A stretch of DNA of 64,000 nucleotides from Actinomyces sp. Marseille-P3109. Its GTDB lineage: Bacteria; Actinomycetota; Actinomycetes; Actinomycetales; Actinomycetaceae. The translations under genes were made by a program, and so were the position numbers. The notes beneath the pieces were generated by a model. The model had not been told where the DNA came from and made no database searches. It saw only the letters and a list, made by a program, of their open reading frames with translations. The stretch covers positions 2,496,460 to 2,560,459 of the forward strand of contig NZ_OOHN01000008.1 of assembly GCF_900323545.1 (NCBI RefSeq), written 5' to 3'. Below are positions 1 through 64,000 of the stretch, piece by piece (the stretch's first letter is position 1; the number at the start of each line of letters is the position of its first letter).

Positions 1-115
1 AGGCGGACCCCCGCCGGCGCACCGCCTTGGGGAACGCGGGTGGGGGCGACAGCCTCACCGTCCACGAGCCCCCTTATCGCCCCTCACCCGCGAGTCCTGT
101 GGACCGCCCCGCGCC

Positions 116-4965
<4,850 letters not shown>

Positions 4966-5043
4966 TGATAGATGAGATCCACTCTTGTGGGACAGATCTA
5001 CCGACAAAATTTCGACTTCGTCACCCTCGGAGGAGGACCGTTA

Positions 5044-5057
5044 TGGTAACGTCACCA
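5044..5057. promoter_or_regulatory. Probable LacI-family operator O2 (regulator side)
   Basis: TGGTAACGTCACCA is a palindrome with the same TG-T-AACGTCA-CA core as the site at 4952-4965. Centre-to-centre distance is 92 bp. It lies 87 bp before the regulator start, suggesting autoregulation and possible looping between the two sites. Confidence 0.6.
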
Positions 5058-5143
5058 CGTAGTCAGGATGCGGACGTCTCTGACAATCCTGATAACCTCG
5101 CGCCATGCCAGGGCAGAGCCGGGGCGCGGAGGGAGCGCCGTCG

Positions 5144-6130
5144 ATGAGCGATGTGGCTCGCCTGGCCGGTGTCTCGGCCCAGACGGTCTCGCGCGTGGCG
5201 GCGGGATCGGAGCACGTCCGGCCCGACACCCGCGAGCGGGTCCTGCGGGCGATGAACCAGCTCGGCTACTCCCCCAACCGCGCCGCACAGGCCCTGCGCC
5301 GCGGCTCGTTCAAGACGATCGGCGTGCTGACCCAGCAGATCCAGCGCACCGGGGAGGCGCTGACCACCGCGGGCGTGCTGGAGGCGGCCACTGCCGCCGA
5401 TTACGCCGTCAACCTCGTCCAGGTGGAGCACCCCGCCTCCGACGACCTGCGCGAGGCCGTCTACCGGCTCTCTCACCAGGCCATCGATGGGCTTGTCGTC
5501 GTGCAGGCCGGGCGGGCCGGGCGCGAGCAGCTGGTACTGCCCCCCTCGATGCCGGTGGCGGTCTCGGACTCGACGCTCGTGGACTACTACCCCTCGGCCA
5601 GCGCCGACCAGGTCGGCGGGGTGCGCGACGCCGTCGAGCACCTCCTGGAGCTGGGGCACCGCACCGTCCACCACGTGAGCGGCCCCGAGGACTCCCAGTC
5701 CAGCCTCATCCGCAGGGCCACCTGGGTCCGCTGCCTGCAGGAGGCGGGGCGGGAGGTTCCTGAGCCGGTGCCCGGCGGGTGGGAGGCCGCGGCGGGCTAC
5801 GAGGCCGGCCTGCACCTGGCCGCCGACCCGGAGGTGACGGCCATCTTCTGCGCCAACGACGAGCTGGCCCTGGGCCTTATCCGGGCGATGCACGAACAGG
5901 GCAGGCGTGTGCCGCAGGACGTCTCGGTCGTCGGCTTCGACGGCCTGGCCGTGGGCGAGTACAGCTTCCCGCCGCTGACCACCGTGCGTCAGGACTTCAA
6001 GCGGCACGGCCGCGAGATGGTGGGCCTCGTGCTGGAGCAGGTGGCCTCCAGGACACTGGACGGAAGCCGCAGCATCATCATCCCCACTGAATTCATCGTG
6101 CGCGGCTCAACCGCTCCGCCGGCGCCCTGA
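5144..6130 (+). CDS. LacI-family transcriptional regulator of the lactose operon
   Basis: A 328-residue repressor with an N-terminal LacI helix-turn-helix (SDVARLAGVSAQTVSRVAAG, residues 2-21) and hinge region (LGYSPNRAAQALRRG), followed by a periplasmic-binding-protein-like effector domain ending in SVVGFDGLAVGEYSFPPLTTV and RQDF, typical of sugar-responsive LacI proteins. It is divergent from lacZ and the GPH symporter, so a galactoside-type inducer is likely. The start at 5144 is preferred because GGAGGG lies 10 bases upstream and the HTH begins directly after it; an ATG at 5105 has no ribosome site. Two matching palindromes lie in the divergent intergenic region. Confidence 0.9.
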   Translation: MSDVARLAGVSAQTVSRVAAGSEHVRPDTRERVLRAMNQLGYSPNRAAQALRRGSFKTIGVLTQQIQRTGEALTTAGVLEAATAADYAVNLVQVEHPASDDLREAVYRLSHQAIDGLVVVQAGRAGREQLVLPPSMPVAVSDSTLVDYYPSASADQVGGVRDAVEHLLELGHRTVHHVSGPEDSQSSLIRRATWVRCLQEAGREVPEPVPGGWEAAAGYEAGLHLAADPEVTAIFCANDELALGLIRAMHEQGRRVPQDVSVVGFDGLAVGEYSFPPLTTVRQDFKRHGREMVGLVLEQVASRTLDGSRSIIIPTEFIVRGSTAPPAP

Positions 6131-6160
6131 GCGCAGCGAGCAGTGCGGTGTCGGCCCGGC

Positions 6161-7015
6161 TCAGTCCTCGTCCTCCTCGGGCAGGAGCATGGAGGCGCCC
6201 AGGGCGAAGGGGAAGCCGGGCTTGAGGATGCACTGGATGACCGGCTGGGCCATCTCCAGGACGCTGTCGGCGTCGAGCCCTTCCTCGCCGTCGGGGCTGA
6301 CCTCGGCCACGAGGTCGATGTAGGGGACGGTGAGGTCGAGCAGGGACATGCCGTCGCGGTGGGTCGCGGCGTCCCAGGCGCCGCCCTCCATCTCCTGGAG
6401 GGTGCCCAGGTGGAAGCTCATGACCCCGCGGTCGTCGACCTTCGCCGGCACGGACAGGATGTGGTGCGGCTCGGGATCGCGCGGCGCGCGCAGGGTGAAC
6501 AGGATGATGCCGCCGTCGCGGGCGGCGCGCAGCATGATGCGGCCGACATGGATGCCGAAGCTGACGACGTCGAAGACCCCCTCCATGGCCTCCTCGTAGC
6601 TCAGCGGCTCCTCCAGGGGGATGGGGGCGCCGTCGCCCGGGTCGTTGATGGCCCGGCGGCCCGACGGCGTCTCGGCCTTGAGCAGCAGGAGGCGGCCGGA
6701 GTCGGTCAGGGTGCCGGTCTCAACGCGCTCCTCCCAGCCGGCCGGGGCCTGGGCGGGGCCGGGCTCGGACTCCACCAGGCCCATGCCCAGGACGCTGGAC
6801 AGGTCGGTGCCGTCGGCCGGCCGGTGCCAGGTGATGGTGGCGTCGTCGTGCCAGATGGGAACGACGCCGTTGAAGGGGATGCCGAAGCGCACGTGCTCGC
6901 GGTCGCCGTCGACGGGCCGGGACTCATCGACATGGCTGGTGCGCCGGTCGGCCCGGCCCGCCGGGCCTGCGTTGCCGGCGCCGTCTCCTTGCGGTCCCGC
7001 CAGGTACTCGCTCAT
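6161..7015 (-). CDS. Hypothetical acidic cytosolic protein
   Basis: A 284-residue protein that I do not recognise. It is acidic, has no signal peptide or membrane helix, and has a low-complexity Gly/Ala-rich first 35 residues before a globular region beginning HVRFGIPFNGVVPIWHDDATITWH. The C-terminus is strongly acidic (PEEDED). Its ATG overlaps the stop of the upstream LssY_C membrane protein as an ATGA coupling, so the two products probably act together at the membrane. No catalytic motif is apparent. Confidence 0.75.
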   Translation of the reverse strand: MSEYLAGPQGDGAGNAGPAGRADRRTSHVDESRPVDGDREHVRFGIPFNGVVPIWHDDATITWHRPADGTDLSSVLGMGLVESEPGPAQAPAGWEERVETGTLTDSGRLLLLKAETPSGRRAINDPGDGAPIPLEEPLSYEEAMEGVFDVVSFGIHVGRIMLRAARDGGIILFTLRAPRDPEPHHILSVPAKVDDRGVMSFHLGTLQEMEGGAWDAATHRDGMSLLDLTVPYIDLVAEVSPDGEEGLDADSVLEMAQPVIQCILKPGFPFALGASMLLPEEDED

Positions 7016-8448
7016 GAATCCACCCTAGCGGTGGACGGAGCGGTCTGCGTGCCGGTTCGCGGGCCGCTTCGGGAGGCCCGGGCAGCACGACGCTCCTCCT
7101 TGCGGGCACGCTCCCACTCGTGGACCTGCCGGGCCGAGAGCGCCAGAAGGGCCAGCACCTGGAGCGCGCTGGTGACGACCAGGCCGAGGGTGGCCTGGCG
7201 GACCCCGAGGCTGGAGACCTGCCCCATGTCGGTGACGATCCCCAGGACGAAGGTGGCCATGAGGGCGATGCGGCCGCGCGGGTGCCCGTGCCAGGCCGCC
7301 ACACCCAGGGCAGCGGTGATGAGCGTGAGGAGGGACGACAGCACGGCGATGATGGCGATGAAGGCGACGACCGTGCTCTGGTTCGCGTCGGTGATCGCGG
7401 CGGCGTCCAGCAGGTCGGTGACGTCGATGCGGGAGACTCGGATGAGCTCGGCAACGACCAGGAGCGCGATGAGGACCAGGGCGATGACGAGCTGGCTGGG
7501 CCGGCGCCGTCGGGCCTCGAGGTCGGCGAGGTGGGCCAGCTCGAGGGAGAGGCCGGAGTCGGATCCGGGCACCACCTCGTTGAGGTCGAGGACGTGGAGG
7601 GCGCCGTCGGTGACCACCCGGTCCCCTCCTCCGTTCTTGTCGTGGTAGGAGGTGAAGAAGTCCGGCCAGATCTGGAGCTCGGCGGCGTCGTTGGCCCAGC
7701 GCACGTCGTCGACGACGAAGTCTCGCTCGATGTCGATGTCCGCGTCGATCTTGTGGGTGACCTGGAGGGTGAGGACGCTCAGGCCGACGGCGCGGTCGTA
7801 GGTGGCGGCGGCCAGCCAGTCCACGCGCCCGCCGCCGGGCAGGACCCAGCCGGGCGGGCAGTGCCAGAAGCGGACGTGGTGACGCTGGGCGGGGTTGCCC
7901 TCCACCTCCTTCTGGTAGGCGAAGCTCTGCCTGCGCCCGAAGAGCAGGAGGTTGGAGACGGGGGCGGCCGGGTAGGAGCGGCGCAGCAGCGAGGAGACGA
8001 CGATGCGCCACGAGGAGCGCAGGGTGATGGGGTCGGCACGCACCCAGCCGGCGGACACCATCGCCTCGTGAATGTCCTCCTCATCGCCCTTGACGGCGAG
8101 GTTGACGGGGTCGCCCAGGAGCCCGTCGGGGGTGCGGGTACGGCCGATGAAGTAGTCGGGCACGTAGAGCCAGGTGAGGACCTGGTGCAGGCGCGGCAGG
8201 GCGAGGTAGGCCAGGACCGCCCAGAACAGCAGGGAGTTGACCACGAGTGCCGGCTCGAGGTGCCAGCCCGAGCCGATGAGCAGCCAGGCCAGCCACAGCG
8301 TGGCGACGGCGGCGATGGCGAAGAAGACCGAGTCGAGGACGTCATCGATGCCCCAGGAGCGCGCGCCGACCTCAGACATCTTGGACGGGCCGTCCCGGTA
8401 GACGGGTGGCGCCGTCGGGCGGGGGCGAGTCACCTCGGATGACGTCAT
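7012..8448 (-). CDS. LssY C-terminal-domain membrane protein
   Basis: A 478-residue membrane protein with two N-terminal hydrophobic segments (about 38-60 and 66-85), a soluble domain of about 220 residues, and about four C-terminal helices (about 325-455). The soluble part resembles the LssY_C family: DPVNLAVKGDEEDIHEAM, then SAGWVRADPITLRSSWRI, then SYPAAPVSNLLLFGRRQ and HHVRFWHCPPGW. LssY_C domains often occur with PAP2 phosphatases, but no phosphatase motif is seen here. The stop overlaps the start of the following acidic protein, so the pair is an operon. Function is unknown; an envelope role is inferred from topology. Confidence 0.75.
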   Translation of the reverse strand: MTSSEVTRPRPTAPPVYRDGPSKMSEVGARSWGIDDVLDSVFFAIAAVATLWLAWLLIGSGWHLEPALVVNSLLFWAVLAYLALPRLHQVLTWLYVPDYFIGRTRTPDGLLGDPVNLAVKGDEEDIHEAMVSAGWVRADPITLRSSWRIVVSSLLRRSYPAAPVSNLLLFGRRQSFAYQKEVEGNPAQRHHVRFWHCPPGWVLPGGGRVDWLAAATYDRAVGLSVLTLQVTHKIDADIDIERDFVVDDVRWANDAAELQIWPDFFTSYHDKNGGGDRVVTDGALHVLDLNEVVPGSDSGLSLELAHLADLEARRRRPSQLVIALVLIALLVVAELIRVSRIDVTDLLDAAAITDANQSTVVAFIAIIAVLSSLLTLITAALGVAAWHGHPRGRIALMATFVLGIVTDMGQVSSLGVRQATLGLVVTSALQVLALLALSARQVHEWERARKEERRAARASRSGPRTGTQTAPSTARVDS

Positions 8449-8616
8449 GGCAGCACGCTACCGAAGACGAGGGGCGCCGGAAGCCGACCGCACCGTCACA
8501 AGCCGACGCCTCACACGCTGCCGCGTCCTTCGAACCTGCGGGAACGGAGGACGCGGCAGCCGGAGAACAGCATCGGCGGGAATCTCAAGGCCGCCGAGGG
8601 GACAGTGTCATCAGGT

Positions 8617-9312
8617 CTACTTCAGCACGAGGTCCTGGGTGTCGGAGTAGGCCGGGTACTGCTTGCCCGACTTGATGCTCTCGCTGTCCTCGCGGTTGTA
8701 GACGATGGTGGTGGTGCCCTCGGAGAACGGCTTCAGCTTGGTCGTCTCCCCCAGGGATGCGAAGGCGAACCAGCCCTCCACCTTCCCGGATCCGTAGTCA
8801 TCAAAACCAAGGGCCTTGAGACCGTCATCCTTCATGTCGTCCTCCAGCAGGCTCCCGTACTCATCCGCCTTGAGGGACGAATCCCCCTTGTCCTGAAGCG
8901 AGGTGACGTCCGCGACACCGCTGCTGAAGCCGACGTCTCCGCTGAAGTCGAGCTTGCAGTGAAGCAGGTAGATCGTGTCGCTACCACCGTTCTGCTTGTA
9001 CTTGGGTGCGGCATAGTCCTCAACGACCTTGTCACAGGTCTGCGTGAGACTGATCTGCTCGTCCTTGAAGGTCACCGGCTCAATGTTCCGGATCTTGGAG
9101 CCGGACTTGGTGGTCTCACCGTCCTTGCCCTCGGACCCCTTCGAGTCCTTGGAGTCCTTGGAGGAGGTCGCGTCCGCGCCCTTATCGGCGGAATCGTTTG
9201 CGGTGGCGTCGCCGGCCGAGGTCTGGGAGGCACCCTGCTCGTCGCAGGCGGACAGTCCGGCCGCCATGGCGAGGGCGGCGATGGCGGAGAGAACCTTGAC
9301 GGTGGAGCGCAT
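8617..9312 (-). CDS. Putative secreted lipoprotein of unknown function
   Basis: A 231-residue protein with a lipoprotein signal peptide: a basic N-terminus, hydrophobic AIAALAMAAG, and the lipobox LSAC (lipidated Cys at residue 23). A Ser/Lys/Asp/Gly-rich linker (about 24-70) tethers a globular domain of about 160 residues that includes CDKVVEDYA and LLHCKLDF; the two cysteines could form a disulfide. The start at 9312 is chosen from AAGGA nine bases upstream and the good signal sequence; an ATG ten codons earlier would spoil it. It lies alone between the LssY_C gene and the TAC operon, all on the minus strand. No family recognised. Confidence 0.75.
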   Translation of the reverse strand: MRSTVKVLSAIAALAMAAGLSACDEQGASQTSAGDATANDSADKGADATSSKDSKDSKGSEGKDGETTKSGSKIRNIEPVTFKDEQISLTQTCDKVVEDYAAPKYKQNGGSDTIYLLHCKLDFSGDVGFSSGVADVTSLQDKGDSSLKADEYGSLLEDDMKDDGLKALGFDDYGSGKVEGWFAFASLGETTKLKPFSEGTTTIVYNREDSESIKSGKQYPAYSDTQDLVLK

Positions 9313-9540
9313 GGGAGTTCCTTTCTGGCGCGCTGCAAACACCGAAATTGTGCGCCGCGCATATTCCCCCCGCTATGGGGAGACCACCCGCGGAAGTGCT
9401 CCCCACCTCCGCCGGTTGCGTCGCACAGCCGTCCTCGTCGGAGCGATCCAGAGGCAACTCGGGCGTCATCGTGGCGTGACGCTATCGAGCCCCGTCCGCA
9501 GTACTCGACGCCAACCGCGAAACTAAAACCTCCGATCCAG

Positions 9541-9996
9541 TCAATTTTTGGGGCTACCACCCGAGGTGACGTCACCGTCGGCACGCAGTCGGAACTCACC
9601 TTGACGCACCATCCCCAGCAGGGGAGGCTGCACGCCCAGACGCATGGCAGTCGTATGAACCGACTCCCTGAGATAGGGAACGAGCGCCATAAAAGCCACC
9701 TTCTCGGCGAACTCGACCTGAGCTTCCTCCGAGATCTGACCACCTGGCTCAATGAACCGGTACTCCACTTCGAAGTCCGCGGTAATCTCGGCCTCATTAG
9801 TCTTGACCCGCTGCCGCACCCGGAAAACGAAAGCCTCCCCCTCCTCGCCACCGATCATCGACTCCATCGAACTCGTGATTTCAGTGGCTTCAGGGGAGTA
9901 AACACGCTTACCTGCGACCTCGTAGGGCGTCACACGATTCAGCTCGAGGACTGGGAGCAGGTCTCGGGCTGTCTCGTAACGCCGGCCGCCACTCAT
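9541..9996 (-). CDS. SecB-like chaperone of a toxin-antitoxin-chaperone system
   Basis: A 151-residue SecB-fold protein. The C-terminal block EKVAFMALVPYLRESVHTT followed by MRLGVQPPLL matches the SecB/Rv1957 pattern (A-x-x-L-x-P-Y-I/L-R-E-x-V, then x-L-P-P-L), and the preceding VKTNEAEITADFEVEYRF forms the expected long beta strands. In TAC systems such a chaperone binds the extended C-terminus of the antitoxin and protects it from proteolysis. Its start overlaps the antitoxin stop as ATGA. It is unlikely to be a housekeeping export SecB, because actinobacteria normally lack one and the gene is locked to a toxin-antitoxin pair. Confidence 0.75.
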   Translation of the reverse strand: MSGGRRYETARDLLPVLELNRVTPYEVAGKRVYSPEATEITSSMESMIGGEEGEAFVFRVRQRVKTNEAEITADFEVEYRFIEPGGQISEEAQVEFAEKVAFMALVPYLRESVHTTAMRLGVQPPLLGMVRQGEFRLRADGDVTSGGSPKN

Positions 9997-10421
9997 GCGG
10001 CTGCGGCAAAGTCGTCGACAAGCGGAACCGTACGCTCGGCCTGGATCGGAAGCGGATCACCGGCGCTCGCCTCTATCGCCATGGGCCACCCTCCACCAAG
10101 TGTCTGAATGGGCGTCCAGCTCTCCGACTCGAAGGTCGTACGCCCCCAGGTTGTCACGCGATGCTCCACGCTCGCTCCGACAGCAAGCGCGTAACGACGC
10201 AAGGTGGAGAGCCGAGGATCGTTATCCTGACTCTCGAACGCAGCAACCGTCGGCTGCTTGACACCCATCATCTCGGCAACGTCGCGCTGCGAGAGACCGG
10301 CCTCCTTGCGAGCCTGGATGAGGGCCCAGCGCATCTCGTCATCGGCTTGAGCAAGTCGCGCCGAGTGCTCAACCAGCTCATCAAAGCCCCGCTCCTGGAG
10401 GGACGCCTGGATCGAAGTCAT
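9993..10421 (-). CDS. HigA-like XRE antitoxin with C-terminal extension
   Basis: A 142-residue DNA-binding antitoxin. The XRE helix-turn-helix is at about residues 29-85 (RWALIQARKEAGLSQRDVAEMM then VKQPTVAAFESQDNDPRLS). About 55 residues follow (after AVGASVEHRV), rich in Trp, Pro and acidic residues and ending DDFAAAA. This extension is longer than in stand-alone HigA and matches the position of the chaperone-addiction (ChAD) segment of TAC antitoxins. It sits between the toxin gene (13-bp gap) and the SecB-like gene (ATGA overlap). Residue-level chaperone contacts cannot be read from the sequence. Confidence 0.75.
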   Translation of the reverse strand: MTSIQASLQERGFDELVEHSARLAQADDEMRWALIQARKEAGLSQRDVAEMMGVKQPTVAAFESQDNDPRLSTLRRYALAVGASVEHRVTTWGRTTFESESWTPIQTLGGGWPMAIEASAGDPLPIQAERTVPLVDDFAAAA

Positions 10422-10434
10422 AGACTAGAATCTA
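10421..10434. promoter_or_regulatory. Inverted repeat at antitoxin start, possible autoregulatory site
   Basis: TAGACTAGAATCTA carries TAGA/TCTA arms around six bases and fills the toxin-antitoxin gap, ending on the antitoxin start codon. No Shine-Dalgarno sequence is visible there, so the site might affect translation or be bound by the HigA-like protein. Weak evidence. Confidence 0.25.
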
Positions 10435-10962
10435 TCACGGATCGAGGCAGTGAGAGCAAGCCCTGGTATGACCCCAATGGCACTGCTCGCCCACAACGAA
10501 GCGTCGCTGACCCTCCTCCATCACCGCGTTCTGCAGCTCCCGCTGCTTGGCGACCGGCAGATCCGTCTCCTTGCGGTGGATGCGCACAACGACGACGTCA
10601 GGATGGCCGGGCTCCCCGTGATAGGCCCGCACTAAGGAGTTCTTCGCGCCGGCGAGTTTCCAGCGGAGCTCGAAGAGGTCAGGTTGCGAGACGACCGGAG
10701 ACAACGCGGGAGGATTCTCCTCAGGCAGACACCCTCGAGCCATCGCTCTCATACGCCCGCGGATCTCACCCGCAACCTCAGCCTCGCGCAGCATCTTGGT
10801 AAAGCCTCGCAGTCCCAACGGTGCCACGACCTGCTGCGCGACGGCAGCAATCTCCGCCTGAACATCAACAGACTCGGCATCGATGACACAGAAATGGATT
10901 CGCGCGGGATTGGATTCCCGAGGCTCGGAGCACACAGACCTCCGCTCATCAGAACGAGCCAT
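10435..10962 (-). CDS. HigB/RelE-like (Gp49-type) toxin
   Basis: A 175-residue protein. Its C-terminal half has the pattern of HigB/Gp49 RelE-superfamily mRNA interferases: a central strand LFELRWKLAG aligned with the ELRW motif of mycobacterial HigB1, then SLVRAYHG, VVVVRIHRKE and the helix TDLPVAKQRELQNAVMEE, where the family normally has KKTQKTP plus a helix. The first 80 residues are an unusual extension for this fold. It precedes the antitoxin gene, the toxin-first order of the higBA type. It starts 50 bp after the nrdF stop on the same strand, so read-through from nrdF is possible. The family call rests on motif pattern only. Confidence 0.6.
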   Translation of the reverse strand: MARSDERRSVCSEPRESNPARIHFCVIDAESVDVQAEIAAVAQQVVAPLGLRGFTKMLREAEVAGEIRGRMRAMARGCLPEENPPALSPVVSQPDLFELRWKLAGAKNSLVRAYHGEPGHPDVVVVRIHRKETDLPVAKQRELQNAVMEEGQRRFVVGEQCHWGHTRACSHCLDP

Positions 10963-11012
10963 CGAGCTACCGTCAGAGCGTGTCGGCCAGTTGATCCACT
11001 CTCTTCATGCGC

Positions 11013-12023
<1,011 letters not shown>

Positions 12024-12186
12024 CTACCGACGCCGACGCCGGCCGGCAGTGACGCCCGACCGGTTGGCGACTGTGGTGCCCGCCGCGCTCTTGCGGACGG
12101 GAGGTGCCGGCCAGCAGTGGGTGGCGGCGCACCCGGACGGCGCGCCCGGAGCGCGCGCCCGGACGAGTCTTCCAGTTGGAGTGTTA

Positions 12187-12215
12187 TTGACTCACAGAAG
12201 GTTACTGACTAACAT
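12187..12215 (+). promoter_or_regulatory. Sigma-70-type promoter for the TetR/ABC operon, leaderless transcript
   Basis: TTGACT (12187-12192) and TAACAT (12210-12215) are separated by exactly 17 bp. A transcript starting about 7 bases after the -10 would begin at the ATG at 12223, and no ribosome site precedes that ATG. The ten bases GTTATTGACT at 12183-12192 are nearly repeated as GTTACTGACT (12201-12210), overlapping both hexamers, and could be the TetR operator. Confidence 0.6.
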
Positions 12216-12222
12216 TCTCGGT

Positions 12223-12831
12223 ATGAGCCCGCGCACCTCCACCACTGACCTGCTTCGGCGCACCGCACTGCGGATGTTCACCGAGCGGGGGTTCGACGCC
12301 GTCCCGGTCACCGCGATCGCCAAGGCCGCCGGGGTCTCTCACATGACCTTCTTCCGCCACTTCCCCACCAAGGAGGCCGTGGTGGTGAGCGACTTGTTCG
12401 ATCCGTTCATCGCCGAGGCGGTACGCGCCCAGCCGCAGCGGTGGCGTCCGCTGACCCGGGCGGTGCGGGGCCTCGTTGCGGCGATGAGTCAGGAGTCGGC
12501 GCGCGAGGAGATGTCCTCCCGAGAGTTCTACGAACGCGTTCGGCTGGCGGGTCGCACGCCGTCGCTGGCGGCCGCCGTGCGAACCGCGGGCCAGCAGACC
12601 GAGCGCGCCATTGCCGAGGCGCTCATCGTTCCGGGGGTCGACGGCGCGGCGGCGCGGGCCGCGGCCGGAGCCGTCATGGGCGCGGCGAGCAGCCTCCTGC
12701 TCACCTGGGCGGAGGAGACCAGCGCCTCCGACGACGTGGTCGAGACCGGCACCGCACCCCGCACCGAGGCGGTCAGTGGCGCCGCGGCCACGCTCAGTCG
12801 GGGCCTTCTCAGCCTGCTGGAGGAGCCGTGA
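12223..12831 (+). CDS. TetR-family transcriptional regulator
   Basis: A 202-residue regulator with a clear N-terminal TetR domain: LLRRTALRMFTERGFDAVPV, then TAIAKAAGVSHMTFFRHFPTK (HTH, about 28-48). The C-terminal ligand domain is rich in Ala and Arg and shows no specific signature. The start at 12223 is set by the family N-terminus; a much longer in-frame extension upstream is antisense to nrdF and is rejected. The stop overlaps the GTG of the ABC ATPase as GTGA, so it heads a three-gene exporter operon that it probably represses. A promoter with a perfect 17-bp spacer lies directly upstream, and the mRNA is probably leaderless. Confidence 0.88.
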   Translation: MSPRTSTTDLLRRTALRMFTERGFDAVPVTAIAKAAGVSHMTFFRHFPTKEAVVVSDLFDPFIAEAVRAQPQRWRPLTRAVRGLVAAMSQESAREEMSSREFYERVRLAGRTPSLAAAVRTAGQQTERAIAEALIVPGVDGAAARAAAGAVMGAASSLLLTWAEETSASDDVVETGTAPRTEAVSGAAATLSRGLLSLLEEP

Positions 12832-13640
12832 GGGGCGCGGCGGCGTCGGCCCTGGAGGTTGATCGCGTCAGCGCCGGCCTGCGGGGAAGGCCTGTTCTGC
12901 AACGGCTCTCCATGTCCGTCGCGCAGGGCGAGTGCCACGCCATCGTGGGTCTCAACGGGGCCGGGAAGACCACGGCGCTGCGCGTCATCCTCGGCATGCT
13001 TCGCCCCGACGCCGGGAGGGTCCTCCTGCACGGCCGCGATATTTCCTCCGCCCCCAGGGACGTGTGGCGGCGGGTGGGCCATCTGGTGGAGACGCCGTTC
13101 TCCTATCCCGAGCTCACCGCCCGGCAGAACATCACCGCCTCCGCGCGTCTCCACGGGGCCGATCCCGAGCGCGCCGAGCGGACGGCGGAGCGGATGAGCG
13201 AGGCGCTGGCGCTGACCGGCTGGCTCGATGTTCCCGCGCGCCGCCTGTCGCTGGGTACGCGCCAGAAGGTGGGACTGGTCAGCGCCCTGGCGCACGGGCC
13301 GAGCATCGTCATCCTCGATGAGCCGACCAACGGACTGGACCCGCTCGCCGTCGTCGGGTTCAGGGATCTTCTGCGGGAGGTGACCGGGCGCGGCGGCGCG
13401 GTGCTGGTGACCGGGCACCACTTCGATGAGCTCACGCGCATCGCCGACCGGGTCGAGGTGCTGCACCGAGGGCGGATCGTCGACACGATCACGCCCGGAG
13501 AACCTGGCCGCCCCGGAGGCGCAGACCTCGAGAGAGTCTTCTTCGACGCCATCCTGGCAGCGGATCAAGCGGCCCAGGACCCCGGCTCGGGACGGCCCTC
13601 CCGAGCGAGGCGGCCCCGGGAAGAGCGGAGCGCCTCATGA
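12828..13640 (+). CDS. ABC transporter ATP-binding protein (drug/lipid exporter type)
   Basis: A 270-residue nucleotide-binding subunit. Walker A is GLNGAGKTT, the signature region is RLSLGTRQKVGL (degenerate LSxGxxQ), Walker B is IVILDEPTNGLDP, and the H-loop is VTGHH. This is the DrrA/CcmA-like exporter subfamily. The GTG start at 12828 overlaps the tetR stop and is preceded by GGAGGA; the longer open frame upstream is only a shadow of tetR. It is coupled to the next gene by an ATGA overlap. Substrate is unknown; the TetR-ATPase-permease order is typical of inducible drug or antimicrobial-peptide efflux. Confidence 0.92.
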   Translation: MRGAAASALEVDRVSAGLRGRPVLQRLSMSVAQGECHAIVGLNGAGKTTALRVILGMLRPDAGRVLLHGRDISSAPRDVWRRVGHLVETPFSYPELTARQNITASARLHGADPERAERTAERMSEALALTGWLDVPARRLSLGTRQKVGLVSALAHGPSIVILDEPTNGLDPLAVVGFRDLLREVTGRGGAVLVTGHHFDELTRIADRVEVLHRGRIVDTITPGEPGRPGGADLERVFFDAILAADQAAQDPGSGRPSRARRPREERSAS

Positions 13641-14416
13641 TGGCCGCCGGTCGCGGGACGTTCCCGGTTGTCATCGACCTTGAGGCTCGCAAGCTGGCTC
13701 GGGCCACGGTCGCGCGTGTGGCGACAGTGGCCGCCCTCGTTCTGGTCCTGGTGACCACGGCCGGCGGGTACGCCGCCGCGATGCACGCCGGAGACACTGA
13801 CCTGGGGCGCAAGGCCGCCTCCATGGTCACGTCGCCCGGCTGGGACGGCTACACCGCCCTGGGGGCGACGAGCGTAGGGGTCACGATGCTTCTGGCTGCC
13901 GGCGTGGTGATGTCGTGGAGTGCGGGTCGGGAGTTCGTCGACGGCACCATCGTCGGCCTGTTCGCGATTCCGCCCACCTTGCGCACCATCGCAACGGCGA
14001 AGATGGTGGCGGTTCTGACCTGGGCGACCATCCTGGGCGTTGTTGAAGCGGCGGTGCTCACGACGGCGGGACTGCTGCTGCTCGGGCTGGGGCCGGGAGG
14101 CGCCGCCGGCTGCTTCGCGGTGCTGGCGCTCAGCGCCGCCCTGATCGGCGGCAGCGCGCTGCCGGTCATGTGGGCGGCGACGCGGTGGCGCGGCTACCTG
14201 GCCGGCATCGGGCTCACGCTGGCGATCCTCGTCGGCGCCAATCTTGCCGCTGGGTTCGGGCTCGGCCCCTACATCCCGTGGTCCATCCCGATGGTGTGGG
14301 CCGCGCACCACACGGAGGTCAGCACGCCGCTGCTGGCGGTTCCGGTGATGACCGCCGCGATCGGCGCCCGGATCACCTACCGGTCCTGGGACCGCCTGCA
14401 GCTGGGCGCCGACTGA
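13637..14416 (+). CDS. ABC-2-type transporter permease
   Basis: A 259-residue membrane protein with about six hydrophobic segments: VATVAALVLVLVTTAGGYAA near residue 30, and others around 80, 115-140, 155-175, 190-210 and 220-245. The arrangement and the cytosolic N-terminus with DLEARKLAR are typical of ABC-2 permeases paired with a separate ATPase. It overlaps the ATPase by ATGA and closes the tetR-ABC operon. The transported compound cannot be inferred. Confidence 0.85.
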   Translation: MMAAGRGTFPVVIDLEARKLARATVARVATVAALVLVLVTTAGGYAAAMHAGDTDLGRKAASMVTSPGWDGYTALGATSVGVTMLLAAGVVMSWSAGREFVDGTIVGLFAIPPTLRTIATAKMVAVLTWATILGVVEAAVLTTAGLLLLGLGPGGAAGCFAVLALSAALIGGSALPVMWAATRWRGYLAGIGLTLAILVGANLAAGFGLGPYIPWSIPMVWAAHHTEVSTPLLAVPVMTAAIGARITYRSWDRLQLGAD

Positions 14417-14878
14417 GCGCGATGCTGCTCCCGGCAGACGTTCAGACAGACGTCAGCCCGCCCGGACGAGCCAGGGCGAGAGAGGTCAGAAGGACACGGA
14501 TGACGCTGCGTCGACGGCGAACCATGATGTCACCGTAAGGTCTCGGCGCGGCACACGGAACGGGGATCGCTCCCCTTGCCTCACTCTCCCGCGCAGTCCG
14601 GTCAGCACCCCGCTGCCAGGCGGGCACCTGCGGCTGCACCACGTGCGCCGACACGACCTCCTTGTCTCGCGCTGCCGTGCGGACGAACCGTAGATAACCT
14701 GGAGTCCGGACACGCGATGCGCCCTCTCCACCCTGGCGTCCTGAGAGTCGCCGTGAGGCGTCGACGCACGATGGGTGGGCAAAACGTCCGTCTCGCTGTC
14801 CACAACAACTGACATAACGTCAAGATTCTGACACCAAGTCGTCGGCGAAAAACACATACCGAGGAGGATCAGGGCCGT
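14417..14878. other. Intergenic region upstream of the GntR gene
   Basis: No convincing gene in 462 bp. TGACATAACGTCA at 14810-14822 is an inverted repeat (TGAC/GTCA arms) about 57 bp before the GntR start and could be an operator for that regulator. The rest shows only short GC-rich hairpins such as GGGG/CCCC near 14561-14574. Confidence 0.4.
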
Positions 14879-15565
14879 ATGGGACGCGATCGGGTCGAGA
14901 AGGCCATCACTCAGATCCTCGACTCCATCTCCGATGGAGTGTTCAAAGAGGAGTCTCCACTGCCTGCCGAGGCCGAGCTGGCCCGGTTCCTGGACGTGTC
15001 TCGAACAACGATGCGTGAAGCGATCAGGTCGTTGGCCGTTGGCGGAGTCCTCAAAGTCGTCCACGGCACGGGCACCTACGTCCAGCCCTACCGGCTGTGG
15101 CACGACCCTCGTTTCATCACCCACGTCGCACTGCTGCGAAGCGATCACCATGACATCGAGCAGGAGGTGCTGGAGCTGCGTCGGATCATCGAGGTCGGAG
15201 CCGCACGGCTCGCGGCTCAGCGGTGCACGCAGGAGCAGCTGGAGTTGCTGGCGCAGTACAAGGCCGACTACGAACAGGCCCACGCTGAGGATGACATCGA
15301 CGGGGCCGTGGATGCGGACCTCGCTTTCCACGGGACGATCCTGGAGGCCACCGGCAACATCTATATCGCCTCATCCCTGAACTCTCTGACGGAGGCCCTG
15401 GTTGCAGCCCGCCGACAGGCAGCCTCCGATCCCGCGTTTCGCAGTCTGGTCGTCACTCAGCACGTCGATGTCCTGGAGGCCCTCCAGGCCAAGGATCCTC
15501 AACGAGCCGCCGAGGCCATGAGCGCGCACATGGCTCCGCGCCAGCCCCAGGAGGCGGAGAACTGA
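14879..15565 (+). CDS. GntR-family (FadR/FCD) transcriptional regulator
   Basis: A 228-residue regulator. The N-terminal winged HTH reads LPAEAELARFLDVSRTTMRE then AIRSLAVGGVLKVVHGTGTY (about 28-67). The all-helical C-terminal FCD ligand domain shows LELRRIIEVGAARLAA, the D-x-x-F-H motif DADLAFHGTILEATGN, and a last His in TQHVDVLEAL, consistent with a metal-assisted carboxylate-binding pocket. FCD regulators commonly sense organic acids such as glycolate, lactate or sugar acids. It heads the catabolic island and precedes the DUF1537 kinase by 108 bp; glyoxylate, glycerate or an allantoin-derived acid is a plausible ligand, by inference. Confidence 0.9.
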   Translation: MGRDRVEKAITQILDSISDGVFKEESPLPAEAELARFLDVSRTTMREAIRSLAVGGVLKVVHGTGTYVQPYRLWHDPRFITHVALLRSDHHDIEQEVLELRRIIEVGAARLAAQRCTQEQLELLAQYKADYEQAHAEDDIDGAVDADLAFHGTILEATGNIYIASSLNSLTEALVAARRQAASDPAFRSLVVTQHVDVLEALQAKDPQRAAEAMSAHMAPRQPQEAEN

Positions 15566-15580
15566 GGAGCCCCATCCGGC

Positions 15581-15609
15581 CTGAGGTGTTATCCTGCCAA
15601 CACACTCAG
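15581..15609. promoter_or_regulatory. Inverted repeat before the DUF1537 kinase
   Basis: CTGAGGTGTT and AACACACTCAG form imperfect arms of about ten bases around an 8-base spacer, 65 bp upstream of the kinase start. There is no T-run, so an operator is more likely than a terminator. Assignment to GntR or IclR is untested. Confidence 0.3.
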
Positions 15610-15673
15610 CGCTCCCATCTTTGCAGGGTTCGTGCTGCGCGCTTACGCCAATGGTGACGGTAAGGAGATTGTT

Positions 15674-17119
15674 GTGCCCACGTACGAGGAGCTTCTTGCT
15701 CTTTATCCGCCGAGCCCGAGTGTCACGGCCGACGACGTCCGGACCGCCATCAAGGCACGCCAGCATCCCGATCCGGTCTTCATCGTGTTGGACGATGACC
15801 CGACCGGCACCCAGTCCGTCACAGATCTGCCCGTTCTCATGGCATGGGACGTCGAGGACTTTCAGTGGGCGCTGGCCGAGCAGGCCCCTGCCATCTACGT
15901 CATGACGAACTCGCGCTCGCTCGATCCGCACGAGGCGCGGCGCATCACCATTGAGGCTGTCACCAACGCTTTGTCCGCCGCCCAGGACCTCGATGTCACG
16001 CTCGCCTTCGCCACCCGCTCGGACTCGACTCTGCGAGGCCATTTCCCGCTGGAGCCTGACACGATCGCCGAGGTCCTGGCCTCATCCGGGCAGGATGTGG
16101 ACGGGGTGGTCCTCGTGCCGGCGTTCCCCGAGGCCGGTCGCATCACGGTGGGCGGTACTCACTACGCTCGCATCGGCGAGGACTATCTTCCTGTCAGCCA
16201 GACAGAGTTCGCGCAGGACGCGACCTTCGGATACAGGACGTCACGCCTGAGTGAGTGGGTGGAGGAGAAGACGAAGACAGCAGTCACCGCCAACACGGTC
16301 TCCACACCCAGCCTCACCGACGTGAGAACCGACCCCGAGAGACTTGCCAGCTACCTGTCGGCTCTATCCGACCGTCAGGTGATCGCTCCGGACATCGCAT
16401 CGGAAGAGGACCTGCGCGCACTGAGTCTGGCTCTCATCCGAACCGAGGACCAGGGACAGCACTTCATCTACCGGGTGGGCCCGCCCTTCATGCGCACACG
16501 TATCGGCCAAGAGCCTCGAACTCCGCTGACGCCACAGGACGTCATGCGCATCCGGGACACCTCCGGAACACCGCAGCGCCCCGCCGTGCCCGGCGGTCTG
16601 GTCGTCGTCGGGTCTCACGTGGCTCTCACCACCAGCCAGCTCGACGACCTTCGCTCCCACGTGGAACTCGCTCGATTCGAGATCGACGTCGCCACGGTCA
16701 TCGACCCGGGCACCCGCGAGAAGCACATCCAGGCGGTCGTCAGCGAGGTGGTCGCCGCCCTACGGCAGGGCTCCGTCATCATCAACACCTCCCGCCGTCT
16801 TGTGGTGGGCGCGGGTGCCGATGAGTCCCTGGACATCTCTCGCCGCGTGTCCGACGCCGTCGTTGAAACGGTCCACAGGATCGTGGAGCAGGTGGTGCCG
16901 CGTTTCGTCGTCGCCAAGGGGGGAATCACGTCGTCGGACGTGGCGGCCCGCGGCCTCGATATCCGCCACGCCCGCTGCATCGGTCCGATGCTGCCGGGTA
17001 TCGTCTCCCTGTGGGCGGCTCAGGACGGCCTGGCGCAAGGCGTTCCCTATATCGTCTTCCCCGGCAACGTGGGCACGTCCACCTCGTTGACCGAGGTAGT
17101 TCGTACCCTTGAGAGATAG
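15674..17119 (+). CDS. DUF1537 four-carbon acid sugar kinase family protein
   Basis: A 481-residue kinase of the OtnK/DtnK (D-erythronate/D-threonate kinase) family. The N-terminal domain carries FIVLDDDPTGTQSVTDLPVL (about 36-55), then ATRSDSTLRGHFPLE, both hallmarks; the C-terminal nucleotide-binding domain has FVVAKGGITSSDVAARGL and FPGNVGTSTSLTEVV. Known members phosphorylate sugar acids at the terminal hydroxyl. The GTG at 15674 is chosen for the AAGGAG six bases upstream. No aldolase or PdxA2-type partner is adjacent. Because the island makes tartronate semialdehyde and so probably glycerate, but no glycerate kinase is seen, this enzyme could fill that role; that is speculative. Confidence 0.85.
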   Translation: MPTYEELLALYPPSPSVTADDVRTAIKARQHPDPVFIVLDDDPTGTQSVTDLPVLMAWDVEDFQWALAEQAPAIYVMTNSRSLDPHEARRITIEAVTNALSAAQDLDVTLAFATRSDSTLRGHFPLEPDTIAEVLASSGQDVDGVVLVPAFPEAGRITVGGTHYARIGEDYLPVSQTEFAQDATFGYRTSRLSEWVEEKTKTAVTANTVSTPSLTDVRTDPERLASYLSALSDRQVIAPDIASEEDLRALSLALIRTEDQGQHFIYRVGPPFMRTRIGQEPRTPLTPQDVMRIRDTSGTPQRPAVPGGLVVVGSHVALTTSQLDDLRSHVELARFEIDVATVIDPGTREKHIQAVVSEVVAALRQGSVIINTSRRLVVGAGADESLDISRRVSDAVVETVHRIVEQVVPRFVVAKGGITSSDVAARGLDIRHARCIGPMLPGIVSLWAAQDGLAQGVPYIVFPGNVGTSTSLTEVVRTLER

Positions 17120-17131
17120 CCGCTACCGACG

Positions 17132-17968
17132 ATGACGCTCCTGAACCAGCGCAAGGCAGACCCGGAAATGAACCGCTCGTTGCCGGAGCAGGCCGAGTCA
17201 GCGGCGCGCCCCCGGAACCAGGGCTCCGTCATCCAGTCTGTCGACCGAGCTCTTGATGTCCTCGAAGAGCTGGCCAAGGACGGAACGAGTTCGTCACTCG
17301 CTCTGCTCGCTGAGCGTACGGGGCTGCCGGGCCCCACCGTCCACCGCATTCTGCGGACTCTGGCCTCTCGCGGCTATGTCATCAAGACGGCTCGGGGTGA
17401 GTACTCCGTCGGAGGTGCCTTCTTCGCTCTGACAACGACCGCCGGTCGATCCGTTGGATCCGCCCTTCATGACATTCTCGACCGGCTTGGCCAGGCCACA
17501 GGCGAGTCGGTAGCGGTGGCGATGCTTGACGCCGACGAGGCTCTGTACATCGCGCACCGCACGTCGACACAGTCCATGCGCCAGTTCACACAGGTGGGGA
17601 ATCGAGTCTGCCTGCACGCAACCGGCGTGGGCAAGGTGCTTCTAGCGTCCATGGACTCCGAGCATCGCGCTTGCCTGCTTCACCATATGAAGCTTCCGGT
17701 CTTCACCTCGCACACTCTGGCAAGTCGAGGCGAGCTCCAAGCGGAGATCGAGCGAATCTCCTCGCGCGGCTACGCCATCGACAACGAGGAGCAGGAGCTG
17801 GGCGTTCGTTGCATGGCCATGGGCATTCCGGGGAATAACCTCTTCGCCGCCTCAGTGTCGGGCCCTCCCTCGCGCATGAGCGCAGAGCACATGACCCACG
17901 TCATTCTTCCGGAGCTGATGAGCGCCGTTGATGAGATCGCTGCCACTCTGACCGTCACGCATGCATGA
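17132..17968 (+). CDS. IclR-family transcriptional regulator (AllR-like context)
   Basis: A 278-residue regulator with an IclR winged helix (SVIQSVDRALDVLEELAKDG, then LALLAERTGLPGPTVHRILR, about 31-75) and the effector domain with RTSTQSMRQFTQVG, LHATGVGKVLLA, and GYAIDNEEQELGVRCMAMGI. The Cys in GVRCMA is in the usual ligand-pocket position. IclR proteins such as AllR control allantoin and glyoxylate genes, so this is a candidate repressor of the cluster to its right. It ends in a hairpin that overlaps the stop codon. The ATG at 17132 is used; another at 17168 also precedes the HTH. Confidence 0.88.
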   Translation: MTLLNQRKADPEMNRSLPEQAESAARPRNQGSVIQSVDRALDVLEELAKDGTSSSLALLAERTGLPGPTVHRILRTLASRGYVIKTARGEYSVGGAFFALTTTAGRSVGSALHDILDRLGQATGESVAVAMLDADEALYIAHRTSTQSMRQFTQVGNRVCLHATGVGKVLLASMDSEHRACLLHHMKLPVFTSHTLASRGELQAEIERISSRGYAIDNEEQELGVRCMAMGIPGNNLFAASVSGPPSRMSAEHMTHVILPELMSAVDEIAATLTVTHA

Positions 17969-17985
17969 TGCGCCTGTGGCGCATC
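17967..17985. terminator. Short perfect hairpin between convergent genes
   Basis: GATGCGCC-tgt-GGCGCATC is a perfect 8-bp stem with a 3-base loop that overlaps the IclR stop codon. It lies between convergent genes. No T-tract follows, so termination strength is uncertain. Confidence 0.45.
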
Positions 17986-18030
17986 GGGTATGAAGCGTTG
18001 TCAGTCGAGACAGGCGGGTAGGCAGACGTG

Positions 18031-18276
18031 TCAGCGGGACACCTTGTCAGCGAGGTAGAGGCCGATCGCGGCTGACACGACCGTGGTCACAAGAGACAGC
18101 GCCATCGACACGAGGTTGCCACCGAACACCGACGCCACGAAGGCGACCATCGAGAGGATGGCAACGAAGGCCAGGGCCACCGAGGCGACAGTCAGCGGTG
18201 CGAAACGGTCGAGGTACTTGGCGTAACGAGGGTAGGCCACCTGCCGGCGGGTGATCGCGTTGTCAAAAGTTGTCAT
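18031..18276 (-). CDS. Small two-helix membrane protein, hypothetical
   Basis: An 81-residue protein with two hydrophobic segments: LTVASVALAFVAILSMVAFV (about 28-47) and ALSLVTTVVSAAIGLYLA (about 59-76). The N-terminus is basic and contains YPRYAKYLDRF. AAAGGA lies eight bases before the ATG, so it is probably translated. It is convergent to the IclR gene and has no recognised family; small membrane proteins of this size beside transporter clusters sometimes act as accessory subunits, but nothing here proves that. Confidence 0.6.
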   Translation of the reverse strand: MTTFDNAITRRQVAYPRYAKYLDRFAPLTVASVALAFVAILSMVAFVASVFGGNLVSMALSLVTTVVSAAIGLYLADKVSR

Positions 18277-18625
18277 GACGTATTCCTTTCACGAAACAAG
18301 GTCTCAGCTCGTGCGGGCAGACTCGCCGGCAGGATGCTGAGGCGGTGCTCGCACAGCCTCGTGCGCCCCGAAGTCCCCGGGACGGCTCGAGTATAGGATC
18401 TCCACCCCCACCGGCCTCAGTGTCGATTCCTCAGGGGTCGCCAGGCCCTCCACGGCGGCCATACCGCGAGAACGCGGCATTTCAGGCCACCGGAACAGCC
18501 TTCGAGGATGACGAGGACCGCTAGGGTCGGAGATAGTCGCACGACGCCTGACCGCACACGACTCCATCTGTTTGTGCAGGTCAGAGCCACTTCAGAGATC
18601 GGATGTCTGACCTCTGAGGAGAGTA
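18277..18625. other. Intergenic region, no supported gene
   Basis: The only sizeable reading frame here (18304-18567, minus) is Pro/Arg-rich with no ribosome site and is not accepted. The stretch presumably holds the promoter of the small membrane protein. Confidence 0.4.
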
Positions 18626-18655
18626 TTGTGCTTCACATATGACCTGACCTACACT
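18626..18655 (+). promoter_or_regulatory. Probable promoter of the allantoin-type operon
   Basis: TTGTGC (18626-18631) and TACACT (18650-18655) are separated by 18 bp. Transcription would begin near 18662, inside the perfect palindrome that follows at 18661-18675, so a repressor bound there would block initiation. The first gene starts at 18727. Confidence 0.5.
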
Positions 18656-18660
18656 TACGT

Positions 18661-18675
18661 TGTATGAAACATACA
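18661..18675. promoter_or_regulatory. Perfect operator-like palindrome of the allantoin-type operon
   Basis: TGTATG-AAA-CATACA is a perfect 6+3+6 inverted repeat directly downstream of the putative -10. The GTnnnAC-like core (TTGTATG...CATACAT) fits operators of FadR-subfamily GntR proteins, one of which lies 3.8 kb upstream; the IclR protein is the other candidate. The symmetry is directly seen; the binding partner is inferred. Confidence 0.6.
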
Positions 18676-18726
18676 TTCCATCATGCGGAATTTGCTGATG
18701 CGGATGTCGCCACACCTGGAGGATCA

Positions 18727-19446
18727 ATGAGGATTCTTACGGTCAACGTCAACACAACCGAGTCGATGACACGCAGCATCGCCGAGGCGGCCCGCGCGGT
18801 CGTCGGCGCAGACACCGAGATTATCGGGGTCACCCCGACCTTCGGGGCTCCCTCCGTTGAGGGAAACATGGAGTCCTACCTGGCGGCCACCGCCGTCATG
18901 GACGCTGTCACCCACTACGACGGGGAGTTCGACGCCGTCGTTCTGGCCGGTTTCGGAGAGCACGGCAAAGAGGGCCTGATGGAGCTCCTCAGTGTTCCCG
19001 TCGTCGACATGACTGAGGCAGCGGCCCACGTCGCGATGCTCCTGGGAAGCAGGTTCTCGGTCATCACCACGCTCGATCGCGCCGTCCCGCTTATTGAGGA
19101 CCGTCTTTTGAGCTTCGGCCTCGACAGACGGTGCGCAGCCGTCCGCTCCACTGGACTCGGCGTTCTCGAGCTCGAGGACGCCGACGTCGCCAAGCGGGCC
19201 ATCACCGAGCAGGCGCGGCTTGCGGTGGAGGAGGAGCGAGCCGAGGCGATCGTGCTGGGATGCGGAGGCATGGCCGGACTGGACCGAGAGCTGAGCGAGC
19301 TCCTGGGAGTCCCGGTCGTCGAAGGAGTAGCGGCAGGCGCGATGCTCGCCGAAGGCCTTGTGCGCCTGGGGCTGACCACCTCCAAGATCCGAACCTACGC
19401 ACCACCACGCCCCAAGTCACTCACCGGCTGGCCCCTGCGGCCCTGA
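18727..19446 (+). CDS. Asp/Glu/hydantoin racemase family protein (allantoin/hydantoin racemase)
   Basis: A 239-residue cofactor-independent racemase of the HyuE type. The N-terminal MRILTVNVNTTESMTRSI matches the family (I-x-x-x-N-P-N-T/S-T-x-x-M-T). The two catalytic-pocket regions are visible: DAVVLAGFGEHGKEGLMELL, where the usual first Cys appears replaced by Gly, and AIVLGCGGMAGLDREL with the second Cys. It would interconvert enantiomers of allantoin or a 5-substituted hydantoin before ring opening by the downstream allantoinase. GGAGG before ATG 18727 decides the start. The apparent loss of one catalytic Cys needs alignment to confirm. Confidence 0.82.
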   Translation: MRILTVNVNTTESMTRSIAEAARAVVGADTEIIGVTPTFGAPSVEGNMESYLAATAVMDAVTHYDGEFDAVVLAGFGEHGKEGLMELLSVPVVDMTEAAAHVAMLLGSRFSVITTLDRAVPLIEDRLLSFGLDRRCAAVRSTGLGVLELEDADVAKRAITEQARLAVEEERAEAIVLGCGGMAGLDRELSELLGVPVVEGVAAGAMLAEGLVRLGLTTSKIRTYAPPRPKSLTGWPLRP

Positions 19447-19525
19447 TACCACCCAGTCCCACCTCCCAGCCCCCACTTCCGTCCACTCGCAAGTGGCGCC
19501 ATGACGCGCCCGAAAGGAACTTACC

Positions 19526-20473
19526 ATGCAGACGAATAATCGAGGTGTCGTGATCGCCGTCGGCGGGAACGCCCTCATCAAGGAGAAGAGCAGGATCTCC
19601 ACCAATGACCAGTCTGAGGCGATCCGGGAGACCTGCACCTACATCGCCGATATCGTCGAGCAGGGGTACAACCCAGTCATCACTCACGGCAATGGACCGC
19701 AGGTTGGATTCCTTCTGCGCCGAGCCGAACTGGCTCTTGGTGAGCTTCCCACCATCCCCCTGGACATACTTGGCGCGGACACGCAGGGAGCCACGGGCTA
19801 TCTTTTCGCCCGCAATCTGCGCAACGTGCTCGCCGAGCGCGGCGTCGAGCGCGATGTCGCGGCGATCGTCACCCAGTCCGTCGTAGACCCCGCCGACCCG
19901 GCCTTCGACTCACCGACCAAGCCCATCGGCTCCTTCATGGACGAGCAGGAAGCAGAAAAGCACCGGACGGAGGACGGGTGGGTCGTCAAGGAGGACGCTG
20001 GACGCGGTTTCCGTCGCGTTGTCGCCTCTCCGCAACCCGTCGAGATCATTGAGCTCGAGATCATCAAGTCGCTCATCAACTCGGGTGTCATGGTGATCGC
20101 CGCTGGTGGAGGAGGAATTCCCGTCACTCGCGAGAACGGGAGCATCAACGGCCGCGAGGCGGTCATCGACAAGGACCTGGCGTCATCGCTCCTGGCCAAC
20201 AGCCTCGAGATCGAGGACTTCATCATCTGCACGGCCGTCGACCAGGTCTACCTGGATTTCAACTCTCCGAACCAAAAAGGAATCAGCACCATGACCGCCG
20301 AGGAGGCTACTGGCTATCTGGAGGCGGAACAGTTCGGAAGCGGCTCCATGGCACCCAAGATCGAGGCGGCCGTCAGATTCCTCAAGAATGGAGGCCGGCG
20401 CGTCATCATCACATCCCTGGACTGCCTCGCCGACGCCCTTGACGGCAAGGCAGGAACCACCATCACCAACTGA
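19526..20473 (+). CDS. arcC: Carbamate kinase
   Basis: A 315-residue amino-acid-kinase-fold enzyme that transfers phosphate from carbamoyl phosphate to ADP, giving ATP plus carbamate. Diagnostic segments are VIAVGGNALI near the N-terminus, VITHGNGPQVGFLLRRAE (about 50-67), KPIGSFMDEQEAE, and GGGGIPVTRENG with AVIDKDLASSLLA. An arginine deiminase operon is absent from the surroundings; instead it sits between the racemase and NCS1 permease in the allantoin-type cluster, so its carbamoyl phosphate probably comes from the atypical carbamoyltransferase at 23.5 kb. A clear AAAGGAAC site precedes the ATG. Confidence 0.95.
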   Translation: MQTNNRGVVIAVGGNALIKEKSRISTNDQSEAIRETCTYIADIVEQGYNPVITHGNGPQVGFLLRRAELALGELPTIPLDILGADTQGATGYLFARNLRNVLAERGVERDVAAIVTQSVVDPADPAFDSPTKPIGSFMDEQEAEKHRTEDGWVVKEDAGRGFRRVVASPQPVEIIELEIIKSLINSGVMVIAAGGGGIPVTRENGSINGREAVIDKDLASSLLANSLEIEDFIICTAVDQVYLDFNSPNQKGISTMTAEEATGYLEAEQFGSGSMAPKIEAAVRFLKNGGRRVIITSLDCLADALDGKAGTTITN

Positions 20474-20519
20474 GCACCGGGAGCAGACATACAGTTAATG
20501 GCAGAAAGGCACCACCGAC

Positions 20520-22022
20520 ATGAGTACGCAAGTTTCAACAGCATCTCAGGAACAGTCCAAGGTCGACGTGGACGCACACCTCATCAATGACGACCTGGCG
20601 CCGGCAAAAGAACGCAATTGGTCCTTCTTCTCCCTATTTGCCATGTGGATGTCCGACATCCACTCCATCGGTGGGTACACATTCGCGGCCGGACTATTCA
20701 CCCTCGGTTTGGGCGCGGCGCACGTCTTCGCTGGCCTGTCCGTAGGTATTGTCATTGTTTTCTTCATCATGAACCTGGTCGGCTTTGCCGGCCAGAAGAC
20801 TGGACTTTGCTACCCCGTTCTGGCCCGAATTTCTTTCGGAACTATTGGCTCCAACGTTCCCGCTCTCACTCGAGGTTTCGTGGCCATCTGCTGGTACGGA
20901 ATTCAGACCTGGCTGGCATCGCGGGCCGTCATCGTCCTGGCCGCCGACATATGGCCGCACATCACCGACTACGGTCGACAGCGATTCCTCGGCGAGAGCC
21001 TGCTCGGCTGGGCGGCCTTCCTGCTCATGTGGGCACTGCAGCTGCTGCTTCTACGTAACGGCATGGAGACCATCCGAAAGTTCCAGGACTTCGCCGGACC
21101 CGCGGTGTGGATCGTCATGCTTATTCTCACGATCTACGTCCTGAAGGAAGCAGGATGGCACATCTCGCTGTCAGTGCCCTCTAAACCTGCCGAGTGGGGC
21201 CCGGTGCACGCCTTCCTGGCGGCAATCTCGCTCACCGTCACATATTTTGCGACTCTCCTGCTCAACTTCTGCGACTTCTCTCGGTTCTCACCGTCACGCA
21301 AGGCTGTCTGGATGGCCAACCTGTGGGGTCTTCCGGTCAACTTCATCGCATTCTCAGTCGTGTCCGTGCTTGTCACCGCAGGCTCTAAGCAGATCTACGG
21401 CGAATATATTTACGATCCGGTTGAGCTCGTAGGGAAGATCGACTCTCCGGTGGCCTCCATCTTGGGCGCGCTCACCTTTACTGTCGCCACCCTGGGAATC
21501 AATGTGGTAGCCAATTTCGTCTCGCCCGCGTACGACCTCGCCAACGCCTGGCCGTCGAAAATCACCTTCGTCCGAGGAGGAATCATCTCGGCCGTCATCG
21601 CCCTGCTCATCACTCCGTGGAACCTTTACAACAACCCCATTATCGTCAACATCTTCCTGGCCGCTCTGGGCGCGGTTCTGGGGCCGTTGTTCGGGATCAT
21701 CATCGCCGACTACTACCTCTTGCGTAAGCAGAAGGTCCAGGTTTCCGAGCTGTTCAAGGCCAACGGCATGCACTCGTTCAAGAACGGCTGGAACATGCGG
21801 GCTGTCACCACTTTCGTTGTCACATCCATCCCCTCGATCATCGTGGCCGTCGTTCCACTGTCCTGGTGCAAGTTCCTCAGCCCCTTCTCATGGTTCATCG
21901 GCGCAGCACTGTCACTCGTTGTGCACTACTACGTCTCCCGGAACGATCCTTACGTCGTCAGAGCCGTTGAGGCCGCTTCCAAGGTGGATCTCGACGCCGA
22001 TCTTGCCGCAGTGGCGCGGTAG
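20520..22022 (+). CDS. NCS1-family permease (allantoin/hydantoin/nucleobase transporter)
   Basis: A 500-residue, twelve-helix NCS1 symporter. Family signatures are INDDLAPAKERNWSFFSLFA in the cytosolic N-terminus, MWMSDIHSIGGYTFAAGLF (helix 1), AISFGTIGSN-like ARISFGTIGSNVPAL, RGFVAICWYGIQTWLAS, NFCDFSRFSPS and WNLYNNP. In the allantoin-type cluster the likely cargo is allantoin or a hydantoin. A paralogous NCS1 gene closes the cluster at 30.7-32.2 kb, implying two different ureide or purine-related substrates. AAAGG lies about 11 bases before the ATG. Confidence 0.92.
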   Translation: MSTQVSTASQEQSKVDVDAHLINDDLAPAKERNWSFFSLFAMWMSDIHSIGGYTFAAGLFTLGLGAAHVFAGLSVGIVIVFFIMNLVGFAGQKTGLCYPVLARISFGTIGSNVPALTRGFVAICWYGIQTWLASRAVIVLAADIWPHITDYGRQRFLGESLLGWAAFLLMWALQLLLLRNGMETIRKFQDFAGPAVWIVMLILTIYVLKEAGWHISLSVPSKPAEWGPVHAFLAAISLTVTYFATLLLNFCDFSRFSPSRKAVWMANLWGLPVNFIAFSVVSVLVTAGSKQIYGEYIYDPVELVGKIDSPVASILGALTFTVATLGINVVANFVSPAYDLANAWPSKITFVRGGIISAVIALLITPWNLYNNPIIVNIFLAALGAVLGPLFGIIIADYYLLRKQKVQVSELFKANGMHSFKNGWNMRAVTTFVVTSIPSIIVAVVPLSWCKFLSPFSWFIGAALSLVVHYYVSRNDPYVVRAVEAASKVDLDADLAAVAR

Positions 22023-22091
22023 CTCGCGGCAGCGCGTCCTGAAATCCCCTCATCACTGACACTCAATGCATCTCATCAAGGAGGATAGAAG

Positions 22092-23429
22092 ATGTCTACC
22101 ACGGTCGCGAACCTAGTGATCCACGCAGAAAAGACCGTCTTTCCTGACGGAGTTCGCCCCGCGACAATCGTCATCAAAGGAGAAAGAATCGTCGCCGTCG
22201 AGCCCTTTGGTGCGTCGGTGAACGCAGACGAGGAGTTCACCGTCCCTCAAGGGCAGGTGCTCATGCCCGGGCTACTGGACTCCCACGTCCACGTCAACGA
22301 GCCGGGGCGGACCCAGTGGGAAGGCTACGAAAGCGCCACTCGCGCAGCATTGGCCGGGGGAATCACAACGATTCTCGACATGCCCCTCAACTCCGACCCG
22401 CCAACAGTGGACGTGGACAAGCTCGAGCTCAAGCGCACTGCCGCAGCCGGAAAGCTCTCCGTCGACGTCGGCTTCTGGGGAGGCGCAGTTCCCGGCAACA
22501 AGGAGGACCTCGCCGCCCTGTGGGAGAAAGGGGTCTTCGGCTTCAAGTGCTTCACGGCCCACTCCGGCATCGATGAGTACGGCTGTCTGCCTTACGGGGA
22601 GATCGAGGAGGACCTGAAGGAGATCTCCCGCCTGGGGGCGGTCATGATCGTGCATGCCGAGGACCCCGAGATCCTCGCCACCGCTCCTCAGAAGTTCGGT
22701 CCGCGTTACGCAGACTACCTCGCTTCGCGTCCACCGGAGGCTGAGAACGCCGCGATCGAGCACGTCCTCGAGGCCGCTCGCAAGACCGGGGCCCGGGTAC
22801 ACATCCTGCACCTGTCCAGTGCTCAAGCCCTGGAGTCGATTCAGAGGGCCAAGGAGGAGGGCCTGCACGTCACCGTGGAGACGTGCCCCCACTACCTCAC
22901 CTTCGCCGCTGAGCAGATCCCTGATGGCGCCACCGAGTACAAGTGCGCTCCCCCTCTGCGCGAGGAGGCCAACCGGCGTGCTCTGTGGGAGGGCCTGAAG
23001 AGCGGCATCATCGATCACATCGCCTCAGACCACTCCCCGTGCACGGTGGACCTCAAGCGCAAGGAGAGCGGCGACTTCGGCCAGGCCTGGGGAGGCGTCT
23101 CCTCGGTGCAGCTGGGGCTTCCGGCCGTGTGGACGGCGGGACAGGAGTTCGGTGTCGAGCTGAGCGACATCGCCCGCTGGTTCGCCGCCAACCCGGCCCG
23201 CACCTTCAACGTCGAGCACAAGGGCGCGATCTGCGCGGGCAACGACGCCGACCTCGTCATCCTCGACCCGGAAGAGACCTTCGACGTCGACATCGAGTCC
23301 CTTGAGCACAAGAACAAGATCTCCCCCTACCACGGGCGGACTCTACGAGGAGTCGTCCACACGACCATTCTGCGCGGCCGAACCGTGGACCGCGACTCCA
23401 TGCACGGTCGCATGATCGCCCGCGCATGA
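22092..23429 (+). CDS. allB: Allantoinase (cyclic amidohydrolase)
   Basis: A 445-residue binuclear-metal amidohydrolase that opens the hydantoin ring of allantoin to allantoate. Metal and catalytic residues are visible: HVH at 65-67, the carboxylated Lys in GFKCFT (K152), H188 in VHAED, H240 in HILHLSS and D313 in ASDHSPC. The text EPGRTQWEGYESATRAALAG plus ITTILDMPLNS is characteristic of AllB rather than dihydroorotase or dihydropyrimidinase. It lies between the NCS1 permease and the carbamoyltransferase. A related hydantoin substrate is possible because a HyuE-type racemase is present. Confidence 0.92.
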   Translation: MSTTVANLVIHAEKTVFPDGVRPATIVIKGERIVAVEPFGASVNADEEFTVPQGQVLMPGLLDSHVHVNEPGRTQWEGYESATRAALAGGITTILDMPLNSDPPTVDVDKLELKRTAAAGKLSVDVGFWGGAVPGNKEDLAALWEKGVFGFKCFTAHSGIDEYGCLPYGEIEEDLKEISRLGAVMIVHAEDPEILATAPQKFGPRYADYLASRPPEAENAAIEHVLEAARKTGARVHILHLSSAQALESIQRAKEEGLHVTVETCPHYLTFAAEQIPDGATEYKCAPPLREEANRRALWEGLKSGIIDHIASDHSPCTVDLKRKESGDFGQAWGGVSSVQLGLPAVWTAGQEFGVELSDIARWFAANPARTFNVEHKGAICAGNDADLVILDPEETFDVDIESLEHKNKISPYHGRTLRGVVHTTILRGRTVDRDSMHGRMIARA

Positions 23430-23513
23430 GCGGCCAGATTCTCCACATCCCATCGTCCTCCGCACATCACCCAAACATCATCACCCACCCAACAACACGA
23501 TTAGGAGTCACCC

Positions 23514-24509
23514 ATGTCCAGGTACATGCGTTCCATGAAGGGCCTCATCGACGCCGTCGACCACGTAGGCAAGAACTTCATCTCGATCAACGACATGTCC
23601 AACGAGCAGCTGCTGAACCTCTTCGAGCTGGGTAAAGAGCTTGAGCTGTTCAACCGCAGCAAGATCGACCTCTTCGATGACCGCATGCTCGCCCTCATGT
23701 TCTTCCAGCCCTCCACGCGTACACGCATGAGCTTCCAGACAGCCATGGAGCGCATGGGCGGCAACGTCATCGTCGAGGCCAACCCCAAGGTGACCTCCTC
23801 CGTCGCCAAGGAGGAGTCCATCGAGGACACCATGCGCTGCGTCTCGCAGTACGCCAACCTCATCGTCCTGCGCCACTACGACGAGGAGGAGGCCCGCCGA
23901 GGCGCCGAGTCCGCGGAGTGCCCGGTCATCAACGGCGGGTGGGGGCACTGGGAGCACCCGACCCAGGCGCTCCTCGACCTCTACACGCTGTGGCGCCGTT
24001 TCGGTCGGATCGAGGGGCTCAACGTGGCCGTGGTCTCCCCCGACATGGTGGAGGCCCGCACCGGGCACTCCATGGCCTACGGGCTGGCCCGCCTGGGGGC
24101 GAACGTCACCATCGCCTCCGACTCCGACCGACGTACACCGACCAACATCATCAATCGGATCCAGGACGACCTGGGCGCCAAGGTGAACGAGGAGTTCGAC
24201 TTCGAACAGGACTCCTTCAACGAGTTCGTGCGCGGCCAGGATCTCATCTACCTTCCGGGTTGCTCGGCCCCGGCAGGAGCCAAGGCGGAAGAGTTCAAGA
24301 CTCTGATGGACCGCTACTTCGTCCGCTACGAAACTCTCAAGGAAGAGGCAGAAAAGGGCCACAAGGTCTACGTGACCCACACGCTGCCACGCCGTAAGGG
24401 AGAGATGGATCTGCGCATCGACAACACGGAGCACCAGCTGCATTTCCGCGCAATTCTGCAGTCGGTGTCGATTCGAATGGCCCTGCTCGCTTCCATTTTG
24501 GGCCTGTGA
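23514..24509 (+). CDS. Atypical aspartate/ornithine carbamoyltransferase-family protein, probably catabolic
   Basis: A 331-residue transcarbamylase. The carbamoyl-phosphate domain is intact: FFQPSTRTRMSFQTAM (STRTR at 67-71), SVAKEESIEDT (K99 where ATCase has its catalytic lysine loop), and HPTQALLDLYTL (148-159). The C-terminal domain keeps ARTGHSM (R182) and THTLPRR, but the loop that binds aspartate in ATCase (R-V-Q) reads PGC (248-250) in DLIYLPGCSAPAGAKAE. It is therefore unlikely to be PyrB or an ornithine enzyme. With carbamate kinase and allantoinase in the same operon, a catabolic direction is expected: phosphorolysis of a ureido compound (oxamate, ureidoglycolate or allantoate type) to carbamoyl phosphate. 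The substrate is unproven. Confidence 0.85.
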   Translation: MSRYMRSMKGLIDAVDHVGKNFISINDMSNEQLLNLFELGKELELFNRSKIDLFDDRMLALMFFQPSTRTRMSFQTAMERMGGNVIVEANPKVTSSVAKEESIEDTMRCVSQYANLIVLRHYDEEEARRGAESAECPVINGGWGHWEHPTQALLDLYTLWRRFGRIEGLNVAVVSPDMVEARTGHSMAYGLARLGANVTIASDSDRRTPTNIINRIQDDLGAKVNEEFDFEQDSFNEFVRGQDLIYLPGCSAPAGAKAEEFKTLMDRYFVRYETLKEEAEKGHKVYVTHTLPRRKGEMDLRIDNTEHQLHFRAILQSVSIRMALLASILGL

Positions 24510-24631
24510 CCAGTCCGTTGTCCGCTGGGGGGCGGGACACCTCCTGTCCCCCAGCAGATGACAATCCACCAGCAAACAGCGGGGACCTTGCGACGACGTC
24601 GAGAGTAATCCCGCATCACGAAAGGAGGATG

Positions 24632-25453
24632 ATGGTGGACACACAAGAACTCGAGAAGCTGCAAGGCATTGCTCGGCAGTGCCGCCGGGACATCGTAAAA
24701 ATGGTGCACCACGCAGGTAGCGGCCACCCGGCAGGATCACTGTCAGCAATTGACATCCTGGTAGTTCTCTACTTCCGCCACATGAATATCCGCACGGAAG
24801 AGCCCCAGTGGCGAGAACGAGACATGTTCTTCCTCTCCAAAGGCCACTGCACACCCGCCTACTACTCGGTCCTGGCAGCTCGCGGCTACTTCGAACATGA
24901 CGAGCTCATGACCTTCCGAGACCTGGGCACTCGACTGCAGGGGCACCCCTCCAACACGCACCTTGAGTGCGTCGACTCCTCATCCGGTTCTCTGGGTCAA
25001 GGACTGTCGCTGGCCAATGGGGCGGCGCTGGCGGCGAAGTACGACCTGCTGGACTCTCGTTACTACGTCATGCTCGGCGATGGTGAGATCCAGGAGGGTC
25101 AGGTGTGGGAGGCCGCAATGACGTCCTCCGACCACGATCTGGATAACGTGTGCGCCATTCTCGACGCCAACAGCATTCAGCTTGACGGCCCCGTTGACTC
25201 CGTGAAATCTCTCGGCGACATAGACGCCAAATGGCGTGCTTTCGGATGGCACGTCATCGATATCGACGGACACAACATGCAAGAGGTGGACGAGGCGCTC
25301 ACTCAGGCCAATTCCACGATCGGACGCCCAACTCTGATCATCGCACGCACAGTCAAGGGCAAGGGCGTCTCATTCATGGAGAACACCTCGAAATATCACG
25401 GCCTCGCCCCCACGGACGAAGAACTCGAACTGGCATTGGAGGAACTTCGATGA
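24632..25453 (+). CDS. Transketolase-family protein, N-terminal (ThDP-binding) subunit
   Basis: A 273-residue subunit carrying the pyrophosphate-binding half of transketolase. Evidence: MVHHAGSGHPAGSLSAIDIL, FLSKGHCTPAYYSVLAARGY, SSGSLGQGLSLANGAALA, the ThDP motif GDGEIQEGQVWEAAM with the downstream Asn in LDANSIQLDG, and TVKGKGVSFME. Split transketolases are common in actinobacteria and archaea. AAAGGAGG is followed by ATG-ATG-GTG at 24629, 24632 and 24635; GTG 24635 has the best spacing, so the true start is uncertain by one or two codons. It overlaps the second subunit by ATGA. A catabolic role beside glyoxylate carboligase is suggested by context. Confidence 0.92.
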   Translation: MVDTQELEKLQGIARQCRRDIVKMVHHAGSGHPAGSLSAIDILVVLYFRHMNIRTEEPQWRERDMFFLSKGHCTPAYYSVLAARGYFEHDELMTFRDLGTRLQGHPSNTHLECVDSSSGSLGQGLSLANGAALAAKYDLLDSRYYVMLGDGEIQEGQVWEAAMTSSDHDLDNVCAILDANSIQLDGPVDSVKSLGDIDAKWRAFGWHVIDIDGHNMQEVDEALTQANSTIGRPTLIIARTVKGKGVSFMENTSKYHGLAPTDEELELALEELR

Positions 25454-26391
25454 CCGCGATGAAAGAACCGCGCGATGGATACGCGCAAGCCCTGCTGGAA
25501 CTGGGAGCCCAGCACGACGACGTATTCGTCCTCGATGGGGACTGCGCAACACCCAACTACACGATCCGGTTCCGCAATGCCTACCCGGAGAGGTTCGTCA
25601 ACATCGGCATCGCCGAGTGCGACATCATCGGCACCGCAGCAGGCCTGTCCCTTCTGGGAAAGGTTCCCTTCGCCAACGCCTACGCGAATTTCCTGACGGG
25701 TCGGGGTTACGACCAGATTCGCGTGTCGGTCGCATACTGCCAGCGAAACGTCAAGATCGCCGGACACAACGCCGGCACCACCGCGGCCCAGGAGGGGGCC
25801 ACCCACCTGCCCCTGGAAGACGTCGGCCTCATGCGCGCCATCCCTGACATGACAGTGATCGTGCCCGCCGACGCCACCGAGATGCACAAGGCCACCTTGG
25901 CGGCTTACGAGTTCGACGGCCCGGTGTATCTGCGTGTCGGCAAGCTCCCGGTTCCGGAGCTCACCGGAGAGGAAACCCCTTTCACCATTGGAAAGGCAGT
26001 CACCATGCAAGAGGGATCCGACGTGACCCTCGTATCCACGGGCTGCATCCTCTCCGAGGTACTCAAGGCCGCCGAGATTCTTAAGACGGAAGGCGTGAAG
26101 GCCGAGGTGCTCCACGTCCACACCGTCAAGCCCATCGACGCCGAAGCGATCGTCACCTCCGCCACCAAGACAGGCGCAGTGGTCAGCGCCGAGGAGCACT
26201 CCATCCTCAACGGCCTGGGATCAGCTGTCGCCGAGGTTCTGGGCGAGAACCTTCCTGTTCCGCTGGAGCGCATCGGTACCCGCGACATTTTCGGACTCTC
26301 GGGAACCATGGACGAGCTGTTCGACTACTTCGGACTGCGTGCCGAGAACATCGCTGACGCGGCGCGCCGAGCGATCTCTCGCAAGGCCTAG
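25450..26391 (+). CDS. Transketolase-family protein, C-terminal (pyrimidine-binding) subunit
   Basis: A 313-residue partner of the preceding gene. It holds the ThDP-activating Glu in FVNIGIAECDIIGTAAGLSL, the substrate-side residues AGHNAGTTAAQEGATHLPLE and the C-terminal regulatory domain VTLVSTGCILSEVLKAAEIL. GGAGGA precedes the ATG, which overlaps the upstream stop as ATGA, so the two chains are made in equal amounts. Together they form a complete enzyme of about 586 residues. Hydroxypyruvate is a known irreversible ketol donor for transketolases, which would link it to the isomerase-like gene that follows. Confidence 0.92.
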   Translation: MTAMKEPRDGYAQALLELGAQHDDVFVLDGDCATPNYTIRFRNAYPERFVNIGIAECDIIGTAAGLSLLGKVPFANAYANFLTGRGYDQIRVSVAYCQRNVKIAGHNAGTTAAQEGATHLPLEDVGLMRAIPDMTVIVPADATEMHKATLAAYEFDGPVYLRVGKLPVPELTGEETPFTIGKAVTMQEGSDVTLVSTGCILSEVLKAAEILKTEGVKAEVLHVHTVKPIDAEAIVTSATKTGAVVSAEEHSILNGLGSAVAEVLGENLPVPLERIGTRDIFGLSGTMDELFDYFGLRAENIADAARRAISRKA

Positions 26392-26447
26392 AAAGAACAA
26401 ACGCGAACGCTTTCACCATCCGACATCAGACTGGGAAGGAAAATAGA

Positions 26448-27365
26448 ATGAAATCATCGCTACACGACTACATGAAGGTCGGACTCATACACTTTATGGC
26501 CTACCCCTTCGCTGCCAGCGGCGACGGCGATATTGCCAGAACGATTGAGGAAATCGCGGTCGACGACTTCTTCGACGCCATCGAGATCACACGCATCAAT
26601 GATGTCGAGCAGCGCAAGATCGCCAAGTCGATCATCGACACTGCCGGGATGACCGTCGGCTTCGGCGCGCAGCCCTACATCCTCAAGGGAAAGCTCAACC
26701 TCAACTCCACTGATGAGCAGGAACGCGCCAAGGCCGTGGAGGTCCTCAAGGAAGCCGTCGATCAGGCCTACGAGATGGGCGCCCGCAAGTTCGGCTTCCT
26801 CTCCGGACCGAAGCCGGCAACGGGGCAGGATGAGGCGCTGGCGCTTCTGGCAGACTCGATCACCCAGATCGGCCGCTATGCCGCGTCCAAGGGCGATCTG
26901 ACCCTGTCACTGGAGACCTTCGACGACTCGACCGACAAGTGCGCCCTCATCGGCACCAATCGGCTGGCGGTGGAGCTCTCGCGAGAGGTTCGCAAGACCA
27001 TTCCGGACTTCGGTCTGATGGTCGACCTGTCCCATCTCCCCATGCAGGGCGAGACGATTCACGAGGCTCTGTCCGTCACCGAGGAGCACATCAACCACGC
27101 ACATATCGGTAGCTGCGTCATCCGCGACCCCTCCGATCCGGCTTACGGCGACCTCCACCCGGCGTTCTCCCACCCCAAGGGCGAGTGCGGTGTACCGGAG
27201 GTACGGGAGTTCCTCCGGGGCCTGCTGGAGATCGGCTACCTGAGCGAGGACGCCCCGGAGCGGCCGGTGGTCTCCTTCGAGGTTCAGCCACTCGGGGGAC
27301 AGACAACCGGGCCGGTGGTCGCCAACGCCAAGCGAGTTCTGCGCGAAGCCTGGCGCACCCTGTAG
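26448..27365 (+). CDS. Xylose-isomerase-like TIM-barrel protein (hydroxypyruvate-isomerase type)
   Basis: A 305-residue protein of the AP-endonuclease-2/sugar isomerase superfamily. Probable metal ligands are E156 (SLETFDD), D193 and H196 (MVDLSHLPM), H219 (NHAHIG) and E278 (SFEVQP), all in the positions expected for this barrel. Relatives include hydroxypyruvate isomerase (Hyi) and 2-oxo-tetronate isomerase (OtnI). Here, upstream of tartronate-semialdehyde reductase and glyoxylate carboligase, interconversion of tartronate semialdehyde and hydroxypyruvate is the simplest guess, but the sequence is too divergent from Hyi to call by eye. Confidence 0.75.
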   Translation: MKSSLHDYMKVGLIHFMAYPFAASGDGDIARTIEEIAVDDFFDAIEITRINDVEQRKIAKSIIDTAGMTVGFGAQPYILKGKLNLNSTDEQERAKAVEVLKEAVDQAYEMGARKFGFLSGPKPATGQDEALALLADSITQIGRYAASKGDLTLSLETFDDSTDKCALIGTNRLAVELSREVRKTIPDFGLMVDLSHLPMQGETIHEALSVTEEHINHAHIGSCVIRDPSDPAYGDLHPAFSHPKGECGVPEVREFLRGLLEIGYLSEDAPERPVVSFEVQPLGGQTTGPVVANAKRVLREAWRTL

Positions 27366-27467
27366 CCGCCACCCTCATCAGTCCTCTCATTCTTCCGGAA
27401 CGGCGCAGTCGCACCGGATCGACACCACGGAAACACCCAACATCACACCATTCAAGGAGTACTCACC

Positions 27468-27884
27468 ATGACCATGCTCGAGATCACGGCCGGCGGTTTC
27501 ACCTTCAAGGCCCGCTACGAGGAGGACAGCGCCCCCAAGACGGTGGCAGCCTTCAAGAAGCACCTTTTGGGACTGACGTCCAAGATCATTCACGTTCGCT
27601 GGTCCGGACAGGCCGGATGGATCCCCTTCGGGGATCTCGACCTGGGCCTGGAGCCGGAGAACGGCACCTGCTATCCCCACCCCGGAGAGATCGTCATCTA
27701 CCCCGGCGGGGTGTCCGAGACTGAGCTGCTGATCGGCTACGGGTACGTGAACTTCGCATCCAAGGCGGGCCAGCTGGCCGGGAACCACTTCGCCACCATC
27801 GTCGAGGGCAATGAGCACCTTGCCGAGCTCGGGGAGAAGTTCCTCTGGGAAGGCGCCCAGGAGATCAGCTTCCGGGAAGTCTGA
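27468..27884 (+). CDS. DUF3830 (cyclophilin-like fold) protein
   Basis: A 138-residue protein of the DUF3830 family, whose known fold resembles cyclophilin. Recognisable text is GGFTFKARYEEDSAPKTVAA, HVRWSGQAGWIPFGD, CYPHPGEIVIYPGGVSETEL and NHFATIVEGNEHLAELG. The family has no assigned activity; genes of this type recur in catabolic clusters. Retention between the isomerase-like gene and glxR, with its own AAGGAG site, argues for a specific enzymatic or substrate-handling role in this pathway, for example on a ureido intermediate that lacks an identified enzyme here. Confidence 0.8.
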   Translation: MTMLEITAGGFTFKARYEEDSAPKTVAAFKKHLLGLTSKIIHVRWSGQAGWIPFGDLDLGLEPENGTCYPHPGEIVIYPGGVSETELLIGYGYVNFASKAGQLAGNHFATIVEGNEHLAELGEKFLWEGAQEISFREV

Positions 27885-27952
27885 CAGCCACAGCCGGACA
27901 GAGGAAGAACAGCTAGGCAACCACGACGGTCAACGACGACCGGGAGGAAGAC

Positions 27953-28885
27953 ATGACCGCGCACGACGATATTCAGACCATACGAACCGTGGGCTTCATC
28001 GGTTTGGGTTCGATGGGCCTGCCCATGGCGCTGAACCTGCTCAAAGCGGGTTTCGTCGTGCGCGGCCACTCCCGGAGCGCCGAGAGAACCCGTCTCTTCA
28101 CGGAAGCCGGCGGGATCGACGCACCGGATCTCGGCAGCATCCTTGAGAAGGCCGACGCCGTCATCACCATGGTGCCCGACGGCGACGTCGTCGAAGAGCT
28201 CATGGAGGCGCCTGACGGGATCGCGGCCCGAGCACCGCGCGGCTGCCTCATGCTCGACATGAGCACGATCGCCCCCGACCAGGCAAGGGGTCTGGCCGCA
28301 CGGTGCCGGGATCTGGGAATCGACTTCCTCGACGCACCCGTCTCAGGAGGCACCAAAGGGGCGCGCGACGGCAGCCTCACCATCATGGTCGGGGGCGAAG
28401 AGGCGACCTTCGCCAAGGCCCAGCCGCTCCTGTCCGCCATGGGCACAACCATCACCCGCATGGGACAGGAGGGCTCGGGCCAGGTCACAAAGGCCGCCAA
28501 CCAGCTCATTGTGGGAGGCGCCCTGGCCGTCCTGTCCGAGGCCATCATCCTGCTTGAACACAACGGCGTGAACCCCGTCCACGCACTCGGGGCGCTTTCG
28601 CAGGGCCTGGCCGGCTCCAGGATCTTGGACCTGAAGGGCGAGGCGTCCGTTTCTCGGAGCTTCAGCCCCACTTTCACCATCAGGCTGCACAGCAAAGACA
28701 TGGGGATCGTCCAGTCGACCGCACGTTCTTCCGGCTGCTGCCTGCCTACAGCCAGTTCCGTAGCCCAGCTCTTCACCGCGGCAGAGGCCAACGGGTGGAC
28801 GGACCTCGATCACTCCGCCCTACTCAAGGTCATCGAGCTGCTCAGCGGCACATCCAGTAACGATCAGAGAGAAGAACAGTCATGA
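27953..28885 (+). CDS. glxR: 2-hydroxy-3-oxopropionate (tartronate semialdehyde) reductase
   Basis: A 310-residue beta-hydroxyacid dehydrogenase that reduces tartronate semialdehyde to D-glycerate. The Rossmann motif is [20 protein letters not shown] (14-33), the substrate-binding loop [11 protein letters not shown] (128-138), and the catalytic Lys lies in [12 protein letters not shown] (K180). It overlaps the glyoxylate carboligase start by ATGA, the enzyme that makes its substrate, which supports this over other family members such as 3-hydroxyisobutyrate dehydrogenase. The first ten residues are a slight extension. Confidence 0.9.
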
Positions 28886-30666
28886 CACACATGCGTGCAG
28901 TCGACGCAATCGTCCAGATCCTGGAGAAGGAGGGCGCCACCCAGGCCTTCGGGGTCCCCGGTGCCGCCATCAATCCTTTGTACTCCGCCATGAAGGAGCA
29001 CGGTGGAATACGGCATGTCCTGGCGCGGCATGTTGAGGCCGCCTCCCATATGGCGGAGGGCTACACGCGCACAGTGCCGGGAAACATCGGAGTATGCATC
29101 GGTACCTCCGGTCCGGGAGGGACCGACATGGTCACAGGCATGTACTCGGCCTGGGCCGACTCCATTCCCATCCTGTGCATCACGGGCCAGGCCAAGGTGG
29201 CCATGCTTCACAAGGAGGAGTTCCAGGGGGTCGATATCGCCTCGATCGCGGAGCCGGTCACCAAGATGGCCACGACGGTCCTGGAAGCAGCACAGATTCC
29301 GGGCACCTTCGCCAAGGCCTTCCAGCTCATGCGGACGGGACGTCGGGGCCCAGTTCTTATCGACCTCCCCATGGACGTGCAGATGGCCACCATCGATTTC
29401 GACATCGATGCCTACGAGCCGCTTCCCGTGCCGGTCCCGAGGATGTCGTCGTACCAGGCCGACACCATTCTGGACATGCTCGACGCCGCAGAGCACCCGG
29501 TGCTGATTGCCGGCGGCGGCATCATGAACGCCGATGCCTCCCAAGAGCTGGTCAGTCTCGCCGAGTTCTTAGGGATTCCGGTGATCTCGACGCTGATGGG
29601 CTGGGGCTCGATCCCTGACGACCACCCCCTCGCCCAAGGAATGGCTGGAATCCAGACCTCCCACCGCTACGCCAACGCAACCTTCCTGGAGGCGGATCTG
29701 GTCATCGGCATCGGCAACCGCTGGGCCGCCCGCCACACCGGTGACCTCACCTCCTACCGGGGCGAGCGCCGTTTCGTGCACATCGACGTCGAGCCGACTC
29801 AGATCGGCAGGGTCTTCCCCGCTGACTTCTCCTCGGTGTCCGACGCCAAAGCGGCCCTGGAGGTGCTTCTCGCGACTGCCCGCGAACGTTACGGGCGTCC
29901 GGTCGAGAGGTATCGGCAATGGGTCGAGGAGTGCAACGAGCGCAAGCGGACGATGCTGCGCCGCACCCACTTCGACCAGGCGCCGTTGAAGCCCCAGCGC
30001 GTCTACGAGGAGATGTGCCGCGCCTTCGGGCCCGAGACCCGCTACGTCACCACTATCGGACTGTCCCAGATCGCCGCGGCGCAGATGCTGCACGTCTATC
30101 GTCCGCACCACTGGATCAATGCGGGTCAGGCGGGTCCCCTGGGGTGGACGATCCCCGCCGCGATCGGTGCGGCTGTTGCCGATCCGCAGACACCCGTGGT
30201 GGCGCTGTCCGGTGACTACGACTTCCAGTTCCTCATCGAGGAGCTGGCTGTGGCCGCGCACTTCCGTATTCCGTACGTTCACGTCGTCGTCAACAACGCC
30301 TATCTCGGACTCATCCGCCAGTCCCAGAGGGCCTTCGACATGGATTACCAGGTCCAGCTGTCCTTCAAGAATCTCAACGCGCCTGAGACCGACGGCTACG
30401 GGGTCGACCATATCGGCGTCGCCGAGTCGCTCGGCTGCAAGGCGATACGGGCACGAACACCTGAGGAACTGTCGGAAGCCCTGCGCACAGCGCGTCAGAC
30501 AGCACAGACATTCAGTGTTCCCGTCATTGTCGAAGCCATCCTCGAGCGCGTCACGAATATCTCCATGGGAGCTGCCGTTGACGCCGTCACTGAGTTCGAG
30601 GAGCTCGCCGAGAACCCGGCGCTCGACGCCCCTATGGCCGTGGCCCTGCAACAGGAGAGTAAGTAG
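28882..30666 (+). CDS. gcl: Glyoxylate carboligase (tartronate-semialdehyde synthase)
   Basis: A 594-residue ThDP- and FAD-type enzyme joining two glyoxylates into tartronate semialdehyde plus CO2. The decisive mark is [15 protein letters not shown]: Val at residue 51 replaces the Glu found in other ThDP enzymes, as in known Gcl. The ThDP motif is [19 protein letters not shown] (GD-x27-NN, ending [10 protein letters not shown]). Length and the C-terminal ERVTNISMG also fit. It is coupled to glxR by ATGA and explains the fate of the glyoxylate released from allantoin-type substrates. Confidence 0.95.
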
Positions 30667-30734
30667 ACACCTACATATGAAATCGACAATCGCAATTCAA
30701 GTTTTAAGACGACTGACTACTCAAGGAGAGTATT

Positions 30735-32222
30735 GTGAAAGCGCTCGAAGCGGACTACGACGAGCTCCGGGAGGGTGATCCTCAGGGGCGGCTGTTCAAT
30801 GACGATCTCGCTCCCGCCCGCGCCAGCGACCGCCAGTGGAACAGTTACGCCCTGTTCTCACTGTGGATGAATGACGCCCACAACGCCTCGAACTACACCT
30901 TCGCAGCAGGACTGTTCATCGGCACCGGCGTCATTATGGGCATGACCCCCTTATCGATCGTCATCGGAGTGTTCATCGCAACATTCATCATCTTCATCGC
31001 CTGCTGCGTATCCGGGCTGATGGGGTATGAGACCGGAGCGCCCTACCCGGTCATCTCCCGCGTCACCTGGGGCGTGTGGGGTGCGAACTTCCCGGCCCTG
31101 GTTCGAGGGATCGTCGCTATCGCGTGGTACGGGATCCAGACCTATCTGGCATCCATCTCGCTGGAGTTGCTGTTGATGCGGATCTTCCCTCCCATGCAGC
31201 ACTGGACCGCGTCCTTCGTGGGGCTACGCCTGTCCGGGTGGGTGGCCTTCCTTATCCTGTCGGGGATCCAGCTGATCATCGTCTGGCGAGGCATGGAGGC
31301 GGTGCGTCACTTCCAGGGTGCTGCCGGACCGATCATCTGGGTCATCATGATCGGCCTGGGAGTCTGGATGCTCTCCCAGGCAGGCTGGGACTTCAGGTGG
31401 ACAGTCAACGCGGATAACGTCACACCCCCTATCGGCACGCAGTTCTACCAGATCTTCGTGACGGTGGGACTGACAATCGGGACGCTGGCGACCCTTATGC
31501 TCAACTTCTCCGACTTCGCCCGCTACGCACCGAGTCGTCGCTCCGTGGTCATGGGAAATGTTCTGGGCCTGCCTCTGAACTGGACCGCCTTCGCTCTGAC
31601 CTCGGTCTTGTGCTCTGCCGCTGCCATCAAGGTTTACGGCGAGGCCTTCCATGATCCGGGCGACCTGCTGTCACGCATCGACAACGACGTCGTCTTCTAC
31701 GTGGTCTCGATCGCCTTCATCGTGGCCACGATCGGGGTGAATATTGTGGCGAACTTCGTCTCGGCAGCTTTCGATCTGTCCAACCTCAACCCTAGAAAAA
31801 TCTCTTTCAGGGTGGGCGGAATCGTGTCCGTCATCGCATCGATCGTCGTGACTCCCTGGAACCTCTATGGAAGCCCAACAGCGATCAACTACTTCCTCGG
31901 TTCTCTCGGGGCGCTTCTCGGCCCCTTCTTCGGAATCCTCACACTTGACTACTTCTACTACAAGCGGTCACGAGTGGACCTGCGGGATCTGTACTCCCCC
32001 AATCCGGAAGGACGCTACTTCTACCGAGGAGGCCTCAATACCGACGCTCTGCTCGGCTTCATTCCGGCGGCCATCGTCGCTCTGTGCATCGCCCTGGTTC
32101 CGGCTTTCAGCAAGGTGTCTCCTTTCTCCTGGTTCATCGCCGCACCATTAGGAGCCCTGTGCTACTGGATCGTGCAGACGCTGCGGGGCAACAAGCCCCT
32201 GCCCACCGGCTCCGGCGACTGA
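30735..32222 (+). CDS. Second NCS1-family permease
   Basis: A 495-residue, twelve-helix NCS1 transporter paralogous to the one at 20.5 kb. Signatures are FNDDLAPARASDRQWNSYAL, LWMNDAHNASNYTFAAGLF, ISRVTWGVWGANFPALVRG, IAWYGIQTYLAS, NFSDFARYAPSRRSVVMGN and WNLYGSPTAINYF. The GTG start is preceded by AAGGAGAG. In the first helix it has NDAHNASNY where the first copy has SDIHSIGGY; this region lines the substrate site in the family, so the two probably differ in cargo. It closes the operon, 68 bp after gcl. Confidence 0.9.
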   Translation: MKALEADYDELREGDPQGRLFNDDLAPARASDRQWNSYALFSLWMNDAHNASNYTFAAGLFIGTGVIMGMTPLSIVIGVFIATFIIFIACCVSGLMGYETGAPYPVISRVTWGVWGANFPALVRGIVAIAWYGIQTYLASISLELLLMRIFPPMQHWTASFVGLRLSGWVAFLILSGIQLIIVWRGMEAVRHFQGAAGPIIWVIMIGLGVWMLSQAGWDFRWTVNADNVTPPIGTQFYQIFVTVGLTIGTLATLMLNFSDFARYAPSRRSVVMGNVLGLPLNWTAFALTSVLCSAAAIKVYGEAFHDPGDLLSRIDNDVVFYVVSIAFIVATIGVNIVANFVSAAFDLSNLNPRKISFRVGGIVSVIASIVVTPWNLYGSPTAINYFLGSLGALLGPFFGILTLDYFYYKRSRVDLRDLYSPNPEGRYFYRGGLNTDALLGFIPAAIVALCIALVPAFSKVSPFSWFIAAPLGALCYWIVQTLRGNKPLPTGSGD

Positions 32223-32290
32223 CGCACTTCTTGAACCACAGGCCAGTATCGACAACGCCGCCCTGCTGACGAGAGGGAGGAGGTGAGCCA

Positions 32291-32452
32291 ATGCTGCTGA
32301 CAACGGTGGCGCTTCTGGCTCCCCTCCTCCTGATCGGCGCTCTCGGCGTCGTGTCGGCGAGAAGCAGACATTTTCGCCAGGCACTGAACCCACTCAATGA
32401 GTTCGTCTTCCGCATCACTCTTCCCTGCTACCTGTTCACCGTTATCGTCAAA
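32291..32452 (+). pseudogene. AEC-family transporter, 5' fragment (split by IS)
   Basis: Codes for 54 residues including a first membrane helix (TVALLAPLLLIGALGVVSA) and NPLNEFVFRITLPCYLFTVI, the usual start of auxin-efflux-carrier-type permeases. GGGAGGAGG precedes the ATG. The frame runs into the IS1634-type element at 32453 and stops four codons later. Removing the element and one TCAAA copy joins it in frame to 34186-35037, giving a 337-residue protein, so disruption is by the insertion alone. Confidence 0.85.
32448..32452. repeat. Target-site duplication, left copy (TCAAA)
   Basis: TCAAA directly abuts the left end of the IS1634-type element and is repeated at 34181-34185 at its right end. 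A 5-bp duplication with intact coding frame on removal shows a simple transposition event. Confidence 0.85.
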
Positions 32453-34180
32453 CCTGACTCCTGACTTTTTTGTTGGTTGAAGGTGTTGGTGGTGGGTTTT
32501 CGTTGGGATTGTGCGGGTGGCTGAGTTGGTTCGGGCACTAATTCGGGGTGTGTAGGGTTGGTGGGTGACGCCTTCGATCAACACTTATGTGACGTCTTCT
32601 GGGGCGACGGCGGTCAAGGTCGTGTTCAAGAGCCGCGGTAGGCGCATGGTTAAGCACGTTGGCTCGGCTCATGATGAGGCCGAGCTCGCCGTCCTGATGG
32701 AAAAGGCTCGCCAGATCGCTCAGGCGGGCCAGACGAGCTTGGACCTGGAAGCCCTGGTCGGCGCGCCCAAGCCGATCGTGTCGGGCAGCGCCCTGATGGG
32801 CGCTACGACGAGCGCGCTGCTGATCCAGGTCCTGTCTCATGCCTGGGAGGTCCTTGGTCTGGGCGAGGCGGTCGACGGCGATGAGGGCTTTAAGCAGATG
32901 GTCTTCGCACGGCTGGTGGAGCCCACCAGCAAGGCGCAGGTTCCGCGGGTGCTGGGCGAGATCGGGGTTCAGCCGCTGACGGTCCGTACGCTCTACCGGT
33001 CGCTGGCCAGTTGCGTCGACAATGACTGGAGGAGCAGTATCCAGGCCGCCCTCTACAAGCGTGTCAACGCCTGCGGTGACCTCTCACTGGTCTTATACGA
33101 CGTGACCACGTTGTACTTCGAGACGGAGACGGAGGATGACCTGCGCAAGGTCGGTTTCTCCAAAGAGCGCAGGGTAGATCCGCAGATCACGGTCGGCATG
33201 CTCGTCGATAGAGGCGGCTTCCCCCTCCAGGTGGGGTGCTGGGAAGGAAACCACGCCGAGACCAAGACCATCGTACCCACGGTCCAAGGCTTCCTGGACG
33301 CCCATGGTGTCGATCCGGCAGACCTGGTGGTGGTGGCGGATGCCGGCATGATGTCCTACACGAACCTGACCGCCTTGGATAAGGCTGGTTTGTCGTTCAT
33401 CGTCGGGTCCAAGACCACCAAGGCGCCCTGGGACCTGGCCGAGCACACGCATTTCCACGGTGAGGCCTATACCGATGGCCAGATCATCGAGACCACCACT
33501 CCCAGGAAGGGAATCAAGTCTCTCAAGGGCAGGTCGAAGGTCAGGAGCCGCCCGGCCTGGACGCCGCAGGACAACCCGGAGTCGTGGCGGGTCGTGTGGC
33601 ACTACAGCGCCAAGCGCTTCGCCCACGACAACACGACCCTGACGGCGCAGGAGAATAAGGCCAAGGCTGTGATCGACGGCGAGAAGACTGCCCGCCGCCC
33701 CAGGTTCGTGAAGGGATCCGCAGACCACTTGTCACTTGATGAGGCATCCCTCAAGCGGGCCCGCGCAACAGCGGGCCTGAAGGGCTATGTCACCAATATG
33801 ACAAGTAAGCGCATGAATGCTGCTGAGGTCGTCAGCTCCTACCGGAGCCTGTGGCACGTGGAGCAGTCATGGCGAATGAGCAAGCACGACCTGCGCGCCC
33901 GCCCGATCTTCCACCACCGCAAAGACTCCATCGAAGCGCACTTGACCATGGTGATCACCGCTCTCGCCGTCGCCCGCTACCTCCAAGACACCACCGGCAC
34001 ATCAATCAAGAAGATCATCCATACACTCAAACCAATCCAGACCGCCCAGATCCACCTAGCCGGCCAGACGATCACCGCTAGCCACCCACTCACGCCCCAA
34101 GCCCAGACCATCCTCAACGCGCTAGACATCGCCCCCGAGATCTGACACCCCAAACGGGCACTAAACTGTCAGGACTCAGG
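32453..34180 (+). mobile_element. Intact IS1634/IS4-type insertion sequence
   Basis: A 1728-bp element bounded by inverted repeats CCTGACTCCTGAC (left) and, read inward, CCTGAGTCCTGAC (right), matching at 12 of 13 positions. It carries one full-length transposase gene and is flanked by 5-bp TCAAA duplications. It interrupts an AEC-type transporter. The intact ends, duplication and open reading frame suggest a recent and possibly active insertion. A decayed relative is at 38105-38983. Confidence 0.88.
32565..34145 (+). CDS. IS1634-family transposase
   Basis: A 526-residue DDE transposase. The N-terminus has MVKHVGSAHDEAELAVLMEK; the catalytic core shows LVLYDVTTLYFETETEDDLR (first Asp), VVVADAGMMSYTNLTALDKA (second Asp) and the C-terminal SSYRSLWHVEQSWRMSKHDL with YRSLWHVEQ (catalytic Glu region, Y-R-x-x-W-x-I/V-E). 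Two Lys/Arg-rich stretches follow the second Asp. The GTG start is the first good codon after the left end. Length and motif order match IS1634 members of the IS4 superfamily. Confidence 0.9.
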   Translation: MTPSINTYVTSSGATAVKVVFKSRGRRMVKHVGSAHDEAELAVLMEKARQIAQAGQTSLDLEALVGAPKPIVSGSALMGATTSALLIQVLSHAWEVLGLGEAVDGDEGFKQMVFARLVEPTSKAQVPRVLGEIGVQPLTVRTLYRSLASCVDNDWRSSIQAALYKRVNACGDLSLVLYDVTTLYFETETEDDLRKVGFSKERRVDPQITVGMLVDRGGFPLQVGCWEGNHAETKTIVPTVQGFLDAHGVDPADLVVVADAGMMSYTNLTALDKAGLSFIVGSKTTKAPWDLAEHTHFHGEAYTDGQIIETTTPRKGIKSLKGRSKVRSRPAWTPQDNPESWRVVWHYSAKRFAHDNTTLTAQENKAKAVIDGEKTARRPRFVKGSADHLSLDEASLKRARATAGLKGYVTNMTSKRMNAAEVVSSYRSLWHVEQSWRMSKHDLRARPIFHHRKDSIEAHLTMVITALAVARYLQDTTGTSIKKIIHTLKPIQTAQIHLAGQTITASHPLTPQAQTILNALDIAPEI

Positions 34181-34185
34181 TCAAA
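34181..34185. repeat. Target-site duplication, right copy (TCAAA)
   Basis: Matches 32448-32452; see the IS element entry. Confidence 0.85.
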
Positions 34186-35037
34186 GCTCCACGTCCTACC
34201 GGAGGTGTGCCTTGGCTCGTGCTGCTGCCCGGACCAGTCCTGGCCGGCGCGAGCTTTGTCGTCATCGGGCTCATCCTGCTGCGACGATGGCCCCGCGGGA
34301 CCCTGAGGCACCAGCAGATCGGCGTGGTGGCGCTCTGCGCGACCTGGGGCAACGTCGCCTACCTCGGAGTGCCGATCGCCACCGGCCTAGCAGGCCCCGA
34401 GGCTGGACTACCTGCCGGAATCATGCAGCTTCTGCACAATCTGCTCTTCCTCGTGGGGTACCCCGCGCTGCGTCGCCTCGTCGGTCTCGGTGCTCACATG
34501 GGCCAGAGCCCCCAGACAGGGGCATCGAAGGGTCGGCCGTCACCGCGGCATCGCATCATCGGCGTGCTCACGGCCTCTTTCAACCCGGCCACCCTCGGTG
34601 TCGGAACCGGTGTGATCACTCAGATCATGTCCATTCCCGTGCCGGACGTCATCCTGACGACGACCACGCTGTTGGCGGGCGCGACCGTTCCTTGCGCATT
34701 GTTCGTCGCTGGCCTGGCAGTCCCCGGAGCCCTTCACGCAGTCAGGCGGCGAACGGTACCCCTGTTCACCGTTCTTACGGCGGCCGGCATCAAGACGCTG
34801 CTTCTCCCCGCGATCGGGGCCCTTGTCCTACGGCTTGTCGCCTTCACCGACTCATCCACGGGATCCGTGTGGCTTCTCAGCGCTCTCATCATGCTGGCAG
34901 TGCCCTCCGCCTCGGCCGCGCTCAACCTTGCTATCGCCTACGATCATGAATCCGATGCAGCCGCCTCGATCATCATCAGCACCATGCTGATGTTTCCTCT
35001 GACGCTCCCCATCATGCTGACCCTGAACACGATGTGA
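34186..35037 (+). pseudogene. AEC-family transporter, 3' fragment
   Basis: The remaining 283 residues of the split transporter, beginning APRPTGGVPWLVLLPGPV. They contain about nine hydrophobic segments and AEC-like text such as CATWGNVAYLGVPIATGLAG and LNLAIAYDHESDAAASIIIS. The GTG at 34207 could in principle restart translation, but no good ribosome site is seen. AEC permeases export or import small carboxylates; beside the allantoin-type island it may have moved an organic acid product. Confidence 0.8.
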
Positions 35038-35061
35038 GCCTGCTGGGACGGCAAGGAGTGA

Positions 35062-35110
35062 CGCTGTGCCACACGTTGTCACGCATCAGTCCACCGTGCA
35101 GGGCACAGCG
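35062..35110. terminator. Hairpin after the AEC gene
   Basis: CGCTGTGCC (35062-35070) pairs with GGCACAGCG (35102-35110), with GTGA/TTCAC extending the stem outside. There is no T-run and the loop is long, so this is a weak terminator candidate. Confidence 0.3.
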
Positions 35111-35133
35111 CTTCACCTCGTATGCTTCTCCCC

Positions 35134-35350
35134 ATGAGTCAGTCGCGCATCGCATAGATTCTGGACGACCTGTTCTTCGAGGCAAAGACGCAGCGGGGCA
35201 AGGGCACAAGCTTCGAGCGCCTGGTGCGCCAGTTCCTTCTTACGGATCCGCGCTACGCCGAGCGCTTCGACGACGTGTGGATGTGGTGCGACTGGCCGGA
35301 CCGCGGCGCGCGCCCGGACCGCGGCATCGACCTGGTGGCCCGCGAGCACT
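35134..35350 (+). pseudogene. Remnant of a type ISP-like restriction/helicase gene, N-terminal part
   Basis: The frame from ATG 35134 reads seven codons, hits an in-frame TAG at 35155, then continues with ILDDLFFEAKTQRGKGTSFE, RLVRQFLLTDPRYAERFDDV, WMWCDWPDRGARPDRGIDLV and AREH. This is the conserved N-terminal Mrr-like nuclease start of large restriction/DEAD-helicase (type ISP-like) proteins, where GIDLVAR carries the catalytic Asp. It is cut off at the IS481 left end. Both the nonsense codon and the truncation make it dead; it suggests a former defence locus at this site. Confidence 0.65.
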
Positions 35351-36438
35351 GTATGAGGTCATGAGTTTGGTGGCGTGTGCTGGGACGCGGGTGGTGGGAG
35401 GCTGGTTGTGGCTAGGCGGTGTGGGGGGCGGTGGTAGTTGTAGCGGTGGTTCCACACCGCGACGGTGTCGCGGTAATGCTGCTGTGAGGTGTAGGTGCGC
35501 GCGTAGAGGCACTCCTCGGCCAGGATGCGGTTGTAGCGCTCGACCTTGCCGTTGTGGCGTGGGGTGTGGGGGCGGATCCTCTGGTGGCGCGAGGCCAGGG
35601 AGTGATGGTCGCGGTGAAGGTCTGGGCGCGGTAGCTCGCCCCGTTGTCGGTGACCACCCGTACGAGTCTGATGACGCCGTGGGCGGCCAGGAAGGCCCGG
35701 GCGCGGCAGAAGAAGCCGATCGTGGTGGAGGCCTTCTCGTCATCCGGGGCCTTGGTGTAGGCCGGGCGGGAGGAGCCGTCGATGGCGGTGTGCAGGTAGG
35801 TGTAGCCGGTTCTGGCTTCTTTGTCCCGCCTGGAGGCCTTGGCCTCGGGGTCGGGCGCGTCCGTGGGCCCGCCAGCCGCCTCTCGGTGGGATGCGTCCGA
35901 CTCTTGATGTCCAGGTGGATTATGCGGCCCGTGGAAGCGGGCCAGGATGGGTTTGCTGGCCCGGTTGGTCTGCCCGGTGGGGTCGGGTGTCGCGTCGGCG
36001 GTTCAGGCTGGCTCTGTCCAGCCAGCGGGTCACGGTACGTACCGACACCACTGTCCCGCGCTGGGCGAGCTCGTGGCTGATACGGCGGGCGGACCCTTGC
36101 GGGTGCGGCGTCAGTGCTCGATGAGGTCCACAGTCTTGGAACTGGTCTGGGTGGGGCGCTGGAGCGGTCCTCGAGTGCCGGGGCTCCGCTCTGGCGGTAG
36201 CGAGCGATCCACTTGGACATCGCGGTGTGGGCGATACCGGCCTCGGCGACTACAGCGGTGATAGGACGACCGGCCTGGACACGCATCACCAGCCGGTAGG
36301 CGGCCCTGAGGCGTCAACACAGCGTTACGGTGGGTCATGGCAGTGGGGCTTTCTCCTGCCAGAAGGATGATTCAGCACCACCCATCCTGACGGCCCAAGC
36401 TCCGCTGCCCCCCCCACCCACGACTACAACCTCATAAC
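35350..36438 (-). mobile_element. Degenerate IS481-family element
   Basis: About 1.09 kb bounded by related ends: TGTATGAGGTCATGAGTT at the left and, read inward from the right, GTTATGAGGTTGTAGTCG, sharing TATGAGGT. It carries a frameshifted integrase-core transposase on the minus strand. The left end lies exactly where the restriction-enzyme fragment stops. The exact outer base on the right is uncertain by 1-2 positions. Confidence 0.7.
35359..36338 (-). pseudogene. IS481-family transposase, frameshifted
   Basis: The N-terminus MTHRNAVLTPQG opens in one frame, continues in another as MRVQAGRPITAVVAEAGIAH then TAMSKWIARYRQSGAPALED (the IS481 HTH), and the integrase core VVTDNGASYRAQTFTATI (catalytic Asp) shifts again into RHQRIRPHTPRHNGKVERYN-like text before ending PPNS and TGA at 35359. 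At least two frameshifts are therefore present, so no functional transposase is made unless a programmed shift is used. Confidence 0.75.
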
Positions 36439-36704
36439 CCACAACACCTAGGAAGCAGGCCAAGAAAATTAGTGATGTCACTAAGAATGTAAACTATAGT
36501 ATCAACCGAGTCAGGTGCATCATCAAACAAGTTAATGTCCATATTTGGCACCATCAGGAGAGTTAAGACAACCCTAGACACGTTCCCCCAATTCACTATA
36601 GTAATCCGAACATCAATAATACACCCCGAACAACCTTGCAAAACACCAGAAGGACCATCTGAAGAATAATCTAATTTAATCAATAAAGCCTATCTGCCAC
36701 AGCC
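36439..36704. other. AT-rich stretch, possible gene remnant
   Basis: This segment is visibly far more AT-rich than the rest of the window. A minus-strand frame opens at a TTG at 36683 (IKLDYSSDGPSGVLQGCSG...) and runs to 36432 with its last residues in the IS481 end. No ribosome site or family is seen; it could be a truncated gene that followed the sigma factor before the IS arrived. Confidence 0.3.
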
Positions 36705-37571
36705 TTAAATACTGAAATCAAATGAATCTCGCTCGTTCAACATCAAGAGATTTATTTGATTACGGTTGGCGGTAACATTATAGGCCATTATTTTTTTATC
36801 ATAAACAGTGAATGACAGCAATAACTTAGGATCACACTGACTCCCTACTAAAATAATAGGCCTTCCTTTTAAAGAGTAAGTGTTTGCCATTTGTGCATTA
36901 GCTCGAAGTTCGATAGTTTCTGCTATAACTTTTTCTGACCCTCTAATTACAGACCCCGAATCAGTTATTCGGACAACGCCAGGATGAAGTACAGATATTA
37001 GCTGATCAACGTTTCCCTCCTGAGCTGCAGCAAGAAAAGCACTTACAACTCGCTGCACTTCACTTTCATTGAATTTACGTTGATTTAAACGAAATTCATT
37101 ATTCCTTAAATGCTTGCGCGCTCGACTAGCTTGACGCCGAGCAGCCCCTTCGCTAACCTGTAAAATTTTTCCTACTTCAGCAAAAGTAAAGTCGAATATA
37201 TCATGTAAAATTAAAGCAACTTGCTGCGAAGGGCTTAGTTTGGCTAAAATAATATTAAACGCTGTTTCAATATTGCAATTTAATTCCACACTACTTTCGG
37301 GCTCATACTCGCCTAATGAATGATTTATCAGATTATAGTCTGACTCAAACCTACGATTTCTCCTAAGATTATCTAAGCATAACCTTGTAACAACGGTAGT
37401 GAGCCAAGCTTCTAAATTAGAAATATTGTTCTTATCAATTTGATCATAACGAATCCATGCCTCTTGCATAATATCATCCACATCTAAAGAATTGTGCAAG
37501 AATCGGAAAGCCAACGCTCGCAGGTACTTTTCCTGCGAAGCGAAGGCATCCCAGTTCTGGTCGATGGTCAC
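36705..37571 (-). CDS. ECF41-like sigma factor with C-terminal SnoaL-like domain
   Basis: A 288-residue sigma-70 family protein. Region 2 reads RFLHNSLDVDDIMQEAWIRY (about 23-42) and region 4 LSPSQQVALILHDIFDFTFA followed by EVGKILQVSEGAARRQASRA (about 112-151). The last 120 residues (VQRVVSAFLAAAQEGNVDQL onward) look like a SnoaL/NTF2-type domain, as in ECF41 factors, which use it instead of an anti-sigma factor. The DGGGK-type motif of typical ECF41 proteins seems replaced by DSGSVIRGSEK. Codons are strongly AT-rich, unlike the neighbours, indicating transfer from a low-GC donor. The GTG start overlaps the partner gene's stop (GTGA). Confidence 0.85.
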   Translation of the reverse strand: MTIDQNWDAFASQEKYLRALAFRFLHNSLDVDDIMQEAWIRYDQIDKNNISNLEAWLTTVVTRLCLDNLRRNRRFESDYNLINHSLGEYEPESSVELNCNIETAFNIILAKLSPSQQVALILHDIFDFTFAEVGKILQVSEGAARRQASRARKHLRNNEFRLNQRKFNESEVQRVVSAFLAAAQEGNVDQLISVLHPGVVRITDSGSVIRGSEKVIAETIELRANAQMANTYSLKGRPIILVGSQCDPKLLLSFTVYDKKIMAYNVTANRNQINLLMLNERDSFDFSI

Positions 37572-37870
37572 AGATCGAACCCGTAACTACCGATCAACTC
37601 GATCACCTGCGGTATCGGATAGCCACCTTCGACGTGGGAGCCAATCACCTTCGGTAGAACTGCAGTTGTATCTAGATTTAGTAGTGGGTTGTTCTTCTCG
37701 TCTTCAAGTTCTATTAGAGCGACAAATTTGTTTGTGTCTTGTAGTCTCCAATATGCTAAACGAACGAAATCGGGGTGCTCTTCTGTTAAAGTTGAGAACG
37801 CAGCCCTAACGGCAGACTCAACCTCTTTCGCACCAGAGTCATCTGTTGTGAATTCAATGAGTCGTTGCAT
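37568..37870 (-). CDS. Small ABM-like (dimeric alpha/beta-barrel) protein paired with the sigma factor
   Basis: A protein of about 100 residues with the beta-alpha-beta pattern of small antibiotic-biosynthesis-monooxygenase-like barrels: QRLIEFTTDD, a helix AKEVESAVRAAFSTLTEE, HPDFVRLAYWRL, and KFVALIELEDEKN. ECF41 operons normally include an oxidoreductase, epimerase or decarboxylase-type COE gene; this smaller protein takes that position. GGGAG lies nine bases before ATG 37870; an in-frame ATG at 37879 is too close to it. AT-rich, same foreign origin as the sigma gene, to which it is coupled by a GTGA overlap. Family call is tentative. Confidence 0.6.
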   Translation of the reverse strand: MQRLIEFTTDDSGAKEVESAVRAAFSTLTEEHPDFVRLAYWRLQDTNKFVALIELEDEKNNPLLNLDTTAVLPKVIGSHVEGGYPIPQVIELIGSYGFDL

Positions 37871-38104
37871 ATCGATCATCTCCCTATCAATCTGCTTGGG
37901 TTACTTGAGAAGATATCGAGCAGGGCTCAATCACTCTGCTCGATCAGACGACGCACCAGAAAGACAGAACGGGACAACTCGATGGTGCGTTCATTCTCAC
38001 ATTCTAAAATTATGCATCATAAGCATTTTTTTGATATAATTTATAGTTTTGTTGGTTGTGTAACTTGCGACACAAGCTTACAACTCATTGCTGGAGTGCT
38101 GAAT

Positions 38105-38983
38105 AGGGGTGAAGGCGTCCCCTGCCCAATGGAAGTGCGCCTCCAGTCGCCTGGCACCCGGGTGGTACGGGCCCCGACGATGAACCGCAGCCTCGCCTCA
38201 TCCAACGCGCTCAGGTTCGATACCGACAGCATTCCGGCGCCCGTTGACGACGGGCTAACTCGGCGATGCCGTGAGCGGCCTGGAAGGCCTCCACGACGGG
38301 GATGATCGTGGAGGTCTCGGCCCGGTTACCCTCCCAGCATCCGACTTGGAGGGGGAACCCGTGGCGGTCGACCAGCAGGCCCACGATGACCTGGGGATCG
38401 ACCCTCCTCTCCTTGCCAGTAGCCCACCCGCCGCAGGTCATCCTCATGCTCGGCCTCGAAGTAGAGCGTGGTCATGCCTGCAGGCACAGGGACAGCCCCC
38501 TGGTGGCGGTGACGTGCTCGAACAGGGCCTGAGAGATCGCCTCCCGATAGCCCCGCTCCGCGCAGTGTCCCAGGGAGCGGAACAAGGTCCGCACGCTGAC
38601 CGCGTCCAGGCCTAGGTCACCCAGGACACGGGGGACCTAGGCCTTGGAGGTCGGCTCGATCAAACGCGCCAGACCCATCTGCTCAAAAGCCCGATCACCA
38701 CCAGCGGCGTCCCCCAGCCCCAGGTAGGTAGGCCCGTGCAGGACCTCCAACTCGGCCTCGTCGTGGGCTGATCCCAGGGGTTCCACAATCCGGCGCACAC
38801 CGCCGGACTTGGACACGATTTGCACCGCCCTGGCCCCCGAGGAGGTCCTGACCTTACGCAGAAACGGGCTCACCACCCCGACCATACTAGCCCTTTAGTG
38901 TGTCAGCACACCCCCAAACACCACGCGATACCAACGAAAACCCACCTCAAAACCCAAACCCCACCAAACTGTCATGAGTCAGG
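38105..38983 (-). mobile_element. Decayed IS1634-type element, 5' half only
   Basis: The right boundary at 38983 reads inward CCTGACTCATGACAGTTTGG, close to the intact IS end at 32453. Minus-strand fragments in several frames match the intact transposase: SSGARAVQIVSKSGGVRRIV with LGSAHDEAELEVL, then GLARLIEPTSKA and a stop, GKERRVDPQVIVGLLVDRHG with FPLQVGCWEGNRAET, and NLSALDEARLRFIVGARTTR. Similarity ends near 38105 where AT-rich DNA begins, so the 3' half is gone. It is an old, separate copy, not a duplicate of the intact one. Confidence 0.75.
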
Positions 38984-40468
38984 CCAGACCGCCAGGTCCT
39001 CCATCTCCTCGAGCTCCTTGCCCTTGGTCTCGGGCACCCGGAAGAAGACGAAGATGAGGGACAGCAGAGCGAAGAAGGCGTAGAAGCCGTAGGCGAAGGT
39101 CAGGCTGATGCTGGAGAAGCTCGGGAAGGTGGTGGAGATGAAGAAGTTCGCCACCCACTGGGCGGCGGCCGCCACCGCCAGCGCCCCGGCACGGATCCGG
39201 TTGGGGAACATCTCGCCCAGCAGCACCCACACGAGCGGCCCCCAGGTCGCCCCGAAGGCCACGACGAACAGGTTGGCCGCCACCAGCGCGATCGGTGACC
39301 ATGGCGCCTCCAGGGTCACCTCGCCACCGCTGACATTGGCGAAGGAGAAGGCCAGCGCCATGAGCCCCAGGGAGACGGTCATGAAGAACGAGCCGGCCAG
39401 CAGCATGGGCCGGCGTCCCACCTTGTCCACCAGGAGGATCGCCAGGATCGTCACCAGGATGTTAGTCACCGACGTGATGACCGTGATGGTCAGGGCGTCG
39501 GACTCCTCGAAGCCCACGGTGCGCCACAACGTCGTCGAGTAGTAGAAGATGACGTTGATGCCCACGAACTGCTGGAAGACGGACAGCAGGATGCCCACCC
39601 ACACGATCGGCTTGAGACCCAGCGCCGACCCGCGCAGGTCGGACAGGGACTCGCGCTTCTCAGAGTCGATGGTGGAGCGGATCTCCTCGATCTTGAGGTT
39701 GACGTTGACGATGCCGGTGAAGTCGTAGAGCACCTGGGAGGCCTTGTCGTAGTTGCCGCGCGCCACGAGGAAGCGCGGGGACTCCGGCAGCCGGAAGGCG
39801 AAGAGCCCGTAGACCAGGGCGGGCAGGGCCTCGGCGATGAACATCCACCGCCAGGCCTCCATCCCCAGCCACAGCTCCTTGGCGGCCCCACCCGCCTGTC
39901 CGGAGAACCAGGCGTCGGCCAGCAGAGAGGAGAAGATGCCGACGACGATGGCCAGCTGCTGGAGGGAGCCCAGGCGACCGCGCACACTCGCCGGGGAGAC
40001 CTCGGCGATGTATGCCGGGGCGATGACGGAGGCCGCCCCCACGCCCAGGCCACCCACCACGCGCCACACGATGAAGTCGATGACACCGAAGGCCAGCCCC
40101 GAGCCGAGTGCGGAGGCAAGGAACATGACGGCGGCGATGAGCATAACGGGCACGCGGCCCAGCCGGTTGGAGACCGGCCCGGCGAACCAGGCACCCAGCG
40201 TGCAGCCGATGAGCGCCGAGGAGACGGAGAAGCCCTTGAGGGCATCGCTGAGGGCGAACTGGTCGGAGAGGGCGTCGACGGCGCCGTTGATGACGGCGGT
40301 GTCGAAGCCGAAGAGGAACCCACCCAGGGCCGCGGCCACGCAGATGCCAATGATCCGGGCGTTGATGCGGCTGACGGTCGAAGCCGGATCGTCCGAGGTC
40401 GGTGCCGGGGAGGAGGCGGCTGGTGTCCGGGAGGATGACGACTGTGATGACGAGGATGACTCTGCCAT
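38972..40468 (-). CDS. Sugar porter (MFS, GLUT/XylE-like), 3' end altered by IS
   Basis: A 498-residue twelve-helix sugar porter. Motifs: GGFLFGFDTAVINGAVDAL (helix 1), SNRLGRVPVM, PAYIAEVSPASVRGRLGSLQ, RFLPESPRFL-type FRLPESPRFLVARG, FQQFVGINVIFYYS (helix 7), VDKVGRRPML and FRVPETKGKELEEME. An N-terminal Ser/Pro-rich stretch of about 30 residues is unusual. The final residues WPDS and the TGA lie inside the end of the decayed IS1634-type element, so the original C-terminus was lost and replaced. The core and PETKG signature are complete, so it may still work. AGGAAAC precedes the ATG. Confidence 0.92.
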   Translation of the reverse strand: MAESSSSSQSSSSRTPAASSPAPTSDDPASTVSRINARIIGICVAAALGGFLFGFDTAVINGAVDALSDQFALSDALKGFSVSSALIGCTLGAWFAGPVSNRLGRVPVMLIAAVMFLASALGSGLAFGVIDFIVWRVVGGLGVGAASVIAPAYIAEVSPASVRGRLGSLQQLAIVVGIFSSLLADAWFSGQAGGAAKELWLGMEAWRWMFIAEALPALVYGLFAFRLPESPRFLVARGNYDKASQVLYDFTGIVNVNLKIEEIRSTIDSEKRESLSDLRGSALGLKPIVWVGILLSVFQQFVGINVIFYYSTTLWRTVGFEESDALTITVITSVTNILVTILAILLVDKVGRRPMLLAGSFFMTVSLGLMALAFSFANVSGGEVTLEAPWSPIALVAANLFVVAFGATWGPLVWVLLGEMFPNRIRAGALAVAAAAQWVANFFISTTFPSFSSISLTFAYGFYAFFALLSLIFVFFRVPETKGKELEEMEDLAVWPDS

Positions 40469-40834
40469 GGTGTGTTTCCTGACGTCGGAAGAGTCGCACA
40501 CGGCACTCGCTTCGTGCCGTGCGGCATGGCGGACCCCCTCAGGCTACGACCGTGCCCGGTGCCACAGTGGCTATTTCGTCATCCTCTTCCCCGCCCTCGC
40601 CTCCGCCCCGGTTCGACGGCGCCCGGCCAGGACCCAAGTCCTTGACGTTCAGTCGATTGATTCGAGTGGCGGGAGTCTCCGCTCGAACCGGACCCGTTAC
40701 CGGCGCCGGCCTACGGTGAAGGCGTCCGGCTCATGTCACGGCTTGCCGACGACGACGCCCCCGAGCGCACCCCGTCGTAGGACTGGGCGTGCTCGGGGGC
40801 GTGTCCCCGGATGGGTGAGGGCTGGCAACCAGCC
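40469..40834. other. Intergenic region between adhesin and sugar porter
   Basis: No gene seen. It holds a terminator-like hairpin (40755-40802) after the adhesin gene and, presumably, the sugar porter promoter. Confidence 0.5.
40755..40802 (-). terminator. Terminator-like hairpin after the surface adhesin gene
   Basis: ACGCCCCCGAGC (40755-40766) pairs perfectly with GCTCGGGGGCGT (40791-40802). It lies 33 bp beyond the adhesin stop. There is no T-run. Confidence 0.5.
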
Positions 40835-43468
40835 TCAGGCGCGGCGGCGGCTCACCAGCAGGGCACCTCCCATGACGGCGAATACGGCGACCGCCAACGG
40901 CAGACCGATCCTGACACCGGTGCTGGCCAGCGGGTTCCCGGAGGGATCGCTGGGAGCCCCGGGCGTCGGGTCCGGCACCGGCGGGTCACTGGGCCCGGCC
41001 TGCGGGGGCTCGTTCGGCGAGGAGGGGTCGCCAGGTGTGGCGGGGTCGCTCGGGTCCGGGGTATTGCTCGGATCCGGGGACGGCGACTCGCTGGGCACCG
41101 GCGTCGAGGACTCGCTCGGGTCCGGGGACGGCGACTCGCTGGGCGCCGGCGTCGGGGACTCGCTCGGGTCCGGGGTCCCACCAGGCGTCGGGGACTCGCT
41201 CGCCGACGGCGAAGGCGACTCACTGGGGGACGGCGAAGAGCTCGGCGAGGGCGCCGGCGTCGAGGACTCGCTGGGAGTCGACGAGGCGCTCGGCGACGGC
41301 GAGGGGGACTCGCTCGCCGATGGAGACGGTGAGGGCGTTGCCTTGGGCGTGTAGGTGTTGGTGAAGGTCGTGGCCACCACCTGGTTCTTCTCACCGATGG
41401 TCACCTCCTGGGAGGCGGGTGCCTCCAGGGTGTGCCCCTCGATCTGGGCGGCCTGCGCGTCCTCCGTGATGGTGCACTTGGTGCCCACGGGCAGCTGGGG
41501 GCCGGAGACCGCGGCGCCGTCGGCCTTGACCTTCAGCGTGTCCTTGGCGTTGTTGTCGCAGGTGTAGGAGAAGGTGAACTCCTTGTCCCCCACCTCAGCG
41601 CCGGTGACGCTTTTGGTCACCGAGAAGGTACCCATGTCGCGGGCGTAGGTGTTGGTCATCGTCACCTGGGCCGTCTGGTCCTTGGCGATCGTCACGGTCT
41701 GCGCATCCGGGGCGGTCAGGGTGTAGCCGCCCTGAGCCGCCTTGGCGCCGTTCTCGGTCACGGTGCAGGTTGAACCGGCCTTGATCTTCTTGGACTTCTC
41801 CGAGGTCGCCGCCCCGGTCACTGTCAGAGTCCCCTCGGTGCCGTCGGTGCAGGTGTAGGAGAACTCGAAGGTCGAGCCACTGAAGTCACCGTCGCCGGCC
41901 AGGGCCTTGGTGACCGTGAAGTCACCCTCCTCCACGGCAACTGGGTCAGCGGCGTTGCGCAACTTCACGGCCGTGGACTTCTGGTTCTCGATGGTCAGGG
42001 TGGAGGTGGCCTCGTCCCCCACCATGAAGACCGGGGTGCCCCAGACGACGCCGGCAGGATTGGTCGAGGCCGTCGTCGTGTCCTCGCTCAGAGTCAGCAC
42101 CGTCCCAGCCGGGAAGGTGCCGTTATACACGGCCTTCTCACCGACGGTGACAGTCATCGATGTGTCTCCACCGGTACGGTCCTGGTTGACGGTCCCCGGA
42201 GCCGTCCACCCCGGATAGGTGTCGGTGGTGGCGCCGCCGGGCAGGGTGTATTTGATGTTGACGTTGAAGGTGGTGCCGGCCGGCACCTTGGCAGTCTCGG
42301 TCCCGGTGAGGAGCTTGGTGACATCCAGTCCACCGAATCCTGGCTGCAGGTTGACGTCAATGGTGAAGGACTTGGAGTAGTACACCGAGTAGAAGTGCTC
42401 CAGATCGCTCCCTACCACGGAGACCTTGTTCGTGTACTCCACGCCGGCCTGGATGACGCCGTCGGCCGTTGACGGGGTGGAGGTGTAGTAGAGGAAGTAG
42501 TTGGTCTGCGGCGCGAAGGGACCGGTCACGGTGATGGTGGCGGTGCTGCCCTGGACGGTGACATCGAGGTCGAAGTCGCCCTGACTGGTGTCCTGGTCGG
42601 CGCCGCTGGCATCCGTGACCTGACCGTAGAGGCGGTTCCGCCCTTGAGCGTTTCCGATCTTCAGCTTCCACTCGCTCTTAGCCGGAACGTAGGCCTGCCC
42701 AGGACCGAGCTGGTCGGAGAAGGTGATGGTCGATCGGGTCTTGCCGTCCACGACCAGCGACCCGCCCTTGTTCTCAAGGGACTCCTTGACCTGGTCAGGC
42801 CCGAAGGTCACCACCCAGTCCACCTTCTTGGAGGTGCTGGTGACATCGGAGCCCCACTTGCTCATCCACTGCGGCTTATATTCAAGTCCGACATTGTCAG
42901 CAATCTTGCCGCCGGGCACGGGCACCTCGATCTGCTTGCCGTTGGCATCGATCATCACGTTGGCCGAGTCAATGGCCGCGGAAGCCCGCACCAGGGCCGT
43001 TCCGTTGCCCTGCAGGCCGGTGAAGCCCTGGCCAAGGATGGTGTCGAGAGTGCTGTTGAAGGTGCAGGTGATGGTGCGGTCGTCCATCACGCACTCACCA
43101 ATGGTGCGATCCGCGCCCTGGTGGGAGACCTTCATCGGCTCCGAGAGGTGCTCCCGGTTGCGGAGCTGCTCGGGCAGCTGGATCTGGAAGGAGTCGCCAC
43201 TCTTGGCGTTGGCGTTGCGGGCATCCCAGGCGAACTTCAGCTTGAGGATCTCATCGACCTTGACCGAGGTGTTGTCCGGTTCCTCGACGCCGTTGGCGCT
43301 GGAGGCCACGAGCGACAGGCCGGAGACGGCGATCGACGGATTGTTGGCGGCTCGGGCCTGCGTGGGCAGGACCGCCAGGAGCGTGGCGACGAGCGCGACA
43401 AGTGCGACAAGAGCACCCGCCGCACGCGCAGGAGTGCCATGCACCCTGGGAATAGGGATGGAGGACAC
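40835..43468 (-). CDS. LAxTG-anchored surface adhesin with Ig-like and DUF5979-type repeats
   Basis: An 877-residue secreted wall protein. A signal peptide (AAGALVALVALVATLLAVLP, cut near TQARAANN) leads into two Ig-like adhesin folds (about 45-345), then three related domains: GGLDVTKLLTGTETAKV, DFTVTKALAGDGDFSGSTFE and GTFSVTKSVTGAEVGDKEF; the last two contain CTDGTEGTLTV- and SCTVTEN-like text typical of DUF5979/Cna_B-type stalk domains with paired Cys. A Ser/Pro/Glu-rich stalk with 16-residue repeats precedes LASTG, a hydrophobic helix and SRRRA. LAxTG is the class E sortase type. GTG 43468 is used because AAAGG lies 6-7 bases before it; a TTG two codons earlier abuts the site. Host-ligand binding is likely but not identified. 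Confidence 0.88.
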   Translation of the reverse strand: MSSIPIPRVHGTPARAAGALVALVALVATLLAVLPTQARAANNPSIAVSGLSLVASSANGVEEPDNTSVKVDEILKLKFAWDARNANAKSGDSFQIQLPEQLRNREHLSEPMKVSHQGADRTIGECVMDDRTITCTFNSTLDTILGQGFTGLQGNGTALVRASAAIDSANVMIDANGKQIEVPVPGGKIADNVGLEYKPQWMSKWGSDVTSTSKKVDWVVTFGPDQVKESLENKGGSLVVDGKTRSTITFSDQLGPGQAYVPAKSEWKLKIGNAQGRNRLYGQVTDASGADQDTSQGDFDLDVTVQGSTATITVTGPFAPQTNYFLYYTSTPSTADGVIQAGVEYTNKVSVVGSDLEHFYSVYYSKSFTIDVNLQPGFGGLDVTKLLTGTETAKVPAGTTFNVNIKYTLPGGATTDTYPGWTAPGTVNQDRTGGDTSMTVTVGEKAVYNGTFPAGTVLTLSEDTTTASTNPAGVVWGTPVFMVGDEATSTLTIENQKSTAVKLRNAADPVAVEEGDFTVTKALAGDGDFSGSTFEFSYTCTDGTEGTLTVTGAATSEKSKKIKAGSTCTVTENGAKAAQGGYTLTAPDAQTVTIAKDQTAQVTMTNTYARDMGTFSVTKSVTGAEVGDKEFTFSYTCDNNAKDTLKVKADGAAVSGPQLPVGTKCTITEDAQAAQIEGHTLEAPASQEVTIGEKNQVVATTFTNTYTPKATPSPSPSASESPSPSPSASSTPSESSTPAPSPSSSPSPSESPSPSASESPTPGGTPDPSESPTPAPSESPSPDPSESSTPVPSESPSPDPSNTPDPSDPATPGDPSSPNEPPQAGPSDPPVPDPTPGAPSDPSGNPLASTGVRIGLPLAVAVFAVMGGALLVSRRRA
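41040..41345. repeat. Tandem 48-bp repeats coding the Ser/Pro stalk of the adhesin
   Basis: The block beginning TCCGGGGACGGCGACTCGCT recurs at 41073 and 41121 (48-bp period, 16 codons), with degenerate copies on both sides. It encodes PSESPSPDPSES-type units. Copy number is prone to change by slippage or recombination, which would vary stalk length. Confidence 0.75.
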
Positions 43469-43474
43469 GGGCAA

Positions 43475-43850
43475 CCTTTCGGAAGATTTCTGAGATTTAC
43501 CTGATGACCGACTGAACCTAACGTCGACAGCAGGCGCTCTCCAATGGCGCGGATCTCATCCGCAGTCACGAATCGGCGTCCGTTAGGTCTCCGACCTGCA
43601 TGAACGTGCCACCGCAGCCGGCCCGCTAATCGCCATCACGGGCCCGAGCTCACCCAGTTCCCGCCACCCCCTCGGCACCAGGTTCACCGACACTCGGCTC
43701 CGCTGACTTGCGGCTGCCCGCCCCCTCTGAGGAACGCCTTTTTTCCTACGACGTCACTTCTGGTCCCGGCACGCGATCTCCAAGGCATCACAATGGATAC
43801 AAACGTCGCATCCACCGCTCAGTCAGGTAGTTGACTGAGATAATAGTTCC
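43475..43850. other. Divergent intergenic region, adhesin / P-loop kinase
   Basis: No gene supported in 376 bp. It should contain both promoters; the one clear signal is the palindrome at 43818-43839. Confidence 0.4.
43818..43839. promoter_or_regulatory. Perfect 22-bp operator-like palindrome before the kinase gene
   Basis: CTCAGTCA-GGTAGT-TGACTGAG has perfect 8-bp arms and ends 11 bases before the kinase ATG. GATAAT at 43839-43844 would be a -10 placing transcription start on the ATG at 43851 (leaderless), with the palindrome between -10 and -35, the position for a repressor. No cognate regulator is adjacent. Confidence 0.55.
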
Positions 43851-44558
43851 ATGAGCCCCACGGTTCGGGTGGGCGAGATCGCCACCCTTGTCAGCAACCT
43901 CGTCGATCAGCTCACGCAGCGGTTGGCGGCCGACGACGCACCCGCACGCCTCGTCGTCGGGCTCGTCGGGGCTCCCGGCTCGGGCAAGTCAACGATTGCC
44001 GAGCAGCTGGAGGCCGGACTCGAAGCAGCTGGCATCTTCGCCGGCCTCGTCCCCATGGACGGCTTCCACCTGTCCGACGCCGTCCTCAACGAGCTGGGGA
44101 GCCACGACCGCAAGGGCGCACCGGACACCTTCGACGTCGAGGGCTACCTGGCGACCCTGGACCGGGTGCGGGCCGACGGCGCCAAGCAGGTCCTCGTCCC
44201 GGTCTACCGGCGAGACCTGCACGAGCCGGTGGCGGCCGGGCGCATCGTGACCGGGCCGGGCGCCGTCATCACCGAGGGCAACTACCTGGCCCTTGAGACA
44301 CGCGGCTGGGGCGCGGTGCGTGAACGGATCGACCTGCTCATCCACATCGACGTACCCGAGGAGGTGCTCGTTCCCCGGCTCATCAACCGGCACGAGGACT
44401 TCGGCAAGAACGCGCTCGACGCCGGCCACTGGGTGCGCACGGTGGACCTGCCCAACGCCCGCCTCATCGCCACGAGCGTCCACCGCTGCGACGAGGTGTG
44501 GCGCGAGCCCGAGGATGAGTCCAGCTCCGACGACAGCGCTGACGACGAGCTCGAGTAG
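43851..44558 (+). CDS. P-loop nucleoside/nucleotide kinase family protein (uridine-kinase-like)
   Basis: A 235-residue kinase. Walker A is GLVGAPGSGKSTIAEQL (about 38-54), followed by VPMDGFHLSDAVLNEL, the D-G-F-H motif common to uridine kinase, pantothenate kinase and phosphoribulokinase relatives. Downstream are APDTFDVEGYLATLDRVR, VPVYRRDLHEPV and VITEGNYLALET. The shorter C-terminus and lack of a panK signature suggest the poorly defined sugar/nucleoside kinase branch often annotated as a fructose-transport-associated kinase. The tail is very acidic (ESSSDDSADDELE). No ribosome site precedes the ATG, consistent with leaderless translation. Confidence 0.8.
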   Translation: MSPTVRVGEIATLVSNLVDQLTQRLAADDAPARLVVGLVGAPGSGKSTIAEQLEAGLEAAGIFAGLVPMDGFHLSDAVLNELGSHDRKGAPDTFDVEGYLATLDRVRADGAKQVLVPVYRRDLHEPVAAGRIVTGPGAVITEGNYLALETRGWGAVRERIDLLIHIDVPEEVLVPRLINRHEDFGKNALDAGHWVRTVDLPNARLIATSVHRCDEVWREPEDESSSDDSADDELE

Positions 44559-44803
44559 CGCCTCGGCGGCCCGCACCGGCGTCCGCGCAGTGGCAACCTT
44601 CTGGCACGCGATCACCGGCTCCCTGCTGGCCATGCACTGGCGCCTGCGCGGATTCCCGACCGGGGAGGACCCGCACGCCACCGTACGCGAGCTGCGCCGG
44701 TGCACCCGTGTGGTCATGTGGGCCCGGCGCTTGCGCTGTTCCAGATACCGCCCGATCATCGGGTATGCTCAAACTGCTCAGGGCAGTAGCCCTGTGAAGT
44801 AGA

Positions 44804-44838
44804 CCCGGCAGCCTTCCGGACGGTGGGCGAGCCGGGTT
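44804..44838 (+). terminator. Rho-independent-type terminator candidate
   Basis: ACCCGGC (44804-44810) pairs with GCCGGGT (44832-44838), followed by TTT. A smaller GGGC/GCCC hairpin lies just before it (44782-44793). It could end the kinase transcript or a short RNA from this 400-bp gap. Confidence 0.4.
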
Positions 44839-44885
44839 TTGCGCATCATCGAAGCGGTTCGCACCGACAACTCCCCCATCCAGTG

Positions 44886-44931
44886 CGACGTCGGGGGCAG
44901 GAGGAGTCATACCCTCCTGCCCCCGACGTCG
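44886..44931. terminator. Perfect 19-bp hairpin between convergent genes
   Basis: CGACGTCGGGGGCAGGAGG (44886-44904) is perfectly complementary to 44913-44931, with an 8-base loop. It lies 31 bp beyond the nrdE stop and between convergent genes, so it probably ends transcription from both sides, chiefly nrdHIE. The rest of 44559-44961 contains no supported gene. Confidence 0.65.
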
Positions 44932-44961
44932 ATCATTGGCGGGCAGCTGACGGCGGCCGTC

Positions 44962-47118
44962 TCACAGCATGCAGGAGACGCAGCCCTCGACCTCGGTGCC
45001 GATGAGGGCGGCCTGGCGCAGGCGGATGTAGTAGAGGGTCTTGATGCCCTTGCGCCACGCGTAGATCTGGGCGCGGTTGACGTCGCGGGTGGTGGCCGTG
45101 TCCGGGAAGAAGAGCGTGAGGCTCAGGCCCTGGTCCACGTGCTGCGTGGCCGCGGCGTAGGTGTCGATGATCTTCTCGGGGCCGATCTCGTAGGCGTCCT
45201 GGTAGTACTCGAGGTTGTCGTTCGTCATGAAGGGCGCCGGGTAGTAGACGCGGCCGATCTTGCCCTCCTTGCGGATCTCCACCTTGGCCACGATCGGGTG
45301 GATCGAGGAGGTGGAGTTGTTAATGTAGGAGATTGAGCCGGTGGGCGGAACCGCCTGCAGGTTGCGGTTGTACAGGCCGCCCTCCTTGATCTTGGCGGCC
45401 AGCTCGGCCCAGTCCTCACGCGTGGGCACGTGCACGCTGGAGGCCGCGAAGATCTCCTTCACCCGCTCGGTGACCGGCACGAAGTCCTGGGTCACGTACT
45501 TCTCGAAGAACTCGCCGCTGGCGTAGGTCGAGTCCTCGAAGCCCACGAAACTCTCCCCTCGCTCCACGGCCATCTCGTTCGACGCCGTCAGGGCGGCGAA
45601 CAGGACGCAGGCGAAGTAGACGTTGGTGAAGTCCAGGCCCTCCTCGGAACCGTAGTGGATGCGCTCGCGCGCCAGGAAGCCGTGGAGGTTCATCTGCCCC
45701 AGACCGATGGCGTGCGACTCGTGGTTGCCCCGGTCGATGGAGGGAACGCTGGGCAGGTGGGTCTGGTCGCTGACCGCGGTCAGGCCGCGCACGGCGGTGC
45801 GGATCGTGCGGGCGAAGTCCGGGGAGTCCATCGTCTTGGCGATGTTGAGGCTGCCCAGGTTGCAGGAGATGTCCTTGCCCACGTGAGCGTAGGTGAGGTC
45901 CTCGTTGAGCTCGCTGGGCTCGGAGACCTGGAGGATCTCGGAGCACAGGTTGGACATGACGACCTTGCCCTTGATGGGGTTGGCCCTGTTGACCGTGTCC
46001 TCGAACATGACGTACGGGTAGCCGGACTCGAACTGGATCTCCGCCAGGGTCTGGAAGAAGGTGCGGGCGTTGATCTTCTTCTTCTTGATGCGCCCGTCGT
46101 TCACCATCTCGCGGTACTTCTCGGTCACGTTGACGTCCGCGAAGGGCATGCCGTAGACGCGCTCGACGTCGTAGGGGCTGAAGAGGTACATGTCCTCGTT
46201 GTTGCGGGCCAGCTCGAAGGTGATGTCCGGGATGACGACGCCCAGTGAGAGGGTCTTGATGCGGATCTTCTCGTCGGCGTTCTCGCGCTTGGTGTCCAGG
46301 AACCGCATGATGTCGGGGTGGTGGGCGTGCAGGTACACGGCCCCGGCGCCCTGGCGGGCTCCCAGCTGGTTGGCGTAGGAGAAGGAGTCCTCCAGCAGCT
46401 TCATGACGGGGATGACGCCGCTGGACTGGTTCTCGATGCGCTTGATGGGGGCGCCCATCTCACGCAGGTTGCTCAGCAGCAGGGCCACTCCCCCGCCGCG
46501 CTTGGACAGCTGGAGGGCGGAGTTGATGCCGCGGGCGATCGACTCCATGTTGTCCTCGATGCGCACGAGGAAGCAGGAGACGGGCTCGCCGCGCTGGGCC
46601 TTGCCCTCGTTGAGGAAGGTGGGGGTGGCCGGCTGGAAGCGGCCGGACATCATCTCGTCGATGAGATCGAGGGCGAGCTGCTCGTCGCCGTCGGCCAGGG
46701 TGAGAGCCACCATGGTGACGCGGTCCTCGAAGCGCTCCAGGTAGCGCTTCCCGTCGAAGGTCTTGAGCGTGTAGGACGTGTAGTACTTGAAGGCGCCCAG
46801 GAAGGTCTCGAAGCGGAACTTGTGGGCGTAGGCGGCCTTGAAGGCGTCCTTGACGAACTCCGGGGAGTACTTGTCCAGGATGTGGCCCTCGTAGTAGCCC
46901 TCCTCGACCAGGTACTCGAGCTTCTCCTCCAGGTCGTGGAAGAACACCGTGTTCTGGTTGACGTGCTGGAGGAAGTACTGCCGGGCCGCCTCATGGTCGG
47001 CGTCGAACTGGATCCTGCCGTTCGCGTCGTAGAGATTCAGCTTCGCGTTGAGCGCGTGGTAGTCCAGATCCGGGGAGGACACGGTCTCTGATCCGGTGTC
47101 CGTCAGCGTGTCTGCCAA
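44962..47118 (-). CDS. nrdE: Class Ib ribonucleoside-diphosphate reductase alpha subunit NrdE
   Basis: The 718-residue catalytic subunit that reduces ribonucleoside diphosphates. Key regions: [20 protein letters not shown] (active-site Cys and substrate loop), [40 protein letters not shown] (second redox Cys, C-x-E radical region NLCSEI), and the C-terminal redox pair in [10 protein letters not shown], which receives electrons from NrdH. The conserved [10 protein letters not shown] and [10 protein letters not shown] also fit. It overlaps nrdI by 16 bp. The small subunit gene nrdF lies about 33 kb away, unlike the compact nrdHIEF operon of many bacteria. Confidence 0.97.
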
Positions 47119-47513
47119 AAGTCTTCCAATCCTTCTTTGACGCGTGCGACGTCCGTGGGGGTGCCGAGCAGCTCGTAGCGGTACAGGAACGGCACCCCCA
47201 GCTTGCTGGCGATGATGTCACCCGCCAGGCAGTAGGCCTGGCCGAAGTTGGTGTTGCCCGAGGCGATGACGCCCCGGCACAGGGCCCGGTTGTCCGGGTT
47301 GTTGAGGAAGGCGATGACCTGCTTGGGCACCGCCCCCTTGACGGAGCCGCCGCCGTAGGTGGGCACGACCAGGACGTACTCCTCGTCCACCACCAGCGGC
47401 GGGTCCGTGCGCCGTAGGGGGATGCGCGCCGTCGGGAAGCCGAGCTTGCCCACGAATCGGTGCGTGTTCTCCGAGGTGGAGGAGAAGTAGACCAGAAGGG
47501 GCCTGCTGCTCAC
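47103..47513 (-). CDS. nrdI: Flavodoxin-like NrdI, class Ib RNR activator
   Basis: A 136-residue flavoprotein that supplies the oxidant for the dimanganese cofactor of NrdF. Features: [20 protein letters not shown] (FMN phosphate loop), [20 protein letters not shown] and [20 protein letters not shown], all characteristic of NrdI. The GTG at 47513 gives the family N-terminus (SSRPLLVYF); a longer open frame upstream is a shadow of nrdH. It lies between nrdH (16-bp gap) and nrdE (overlap). Confidence 0.93.
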
Positions 47514-47529
47514 GGCGCGCCCCGCGGTC

Positions 47530-47775
47530 TCAGACCGCGACGGACTCGACGGCGAGCGCGAGGGTCTTGATCTTGTCCGGACGGAAGCCGGACCAGTGGT
47601 CCTCTCCGGCGACGACGACGGGAGCCTGGGCGTAGCCCAGCGACTTGACCTGCTCGAGGGCCTGAGCATCCAGGGAAATGTCCACCGTCTCGTAGGACAG
47701 GCCGGCCTTGTCCATGGCGCGGTAGGTGGCCGTGCACTGGACGCAGTTGGGCTTGCTGTAGATGGTGATCGCCAT
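47530..47775 (-). CDS. nrdH: Glutaredoxin-like NrdH-redoxin
   Basis: An 81-residue thioredoxin-fold electron donor to NrdE. The start [20 protein letters not shown] contains the redox motif C-V-Q-C (residues 11-14), and the C-terminal [11 protein letters not shown] is the W-S-G-F-R/Q-P-D signature of NrdH. GAGGAAG precedes the ATG. First gene of nrdHIE; a pair of probable NrdR boxes lies 120-167 bp upstream. Confidence 0.96.
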
Positions 47776-47894
47776 GGCCGTCTCTTCCTCAGGGTCCGGT
47801 GGCGGTGACTGCGGCCCGTCCCTGGGCAGGGACTGAGCCGGCAGCACCACACGCTTGTCATTCACGGGAGGCCAGAAGGGCCCCGCGGAGCAAG

Positions 47895-47910
47895 ACACTA
47901 CCCCTTGGGG
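47895..47910. promoter_or_regulatory. Probable NrdR box 1
   Basis: ACACTACCCCTTGGGG. Its reverse complement CCCCAAGGGGTAGTGT closely matches box 2 (47927-47942). The two 16-bp sites are separated by exactly 16 bp, the spacing NrdR uses to bind on one face of the helix. NrdR is the dATP/ATP-sensing repressor of RNR genes. Confidence 0.6.
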
Positions 47911-47926
47911 TAAGCCGGGTCCACCA

Positions 47927-47942
47927 CCCCAAGATGCTGTGT
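47927..47942. promoter_or_regulatory. Probable NrdR box 2
   Basis: CCCCAAGATGCTGTGT, in inverted orientation to box 1, sharing CCCCAAG...G...GTGT. See box 1 for spacing. Confidence 0.6.
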
Positions 47943-48479
47943 CTGACATGGTCCTGTGCACACCACCCCTCCCTTCTGTGGAAAACACTCACCGAGCTGT
48001 GGACGGCCAGTGGAGACGGCTGACAGCCACCTTGATGGTGACGCCGCACCCCGGCCCCACGATCCGCAGAACGATGGTCTTACACGGGTGTGACATCTAT
48101 TCAGAGCCCTTAGCCACAGGGAGGTTCGGTCGCCGTCGGCTATCTACCCCCACCCCTGGGGACGAAGAGGAGAAATTCACCCTCGGGCACGTGCACGCTC
48201 GGCGTGTCACCACTCCCAGCAAAACACCAGCCGACACTCAGGGTCGGGGATGGTTGAAAATGATTCTTCCGGACACCCGCCACCGGCAGCACCGCGCCTG
48301 AGGGCACAAGACACGCACGCGGACGCCCGCAAGGCGACGGACAGATGCGCTGAAAGTACGCAGTCTCACATCAGAAAGAGAGGCTTCTGCTCTAGAAATC
48401 TTCACAGGGGTCGATTTATCGTTATCGTTACGGATTTGTAATATTCCGGTTCCCAACCCACCTCCCCTAAGGACTCCAC

Positions 48480-49475
48480 ATGCAGCAGCTGATGCAAGAA
48501 CTGCTAATCGCGCTGGCCTACATCGGCGCCGACCTGGTGGCCATCACCCTCCTGGTCGGAGCGCTCTACATCCCACGCCACGGACGTCGTGACCTCGTAG
48601 CCGCCTACATCGGCGTCAACGTGGGCGTCCTGGCCGTCACCCTCCTCCTGTCATCGAGCAGCCACGTCGGAGCGGGCCTGGGCCTGGGCCTCTTCGGCGT
48701 CCTGTCCATCATCCGCCTGCGCTCCTCCTCCCTGGCGCAGGGCGAGGTGGCCTACTTCTTCGCAGCCCTGGCCCTGGGCCTGCTCGGCGGGATCCAGAGT
48801 CACCTCGTCATCGTCTCCATCCTCATGGTCCTCATCCTCGCCGCCCTGTGGGTCGGCGACCACCCTGCCCTCATGCGCCGCAACCGCAACCAGACCGTCA
48901 CACTCGACCAGGCCATCAGCAACGAGGACGAGCTCATCCTCGAGCTCGAGGACCTGCTCGGTGCCCAGGTGCGCAGCGTCGACCTCAAGAGCCTGGACCT
49001 GGTCAACGACACCACCATCGTCGAGGTCCACTACCGGCTAAGTCGTCAGCCCCGCACGGCGAAGCCGATGGCGCAGCTCGAGGCCGCCGGTGCACCGCAG
49101 TCCGCCCAGGCGCATCGGGAGGAGGCCCCGCAGGGGGCCCACCTGATCCAGGAGGCTGCGTCTCAGGCTCCCGCCCAGACTCAGCCCACCGGGCAGCAGC
49201 TCTGGCCTGAGGCCCCCACGACCGACAGCGCTGCAACAACAGCCACCGCCCCACCCCGCTACGACTGGATCACCGGGAACAGGCAGCGGCACATCTCCCC
49301 CCAGTACAGCCAGTCAACCGCCCGTGGCGCACCCCCGCCACAACTGACCGCCGGTCCTGCCGACTCGGTCCACGACGTCGGCGCCGCACGCCCTCCCCAC
49401 CTCCTTCCGCACCCGGAAAGGACCGCACTGTGCCGAACACCGAAGGCATCAAGACCATTACCCTTGCCCAGCTGA
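48480..49475 (+). CDS. DUF4956 membrane protein, copy 1
   Basis: A 331-residue protein with four hydrophobic segments in the first 125 residues (about 8-27, 41-57, 62-74 and 88-122) and the DUF4956 hallmark GLGLFGVLSIIRLRSSSLAQGEVAYFF (here split as LGLFGVLSIIRLRS and EVAYFFAALALGLL). A cytosolic domain with EDELILELEDLLGAQVRSVD and LVNDTTIVEVHYRLS follows, then a disordered Ala/Gln/Pro tail of 120 residues. It overlaps the next gene, a VTC-domain protein, by 46 bp. DUF4956 and VTC proteins are frequent genomic partners, so the two probably form a membrane polymerase-like complex. Confidence 0.88.
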   Translation: MQQLMQELLIALAYIGADLVAITLLVGALYIPRHGRRDLVAAYIGVNVGVLAVTLLLSSSSHVGAGLGLGLFGVLSIIRLRSSSLAQGEVAYFFAALALGLLGGIQSHLVIVSILMVLILAALWVGDHPALMRRNRNQTVTLDQAISNEDELILELEDLLGAQVRSVDLKSLDLVNDTTIVEVHYRLSRQPRTAKPMAQLEAAGAPQSAQAHREEAPQGAHLIQEAASQAPAQTQPTGQQLWPEAPTTDSAATTATAPPRYDWITGNRQRHISPQYSQSTARGAPPPQLTAGPADSVHDVGAARPPHLLPHPERTALCRTPKASRPLPLPS

Positions 49476-50251
49476 ACTCCGAGGCAAGCCTCCTGACCCG
49501 CATGGACCGCAAGTACCTGGTCCCGCCCCGCGACACCCAGGAGGTCATCGACTACCTCGCCCCGCGAGCGCAGGTCCTCCAGATCGACGGCCTGCGGCAC
49601 TTCCGCTATGCGTCGACCTACTTCGACACCCCCGGCCTGGACGCCTACTTCCTGGCCGCCCGCAAACGCCGTCGGCGATACAAGATCCGCACCCGCACCT
49701 ACCTGGACTCCGGCCTGTGCTTCCTGGAGGTCAAGACCAACGGCTCACGCGAGTCCACCGTCAAGGACCGTTTCAAGTACGACCCCGACGACGCCGACCG
49801 CGTCACACCCGACGGCCGCCTGTTCATCATCGAGCGCCTGGTGGAGTCCTCCACCTGCTCCCCGGACGAGGCGAGCACCATCGCCGAGGCCCTCGTGCCG
49901 GTCATGGACTCCACCTACAGCCGCACCACCCTGCACCTGCCCCACGACGAGGCCCGGGCCACCTTCGACACTGAGCTCACCTGGGACCTGTTCGACCCCG
50001 ACGGGCGACGCCTCAAGACGGGCATATCAGTGGGACATCTCAATGTCGTCGAGACGAAGAACCCGTCCACGGCCTCTCCCACGGACCGCCTGCTGTGGCG
50101 CCAGGGGCACCGGCCGGCCCGTATCTCGAAGTACGCCACCGGGATGGCGCTGCTGTACGCGAACCTGCCCACCAACCGGTGGCACCGCACCATCAAGCGT
50201 GACCTGGGGCGCTACCAACGTCAGACGCGGCAGCGCCAGGTCGCGGCCTGA
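49430..50251 (+). CDS. VTC-domain (polyphosphate polymerase-like) protein, copy 1
   Basis: A 273-residue triphosphate-tunnel protein. Tunnel residues are visible in RMDRKYLVPP, STYFDTPGLDAYF, the basic strand ARKRRRRYKIRTRTYLDSG, FLEVKTNGSRESTVK, the DERATFD-like DEARATFDTELTW, VVETKNPS and RISKYATGMALL. In yeast Vtc4 this domain makes polyphosphate from ATP; bacterial stand-alone VTC proteins are predicted to do the same or a related phosphotransfer, but this is not proven. GTG start with AAAGGA upstream, inside the DUF4956 reading frame. Confidence 0.88.
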   Translation: MPNTEGIKTITLAQLNSEASLLTRMDRKYLVPPRDTQEVIDYLAPRAQVLQIDGLRHFRYASTYFDTPGLDAYFLAARKRRRRYKIRTRTYLDSGLCFLEVKTNGSRESTVKDRFKYDPDDADRVTPDGRLFIIERLVESSTCSPDEASTIAEALVPVMDSTYSRTTLHLPHDEARATFDTELTWDLFDPDGRRLKTGISVGHLNVVETKNPSTASPTDRLLWRQGHRPARISKYATGMALLYANLPTNRWHRTIKRDLGRYQRQTRQRQVAA

Positions 50252-50537
50252 ACGGCAGCCGAAACACATCAGCCTCACCCCCTCACCAGCGACTCCGGGA
50301 GTAACGGGCTTCGCCCGTCCCGGGGTCGCTGTTCGTTGCTTCACACCGGCGGCGGGACAAGTCATGCCTCACCCATGCCCCTTTCACAGCCCGCTCATGA
50401 AATGCGCCCCTTGACTGTTGTTCACCGGACGGAGCCACACCGCCGCGGCGCGCCCAGAGCGCATGCTCGACCTTCAGGCGCCCGCCTCACGGCCAGGCCC
50501 CGTCGCCGGTCCGAATAACCCTGACAGGAGCCACCGG

Positions 50538-51350
50538 ATGAGCCTGACCACTCTGACCTACATCGCTGCCGACCTCGTCGCCCTCGCCGTCCTGGTCGGC
50601 GCCCTCTACGCCCCTCGCCACTCCCGCAAGGACCTCATGGCCGCCTACATCGGCGTCAACGTGGGCGTCCTGGCCGTCACCCTGCTGCTGTCGACCGCGA
50701 GCGTCGCGGCCGGTCTGGGCCTGGGGCTCTTCGGTGTCCTGTCCATCATCCGCCTGCGCTCCACCGAGCTGGCCCAGCACGAGGTCGCCTACTTCTTCGC
50801 GGCCCTGGCCCTGGGCCTGCTCGGCGGGATCCAGACCGCGCCGATCGGGATGGTGGCATCCCTCATGGCCACCGTCGTCGCCGCACTATGGATCGGCGAC
50901 CACCCGGCACTCATGCGCCGCAACCGCCACCAGGTGATCGTGCTCGACCACGCCATCACCAACGAGACCGCCCTCATGGCCCACTTGGAGCACACCCTGG
51001 GCGGACAGGTCCGCTCGGTCGAGGTCCAGCGCCTCGATCTGGTCAACGACACCACCATCGTCGACGTCCGCTTCCGGGTGCCTCGCAAGACCCCCGCCGA
51101 GCTCGAGGCCGAACCCGCTAAGGTCTCCAAGCCCACCTACGCCTCCCAGGCCTCCGACGACGTCGCCCCCGCCCTGGAGCCGGCCGGTGCGCCCGCCTCC
51201 CCCACCGCTCACGCCTGGGCCGGCACACGCCTGAGCACCGTGCAGACCAGCACCCGCACCGGCCAGACCGACACCCAGCCCGTCACCATCACGCCGGCCG
51301 CCCAGTACGTCACCCGCTCCGCCGCGCAGCAGAACGTCGCCGCACGCTGA
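50538..51350 (+). CDS. DUF4956 membrane protein, copy 2
   Basis: A 270-residue paralogue of the protein at 48480, with the same LVGALYAPRHSRKDLMAAYI, GVNVGVLAVTLLLS and LGLFGVLSIIRLRSTELAQH text and nearly identical membrane core. The cytosolic domain (HLEHTLGGQVRSVEVQRLDL) is kept, while the disordered tail differs and is shorter. ATG 50538 has CAGGAG about 11 bases upstream. It is 25 bp from the second VTC gene. The tight conservation of the core against divergent tails points to a module duplication under selection. Confidence 0.88.
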   Translation: MSLTTLTYIAADLVALAVLVGALYAPRHSRKDLMAAYIGVNVGVLAVTLLLSTASVAAGLGLGLFGVLSIIRLRSTELAQHEVAYFFAALALGLLGGIQTAPIGMVASLMATVVAALWIGDHPALMRRNRHQVIVLDHAITNETALMAHLEHTLGGQVRSVEVQRLDLVNDTTIVDVRFRVPRKTPAELEAEPAKVSKPTYASQASDDVAPALEPAGAPASPTAHAWAGTRLSTVQTSTRTGQTDTQPVTITPAAQYVTRSAAQQNVAAR

Positions 51351-51374
51351 GACCGGAAGACTGAGAGAACGACG

Positions 51375-52352
51375 ATGACACGAACGACCGCCGGGTCTGT
51401 GAGCACGAAGCACCTGACCACGACCACCCTCGCCGAGCTCAACAGCGCCGCCGGCCTGCTCACCCGCGTGGACCGCAAGTACCTTGTACCCCTGAAGAGC
51501 GCGCAGGACCTCGTCGACCGGCTCGCGCCTCACGCCCAGGTCCTGGCCATCGATGAGCGGCGCCGCTTCTCCTACGCGTCGACCTACTTCGACACCCCGG
51601 AGCTGGACGCCTTCATGCTCACGGCCCGCAAACGGCGCCGGCGCTTCAAGGTCCGCACCCGCACCTACCTGGACTCCGGCCTGTGCTTCCTGGAGGTCAA
51701 GACCTGCGGGGCACGCGGCACCACCGTCAAGCGACGCATGGGCTACCACGCCGACGACGCCTCCCGCCTCACCGGCCCCGGCCGCGCCTTCGTGACGGCC
51801 TGCCTGGCGAGCACCGGAGTCACCGGCTCGGCCGCCGCCCACCAGGTCGCCGCCGTACTGCGGCCGGTGCTGGCCACCACCTACCAGCGCACCACCCTGC
51901 ACCTGCCGCGCGCCGAGGCCCGGGCCACCATCGACACGGCCCTGACCTGGCAGCGCCTGGGGCCGGCACCCTTCACAGGCGCCTCAGCAGCAACCTCACC
52001 GGGGACGCCGACGGGCCCGCAGGCCCTGCGCCCGTCCCACCTGGCCGAGGCGATCAATGACGGCGAACCGGTGGCGGTGGCGGATATCGCCGTCGTCGAG
52101 ACGAAGAACCCGGCCACGCCGTCGCCTGCGGACCGAGCCCTGTGGGACGCCGGCCACCGGCCCACCCGCATCTCGAAGTACGCCACCGGGATGGCGCTGC
52201 TCCACCCCGAGCTGCCCGCCAACAAGTGGTACCGGACCCTGACCCACGAGCTCGCCGACCTGTTCGGCACCGACCGCTCCAGCCTGGAGAGCATCAGCAC
52301 GGGTCATTCCTCCAGCCACCCCCTGACCAACACGGCCGTCAGTGCGGCCTGA
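51375..52352 (+). CDS. VTC-domain (polyphosphate polymerase-like) protein, copy 2
   Basis: A 325-residue paralogue of the protein at 49430. Conserved tunnel segments: RVDRKYLVPL, STYFDTPELDAFM, ARKRRRRFKVRTRTYLDSG, FLEVKTCGARGTTVKRR, EARATIDTALTW, VVETKNPATPS and RISKYATGMALL. It is longer by about 35 residues inserted before VVETKNP (around FTGASAATSPGTPTGPQ) and by a Ser/Thr-rich C-terminus. The differences could alter product or regulation relative to copy 1. Confidence 0.88.
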   Translation: MTRTTAGSVSTKHLTTTTLAELNSAAGLLTRVDRKYLVPLKSAQDLVDRLAPHAQVLAIDERRRFSYASTYFDTPELDAFMLTARKRRRRFKVRTRTYLDSGLCFLEVKTCGARGTTVKRRMGYHADDASRLTGPGRAFVTACLASTGVTGSAAAHQVAAVLRPVLATTYQRTTLHLPRAEARATIDTALTWQRLGPAPFTGASAATSPGTPTGPQALRPSHLAEAINDGEPVAVADIAVVETKNPATPSPADRALWDAGHRPTRISKYATGMALLHPELPANKWYRTLTHELADLFGTDRSSLESISTGHSSSHPLTNTAVSAA

Positions 52353-52414
52353 GGGCCGCCTCAAACCAACCGCAGAACCGGCACCGGAACCGACAAGAAG
52401 AGAGAACAGGAACC

Positions 52415-54220
52415 ATGAAAACCACCAAGACGACGACCAAGCCCCTCAACCGACGTCGCCGTCGTGCGACCGGAGCCGTCGCGCTCCTGGCCGCGCTCGC
52501 CCTGGCGGCCGGCTGCTCAACCTCCTCGGCCTCCGGCAAGGCGAGCGCCTCCAGCTCAAGCGGCTCGGAGACGACGTGGACGACGATCTCCTCATCGGTC
52601 GCCACGGCGTCGACCGGCGCGAGCGTCTCAGACATCCTGGGTGCCAACGCCTCCGTGGAGGACGCCTCCAGCTCCGAGGACGACGCCGGGACCCCGGACA
52701 CGTCGTCGGCCACCACGATCACCCTGTCGGGATCCTCGGCCTCGGCCAGCGGGTCGTCGTCGAGTAGCGTGAAGGTCGACGGGGGGACCGTGACCATCAA
52801 CAGCGGCGGCACCTACGTCATCAGCGGCGAGCTCACCGACGGGCGGATCGTCGTCAACGCCCCCAAGGCCGATGTGCGCCTGGTCCTCAGCGGCGCGAGC
52901 ATCACGAGCTCGGACGGGCCGGCCATCGACGTCCAGGACGCCGGCAAGGCGATCGTGGTCCTGGCCAAGGACTCCAAGAACACGCTGACTGACGGCCAGA
53001 GCTACGCCTCGGGGCAGGAGGCCACCGCGGCCCTGTTTTCCTCCGACACGCTCACCGTCACCGGGACCGGGTCGCTGGACGTGACCGGTTCCTACAAGGA
53101 CGGCATCTCCTCCAAGAACGGTCTCATCATCACTGGCGGCACCACCATCAAGGTCAAGGCCGCCGACGATGGCCTGCGCGGCAAGGACTACCTGGTGGTG
53201 GAGTCCGGGACGCTGACGGTGGAGGCCGGAGGTGACGGCCTGAAGTCCAGTGAGGGCAACGATGAGACGAAGGGCTTCATCTCCCTGGGCAAGGCGAGCG
53301 TCACCCTGACCTCCTCCGACGACGCGATCACCGCGACCACGGACGTCACCGTCAAGGACACGACCTTGACGATCACGGCCGGCGGAGGGCAGGCCAACGC
53401 CACCGTTGAGGAGCAGGCTGCGCCCGGGCAGGAGTCGACGGCGGACTCCACGACGCCCTCACCCAAGGGCATCAACGCCGGGGTGAGCTACACGCAGGAC
53501 TCCGGGAGCGTCACCGTCAACGCGGCCGACGAGGGGCTGCAGGCGCCGTTCATCAACGTGGCCGGCGGCGAGCTGTCCATCGCGGCGGGCGACGACGGCA
53601 TCAACGCCTCCAACGGCGACCACGTCATCGAGGGCCACGAGAACGCGGACACCGAGTCCGACGACGGCTCGGTGCTCACGATCAGCGGCGGCGAGGTCGA
53701 GGTCTCCTACGCCTCCTCCGACGGCATTGACTCCAACGGCTCGGCCTACGTCAAGGGCGGTATCGTCGTGGTCTTGGGCCAGGCCGGTGAGATGGACGGG
53801 GCGGTGGACGCCAACGGCGAGACCCAGCTCGTGGGGGTGACGGGGTCGCCGTCGGTGAGCGCGGGAGACACGCTCACCGTCACGGACTCCTCCGGGTCGC
53901 AGGTGGCCTCCGTCAAGGTCGACTTCACGGCCGCGGCGATCACGGTGCTGGGGCTCACCGAGGGCCAGCAGTACACGGTGGCGACGTCGTCCGGCGGCTC
54001 GGCCACGGGGACGGCCTCGGCGCTGTCGGCCGGGACGGGAGGCCCCATGGGTGGTGGCGCCGGTGGTCAGGGAGGCCCCGGCGGTCAGGGCGGTCAGCCC
54101 GGTGGAGGCCAGGGCCAGCAGCCCGACGGTGGTCAAGGTCAGCAGTCCAACGGCCAGCAGCCCGGCAACCAGAGCAACCAGCAGTCGAGCACCCAGTCCG
54201 GCACCGCCCAGAGCAGCTGA
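52415..54220 (+). CDS. Secreted beta-helix-like carbohydrate-binding lipoprotein (Cthe_2159/DUF4353-like)
   Basis: A 601-residue lipoprotein: basic N-terminus, hydrophobic AVALLAALAL and lipobox LAAGC (Cys34), then a 90-residue Ser/Ala-rich linker. The body is repetitive, with short beta-strand turns such as GGTYVISGELTDGRIVVNAP, GISSKNGLIITGGTTIKVKA, ADDGLRGKDYLVVESGTLTV and GDDGINASNGDHVIEGHENA, as in calcium-dependent parallel beta-helix polysaccharide-binding proteins of the Cthe_2159 type. The last 65 residues are Gly/Gln/Pro-rich. It closes the duplicated DUF4956/VTC module, suggesting that the module makes or displays an extracellular polymer that this protein binds. Confidence 0.85.
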   Translation: MKTTKTTTKPLNRRRRRATGAVALLAALALAAGCSTSSASGKASASSSSGSETTWTTISSSVATASTGASVSDILGANASVEDASSSEDDAGTPDTSSATTITLSGSSASASGSSSSSVKVDGGTVTINSGGTYVISGELTDGRIVVNAPKADVRLVLSGASITSSDGPAIDVQDAGKAIVVLAKDSKNTLTDGQSYASGQEATAALFSSDTLTVTGTGSLDVTGSYKDGISSKNGLIITGGTTIKVKAADDGLRGKDYLVVESGTLTVEAGGDGLKSSEGNDETKGFISLGKASVTLTSSDDAITATTDVTVKDTTLTITAGGGQANATVEEQAAPGQESTADSTTPSPKGINAGVSYTQDSGSVTVNAADEGLQAPFINVAGGELSIAAGDDGINASNGDHVIEGHENADTESDDGSVLTISGGEVEVSYASSDGIDSNGSAYVKGGIVVVLGQAGEMDGAVDANGETQLVGVTGSPSVSAGDTLTVTDSSGSQVASVKVDFTAAAITVLGLTEGQQYTVATSSGGSATGTASALSAGTGGPMGGGAGGQGGPGGQGGQPGGGQGQQPDGGQGQQSNGQQPGNQSNQQSSTQSGTAQSS

Positions 54221-54234
54221 GCTGAGCCGAGAAC

Positions 54235-54277
54235 CGGGTGGGGGGCCGCAGCGCACAACGCTGCGGCCCCCCACCCG
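54235..54277. terminator. Perfect 19-bp terminator hairpin between convergent genes
   Basis: CGGGTGGGGGGCCGCAGCG (54235-54253) is perfectly complementary to 54259-54277 with a 5-base loop, followed by CTTT. It lies 14 bp after the beta-helix lipoprotein stop and before the end of the convergent MBL gene. Confidence 0.75.
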
Positions 54278-54330
54278 CTTTACAACACAAGAGGACCCTG
54301 GTTCCGACGGGAGATACTGGGACAGGTAAG

Positions 54331-55131
54331 TCAGTGAGATCCAGTGATACGCGGATTCGGATCATGCGAGCAGACGACATCTATGCCTTCATCGACACAT
54401 TCTTTGAGCCACGCCCGAGATTCCTTCCACGCACGAGCGTCAGTCCGAGTCTTGTACTGAAAGGCAAGCAGTCCTAAAGGTGCCCTTCCCCCGAATAAGT
54501 CTGTTCGTGCATCCATGATCGCATCCCCGGCATGGATAAGTGGTGAACGGCCCTCACGATCGATGACGACGGCACAATGCCCATCGATATGTCCGTCCAG
54601 CGCCACCAGTCTCAGTTGGTCACTGACTCGTCGAGCAGGTCGTGAACGCCACGTTTCCAGCAGATCGACAGGTGCCCACTGAGGGGTATGAGACCACTGA
54701 GCAGGGTGAAGTCTGCGCGCCATGTCCCTGCGCAGCACCGGAATGATGAGATCAACTTGCTTGCGCGACACATAGACGTCTGCCCACGGAAAATCCGAGA
54801 TACCACCCACATGATCAAGATCATGATGAGTCAGGATGATGCTCCGCACATCATGTGGGTCTATGTCAAGTTTCTGCACCTGTCTGATCGCTGTTTCCTC
54901 TGGATCGAGTGCGGGGCGAACCCTGCGCAGAAAAGTATCTCCTAAACGACCTCGAGGGTCACGCAGATCTGACATCCCCAGCCCCGCATCGATAAGAGCC
55001 CAATATTTCCCTGCTGGCACCAGCAGGCAGCGGCACACCAGCGTGGCCGGAGCGGTCAGACCTCCTCGACCGTTCACAAGAAGTTGGCTCGGCGGGTGGA
55101 GTGTGCCACAGTTGAGATGATGAATCGTCAT
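54331..55131 (-). CDS. MBL-fold metallo-hydrolase (lactonase-like)
   Basis: A 266-residue metallo-beta-lactamase-fold enzyme. The metal-binding motif is ILTHHDLDHVGG (H-H-D-L-D-H), with a later His in GHIDGHCAVVI, the bridging Asp in LIHAGDAIMD and a final His in VVCSHDPNP. MTIHHLNCGTLHPP is a typical start for the quorum-quenching/lactonase-like branch. Substrate unknown. The start codon lies inside the 5' end of the divergent MerR gene, so the two genes overlap head to head by 15 bp. Confidence 0.85.
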   Translation of the reverse strand: MTIHHLNCGTLHPPSQLLVNGRGGLTAPATLVCRCLLVPAGKYWALIDAGLGMSDLRDPRGRLGDTFLRRVRPALDPEETAIRQVQKLDIDPHDVRSIILTHHDLDHVGGISDFPWADVYVSRKQVDLIIPVLRRDMARRLHPAQWSHTPQWAPVDLLETWRSRPARRVSDQLRLVALDGHIDGHCAVVIDREGRSPLIHAGDAIMDARTDLFGGRAPLGLLAFQYKTRTDARAWKESRAWLKECVDEGIDVVCSHDPNPRITGSH

Positions 55132-55512
55132 GACAGCCAGACTCCCCCTTCAGGTCGACCTCAAGGCAAGCGGATCGGCGACGTGGCCCGCGAGACCGGG
55201 ATCGCAGCACACGTTCTACGGCACTGGGAGGATGAGGGGATTCTGAAGCCTGTCAGAGACTCCCTCGGGCACCGTCGGTATCGCCTCAAGGACCTCAGTC
55301 GCGCCGCGGCGGTGAGACGCGCGCAGGAGGCGGGGTTCACCCTGGAACAAATCAGGCGCTTCATCCGAGCGACCGCGCAGGAGCGCAAGGCCCTGCTGAA
55401 CGATCACAGGTCGGCACTTTCTGAGCAGCGCGATCGGCTGACTCGTGCCATCGGCCTCGTCGATCGCGCCACGCGCACATCTTCCAACTCCTCCTGCCCA
55501 TACAGCCTGTGA
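55117..55512 (+). CDS. MerR-family transcriptional regulator
   Basis: A 131-residue regulator with a MerR HTH: KRIGDVARETGIAAHVLRHW followed by EDEGILKPVRDSLGHRRYRL (about 18-57), then AQEAGFTLEQIRRFI and a dimerisation helix. The C-terminal tail SSNSSCPYSL has one Cys and no metal-site motif. ATG 55117 or 55120 is the likely start. It is divergent from and overlaps the MBL hydrolase gene, a standard arrangement for a regulator and its target, but here with no free intergenic DNA. Confidence 0.82.
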   Translation: MMNRHDSQTPPSGRPQGKRIGDVARETGIAAHVLRHWEDEGILKPVRDSLGHRRYRLKDLSRAAAVRRAQEAGFTLEQIRRFIRATAQERKALLNDHRSALSEQRDRLTRAIGLVDRATRTSSNSSCPYSL

Positions 55513-55581
55513 AGGGAAAATCAGTCAAGGACTAGGCCCCGCCCGGGTTCATCCCCGTCACTGCCCGGACCGAAGGCCGCC

Positions 55582-57282
55582 TCAGCACTCCACAACATTG
55601 ACGGCCAGGCCGCCGCGGGAGGTCTCCTTGTACTTGGCGAGCATGTCCTCGCCGGTCTGGCGCATCGTCTCGATGACGGTGTCGAGGCTGACGGCGTGCC
55701 GGCCCTCGCCCCACAGGGCCATGCGGGCGGCGTTGATGGCCTTGACCGCGGCCACCGCGTTGCGCTCGATGCAGGGGATCTGGACGAGTCCGCCCACGGG
55801 GTCGCAGGTGAGCCCCAGGTTGTGCTCCATGGCGATCTCGGCGGCGTTCTCCACCTGGGCGGGCGTCCCGCCCAGGGCCTCGGCCAGGCCGGCGGCCGCC
55901 ATCGAGGAGGCCGATCCGACCTCGCCCTGGCAGCCCACCTCGGCCCCGGCGATCGAGGCGTTGGTCTTGATGAGCCCGCCCACGGCGGTGGCGGCCAGCA
56001 GGAAGCGGCGGGCGCCGTCGTCGTCGGCCCCGGGGATGAAACGCTCGTAGTAGGCCAGGACCGCCGGGACGATGCCGGCCGCGCCGTTGGTGGGGGCGGT
56101 GACGACGCGGCGCCCGGCGGCGTTCTCCTCGTTGACCGCGAGCGCGAACAGGTCCACCCAGTCCATGCCGCGCAGTGGGTCGGCCATGGTGAAGGCGGCG
56201 GCCGGGCCGGTCGACTGGGCGAGCAGCCGCTCGTGGAGGGCCTTGGAGCGGCGGCGCACCCCGAGCCCGCCGGGCAGGATGCCCTCGGCGTTCATACCGG
56301 CCTCGATGCAGGCCCGCATCGTGGCGCGCAGGCGGTCCAGGTAGCCCGTGACCTCCTCCCGGCTGCGGGCGGAGAGCTCGTTGGCCAGGACGATCTCGGA
56401 CACGCTCAGCCCCTCACGCTCGCAGATCGCCAGCATCGCGGCCGACGTGGTGAAGGGGAAGGGCGCGGGGGTGGCGTGAGCCTCGGTGGTGGATGCGGTC
56501 GCCAGGGCCTGGATCGACGGCGATCCGGGGACGCCGACGTCCTCCATGACGAAGCCGCCGCCCACGGAGTAGTAGGTGCGGCGCAGGATCTCGGCGCCGC
56601 TGGCGCAGTAGGCGGTCAGGGTCATGCCGTTGACGTGGTAGGGCAGAACGCGGCCGGGCAGGAAGTGGATGTCAGCACCCGGACTGAACGGGACGGGGCC
56701 GACGCCGTCGACCACCAGCTCCCCGGCGGCCTCGACCTCCTCCATGAGGGACTCGCACACGACGGCGGGGACGGTCTCGGGCTCATAGCCGGCCATTCCC
56801 ATGACGGCGGCGCGGTCGGTGGCGTGCCCGCGGCCAGTGGCACCGAGCGAGCCGTAGAGCTCGACGGTGACGCGGGTGGGCTGCGGCAGGCCGGCGCCAG
56901 GGACCTGTGAGGCGCACTCCCCGTCGGATGCCCCCGCGCCGCCTGGGCGGACCGCCTCGGCCAGCGCCCGGCTGAAGGCGCGGCCGGCCCGCATGGGGCC
57001 CACGGTGTGGGAGGAGGAGGGCCCGATGCCGATACGCATGAGGTCGAAGACGCTCAGCGGGCGGGGCGCCCGCTCGGCATCGATCGCACCAGCGAGGAGG
57101 GCCGCGGGCGTGGCCGAGTCCAGCGCCTTGGAAACGAGGGCGGTGTCGGGGGCAACGGCGGACAGCATGGTGGTCTCGACACCGGTCTCCCTCGTGGCCG
57201 ACGTGGTCGTAGAACCGGCTGCGAAATCAGGGGCGTTTGTCGAGGCAGAGAGGCTGTGGCGGGTCACGTCCCCATGATGCAC
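55582..57282 (-). CDS. sdaA: L-serine ammonia-lyase, single-chain iron-sulfur type
   Basis: A 566-residue enzyme converting L-serine to pyruvate and ammonia. The N-terminal domain has [20 protein letters not shown] and PMRAGRAF; the catalytic domain carries the iron-sulfur cysteines, including [40 protein letters not shown] and the C-terminal NVVEC. About 75 residues precede the usual start of the family, so the true start may be ATG 57171 (MLSAVAP) rather than GTG 57282; neither has a strong ribosome site. It stands alone between the MerR gene and a 112-bp inverted-repeat segment. Confidence 0.92.
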
Positions 57283-57404
57283 GCCCGGTGCCGAGGACCC
57301 AAGTCTGCGAACCCGACCTGACCGGCTACTGCCGCATCACAAAGCCGTAGCGGCCGGCTCAGGAGCACTCAGGCCACCCCGAGCAGCCCTTCGGTGTCAC
57401 GATT

Positions 57405-57516
57405 GGAGACTTTTCAAGCCAGGGTTGGCCACCGAGGCGACATCGGCAACCCGCTGACCTGCGAAAACGCCCAAAACGCCGTCTTTGAGGACGTGAACGC
57501 CGACCTAAAAGTCTCC
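57405..57516. repeat. 112-bp segment bounded by 10-bp inverted repeats
   Basis: GGAGACTTTT at 57405-57414 recurs inverted as AAAAGTCTCC at 57507-57516. The interior has no gene. It may be a MITE-like remnant, a degenerate element end or a chance pairing; no clear target duplication is seen. Confidence 0.35.
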
Positions 57517-57577
57517 ATGTGTGACACAACAGCCCGCTCAGCACCCCGCGCACGTTCTCGCACAAGAGCTCCGGACG

Positions 57578-59581
57578 TCAGTCCGTCGGGCGCACCAGCC
57601 ACCAGGCGGCATAGGGCGGCACCGGCACGCGGCCGTCCCCGGCGCCTTCCAGCGAGGTGGAGCCGAAGGGGATCGTGTCGGTCAGAACGTCGGTGGCCCC
57701 CATGACGCCGAGCCGGGCGAGCTGGTCGGCGGCGACCGAACGCCACTGCGGCGTCACGTTGTACACGCCCACGAAGCTGCCGCGCGGGTGGTCCCGGTAG
57801 GTCACCAGCACCCCGGGATCGTCGACGTCCTGCACCTGGGTGCGCACGGCGGCGTCGAGCTGGGGCAAATCGGCGCGCACCCGCGCCATCCGCGCCAGGT
57901 CGGTGAAGACGCGCCCCTCCACGGTGGAACGGTCGTGCCGGTTGGCCATCCGGGCCTCATCGAGTCGGGGCCGCCCGGCCCAGCGCGAGTCGGCCTCGTG
58001 GCCAGGCTCGGTGTCCCAGTTAGGGTCGTTGGACTGGGCGAGCTCATCCCCGCTCCACAGGACGGGGATGCCGCCCCACCCGTAGAGGATGGCGTGGGCC
58101 ATGCGCAGGGCGTGGATCCGCTCCTCGCGCCAGGTCCACAACGACTCGACCTGGTGCTCGGGGGTGGCGTCATTAACGCCCTCCCAGGCCTCGGCGGCGG
58201 CCTCGATCCCGATGAGCGAGGCCGCGGTCCCGGCGATACGCCGGTCCCCGGTGGCCGGGTTGTACTGGAAGACGAGGCCTCTGGCATCGGAGGTGGGGTA
58301 CTCGCCGCTGTACCAGTCGGCGAGGAAGGCCCGGTGGTCGTAGCCGCTGAGGCCCACGGCGGCCGCGTCGGCGTCGTCGATGGCCCAGCCGATGTCGTCG
58401 TGGCAGCGCAGGTAGGTGATCCAGGTGGCGGTGGACGGCTCGACCGGCAGGTTCTGGAGCGCCTCGACGGCCAGCGTCGTGTCGCGCGCGGCAAGCATGG
58501 ACCAGACCTGGACCATGAGGGAGTTGTGGTACGCCAGATCGGAGACCTTGCCGGTGTACTTGCCCTGGCCGAGGTACTGGAGGAGCTCGGTGGGCGCGAC
58601 GATCGCCTCGGCCTTGAGGTCGACGGCCGGGCAGGCGATGCGGGTCAGGGCGCGCAGGACCTCGGCGATGGCGTGGACCTCGGGCTGGCCCTGGCAGTCG
58701 GTGCCCAGGCGCTTGATGGTGAAGGCTATGGCGTCCAGGCGCAGCACCTCGACGCCGCGGTTGGCCAGGTCCAGGACGATGCTCGCGAACTCGGCCATGA
58801 CGCGGGGGTTGCGCCAGTTGAGATCCCACTGGAAGGAGTTGAAGGTGGTCCACACCCAGCCGCTGACGTCGTCATCCCAGGTGAAGTTGCCGGGGGCGAA
58901 GTCGGGGAAGATCTCCGGCAGGGTGCGCTCGTAGGCGTCGGGCTCGGTGCGGTCGGGGAAGATGAGGAAGTAGTCGCGGTAGCGTTGCTCGCCGGCGCGC
59001 GCCCGCACCGCCCACTCGTGCTCGGCGGCCACGTGGTTGAGGACGAGGTCCATCACCAGGGAGATGCCCTCGGCGCGCAGCTCACCGGCCAGGTGCTCGA
59101 GGTCGTCCATGGTGCCCAGATCCGGGCGCACGGTGCGGTAGTCGGCCACCGCGTAGCCGCCGTCGGAGTCGCCGGGGCGCGGAGTGAGCAGCGGCATGAG
59201 GTGGAGGTAGGTGACGCCCAGCTCGCGCAGGTAGTCGATGCGGTCCTCCACACCGCGCAGGGTGCCGGCGAAGCGCTCGGTGTAGGCGGCATACCCGACG
59301 CGGCCGGGGTGCTGGGCCCAGGCGGGGTCGAGGGTGCGGGTCAGGTCCAGGCGGCGCAGCTCGTGCTCCCGCTCCGTGTAGGCCCGGGCGGCCAGGGCCA
59401 GCAGGTTGAGGGCCTCCTCCTCGGCGGCCTCGCCGTAGAGGGTGGTCAGCCCGTCGAGGAGGTCGGGGTACCAGGTCTCCACGCGCGTGAGGAAGACGTC
59501 GCGTTCGGCGGCCTCAAGCGGGTCCAGGACGTGGAAGACGATGTCGTCGAGTGACGGCGGGAGGGGCGTAATGGCGCTCAT
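57578..59581 (-). CDS. Amylosucrase-type GH13 alpha-glucan enzyme
   Basis: A 667-residue GH13 protein. The helical N-terminal domain (about 1-90), LHLMPLLTPRPGDSDGGYAV, LVMDLVLNHVAAEH, nucleophile D283 in VEVLRLDAIAF, acid/base E325 in DLKAEAIV and the D396 pair in LRCHDDIGW are all in the order and positions of amylosucrase (GH13_4). This enzyme makes alpha-1,4-glucan from sucrose or hydrolyses it; a sucrose hydrolase is the main alternative. The start is at 59581 (MSAITPLPPS); an upstream in-frame codon adds 16 Arg-rich residues without support. No carbohydrate transporter is adjacent. Confidence 0.88.
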   Translation of the reverse strand: MSAITPLPPSLDDIVFHVLDPLEAAERDVFLTRVETWYPDLLDGLTTLYGEAAEEEALNLLALAARAYTEREHELRRLDLTRTLDPAWAQHPGRVGYAAYTERFAGTLRGVEDRIDYLRELGVTYLHLMPLLTPRPGDSDGGYAVADYRTVRPDLGTMDDLEHLAGELRAEGISLVMDLVLNHVAAEHEWAVRARAGEQRYRDYFLIFPDRTEPDAYERTLPEIFPDFAPGNFTWDDDVSGWVWTTFNSFQWDLNWRNPRVMAEFASIVLDLANRGVEVLRLDAIAFTIKRLGTDCQGQPEVHAIAEVLRALTRIACPAVDLKAEAIVAPTELLQYLGQGKYTGKVSDLAYHNSLMVQVWSMLAARDTTLAVEALQNLPVEPSTATWITYLRCHDDIGWAIDDADAAAVGLSGYDHRAFLADWYSGEYPTSDARGLVFQYNPATGDRRIAGTAASLIGIEAAAEAWEGVNDATPEHQVESLWTWREERIHALRMAHAILYGWGGIPVLWSGDELAQSNDPNWDTEPGHEADSRWAGRPRLDEARMANRHDRSTVEGRVFTDLARMARVRADLPQLDAAVRTQVQDVDDPGVLVTYRDHPRGSFVGVYNVTPQWRSVAADQLARLGVMGATDVLTDTIPFGSTSLEGAGDGRVPVPPYAAWWLVRPTD

Positions 59582-59752
59582 GGAACCATGGTCCCCGATT
59601 CGACGCCGTCGCGGTACTGATTTCCTCACCCTCGCGACGGCTGGGGGCGGGCAGCCGGCGCAGCCCGCTGCTGGCAGGGCAGCCGACTACTGACAGGACC
59701 CGACCACCGACGGGGAGCCGGCCACCGACTGGGTCCCGCGAGCGCCCGGGCA

Positions 59753-60196
59753 TCAGGATCCGACGGCGTCGTAAGACTCGCGATGGGCCAGGATCTGGGC
59801 GGAATTGTCGTGGATCCAGGTGCGCAGTGCGCCAATGGGCCCCTGGAGGCTGCGGCCCAGGTCGGTCAGCTCGTAGTCGACGCGCGGCGGCACGCCCGGC
59901 AGCTGGGTGCGCGTCACCAGGCCATCGCGCTCCATGGATCGCAGCGTCTGGGTGAGGACCTTGGGCGTCACCCCGCCGACCCGCGAGCGCAGCTCTCCGA
60001 AACGGCTCGGCCCGTCGGCCAGGACCGTCACCACCAGCGGGGTCCAACGGTCGACGACGTGGCGCAGCACCGTACGCGACGGGCAGGCGGGCGAGAGGAT
60101 GTCGAAGTCGAAGACCGCCGTCTCGACATTGCTGTCGGCGGCGCCACCTCGAGCTGTCTCCCGCCGCTCAGCAAGTAGTCCCTCATCCCGTGACAC
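59753..60196 (-). CDS. HxlR-family transcriptional regulator
   Basis: A 147-residue winged-helix regulator. After a 35-residue variable N-terminus come CPSRTVLRHVVDRWTPLVVT, VLADGPSRFGELRSRVGGVT and PKVLTQTLRSMERDGLVTRT, the standard HxlR HTH, then VDYELTDLGRSL. One Cys (CPS) precedes the first helix, as in redox- or aldehyde-sensing members. GTG start with GGAG upstream. Divergent from an NAD(P)-binding oxidoreductase, its likely target. Confidence 0.88.
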   Translation of the reverse strand: MSRDEGLLAERRETARGGAADSNVETAVFDFDILSPACPSRTVLRHVVDRWTPLVVTVLADGPSRFGELRSRVGGVTPKVLTQTLRSMERDGLVTRTQLPGVPPRVDYELTDLGRSLQGPIGALRTWIHDNSAQILAHRESYDAVGS

Positions 60197-60209
60197 AACG
60201 CACTCCTTT

Positions 60210-60233
60210 GGTTACTTTGAGGTACTCAGTATC
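60210..60233. promoter_or_regulatory. Candidate HxlR operator
   Basis: In the divergent gap, GTTACTTTGAGGTACTCAGTA contains TACT boxes at 60213 and 60223 and a GTA-type half at the right, resembling the spaced TACT/AGTA elements bound by HxlR proteins. Pattern only. Confidence 0.35.
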
Positions 60234-60319
60234 CATATCATACCGTCAAGTCATCGCGAAAGCGCCGGCACCCCCGACGCACTCGCCTCGGACAACACCC
60301 CACCTACCAGGAGGAAGCC

Positions 60320-60931
60320 ATGAAGATCACCATCATCGGAGGAACCGGCATGGTCGGCTCGGCCACCGTCACCGAGGCCGCCGGTCGTGGGCACGAGGTC
60401 GTCTCCGCCTCCCGTTCGGGCCGTCACGCCGAGGGCGCCGTGCAGGACGTCAGCCTCACCCTGACCGACACGCAGGCCGTCGTCGACCTCGTCAACAGCT
60501 CCGACGCCACCGTCATCGCCGTCTCCGCAGGCTGCGGAGAGCCCGCCCAGCCCGTCATCGACGCCCACCGCGCCCTCATCGCGGCCACCCCCACCGGCCG
60601 GCTCATCGTCGTCGGCGGCGCTGGCTCCCTGCTCACCCCCGACGGTACCCGCCTGGTGGACACCCCCGGCTTCCCTGAGGAGTACAAGGCCGAGGCCCAG
60701 GCCTTCGCCGAGATCCTTGACCTCTACCGCGAGGCCGGCAGCGCTCTGACCTGGACCCTGCTCTCCCCCGCGCCCGCATTCACCGACAAGCCGCGCACCG
60801 GCAGCTACGTCGAGGGCACTGACCAGCCCGTGGGCAGCGAGATCTCCGTGGCCAACTTCGCCGTCGCCCTGGTGGACGAGGCCGAGAAGGACGGCCACCG
60901 AGGCCGGCGCTGGACTATCGCCAACGCCTGA
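60320..60931 (+). CDS. NAD(P)H-binding (NmrA/atypical SDR) oxidoreductase
   Basis: A 203-residue Rossmann protein: MKITIIGGTGMVGSATVTEA holds the G-x-x-G-x-x-G dinucleotide motif at residues 7-13. Later segments LIVVGGAGSLLTPDGTRLVD and TWTLLSPAPAFTDKPRTGSY match the YwnB/NmrA-like group. The role is probably stress or quinone related, controlled by the divergent HxlR regulator. AGGAGG precedes the ATG. Confidence 0.87.
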   Translation: MKITIIGGTGMVGSATVTEAAGRGHEVVSASRSGRHAEGAVQDVSLTLTDTQAVVDLVNSSDATVIAVSAGCGEPAQPVIDAHRALIAATPTGRLIVVGGAGSLLTPDGTRLVDTPGFPEEYKAEAQAFAEILDLYREAGSALTWTLLSPAPAFTDKPRTGSYVEGTDQPVGSEISVANFAVALVDEAEKDGHRGRRWTIANA

Positions 60932-60957
60932 GCCCGCGGTCACCCACAGCACCCCCA

Positions 60958-60995
60958 CCAAGCCGGGCCGGTTCCATGCAGCCGGCCCGGCTTGG
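60958..60995 (+). terminator. Terminator hairpin after the oxidoreductase gene
   Basis: CCAAGCCGGGCCGG (60958-60971) and CCGGCCCGGCTTGG (60982-60995) form a perfect 14-bp stem with a 10-base loop. No strong T-run. Confidence 0.6.
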
Positions 60996-61027
60996 CTCGT
61001 GCGCCCCGGTCGTTGCAGGCTTGACCC

Positions 61028-61834
61028 ATGACTGCCATCGCCCTGACCATCGCCGGCTCCGAGGCCTCGGGCGGCGCCGGCGCCCAGACCGACCTCAAGA
61101 CCTTCCACACCCTCGGCGTCTACGGCTGCACGGCCCTGACCTGCATCGTGTCCATGGACCCCAAGGACGGCTGGAACCACCGCTTCGTCCCGGTCGACCC
61201 GGCCGTCATCGCCGACCAGATCGAGACCTGCGCCGCCGTCCACTCCCGCGTCGATGCCGTCAAGATCGGCATGCTGGGCACGGCCCCCACCATCGACGTC
61301 GTGGAGCAGGCGCTGGAGAGCTACAGCTTCCCCACCGTGGTGCTCGACCCGGTCCTCATCTGCAAGGGCCAGGAGTTCGAAGGCGCCCTCGAGGTGGACA
61401 ACGCCCTGCGCTCCAAGATCCTGCCGCGCGCCACGATGACCACCCCGAACCTCTTCGAGGCGGCCACCCTGGCGGGCATGGAGGAGATCACGACGGTCGA
61501 GCAGCTCAAGGACGCCGCCAAGCGCATCCACGACCAGGGCGTCCCCAACGTCCTGGCCAAGGCCGGCCCGTCGCTGGGCACCGGCACCGCGCTGGACGTC
61601 TTCTACGACGGCACCACCTTGGAGGTCCTCGAGGTCGAGGCCGTGGGCACCGAGCGCGTCCACGGCGCCGGCTGCACCCTGGCGGCCGCGGTCACCGCGG
61701 AGCTCGCCAAGGGCGCCGGCCCGCTTGAGGCCGCCGTCACCGCCAAGGAGGTCGTCTCCTCATCCATCAGGCACGGGCTGCGCGGCAACATGCCCTTCCT
61801 CTACGTCTACCAGGGCGAGTATCAGCCGGCCTGA
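61028..61834 (+). CDS. Pyridoxine/hydroxymethylpyrimidine kinase (ThiD/PdxK-like)
   Basis: A 268-residue ribokinase-fold kinase of the ThiD-like pyridoxal kinase branch: LTIAGSEASGGAGAQTDLKT (residues 6-25), VKIGMLGTA, VLDPVLICKGQEF, TTPNLFEAATLAG, and the anion-hole/catalytic motif RVHGAGCTLAAAVTAELA. The bound pattern with VC-type Cys/Lys residues suggests pyridoxine or hydroxymethylpyrimidine; no thiamine genes are adjacent, so pyridoxine salvage is favoured. Stand-alone gene after a terminator. Confidence 0.87.
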   Translation: MTAIALTIAGSEASGGAGAQTDLKTFHTLGVYGCTALTCIVSMDPKDGWNHRFVPVDPAVIADQIETCAAVHSRVDAVKIGMLGTAPTIDVVEQALESYSFPTVVLDPVLICKGQEFEGALEVDNALRSKILPRATMTTPNLFEAATLAGMEEITTVEQLKDAAKRIHDQGVPNVLAKAGPSLGTGTALDVFYDGTTLEVLEVEAVGTERVHGAGCTLAAAVTAELAKGAGPLEAAVTAKEVVSSSIRHGLRGNMPFLYVYQGEYQPA

Positions 61835-61871
61835 GCGAACCGGGGCGCACACACGTTCCAGTAGATAGATC

Positions 61872-61886
61872 ATCTAGTAACTAGGT
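61872..61886. promoter_or_regulatory. Palindrome before the PadR gene, probable operator
   Basis: ATCTAG-TAA-CTAGGT is an inverted repeat (one mismatch per arm end) 13 bases before the GTG start of the PadR gene. No ribosome site separates it from the start, so the mRNA may be leaderless and the repeat would overlap the core promoter. Confidence 0.5.
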
Positions 61887-61898
61887 AGTCTATGAACT

Positions 61899-62249
61899 GT
61901 GAACGCCTCGACAGCCCGCCTCCTGCGCGGATTCCTGGAACCCTGCCTGCTCTCGCTGCTGGCCGAGCAGGCCGACTACGGCCTGTCCCTGGCTCAGCGG
62001 CTCGCCACCGCCGGCCTGGACGAGGTTCCCGGCGGCACGCTCTACCCAGCCCTCATGCGACTGGAGAAGCGCGGCCTCGTCGCCGTCTCCTGGCGCCCCT
62101 CCACCTCCGGCCCCGCCCGCAAGTACTACGAGCTGACCGACGCCGGACGCACCGAGCTCGCCGCACGCCAGGCTGAGTGGCGAACCTTCTCCACGGCGGT
62201 CGGCGGTCTCATCGAGGGTCGGATCGCCCAGGCGGAGGCCCCCTCGTGA
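61899..62249 (+). CDS. PadR-family transcriptional regulator
   Basis: A 116-residue PadR-type winged-helix repressor: LEPCLLSLLAEQADYGLSLA, GTLYPALMRLEKRGLVAVSW and ARKYYELTDAGRTEL. GTG start, possibly leaderless. Its stop overlaps the GTG of the ABC ATPase gene (GTGA), so it autoregulates an exporter operon. Confidence 0.9.
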   Translation: MNASTARLLRGFLEPCLLSLLAEQADYGLSLAQRLATAGLDEVPGGTLYPALMRLEKRGLVAVSWRPSTSGPARKYYELTDAGRTELAARQAEWRTFSTAVGGLIEGRIAQAEAPS

Positions 62250-63289
62250 GCCGATCCGAGGAAGCCGGCGGCCCGACGCCGAACGCGACAGCCGACTGGT
62301 ACCGAGGCTTCCAGGCGGAGCTCGCCACTCGCGGCCTGCCGGCCTCCGAGGTCGTGCGCACCGTCGCCTCGACCCGCGCCGAGGCGGAGGCGGCCGGCCT
62401 ACCACCCGGAGATCTGTACGGCCCGGCGGTCCTCTACGCCCGGGAAGTCGCCTCCGCCCTACGGGACTATCAGGCAACGGCGTCCGTCCCGGCCGGGCTC
62501 GCTACCGGCAACATCGACGACGTCGGTGCGGCCGGCCTCACCGACGTCGTCGATCGGGACGACCCAGTCGATACCGTCAGGCGGGAACCAGCCTCAGCCG
62601 CCACCCCGATCAGCACAGCTCAGTCCAAGGGGCCCGTCGTGCTGCACCTGACGAACATATCCGCGCGTCTCGGTCGCCGCACGGTTCTGTCGGGCATCAA
62701 CCTCACCGTCCACCGGGGCGAGGTCGTCGCCGTCGTCGGAGCCAACGGCGCCGGCAAGTCGACCCTGCTTCAGGTCTGCGCGGGCCTGCTGTGCGCGAGC
62801 GGCGGGAGCATCGAGAGGACGCCGCACTTCGGCTACGCGCCCCAGCTCGACTCCCTGGCACCGCTGCTGACGGTCGATGAGCACCTTCGACTCTTCGGGG
62901 CGGCGCGCGGCATGCGGCGGGGCCGCTCCATCTCAACGGGTCACCGGCTCCTGACCCGCCTGGGCTGGACCGCCCGCGGGGACCAGACCGCCGGAACGCT
63001 CTCCGGAGGAACCCAGCAGAAGCTCAACGTCGCCCTCGCCCAGCTCGACGCGCCCGATCTGCTCCTGCTGGACGAGCCCTACCAGGGCTTGGACACCCTG
63101 GCCTACGAGGACCTGTGGGCCCTCATCTCCTCGTGGCGCGCCTCAGGCGCGGGCGTCCTGCTCGTCACCCACCTGCTGCGCGACGTCGACCTCGTCGACC
63201 GCGTCGTCGAGCTGCCGGCCCCTCGGGACAGCGCCCGCCGGACGCCCCCATGGACACCACACCTGCCTCAGCGGAAGGAGCCCGCATGA
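62246..63289 (+). CDS. ABC transporter ATP-binding protein with N-terminal HAAS-like helical domain
   Basis: A 347-residue protein. Residues 1-80 (ADWYRGFQAELATRGLPASE and the conserved GPAVLYAREVASALR) resemble the HAAS/DUF1700-type helical domain normally found as a separate partner of PadR genes; here it is fused to an ATPase. The NBD has VVGANGAGKST (Walker A), GTLSGGTQQKLNVALAQL (signature) and LLLLDEPYQGLD (Walker B). The GTG overlaps the padR stop; the next gene overlaps as ATGA. Exporter of unknown substrate, perhaps a peptide or lipid. Confidence 0.88.
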   Translation: MSRSEEAGGPTPNATADWYRGFQAELATRGLPASEVVRTVASTRAEAEAAGLPPGDLYGPAVLYAREVASALRDYQATASVPAGLATGNIDDVGAAGLTDVVDRDDPVDTVRREPASAATPISTAQSKGPVVLHLTNISARLGRRTVLSGINLTVHRGEVVAVVGANGAGKSTLLQVCAGLLCASGGSIERTPHFGYAPQLDSLAPLLTVDEHLRLFGAARGMRRGRSISTGHRLLTRLGWTARGDQTAGTLSGGTQQKLNVALAQLDAPDLLLLDEPYQGLDTLAYEDLWALISSWRASGAGVLLVTHLLRDVDLVDRVVELPAPRDSARRTPPWTPHLPQRKEPA

Positions 63290-64000
63290 GCACCCCACCT
63301 CCTCACCCACCCGCTTCACTGGCCACGCCGTCCCACGACGAGGGCACCAGACTTGGGCCGACGGCGGCGACCACGGCCCTCGTCGCCCTCATCACCCTGC
63401 GCGAGCTCGCCCGACGGCGCGGTGCCCTCGCGCTGGCGACCCTCCTGCCGCTGACCTTCTACCTGGTCCGCCTGGAGGTGCACTGGACCGCCATCCGGCT
63501 CCTGTCGATCGGCCTGGGGTGGGCGACGGCGACGCTGGCACTGTTCACGCAGGTCTCGTCCCGGTCGGTGGACCGCCGTCTGACCGTGAGCGGGGCGCCG
63601 CCCGCTGCGCTGCTCCTGGGCAGATACCTCGCCGTTCTTGGCCTGGGGTGGACCATCGGGCTGCTCTACACCGGGCTCGTGCTGGCCACGATCGGCGACG
63701 AGCTGACCCGCCCGGGCGCGGTGCCGGTCATGCTGCTGCTGACGGCCACCGTCGCCACTCCCCTGGGCTCGCTGGCGGCCGCCCTGGTTCCACGGGACCT
63801 GGAGGGTGCGCTCCTGCTGCTGTCGGTCATGGCGGTCCAGGTCCTCGTCGACCCCTCTGAGGGCTGGACCCGCGTCCTGCCGCTGTGGTCGACCCGGGAG
63901 CTCGCCAGCGTCGTCGTGGAGAGCCTGGGGCCGGACGCCGGCGCCTATCTGCACCGGGGGCTGGCTCACGGGGCAGGAACGGCCCTCCTGCTGACGGCGG
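63286..64000 (+). CDS. ABC transporter permease, partial (runs off window)
   Basis: Starts at ATG 63286 with GGAAGGAG upstream and is open to the end of the window, at least 238 residues. About five hydrophobic segments are visible (for example LALATLLPLTFYLV, LLSIGLGWATATLALF, YLAVLGLGWTIGLLYTGLVL and VMLLLTATVATPLGSLAA). Overlaps the ATPase as ATGA. It is the membrane subunit of the PadR-controlled exporter. Confidence 0.8.
   Translation, partial: MSTPPPHPPASLATPSHDEGTRLGPTAATTALVALITLRELARRRGALALATLLPLTFYLVRLEVHWTAIRLLSIGLGWATATLALFTQVSSRSVDRRLTVSGAPPAALLLGRYLAVLGLGWTIGLLYTGLVLATIGDELTRPGAVPVMLLLTATVATPLGSLAAALVPRDLEGALLLLSVMAVQVLVDPSEGWTRVLPLWSTRELASVVVESLGPDAGAYLHRGLAHGAGTALLLTA

What the first reader, a model, noticed from the sequence alone, without database searches (positions are those of the whole stretch)
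14879..32222. A coherent allantoin-type island with an unfilled middle
The genes (racemase, carbamate kinase, two NCS1 permeases, AllB, carbamoyltransferase, two-subunit transketolase, hydroxypyruvate-isomerase-like, DUF3830, GlxR, Gcl, DUF1537 kinase, GntR and IclR) read as one ATP-yielding ureide pathway. Allantoate amidohydrolase, ureidoglycine aminohydrolase, ureidoglycolate lyase or dehydrogenase and glycerate kinase are all absent from the window. The carbamoyltransferase, transketolase, isomerase and DUF3830 proteins occupy the gap. A route in which the carbamoyl group is removed phosphorolytically rather than by amidohydrolase would be new chemistry for allantoin use.
Basis: partly seen in the sequence, partly recalled or inferred. 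Interest (0 to 1): 0.85.

Follow-up and report, generated by a model that had tools for sequence, protein, structure and literature searches.

The report
Allantoin island with DUF3830 gap-filler
This Actinomyces gene island probably breaks down allantoin by splitting off a carbamoyl group with phosphate to make ATP, a reaction already shown in another bacterium in 2013, and a widespread protein of unknown function (DUF3830) is the best candidate for the step that was thought to be missing.

Summary
In detail: 15 genes form one allantoin-type island, and no AllC, AllE or AllA was found in the 99.98%-complete genome. Two full glycerate kinases lie elsewhere in it. Phosphorolysis of allantoate is well supported but not new: the carbamoyltransferase (CT) shares a supported clade with the Rubrobacter xylanophilus ureidoglycine carbamoyltransferase assayed in 2013 (PMC4016543). 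The new result is DUF3830. It sits at the position of Rxyl_2846, left "Unknown" in 2013. It stays when CT is exchanged for AllC. Among 50 CT genomes, 18 have window-type DUF3830, 29 AllE, none both, 3 neither, though this reflects only about two evolutionary changes. AllA is missing too. I propose that DUF3830, a cyclophilin-like fold closest to 3KOP and to the Pictet-Spenglerases KslB and McbB, converts ureidoglycine to ureidoglycolate or directly to glyoxylate, urea and ammonia. This is inference; nothing was assayed.

The parts
14879..15565 (+). GntR-family regulator
   Evidence: NCBIfam matches to LldR/NanR and other subfamilies, all below cut-off
15632..17119 (+). DUF1537-type acid-sugar kinase, specificity unknown
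   Evidence: D-threonate kinase model 67 bits, cut-off 450; present in 4 of 9 related loci: L005, L006, L009, L013
17132..17968 (+). IclR-family regulator
   Evidence: BhcR model 177 bits, below cut-off 350; AllR 96 bits
18664..19446 (+). allantoin racemase (Asp/Glu racemase superfamily)
   Evidence: PF01177 166 bits; solved allantoin racemase 5LFD, E 5.6e-95
19526..20473 (+). carbamate kinase, ATP-forming
   Evidence: TIGR00746 382.3 bits, over cut-off
20520..22022 (+). NCS1 permease, presumed allantoin uptake
   Evidence: PF02133 302.9 bits; allantoin permease model 280 bits, below cut-off 620
22092..23429 (+). allantoinase AllB
   Evidence: TIGR03178 550.9 bits, cut-off 357.85
23514..24509 (+). 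ureidoglycine carbamoyltransferase (UGTCase) type enzyme; proposed to phosphorolyse allantoate
   Evidence: 61% identical to the R. xylanophilus gene, same supported clade, shared motifs STRT, HPTQ, GCS, HTLP
24632..25453 (+). split transketolase, N-terminal subunit (ATG at 24629 or 24632)
   Evidence: PF00456 188 bits; start codons
25450..26391 (+). split transketolase, C-terminal subunit
   Evidence: split-chain transketolase 6YAJ, E 5.6e-87; overlaps the N-terminal gene by 4 bp
26448..27365 (+). xylose-isomerase-like TIM barrel, closest to ketose 3-epimerases; found in loci that lack hydroxypyruvate isomerase
   Evidence: PF01261 68 bits; 8XIV E 1.8e-5; replacement pattern
27468..27884 (+). 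window-type (short) DUF3830; candidate ureidoglycine-consuming enzyme
   Evidence: PF12903 100.5 bits; conserved linkage and exclusion of AllE
27953..28885 (+). tartronate semialdehyde reductase GlxR (probable)
   Evidence: TIGR01505 310.7 bits, just below cut-off 340.75
28882..30666 (+). glyoxylate carboligase Gcl
   Evidence: NF008431 1012 bits, cut-off 791
30735..32222 (+). second NCS1 permease
   Evidence: allantoin permease model 282 bits, below cut-off 620

Best explanation
The island imports allantoin (two NCS1 permeases), racemises it, and opens it to allantoate (AllB). The UGTCase-type carbamoyltransferase then splits allantoate with phosphate into ureidoglycine and carbamoyl phosphate, and carbamate kinase turns the latter into ATP, CO2 and ammonia. 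DUF3830 takes over ureidoglycine: either it replaces ureidoglycine aminohydrolase (AllE), or it carries the molecule directly to glyoxylate, urea and ammonia and so replaces AllE and AllA together. Gcl joins glyoxylate into tartronate semialdehyde. GlxR plus a glycerate kinase elsewhere in the genome, or the TIM-barrel protein plus split transketolase, feed that into central metabolism. Shown by sequence: gene content, absences, clade membership, replacement patterns. Shown by others: the phosphorolysis, for the Rubrobacter enzyme. Inferred: the substrate of the window enzyme, the reaction of DUF3830, and the transketolase tail.
For: CT: the window CT lies in a 36-row clade (support 99/92) with the R. 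xylanophilus CT and shares every residue named for UGTCase in PMC4581275 except one lysine. No AllC/AllE/AllA was found genome-wide. DUF3830: (1) it is in the CT locus in 18 of 18 Actinomycetota loci among L005-L034, with open frames at most 61 bp apart in 15 of 18, and in all 6 of 396 sampled genomes of the phylum that have CT at E 1e-90. (2) It occupies the place of the 'Unknown' Rxyl_2846: the order in L096 matches Table 2 of PMC4016543. (3) In 27 loci of the 396-genome sample it sits with CT in 5, with an AllC-like gene in 16 and with neither in 6; 26 of 27 hold other urate/ureide genes. Two unrelated enzymes that both make ureidoglycine therefore share this neighbour. (4) Whole genomes of 50 of the 80 CT loci: window-type DUF3830 only 18, AllE only 29, both 0, neither 3 (Fisher p 7e-11). 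(5) AllA lies within about 2.5 kb of CT in 6 of 80 loci, none with DUF3830; of 27 window-type DUF3830 genomes in the sample none has AllE and one has AllA.
Against: No assay. Lys261 of the Rubrobacter enzyme, a suggested but unproved substrate residue, is Ala254 here and in the other Actinomycetaceae and Propionicimonas loci. The AllE/DUF3830 exclusion needs only two changes on the CT tree, and one is not ruled out, so Fisher's p overstates independence. AllE and AllA are rare in the phylum sample anyway (3 and 9 of 396), so their absence from the 27 DUF3830 genomes says little by itself. Carbamate kinase was not found in 7 of the 18 DUF3830+CT loci (L006, L013-L016, L033, L034), so ATP formation is not a constant of the cluster within 10 kb. 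In L105, L108, L125 and L127 DUF3830 lies with uricase and HIU hydrolase but no AllB, AllC or CT in the stretch. L026 has CT, DUF3830 and an AllC-like gene (37%). If urea is the product, no urease was found in the window genome. Fold similarity shows no function.
Confidence: 0.66

Rival explanations
1. DUF3830 is not the ureidoglycine enzyme. Ureidoglycine and ureidoglycolate decay spontaneously, as proposed for R. xylanophilus at 60 C, and DUF3830 has another role in the cluster (stereochemistry, sensing, binding).
For: PMC4016543 calls ureidoglycine thermally unstable and suggests spontaneous decay; PMC3793230 says ureidoglycolate decays spontaneously to glyoxylate and urea but is moderately stable.
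Against: Actinomyces and Trueperella are not thermophiles (recalled). CT genomes of other phyla keep AllE (29 of 50 genomes) and some AllA (6 of 80 loci), so decay alone is not generally enough. DUF3830 has 44 positions conserved in at least 97% of 46 sequences, which fits an enzyme.
Confidence: 0.2
2. The carbamoyltransferase acts twice: it also phosphorolyses ureidoglycine or ureidoglycolate, so that both carbamoyl groups give ATP and no urea is made.
For: No urease found in the window genome or in G041, the R. xylanophilus genome; Barba et al. considered a promiscuous carbamoyltransferase.
Against: The text read reports allantoate as substrate only. AllE and AllA genes near CT in other phyla point to one phosphorolysis only. 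DUF3830 would have no task.
Confidence: 0.12
3. An asparaginase-like enzyme, as Barba et al. proposed for Rxyl_2849, deaminates ureidoglycine to ureidoglycolate, and DUF3830 does something else.
For: Rxyl_2849 adjoins CT and carbamate kinase in R. xylanophilus; an asparaginase-like match lies in 10 of 23 DUF3830+CT loci.
Against: It is missing from 13 of those 23 loci, from the window's island, and from all AllC+DUF3830 loci of the sample, whereas DUF3830 is constant. Asparaginases elsewhere in the window genome were not searched.
Confidence: 0.06
4. The island degrades another hydantoin or ureide, not allantoin, and the CT works on a different N-carbamoyl amino acid.
For: Lys261 replaced by Ala; both permeases are below the allantoin-permease cut-off; Table 1 of PMC4016543 files motifs like the window's (H[ST]LP, GX[SC]) under a subgroup other than that of UGTCase.
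Against: AllB is over the allantoinase cut-off, the racemase is closest to allantoin racemase, and Gcl and GlxR point to glyoxylate. The Rubrobacter gene itself shows HTLP/GCS, so Table 1 does not separate them.
Confidence: 0.08

Closest known systems
Ureidoglycine carbamoyltransferase (UGTCase) route of Rubrobacter xylanophilus (Barba et al. 2013, PMC4016543)
   Same: AllB, DUF3830, CT, carbamate kinase, GlxR and Gcl are shared; CT is 61% identical and in one clade.
   Different: The window's island has no urate-oxidation genes or asparaginase; it adds allantoin racemase, NCS1 permeases, split transketolase and a TIM-barrel protein; Lys261 is Ala.
Escherichia coli all regulon (AllB, AllC, AllE, AllA, Gcl, GlxR, Hyi, GlxK; composition recalled)
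   Same: AllB, Gcl, GlxR and the glyoxylate logic.
   Different: No AllC, AllE or AllA found; carbamoyl is removed phosphorolytically at the first cut (inferred).
Oxamic transcarbamylase AllFGH (PMC11326118; search listing and start of abstract seen)
   Same: Carbamoyl phosphate from a ureide.
   Different: Acts on oxalurate at the end of the pathway; its family was not compared here.
Cyclophilin-like Pictet-Spenglerases KslB and McbB; DUF3830 structure 3KOP
   Different: 16-27% identity over the fold; KslB and McbB join Trp to an oxo-compound (PDB titles; PMC7024544 passages); no shared catalytic residue was tested.

Membership tests
UGTCase | Carbamoyl phosphate motifs STRT and HPTQ | tested here: met
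   Window S67-T70 and H148-Q151
UGTCase | H(T/S)LP motif and Ser of the GCS loop (PMC4581275) | tested here: met
   HTLP and GCS in the window and in L096
UGTCase | Lys261 of the 240s loop (suggested, not confirmed, in PMC4581275) | tested here: not met
   Ala254 in the window; among DUF3830-type loci Lys is kept only in L018, L026 and the Rubrobacteraceae
UGTCase | Phylogenetic clade with the assayed Rxyl_2847 | tested here: met
   36-row clade, 99/92; the assayed clone differs at several places from the genome sequence according to PMC4016543
UGTCase | Phosphate-dependent release of carbamoyl phosphate from allantoate | not testable with these tools
   Needs an assay
Aspartate carbamoyltransferase | Aspartate-binding R-X-Q loop and HPxP motif | tested here: not met
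   GCS and HTLP instead; the genome's own paralogue in L003 has RVQRER and HPGP
Knotted YgeW carbamoyltransferase | Score over the curated YgeW model | tested here: not met
   31.5 bits, cut-off 500
Ureidoglycine aminohydrolase AllE | Bicupin family TIGR03214 encoded in the genome | tested here: not met
   0 matches at E 0.01; DUF3830 is predicted as a cyclophilin-like fold, so it could only be an analogue
Ureidoglycolate lyase AllA | PF04115 encoded in the genome | tested here: not met
   0 matches at E 0.01
Allantoate amidohydrolase AllC | TIGR01879 over cut-off in the genome | tested here: not met
   Best 19 bits, cut-off 204
DUF3830 (PF12903) | Over the Pfam cut-off, cyclophilin-like fold | tested here: met
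Hydroxypyruvate isomerase | TIGR03234 over cut-off | tested here: not met
   26448-27365 scores 19 bits, cut-off 353.45
Split-chain transketolase | Separate N- and C-terminal chains | tested here: met
   PF00456 in one gene, PF02779 and PF02780 in the next; 6YAJ

The most novel reading that the evidence does not exclude
Window-type DUF3830 is a cyclophilin-fold ureidoglycine lyase that uses iminium chemistry like the fold-related Pictet-Spenglerases to turn (S)-ureidoglycine directly into glyoxylate, urea and ammonia. It would be an unrelated third solution to the middle of the ureide pathway, shared by the phosphorolytic and the AllC routes and replacing both AllE and AllA.
Probability: 0.38. 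Interest if true: 0.78.

Novelty: new variant of a known kind. Interest (0 to 1): 0.62.

Why it matters
It moves the open question from the carbamoyltransferase, already answered for a relative in 2013, to one small protein that is simple to test: DUF3830. A search with the window's copy scored 8000 candidates, and 7998 passed E 1e-8 (only the best 120, at 75% identity or more, were seen). No paper in the library searched names DUF3830, and the 2013 study left exactly this gene as 'Unknown'. A function would complete the middle of purine-ring catabolism in those Actinomycetota that carry it and would add an enzyme to a fold best known for prolyl isomerases.

Tried and rejected
Rejected: (1) transketolase and TIM barrel as gap-fillers, because they were not found in 14 of 14 other DUF3830+CT loci. 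(2) CT as YgeW or aspartate carbamoyltransferase. (3) DUF3830 as an obligate CT subunit, because it also sits with AllC and CT occurs without it. (4) Urease as a general companion: 10 of 27 window-type genomes match PF00449, some only by fragments, and the window genome and G041 have none; in L103 urease lies beside the cluster. (5) Using Table 1 of PMC4016543 to class the window CT: its row for the Rubrobacter subgroup (HPLA, AIA) does not fit the L096 sequence (HTLP, GCS), while PMC4581275 gives HTLP; I relied on the sequence.

Led nowhere: papers holding both DUF3830 and allantoin, 0; DUF3830, 0; ureidoglycine with cyclophilin, 1, by its title on wheat nitrogen; Actinomyces with allantoin and carbamate kinase, 0; split transketolase, 0. 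The first PDB sequence search with DUF3830 gave only a weak 3KOP match, the profile a better one. The gene caller I wrote first picked wrong-strand ORFs in GC-rich loci and was replaced. Not done: search for AllD, allantoicase, PucG or asparaginase in the window genome; search there for a full-length transketolase; residue-level comparison of DUF3830 with KslB or McbB.

Limits of the counts: for the 50-genome test I gave 50 of 80 CT loci (L046 and L056-L084 left out). G177 was left out of the window-type DUF3830 count (three copies, non-ureide context, own-profile scores 34.7, 23.6 and 17.8 bits). The own DUF3830 profile (208-260 bits for window-type, at most 42 for the rest) was built from the window-type sequences themselves, so their high scores are partly by construction; L129 and the long types were not in it. 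L023 and L097 are the same genome by contig coordinates, so the 23 DUF3830+CT loci are 22 genomes; L006 and L013 are near-copies. The AllC label in 10 of 16 loci rests on tblastn alone; 6 were scanned. In L102 the AllC-like gene is on the other strand.
Full report
What is there. The window lies in a 3.15 Mb, 99.98% complete genome. Its nearest named relative at this locus is Actinomyces sp. oral taxon 170 (L005, carbamoyltransferase 98% identical). At 14879-32222 fifteen genes run on one strand with gaps of -4 to 122 bp, apart from one gap of 695 bp that holds a small reverse-strand ORF. Three refinements follow. The racemase is closest to solved allantoin racemase (5LFD, E 5.6e-95). The 'hydroxypyruvate-isomerase-like' protein is a xylose-isomerase-type TIM barrel closest, weakly, to ketose 3-epimerases and far below the hydroxypyruvate isomerase cut-off. 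The transketolase halves are a split-chain transketolase, a known kind (6YAJ).

The gap is real in the genome. No AllC-type amidohydrolase reaches the cut-off (best 19 bits, cut-off 204), and AllE and AllA give no match at E 0.01; E. coli is among the control genomes that ring in all three searches. Two full glycerate kinases are present outside the window, so the tail of the pathway need not be broken. AllD was not searched.

The carbamoyltransferase step is known chemistry. Barba et al. 2013 (PMC4016543; abstract and outline, parts 2-3 of the results and passages seen) proposed that Rxyl_2847 of Rubrobacter xylanophilus splits allantoate with phosphate into ureidoglycine and carbamoyl phosphate, and assayed it: activity depended on arsenate or phosphate and was 5.9 umol/min/mg at 60 C. 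I take L096 (genome G041, one contig of 3,225,748 bases, a length I recall for that strain) as the same locus. Its eleven genes from permease to regulator follow Table 2 in order. Uricase and asparaginase were checked by family scan; AllB, DUF3830, CT, carbamate kinase and IclR by BLAST; permease, OHCU decarboxylase, deaminase and HIU hydrolase I read from length and sequence only. Counting along the L096 CT printed, 13 of the 14 residues that PMC4581275 (passages) numbers for the Rubrobacter enzyme fall exactly in place; Arg126 is Arg127. The window protein is 61% identical to it. It shares STRT, Ser95, Lys99, Arg120, HPTQ, Arg182, the GCS loop and HTLP, and lies with it in a 36-row clade supported 99/92 in an IQ-TREE tree of 94 rows. 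One named residue differs: Lys261, suggested from a model, is alanine in the window and in the other Actinomycetaceae and Propionicimonas loci. Table 1 of the 2013 paper gives other motifs (HPLA, AIA) for the Rubrobacter subgroup than this sequence shows; I note it as a likely slip and did not use it.

The transketolase and TIM barrel look like tail genes. I compared 23 loci with DUF3830 and CT (L005-L018, L023, L026, L033, L034, L096, L097, L120, L122, L123; L023 and L097 are one genome). All 9 Actinomyces/Trueperella-type loci (L005-L013) have split transketolase and TIM barrel and none has hydroxypyruvate isomerase. Of the other 14 none has them and 13 have hydroxypyruvate isomerase; the exception, L033, is a 3.1 kb contig. 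GlxR is missing from 3 of the 9 (L008, L011, L012). The simplest reading is that the pair replaces hydroxypyruvate isomerase and perhaps glycerate kinase, for example tartronate semialdehyde to hydroxypyruvate and then a transketolase donor reaction. That is inference. Carbamate kinase, too, is not constant: it was not found within 7 of the 18 Actinomycetota loci of the scan (L006, L013-L016, L033, L034).

DUF3830 is the gap-filler candidate. First, linkage: in 396 genomes of the phylum, CT (E 1e-90) occurs in 6, and all 6 have DUF3830, 5 of them within 100 bp and the window 3 kb away. The gene at the Rxyl_2846 position, 'Unknown' in Table 2, is DUF3830, 53% identical to the window's. Second, constancy when the upstream enzyme changes: I fetched the surroundings of the other window-type copies in that sample, 27 loci from 26 genomes. 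CT accompanies it in 5, an AllC-like gene in 16, neither in 6; 26 of 27 carry other urate or ureide genes, and the exception (L124) starts 0.1 kb from a contig end. Six of the 16 amidohydrolases were scanned and all six exceed the curated cut-off of 479 bits for an allantoate amidohydrolase. CT and AllC share a product, ureidoglycine, so a neighbour common to both most simply acts on it. Third, exclusion: CT clusters of other phyla that lack DUF3830 often carry AllE, for example L029 at 250 bits (cut-off 200). At locus level AllE occurs in 40 of 80, window-type DUF3830 in 18, neither in 22, both in 0. Over whole genomes of 50 of those 80 loci AllE is in 29 and DUF3830 in 19. One of the 19, G421, has a different DUF3830 type away from CT (27 bits on the window-type profile). 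That leaves 18, 29, 0 both and 3 neither (G411, G419, G434; Fisher p 7e-11). The p-value is inflated by relatedness: all 18 are Actinomycetota, the CT tree needs only two changes of state and does not rule out one. AllA lies near CT in 6 of 80 loci, never with DUF3830 (L054 is 159.8 bits by PF04115). Of the 27 window-type DUF3830 genomes in the sample none has AllE and one (G152) has AllA; since these genes occur in only 3 and 9 of all 396, that absence alone is weak evidence.

Verdict. The proposed new chemistry is a known reaction in a new host. The middle of the pathway is not unfilled but most likely held by a protein without a function, for which a specific and easily tested role follows.

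Noticed in passing
L025, L029, L031 (also L024, L030): Chloroflexi and Spirochaetes CT clusters also hold AllE, a ketol-acid-reductoisomerase-like protein and a second, ornithine-type carbamoyltransferase (HCLP). They may run a second phosphorolysis, for example of oxalurate, after an oxidation step.
   Followed up: partly
L040 (AllE-CT-AllB-carbamate kinase also in other Neisseria, Cardiobacterium and Sutterella loci): In L040 a DcuC-type carrier sits between CT and AllB, as if ureidoglycolate were exported in an ATP-yielding allantoin fermentation.
   Followed up: partly
PMC4016543 Table 1: The motif row for the Rubrobacter subgroup (HPLA, AIA) does not fit the gene in the genome (HTLP, GCS).
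   Followed up: yes
window 27468-27884 and L005: In the window and L005 DUF3830 lies after the TIM barrel, while in 8 of 8 other transketolase-bearing loci (L006-L013) it directly follows CT: a local rearrangement.
   Followed up: no
P0180 and P0185: Metagenomic ORFs in which window-type DUF3830 is run on to a piece of OHCU decarboxylase (PF09349), or to what looks like the cytochrome c end of a PuuD-type urate oxidase: further purine linkage.
   Followed up: partly
L107 (G177) and L111-L114: Other DUF3830 types sit near amidases, an amidohydrolase, an M20 peptidase or a solute-binding protein; no ureide-cluster gene was matched there except one deaminase-like hit in L114.
   Followed up: partly
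window 18031-18276, minus strand: 81-residue ORF that looks like a small membrane protein, in the 695-bp gap between IclR and racemase.
   Followed up: no
window 32565-34145: Transposase-like ORF (by eye) directly downstream of the island; island GC 62.3% against 66.8% for the rest of the window.
   Followed up: no
L006: Record named Actinomyces sp. ph3 is nearly identical at this locus to Trueperella pyogenes L013, perhaps a mislabelled genome.
   Followed up: no
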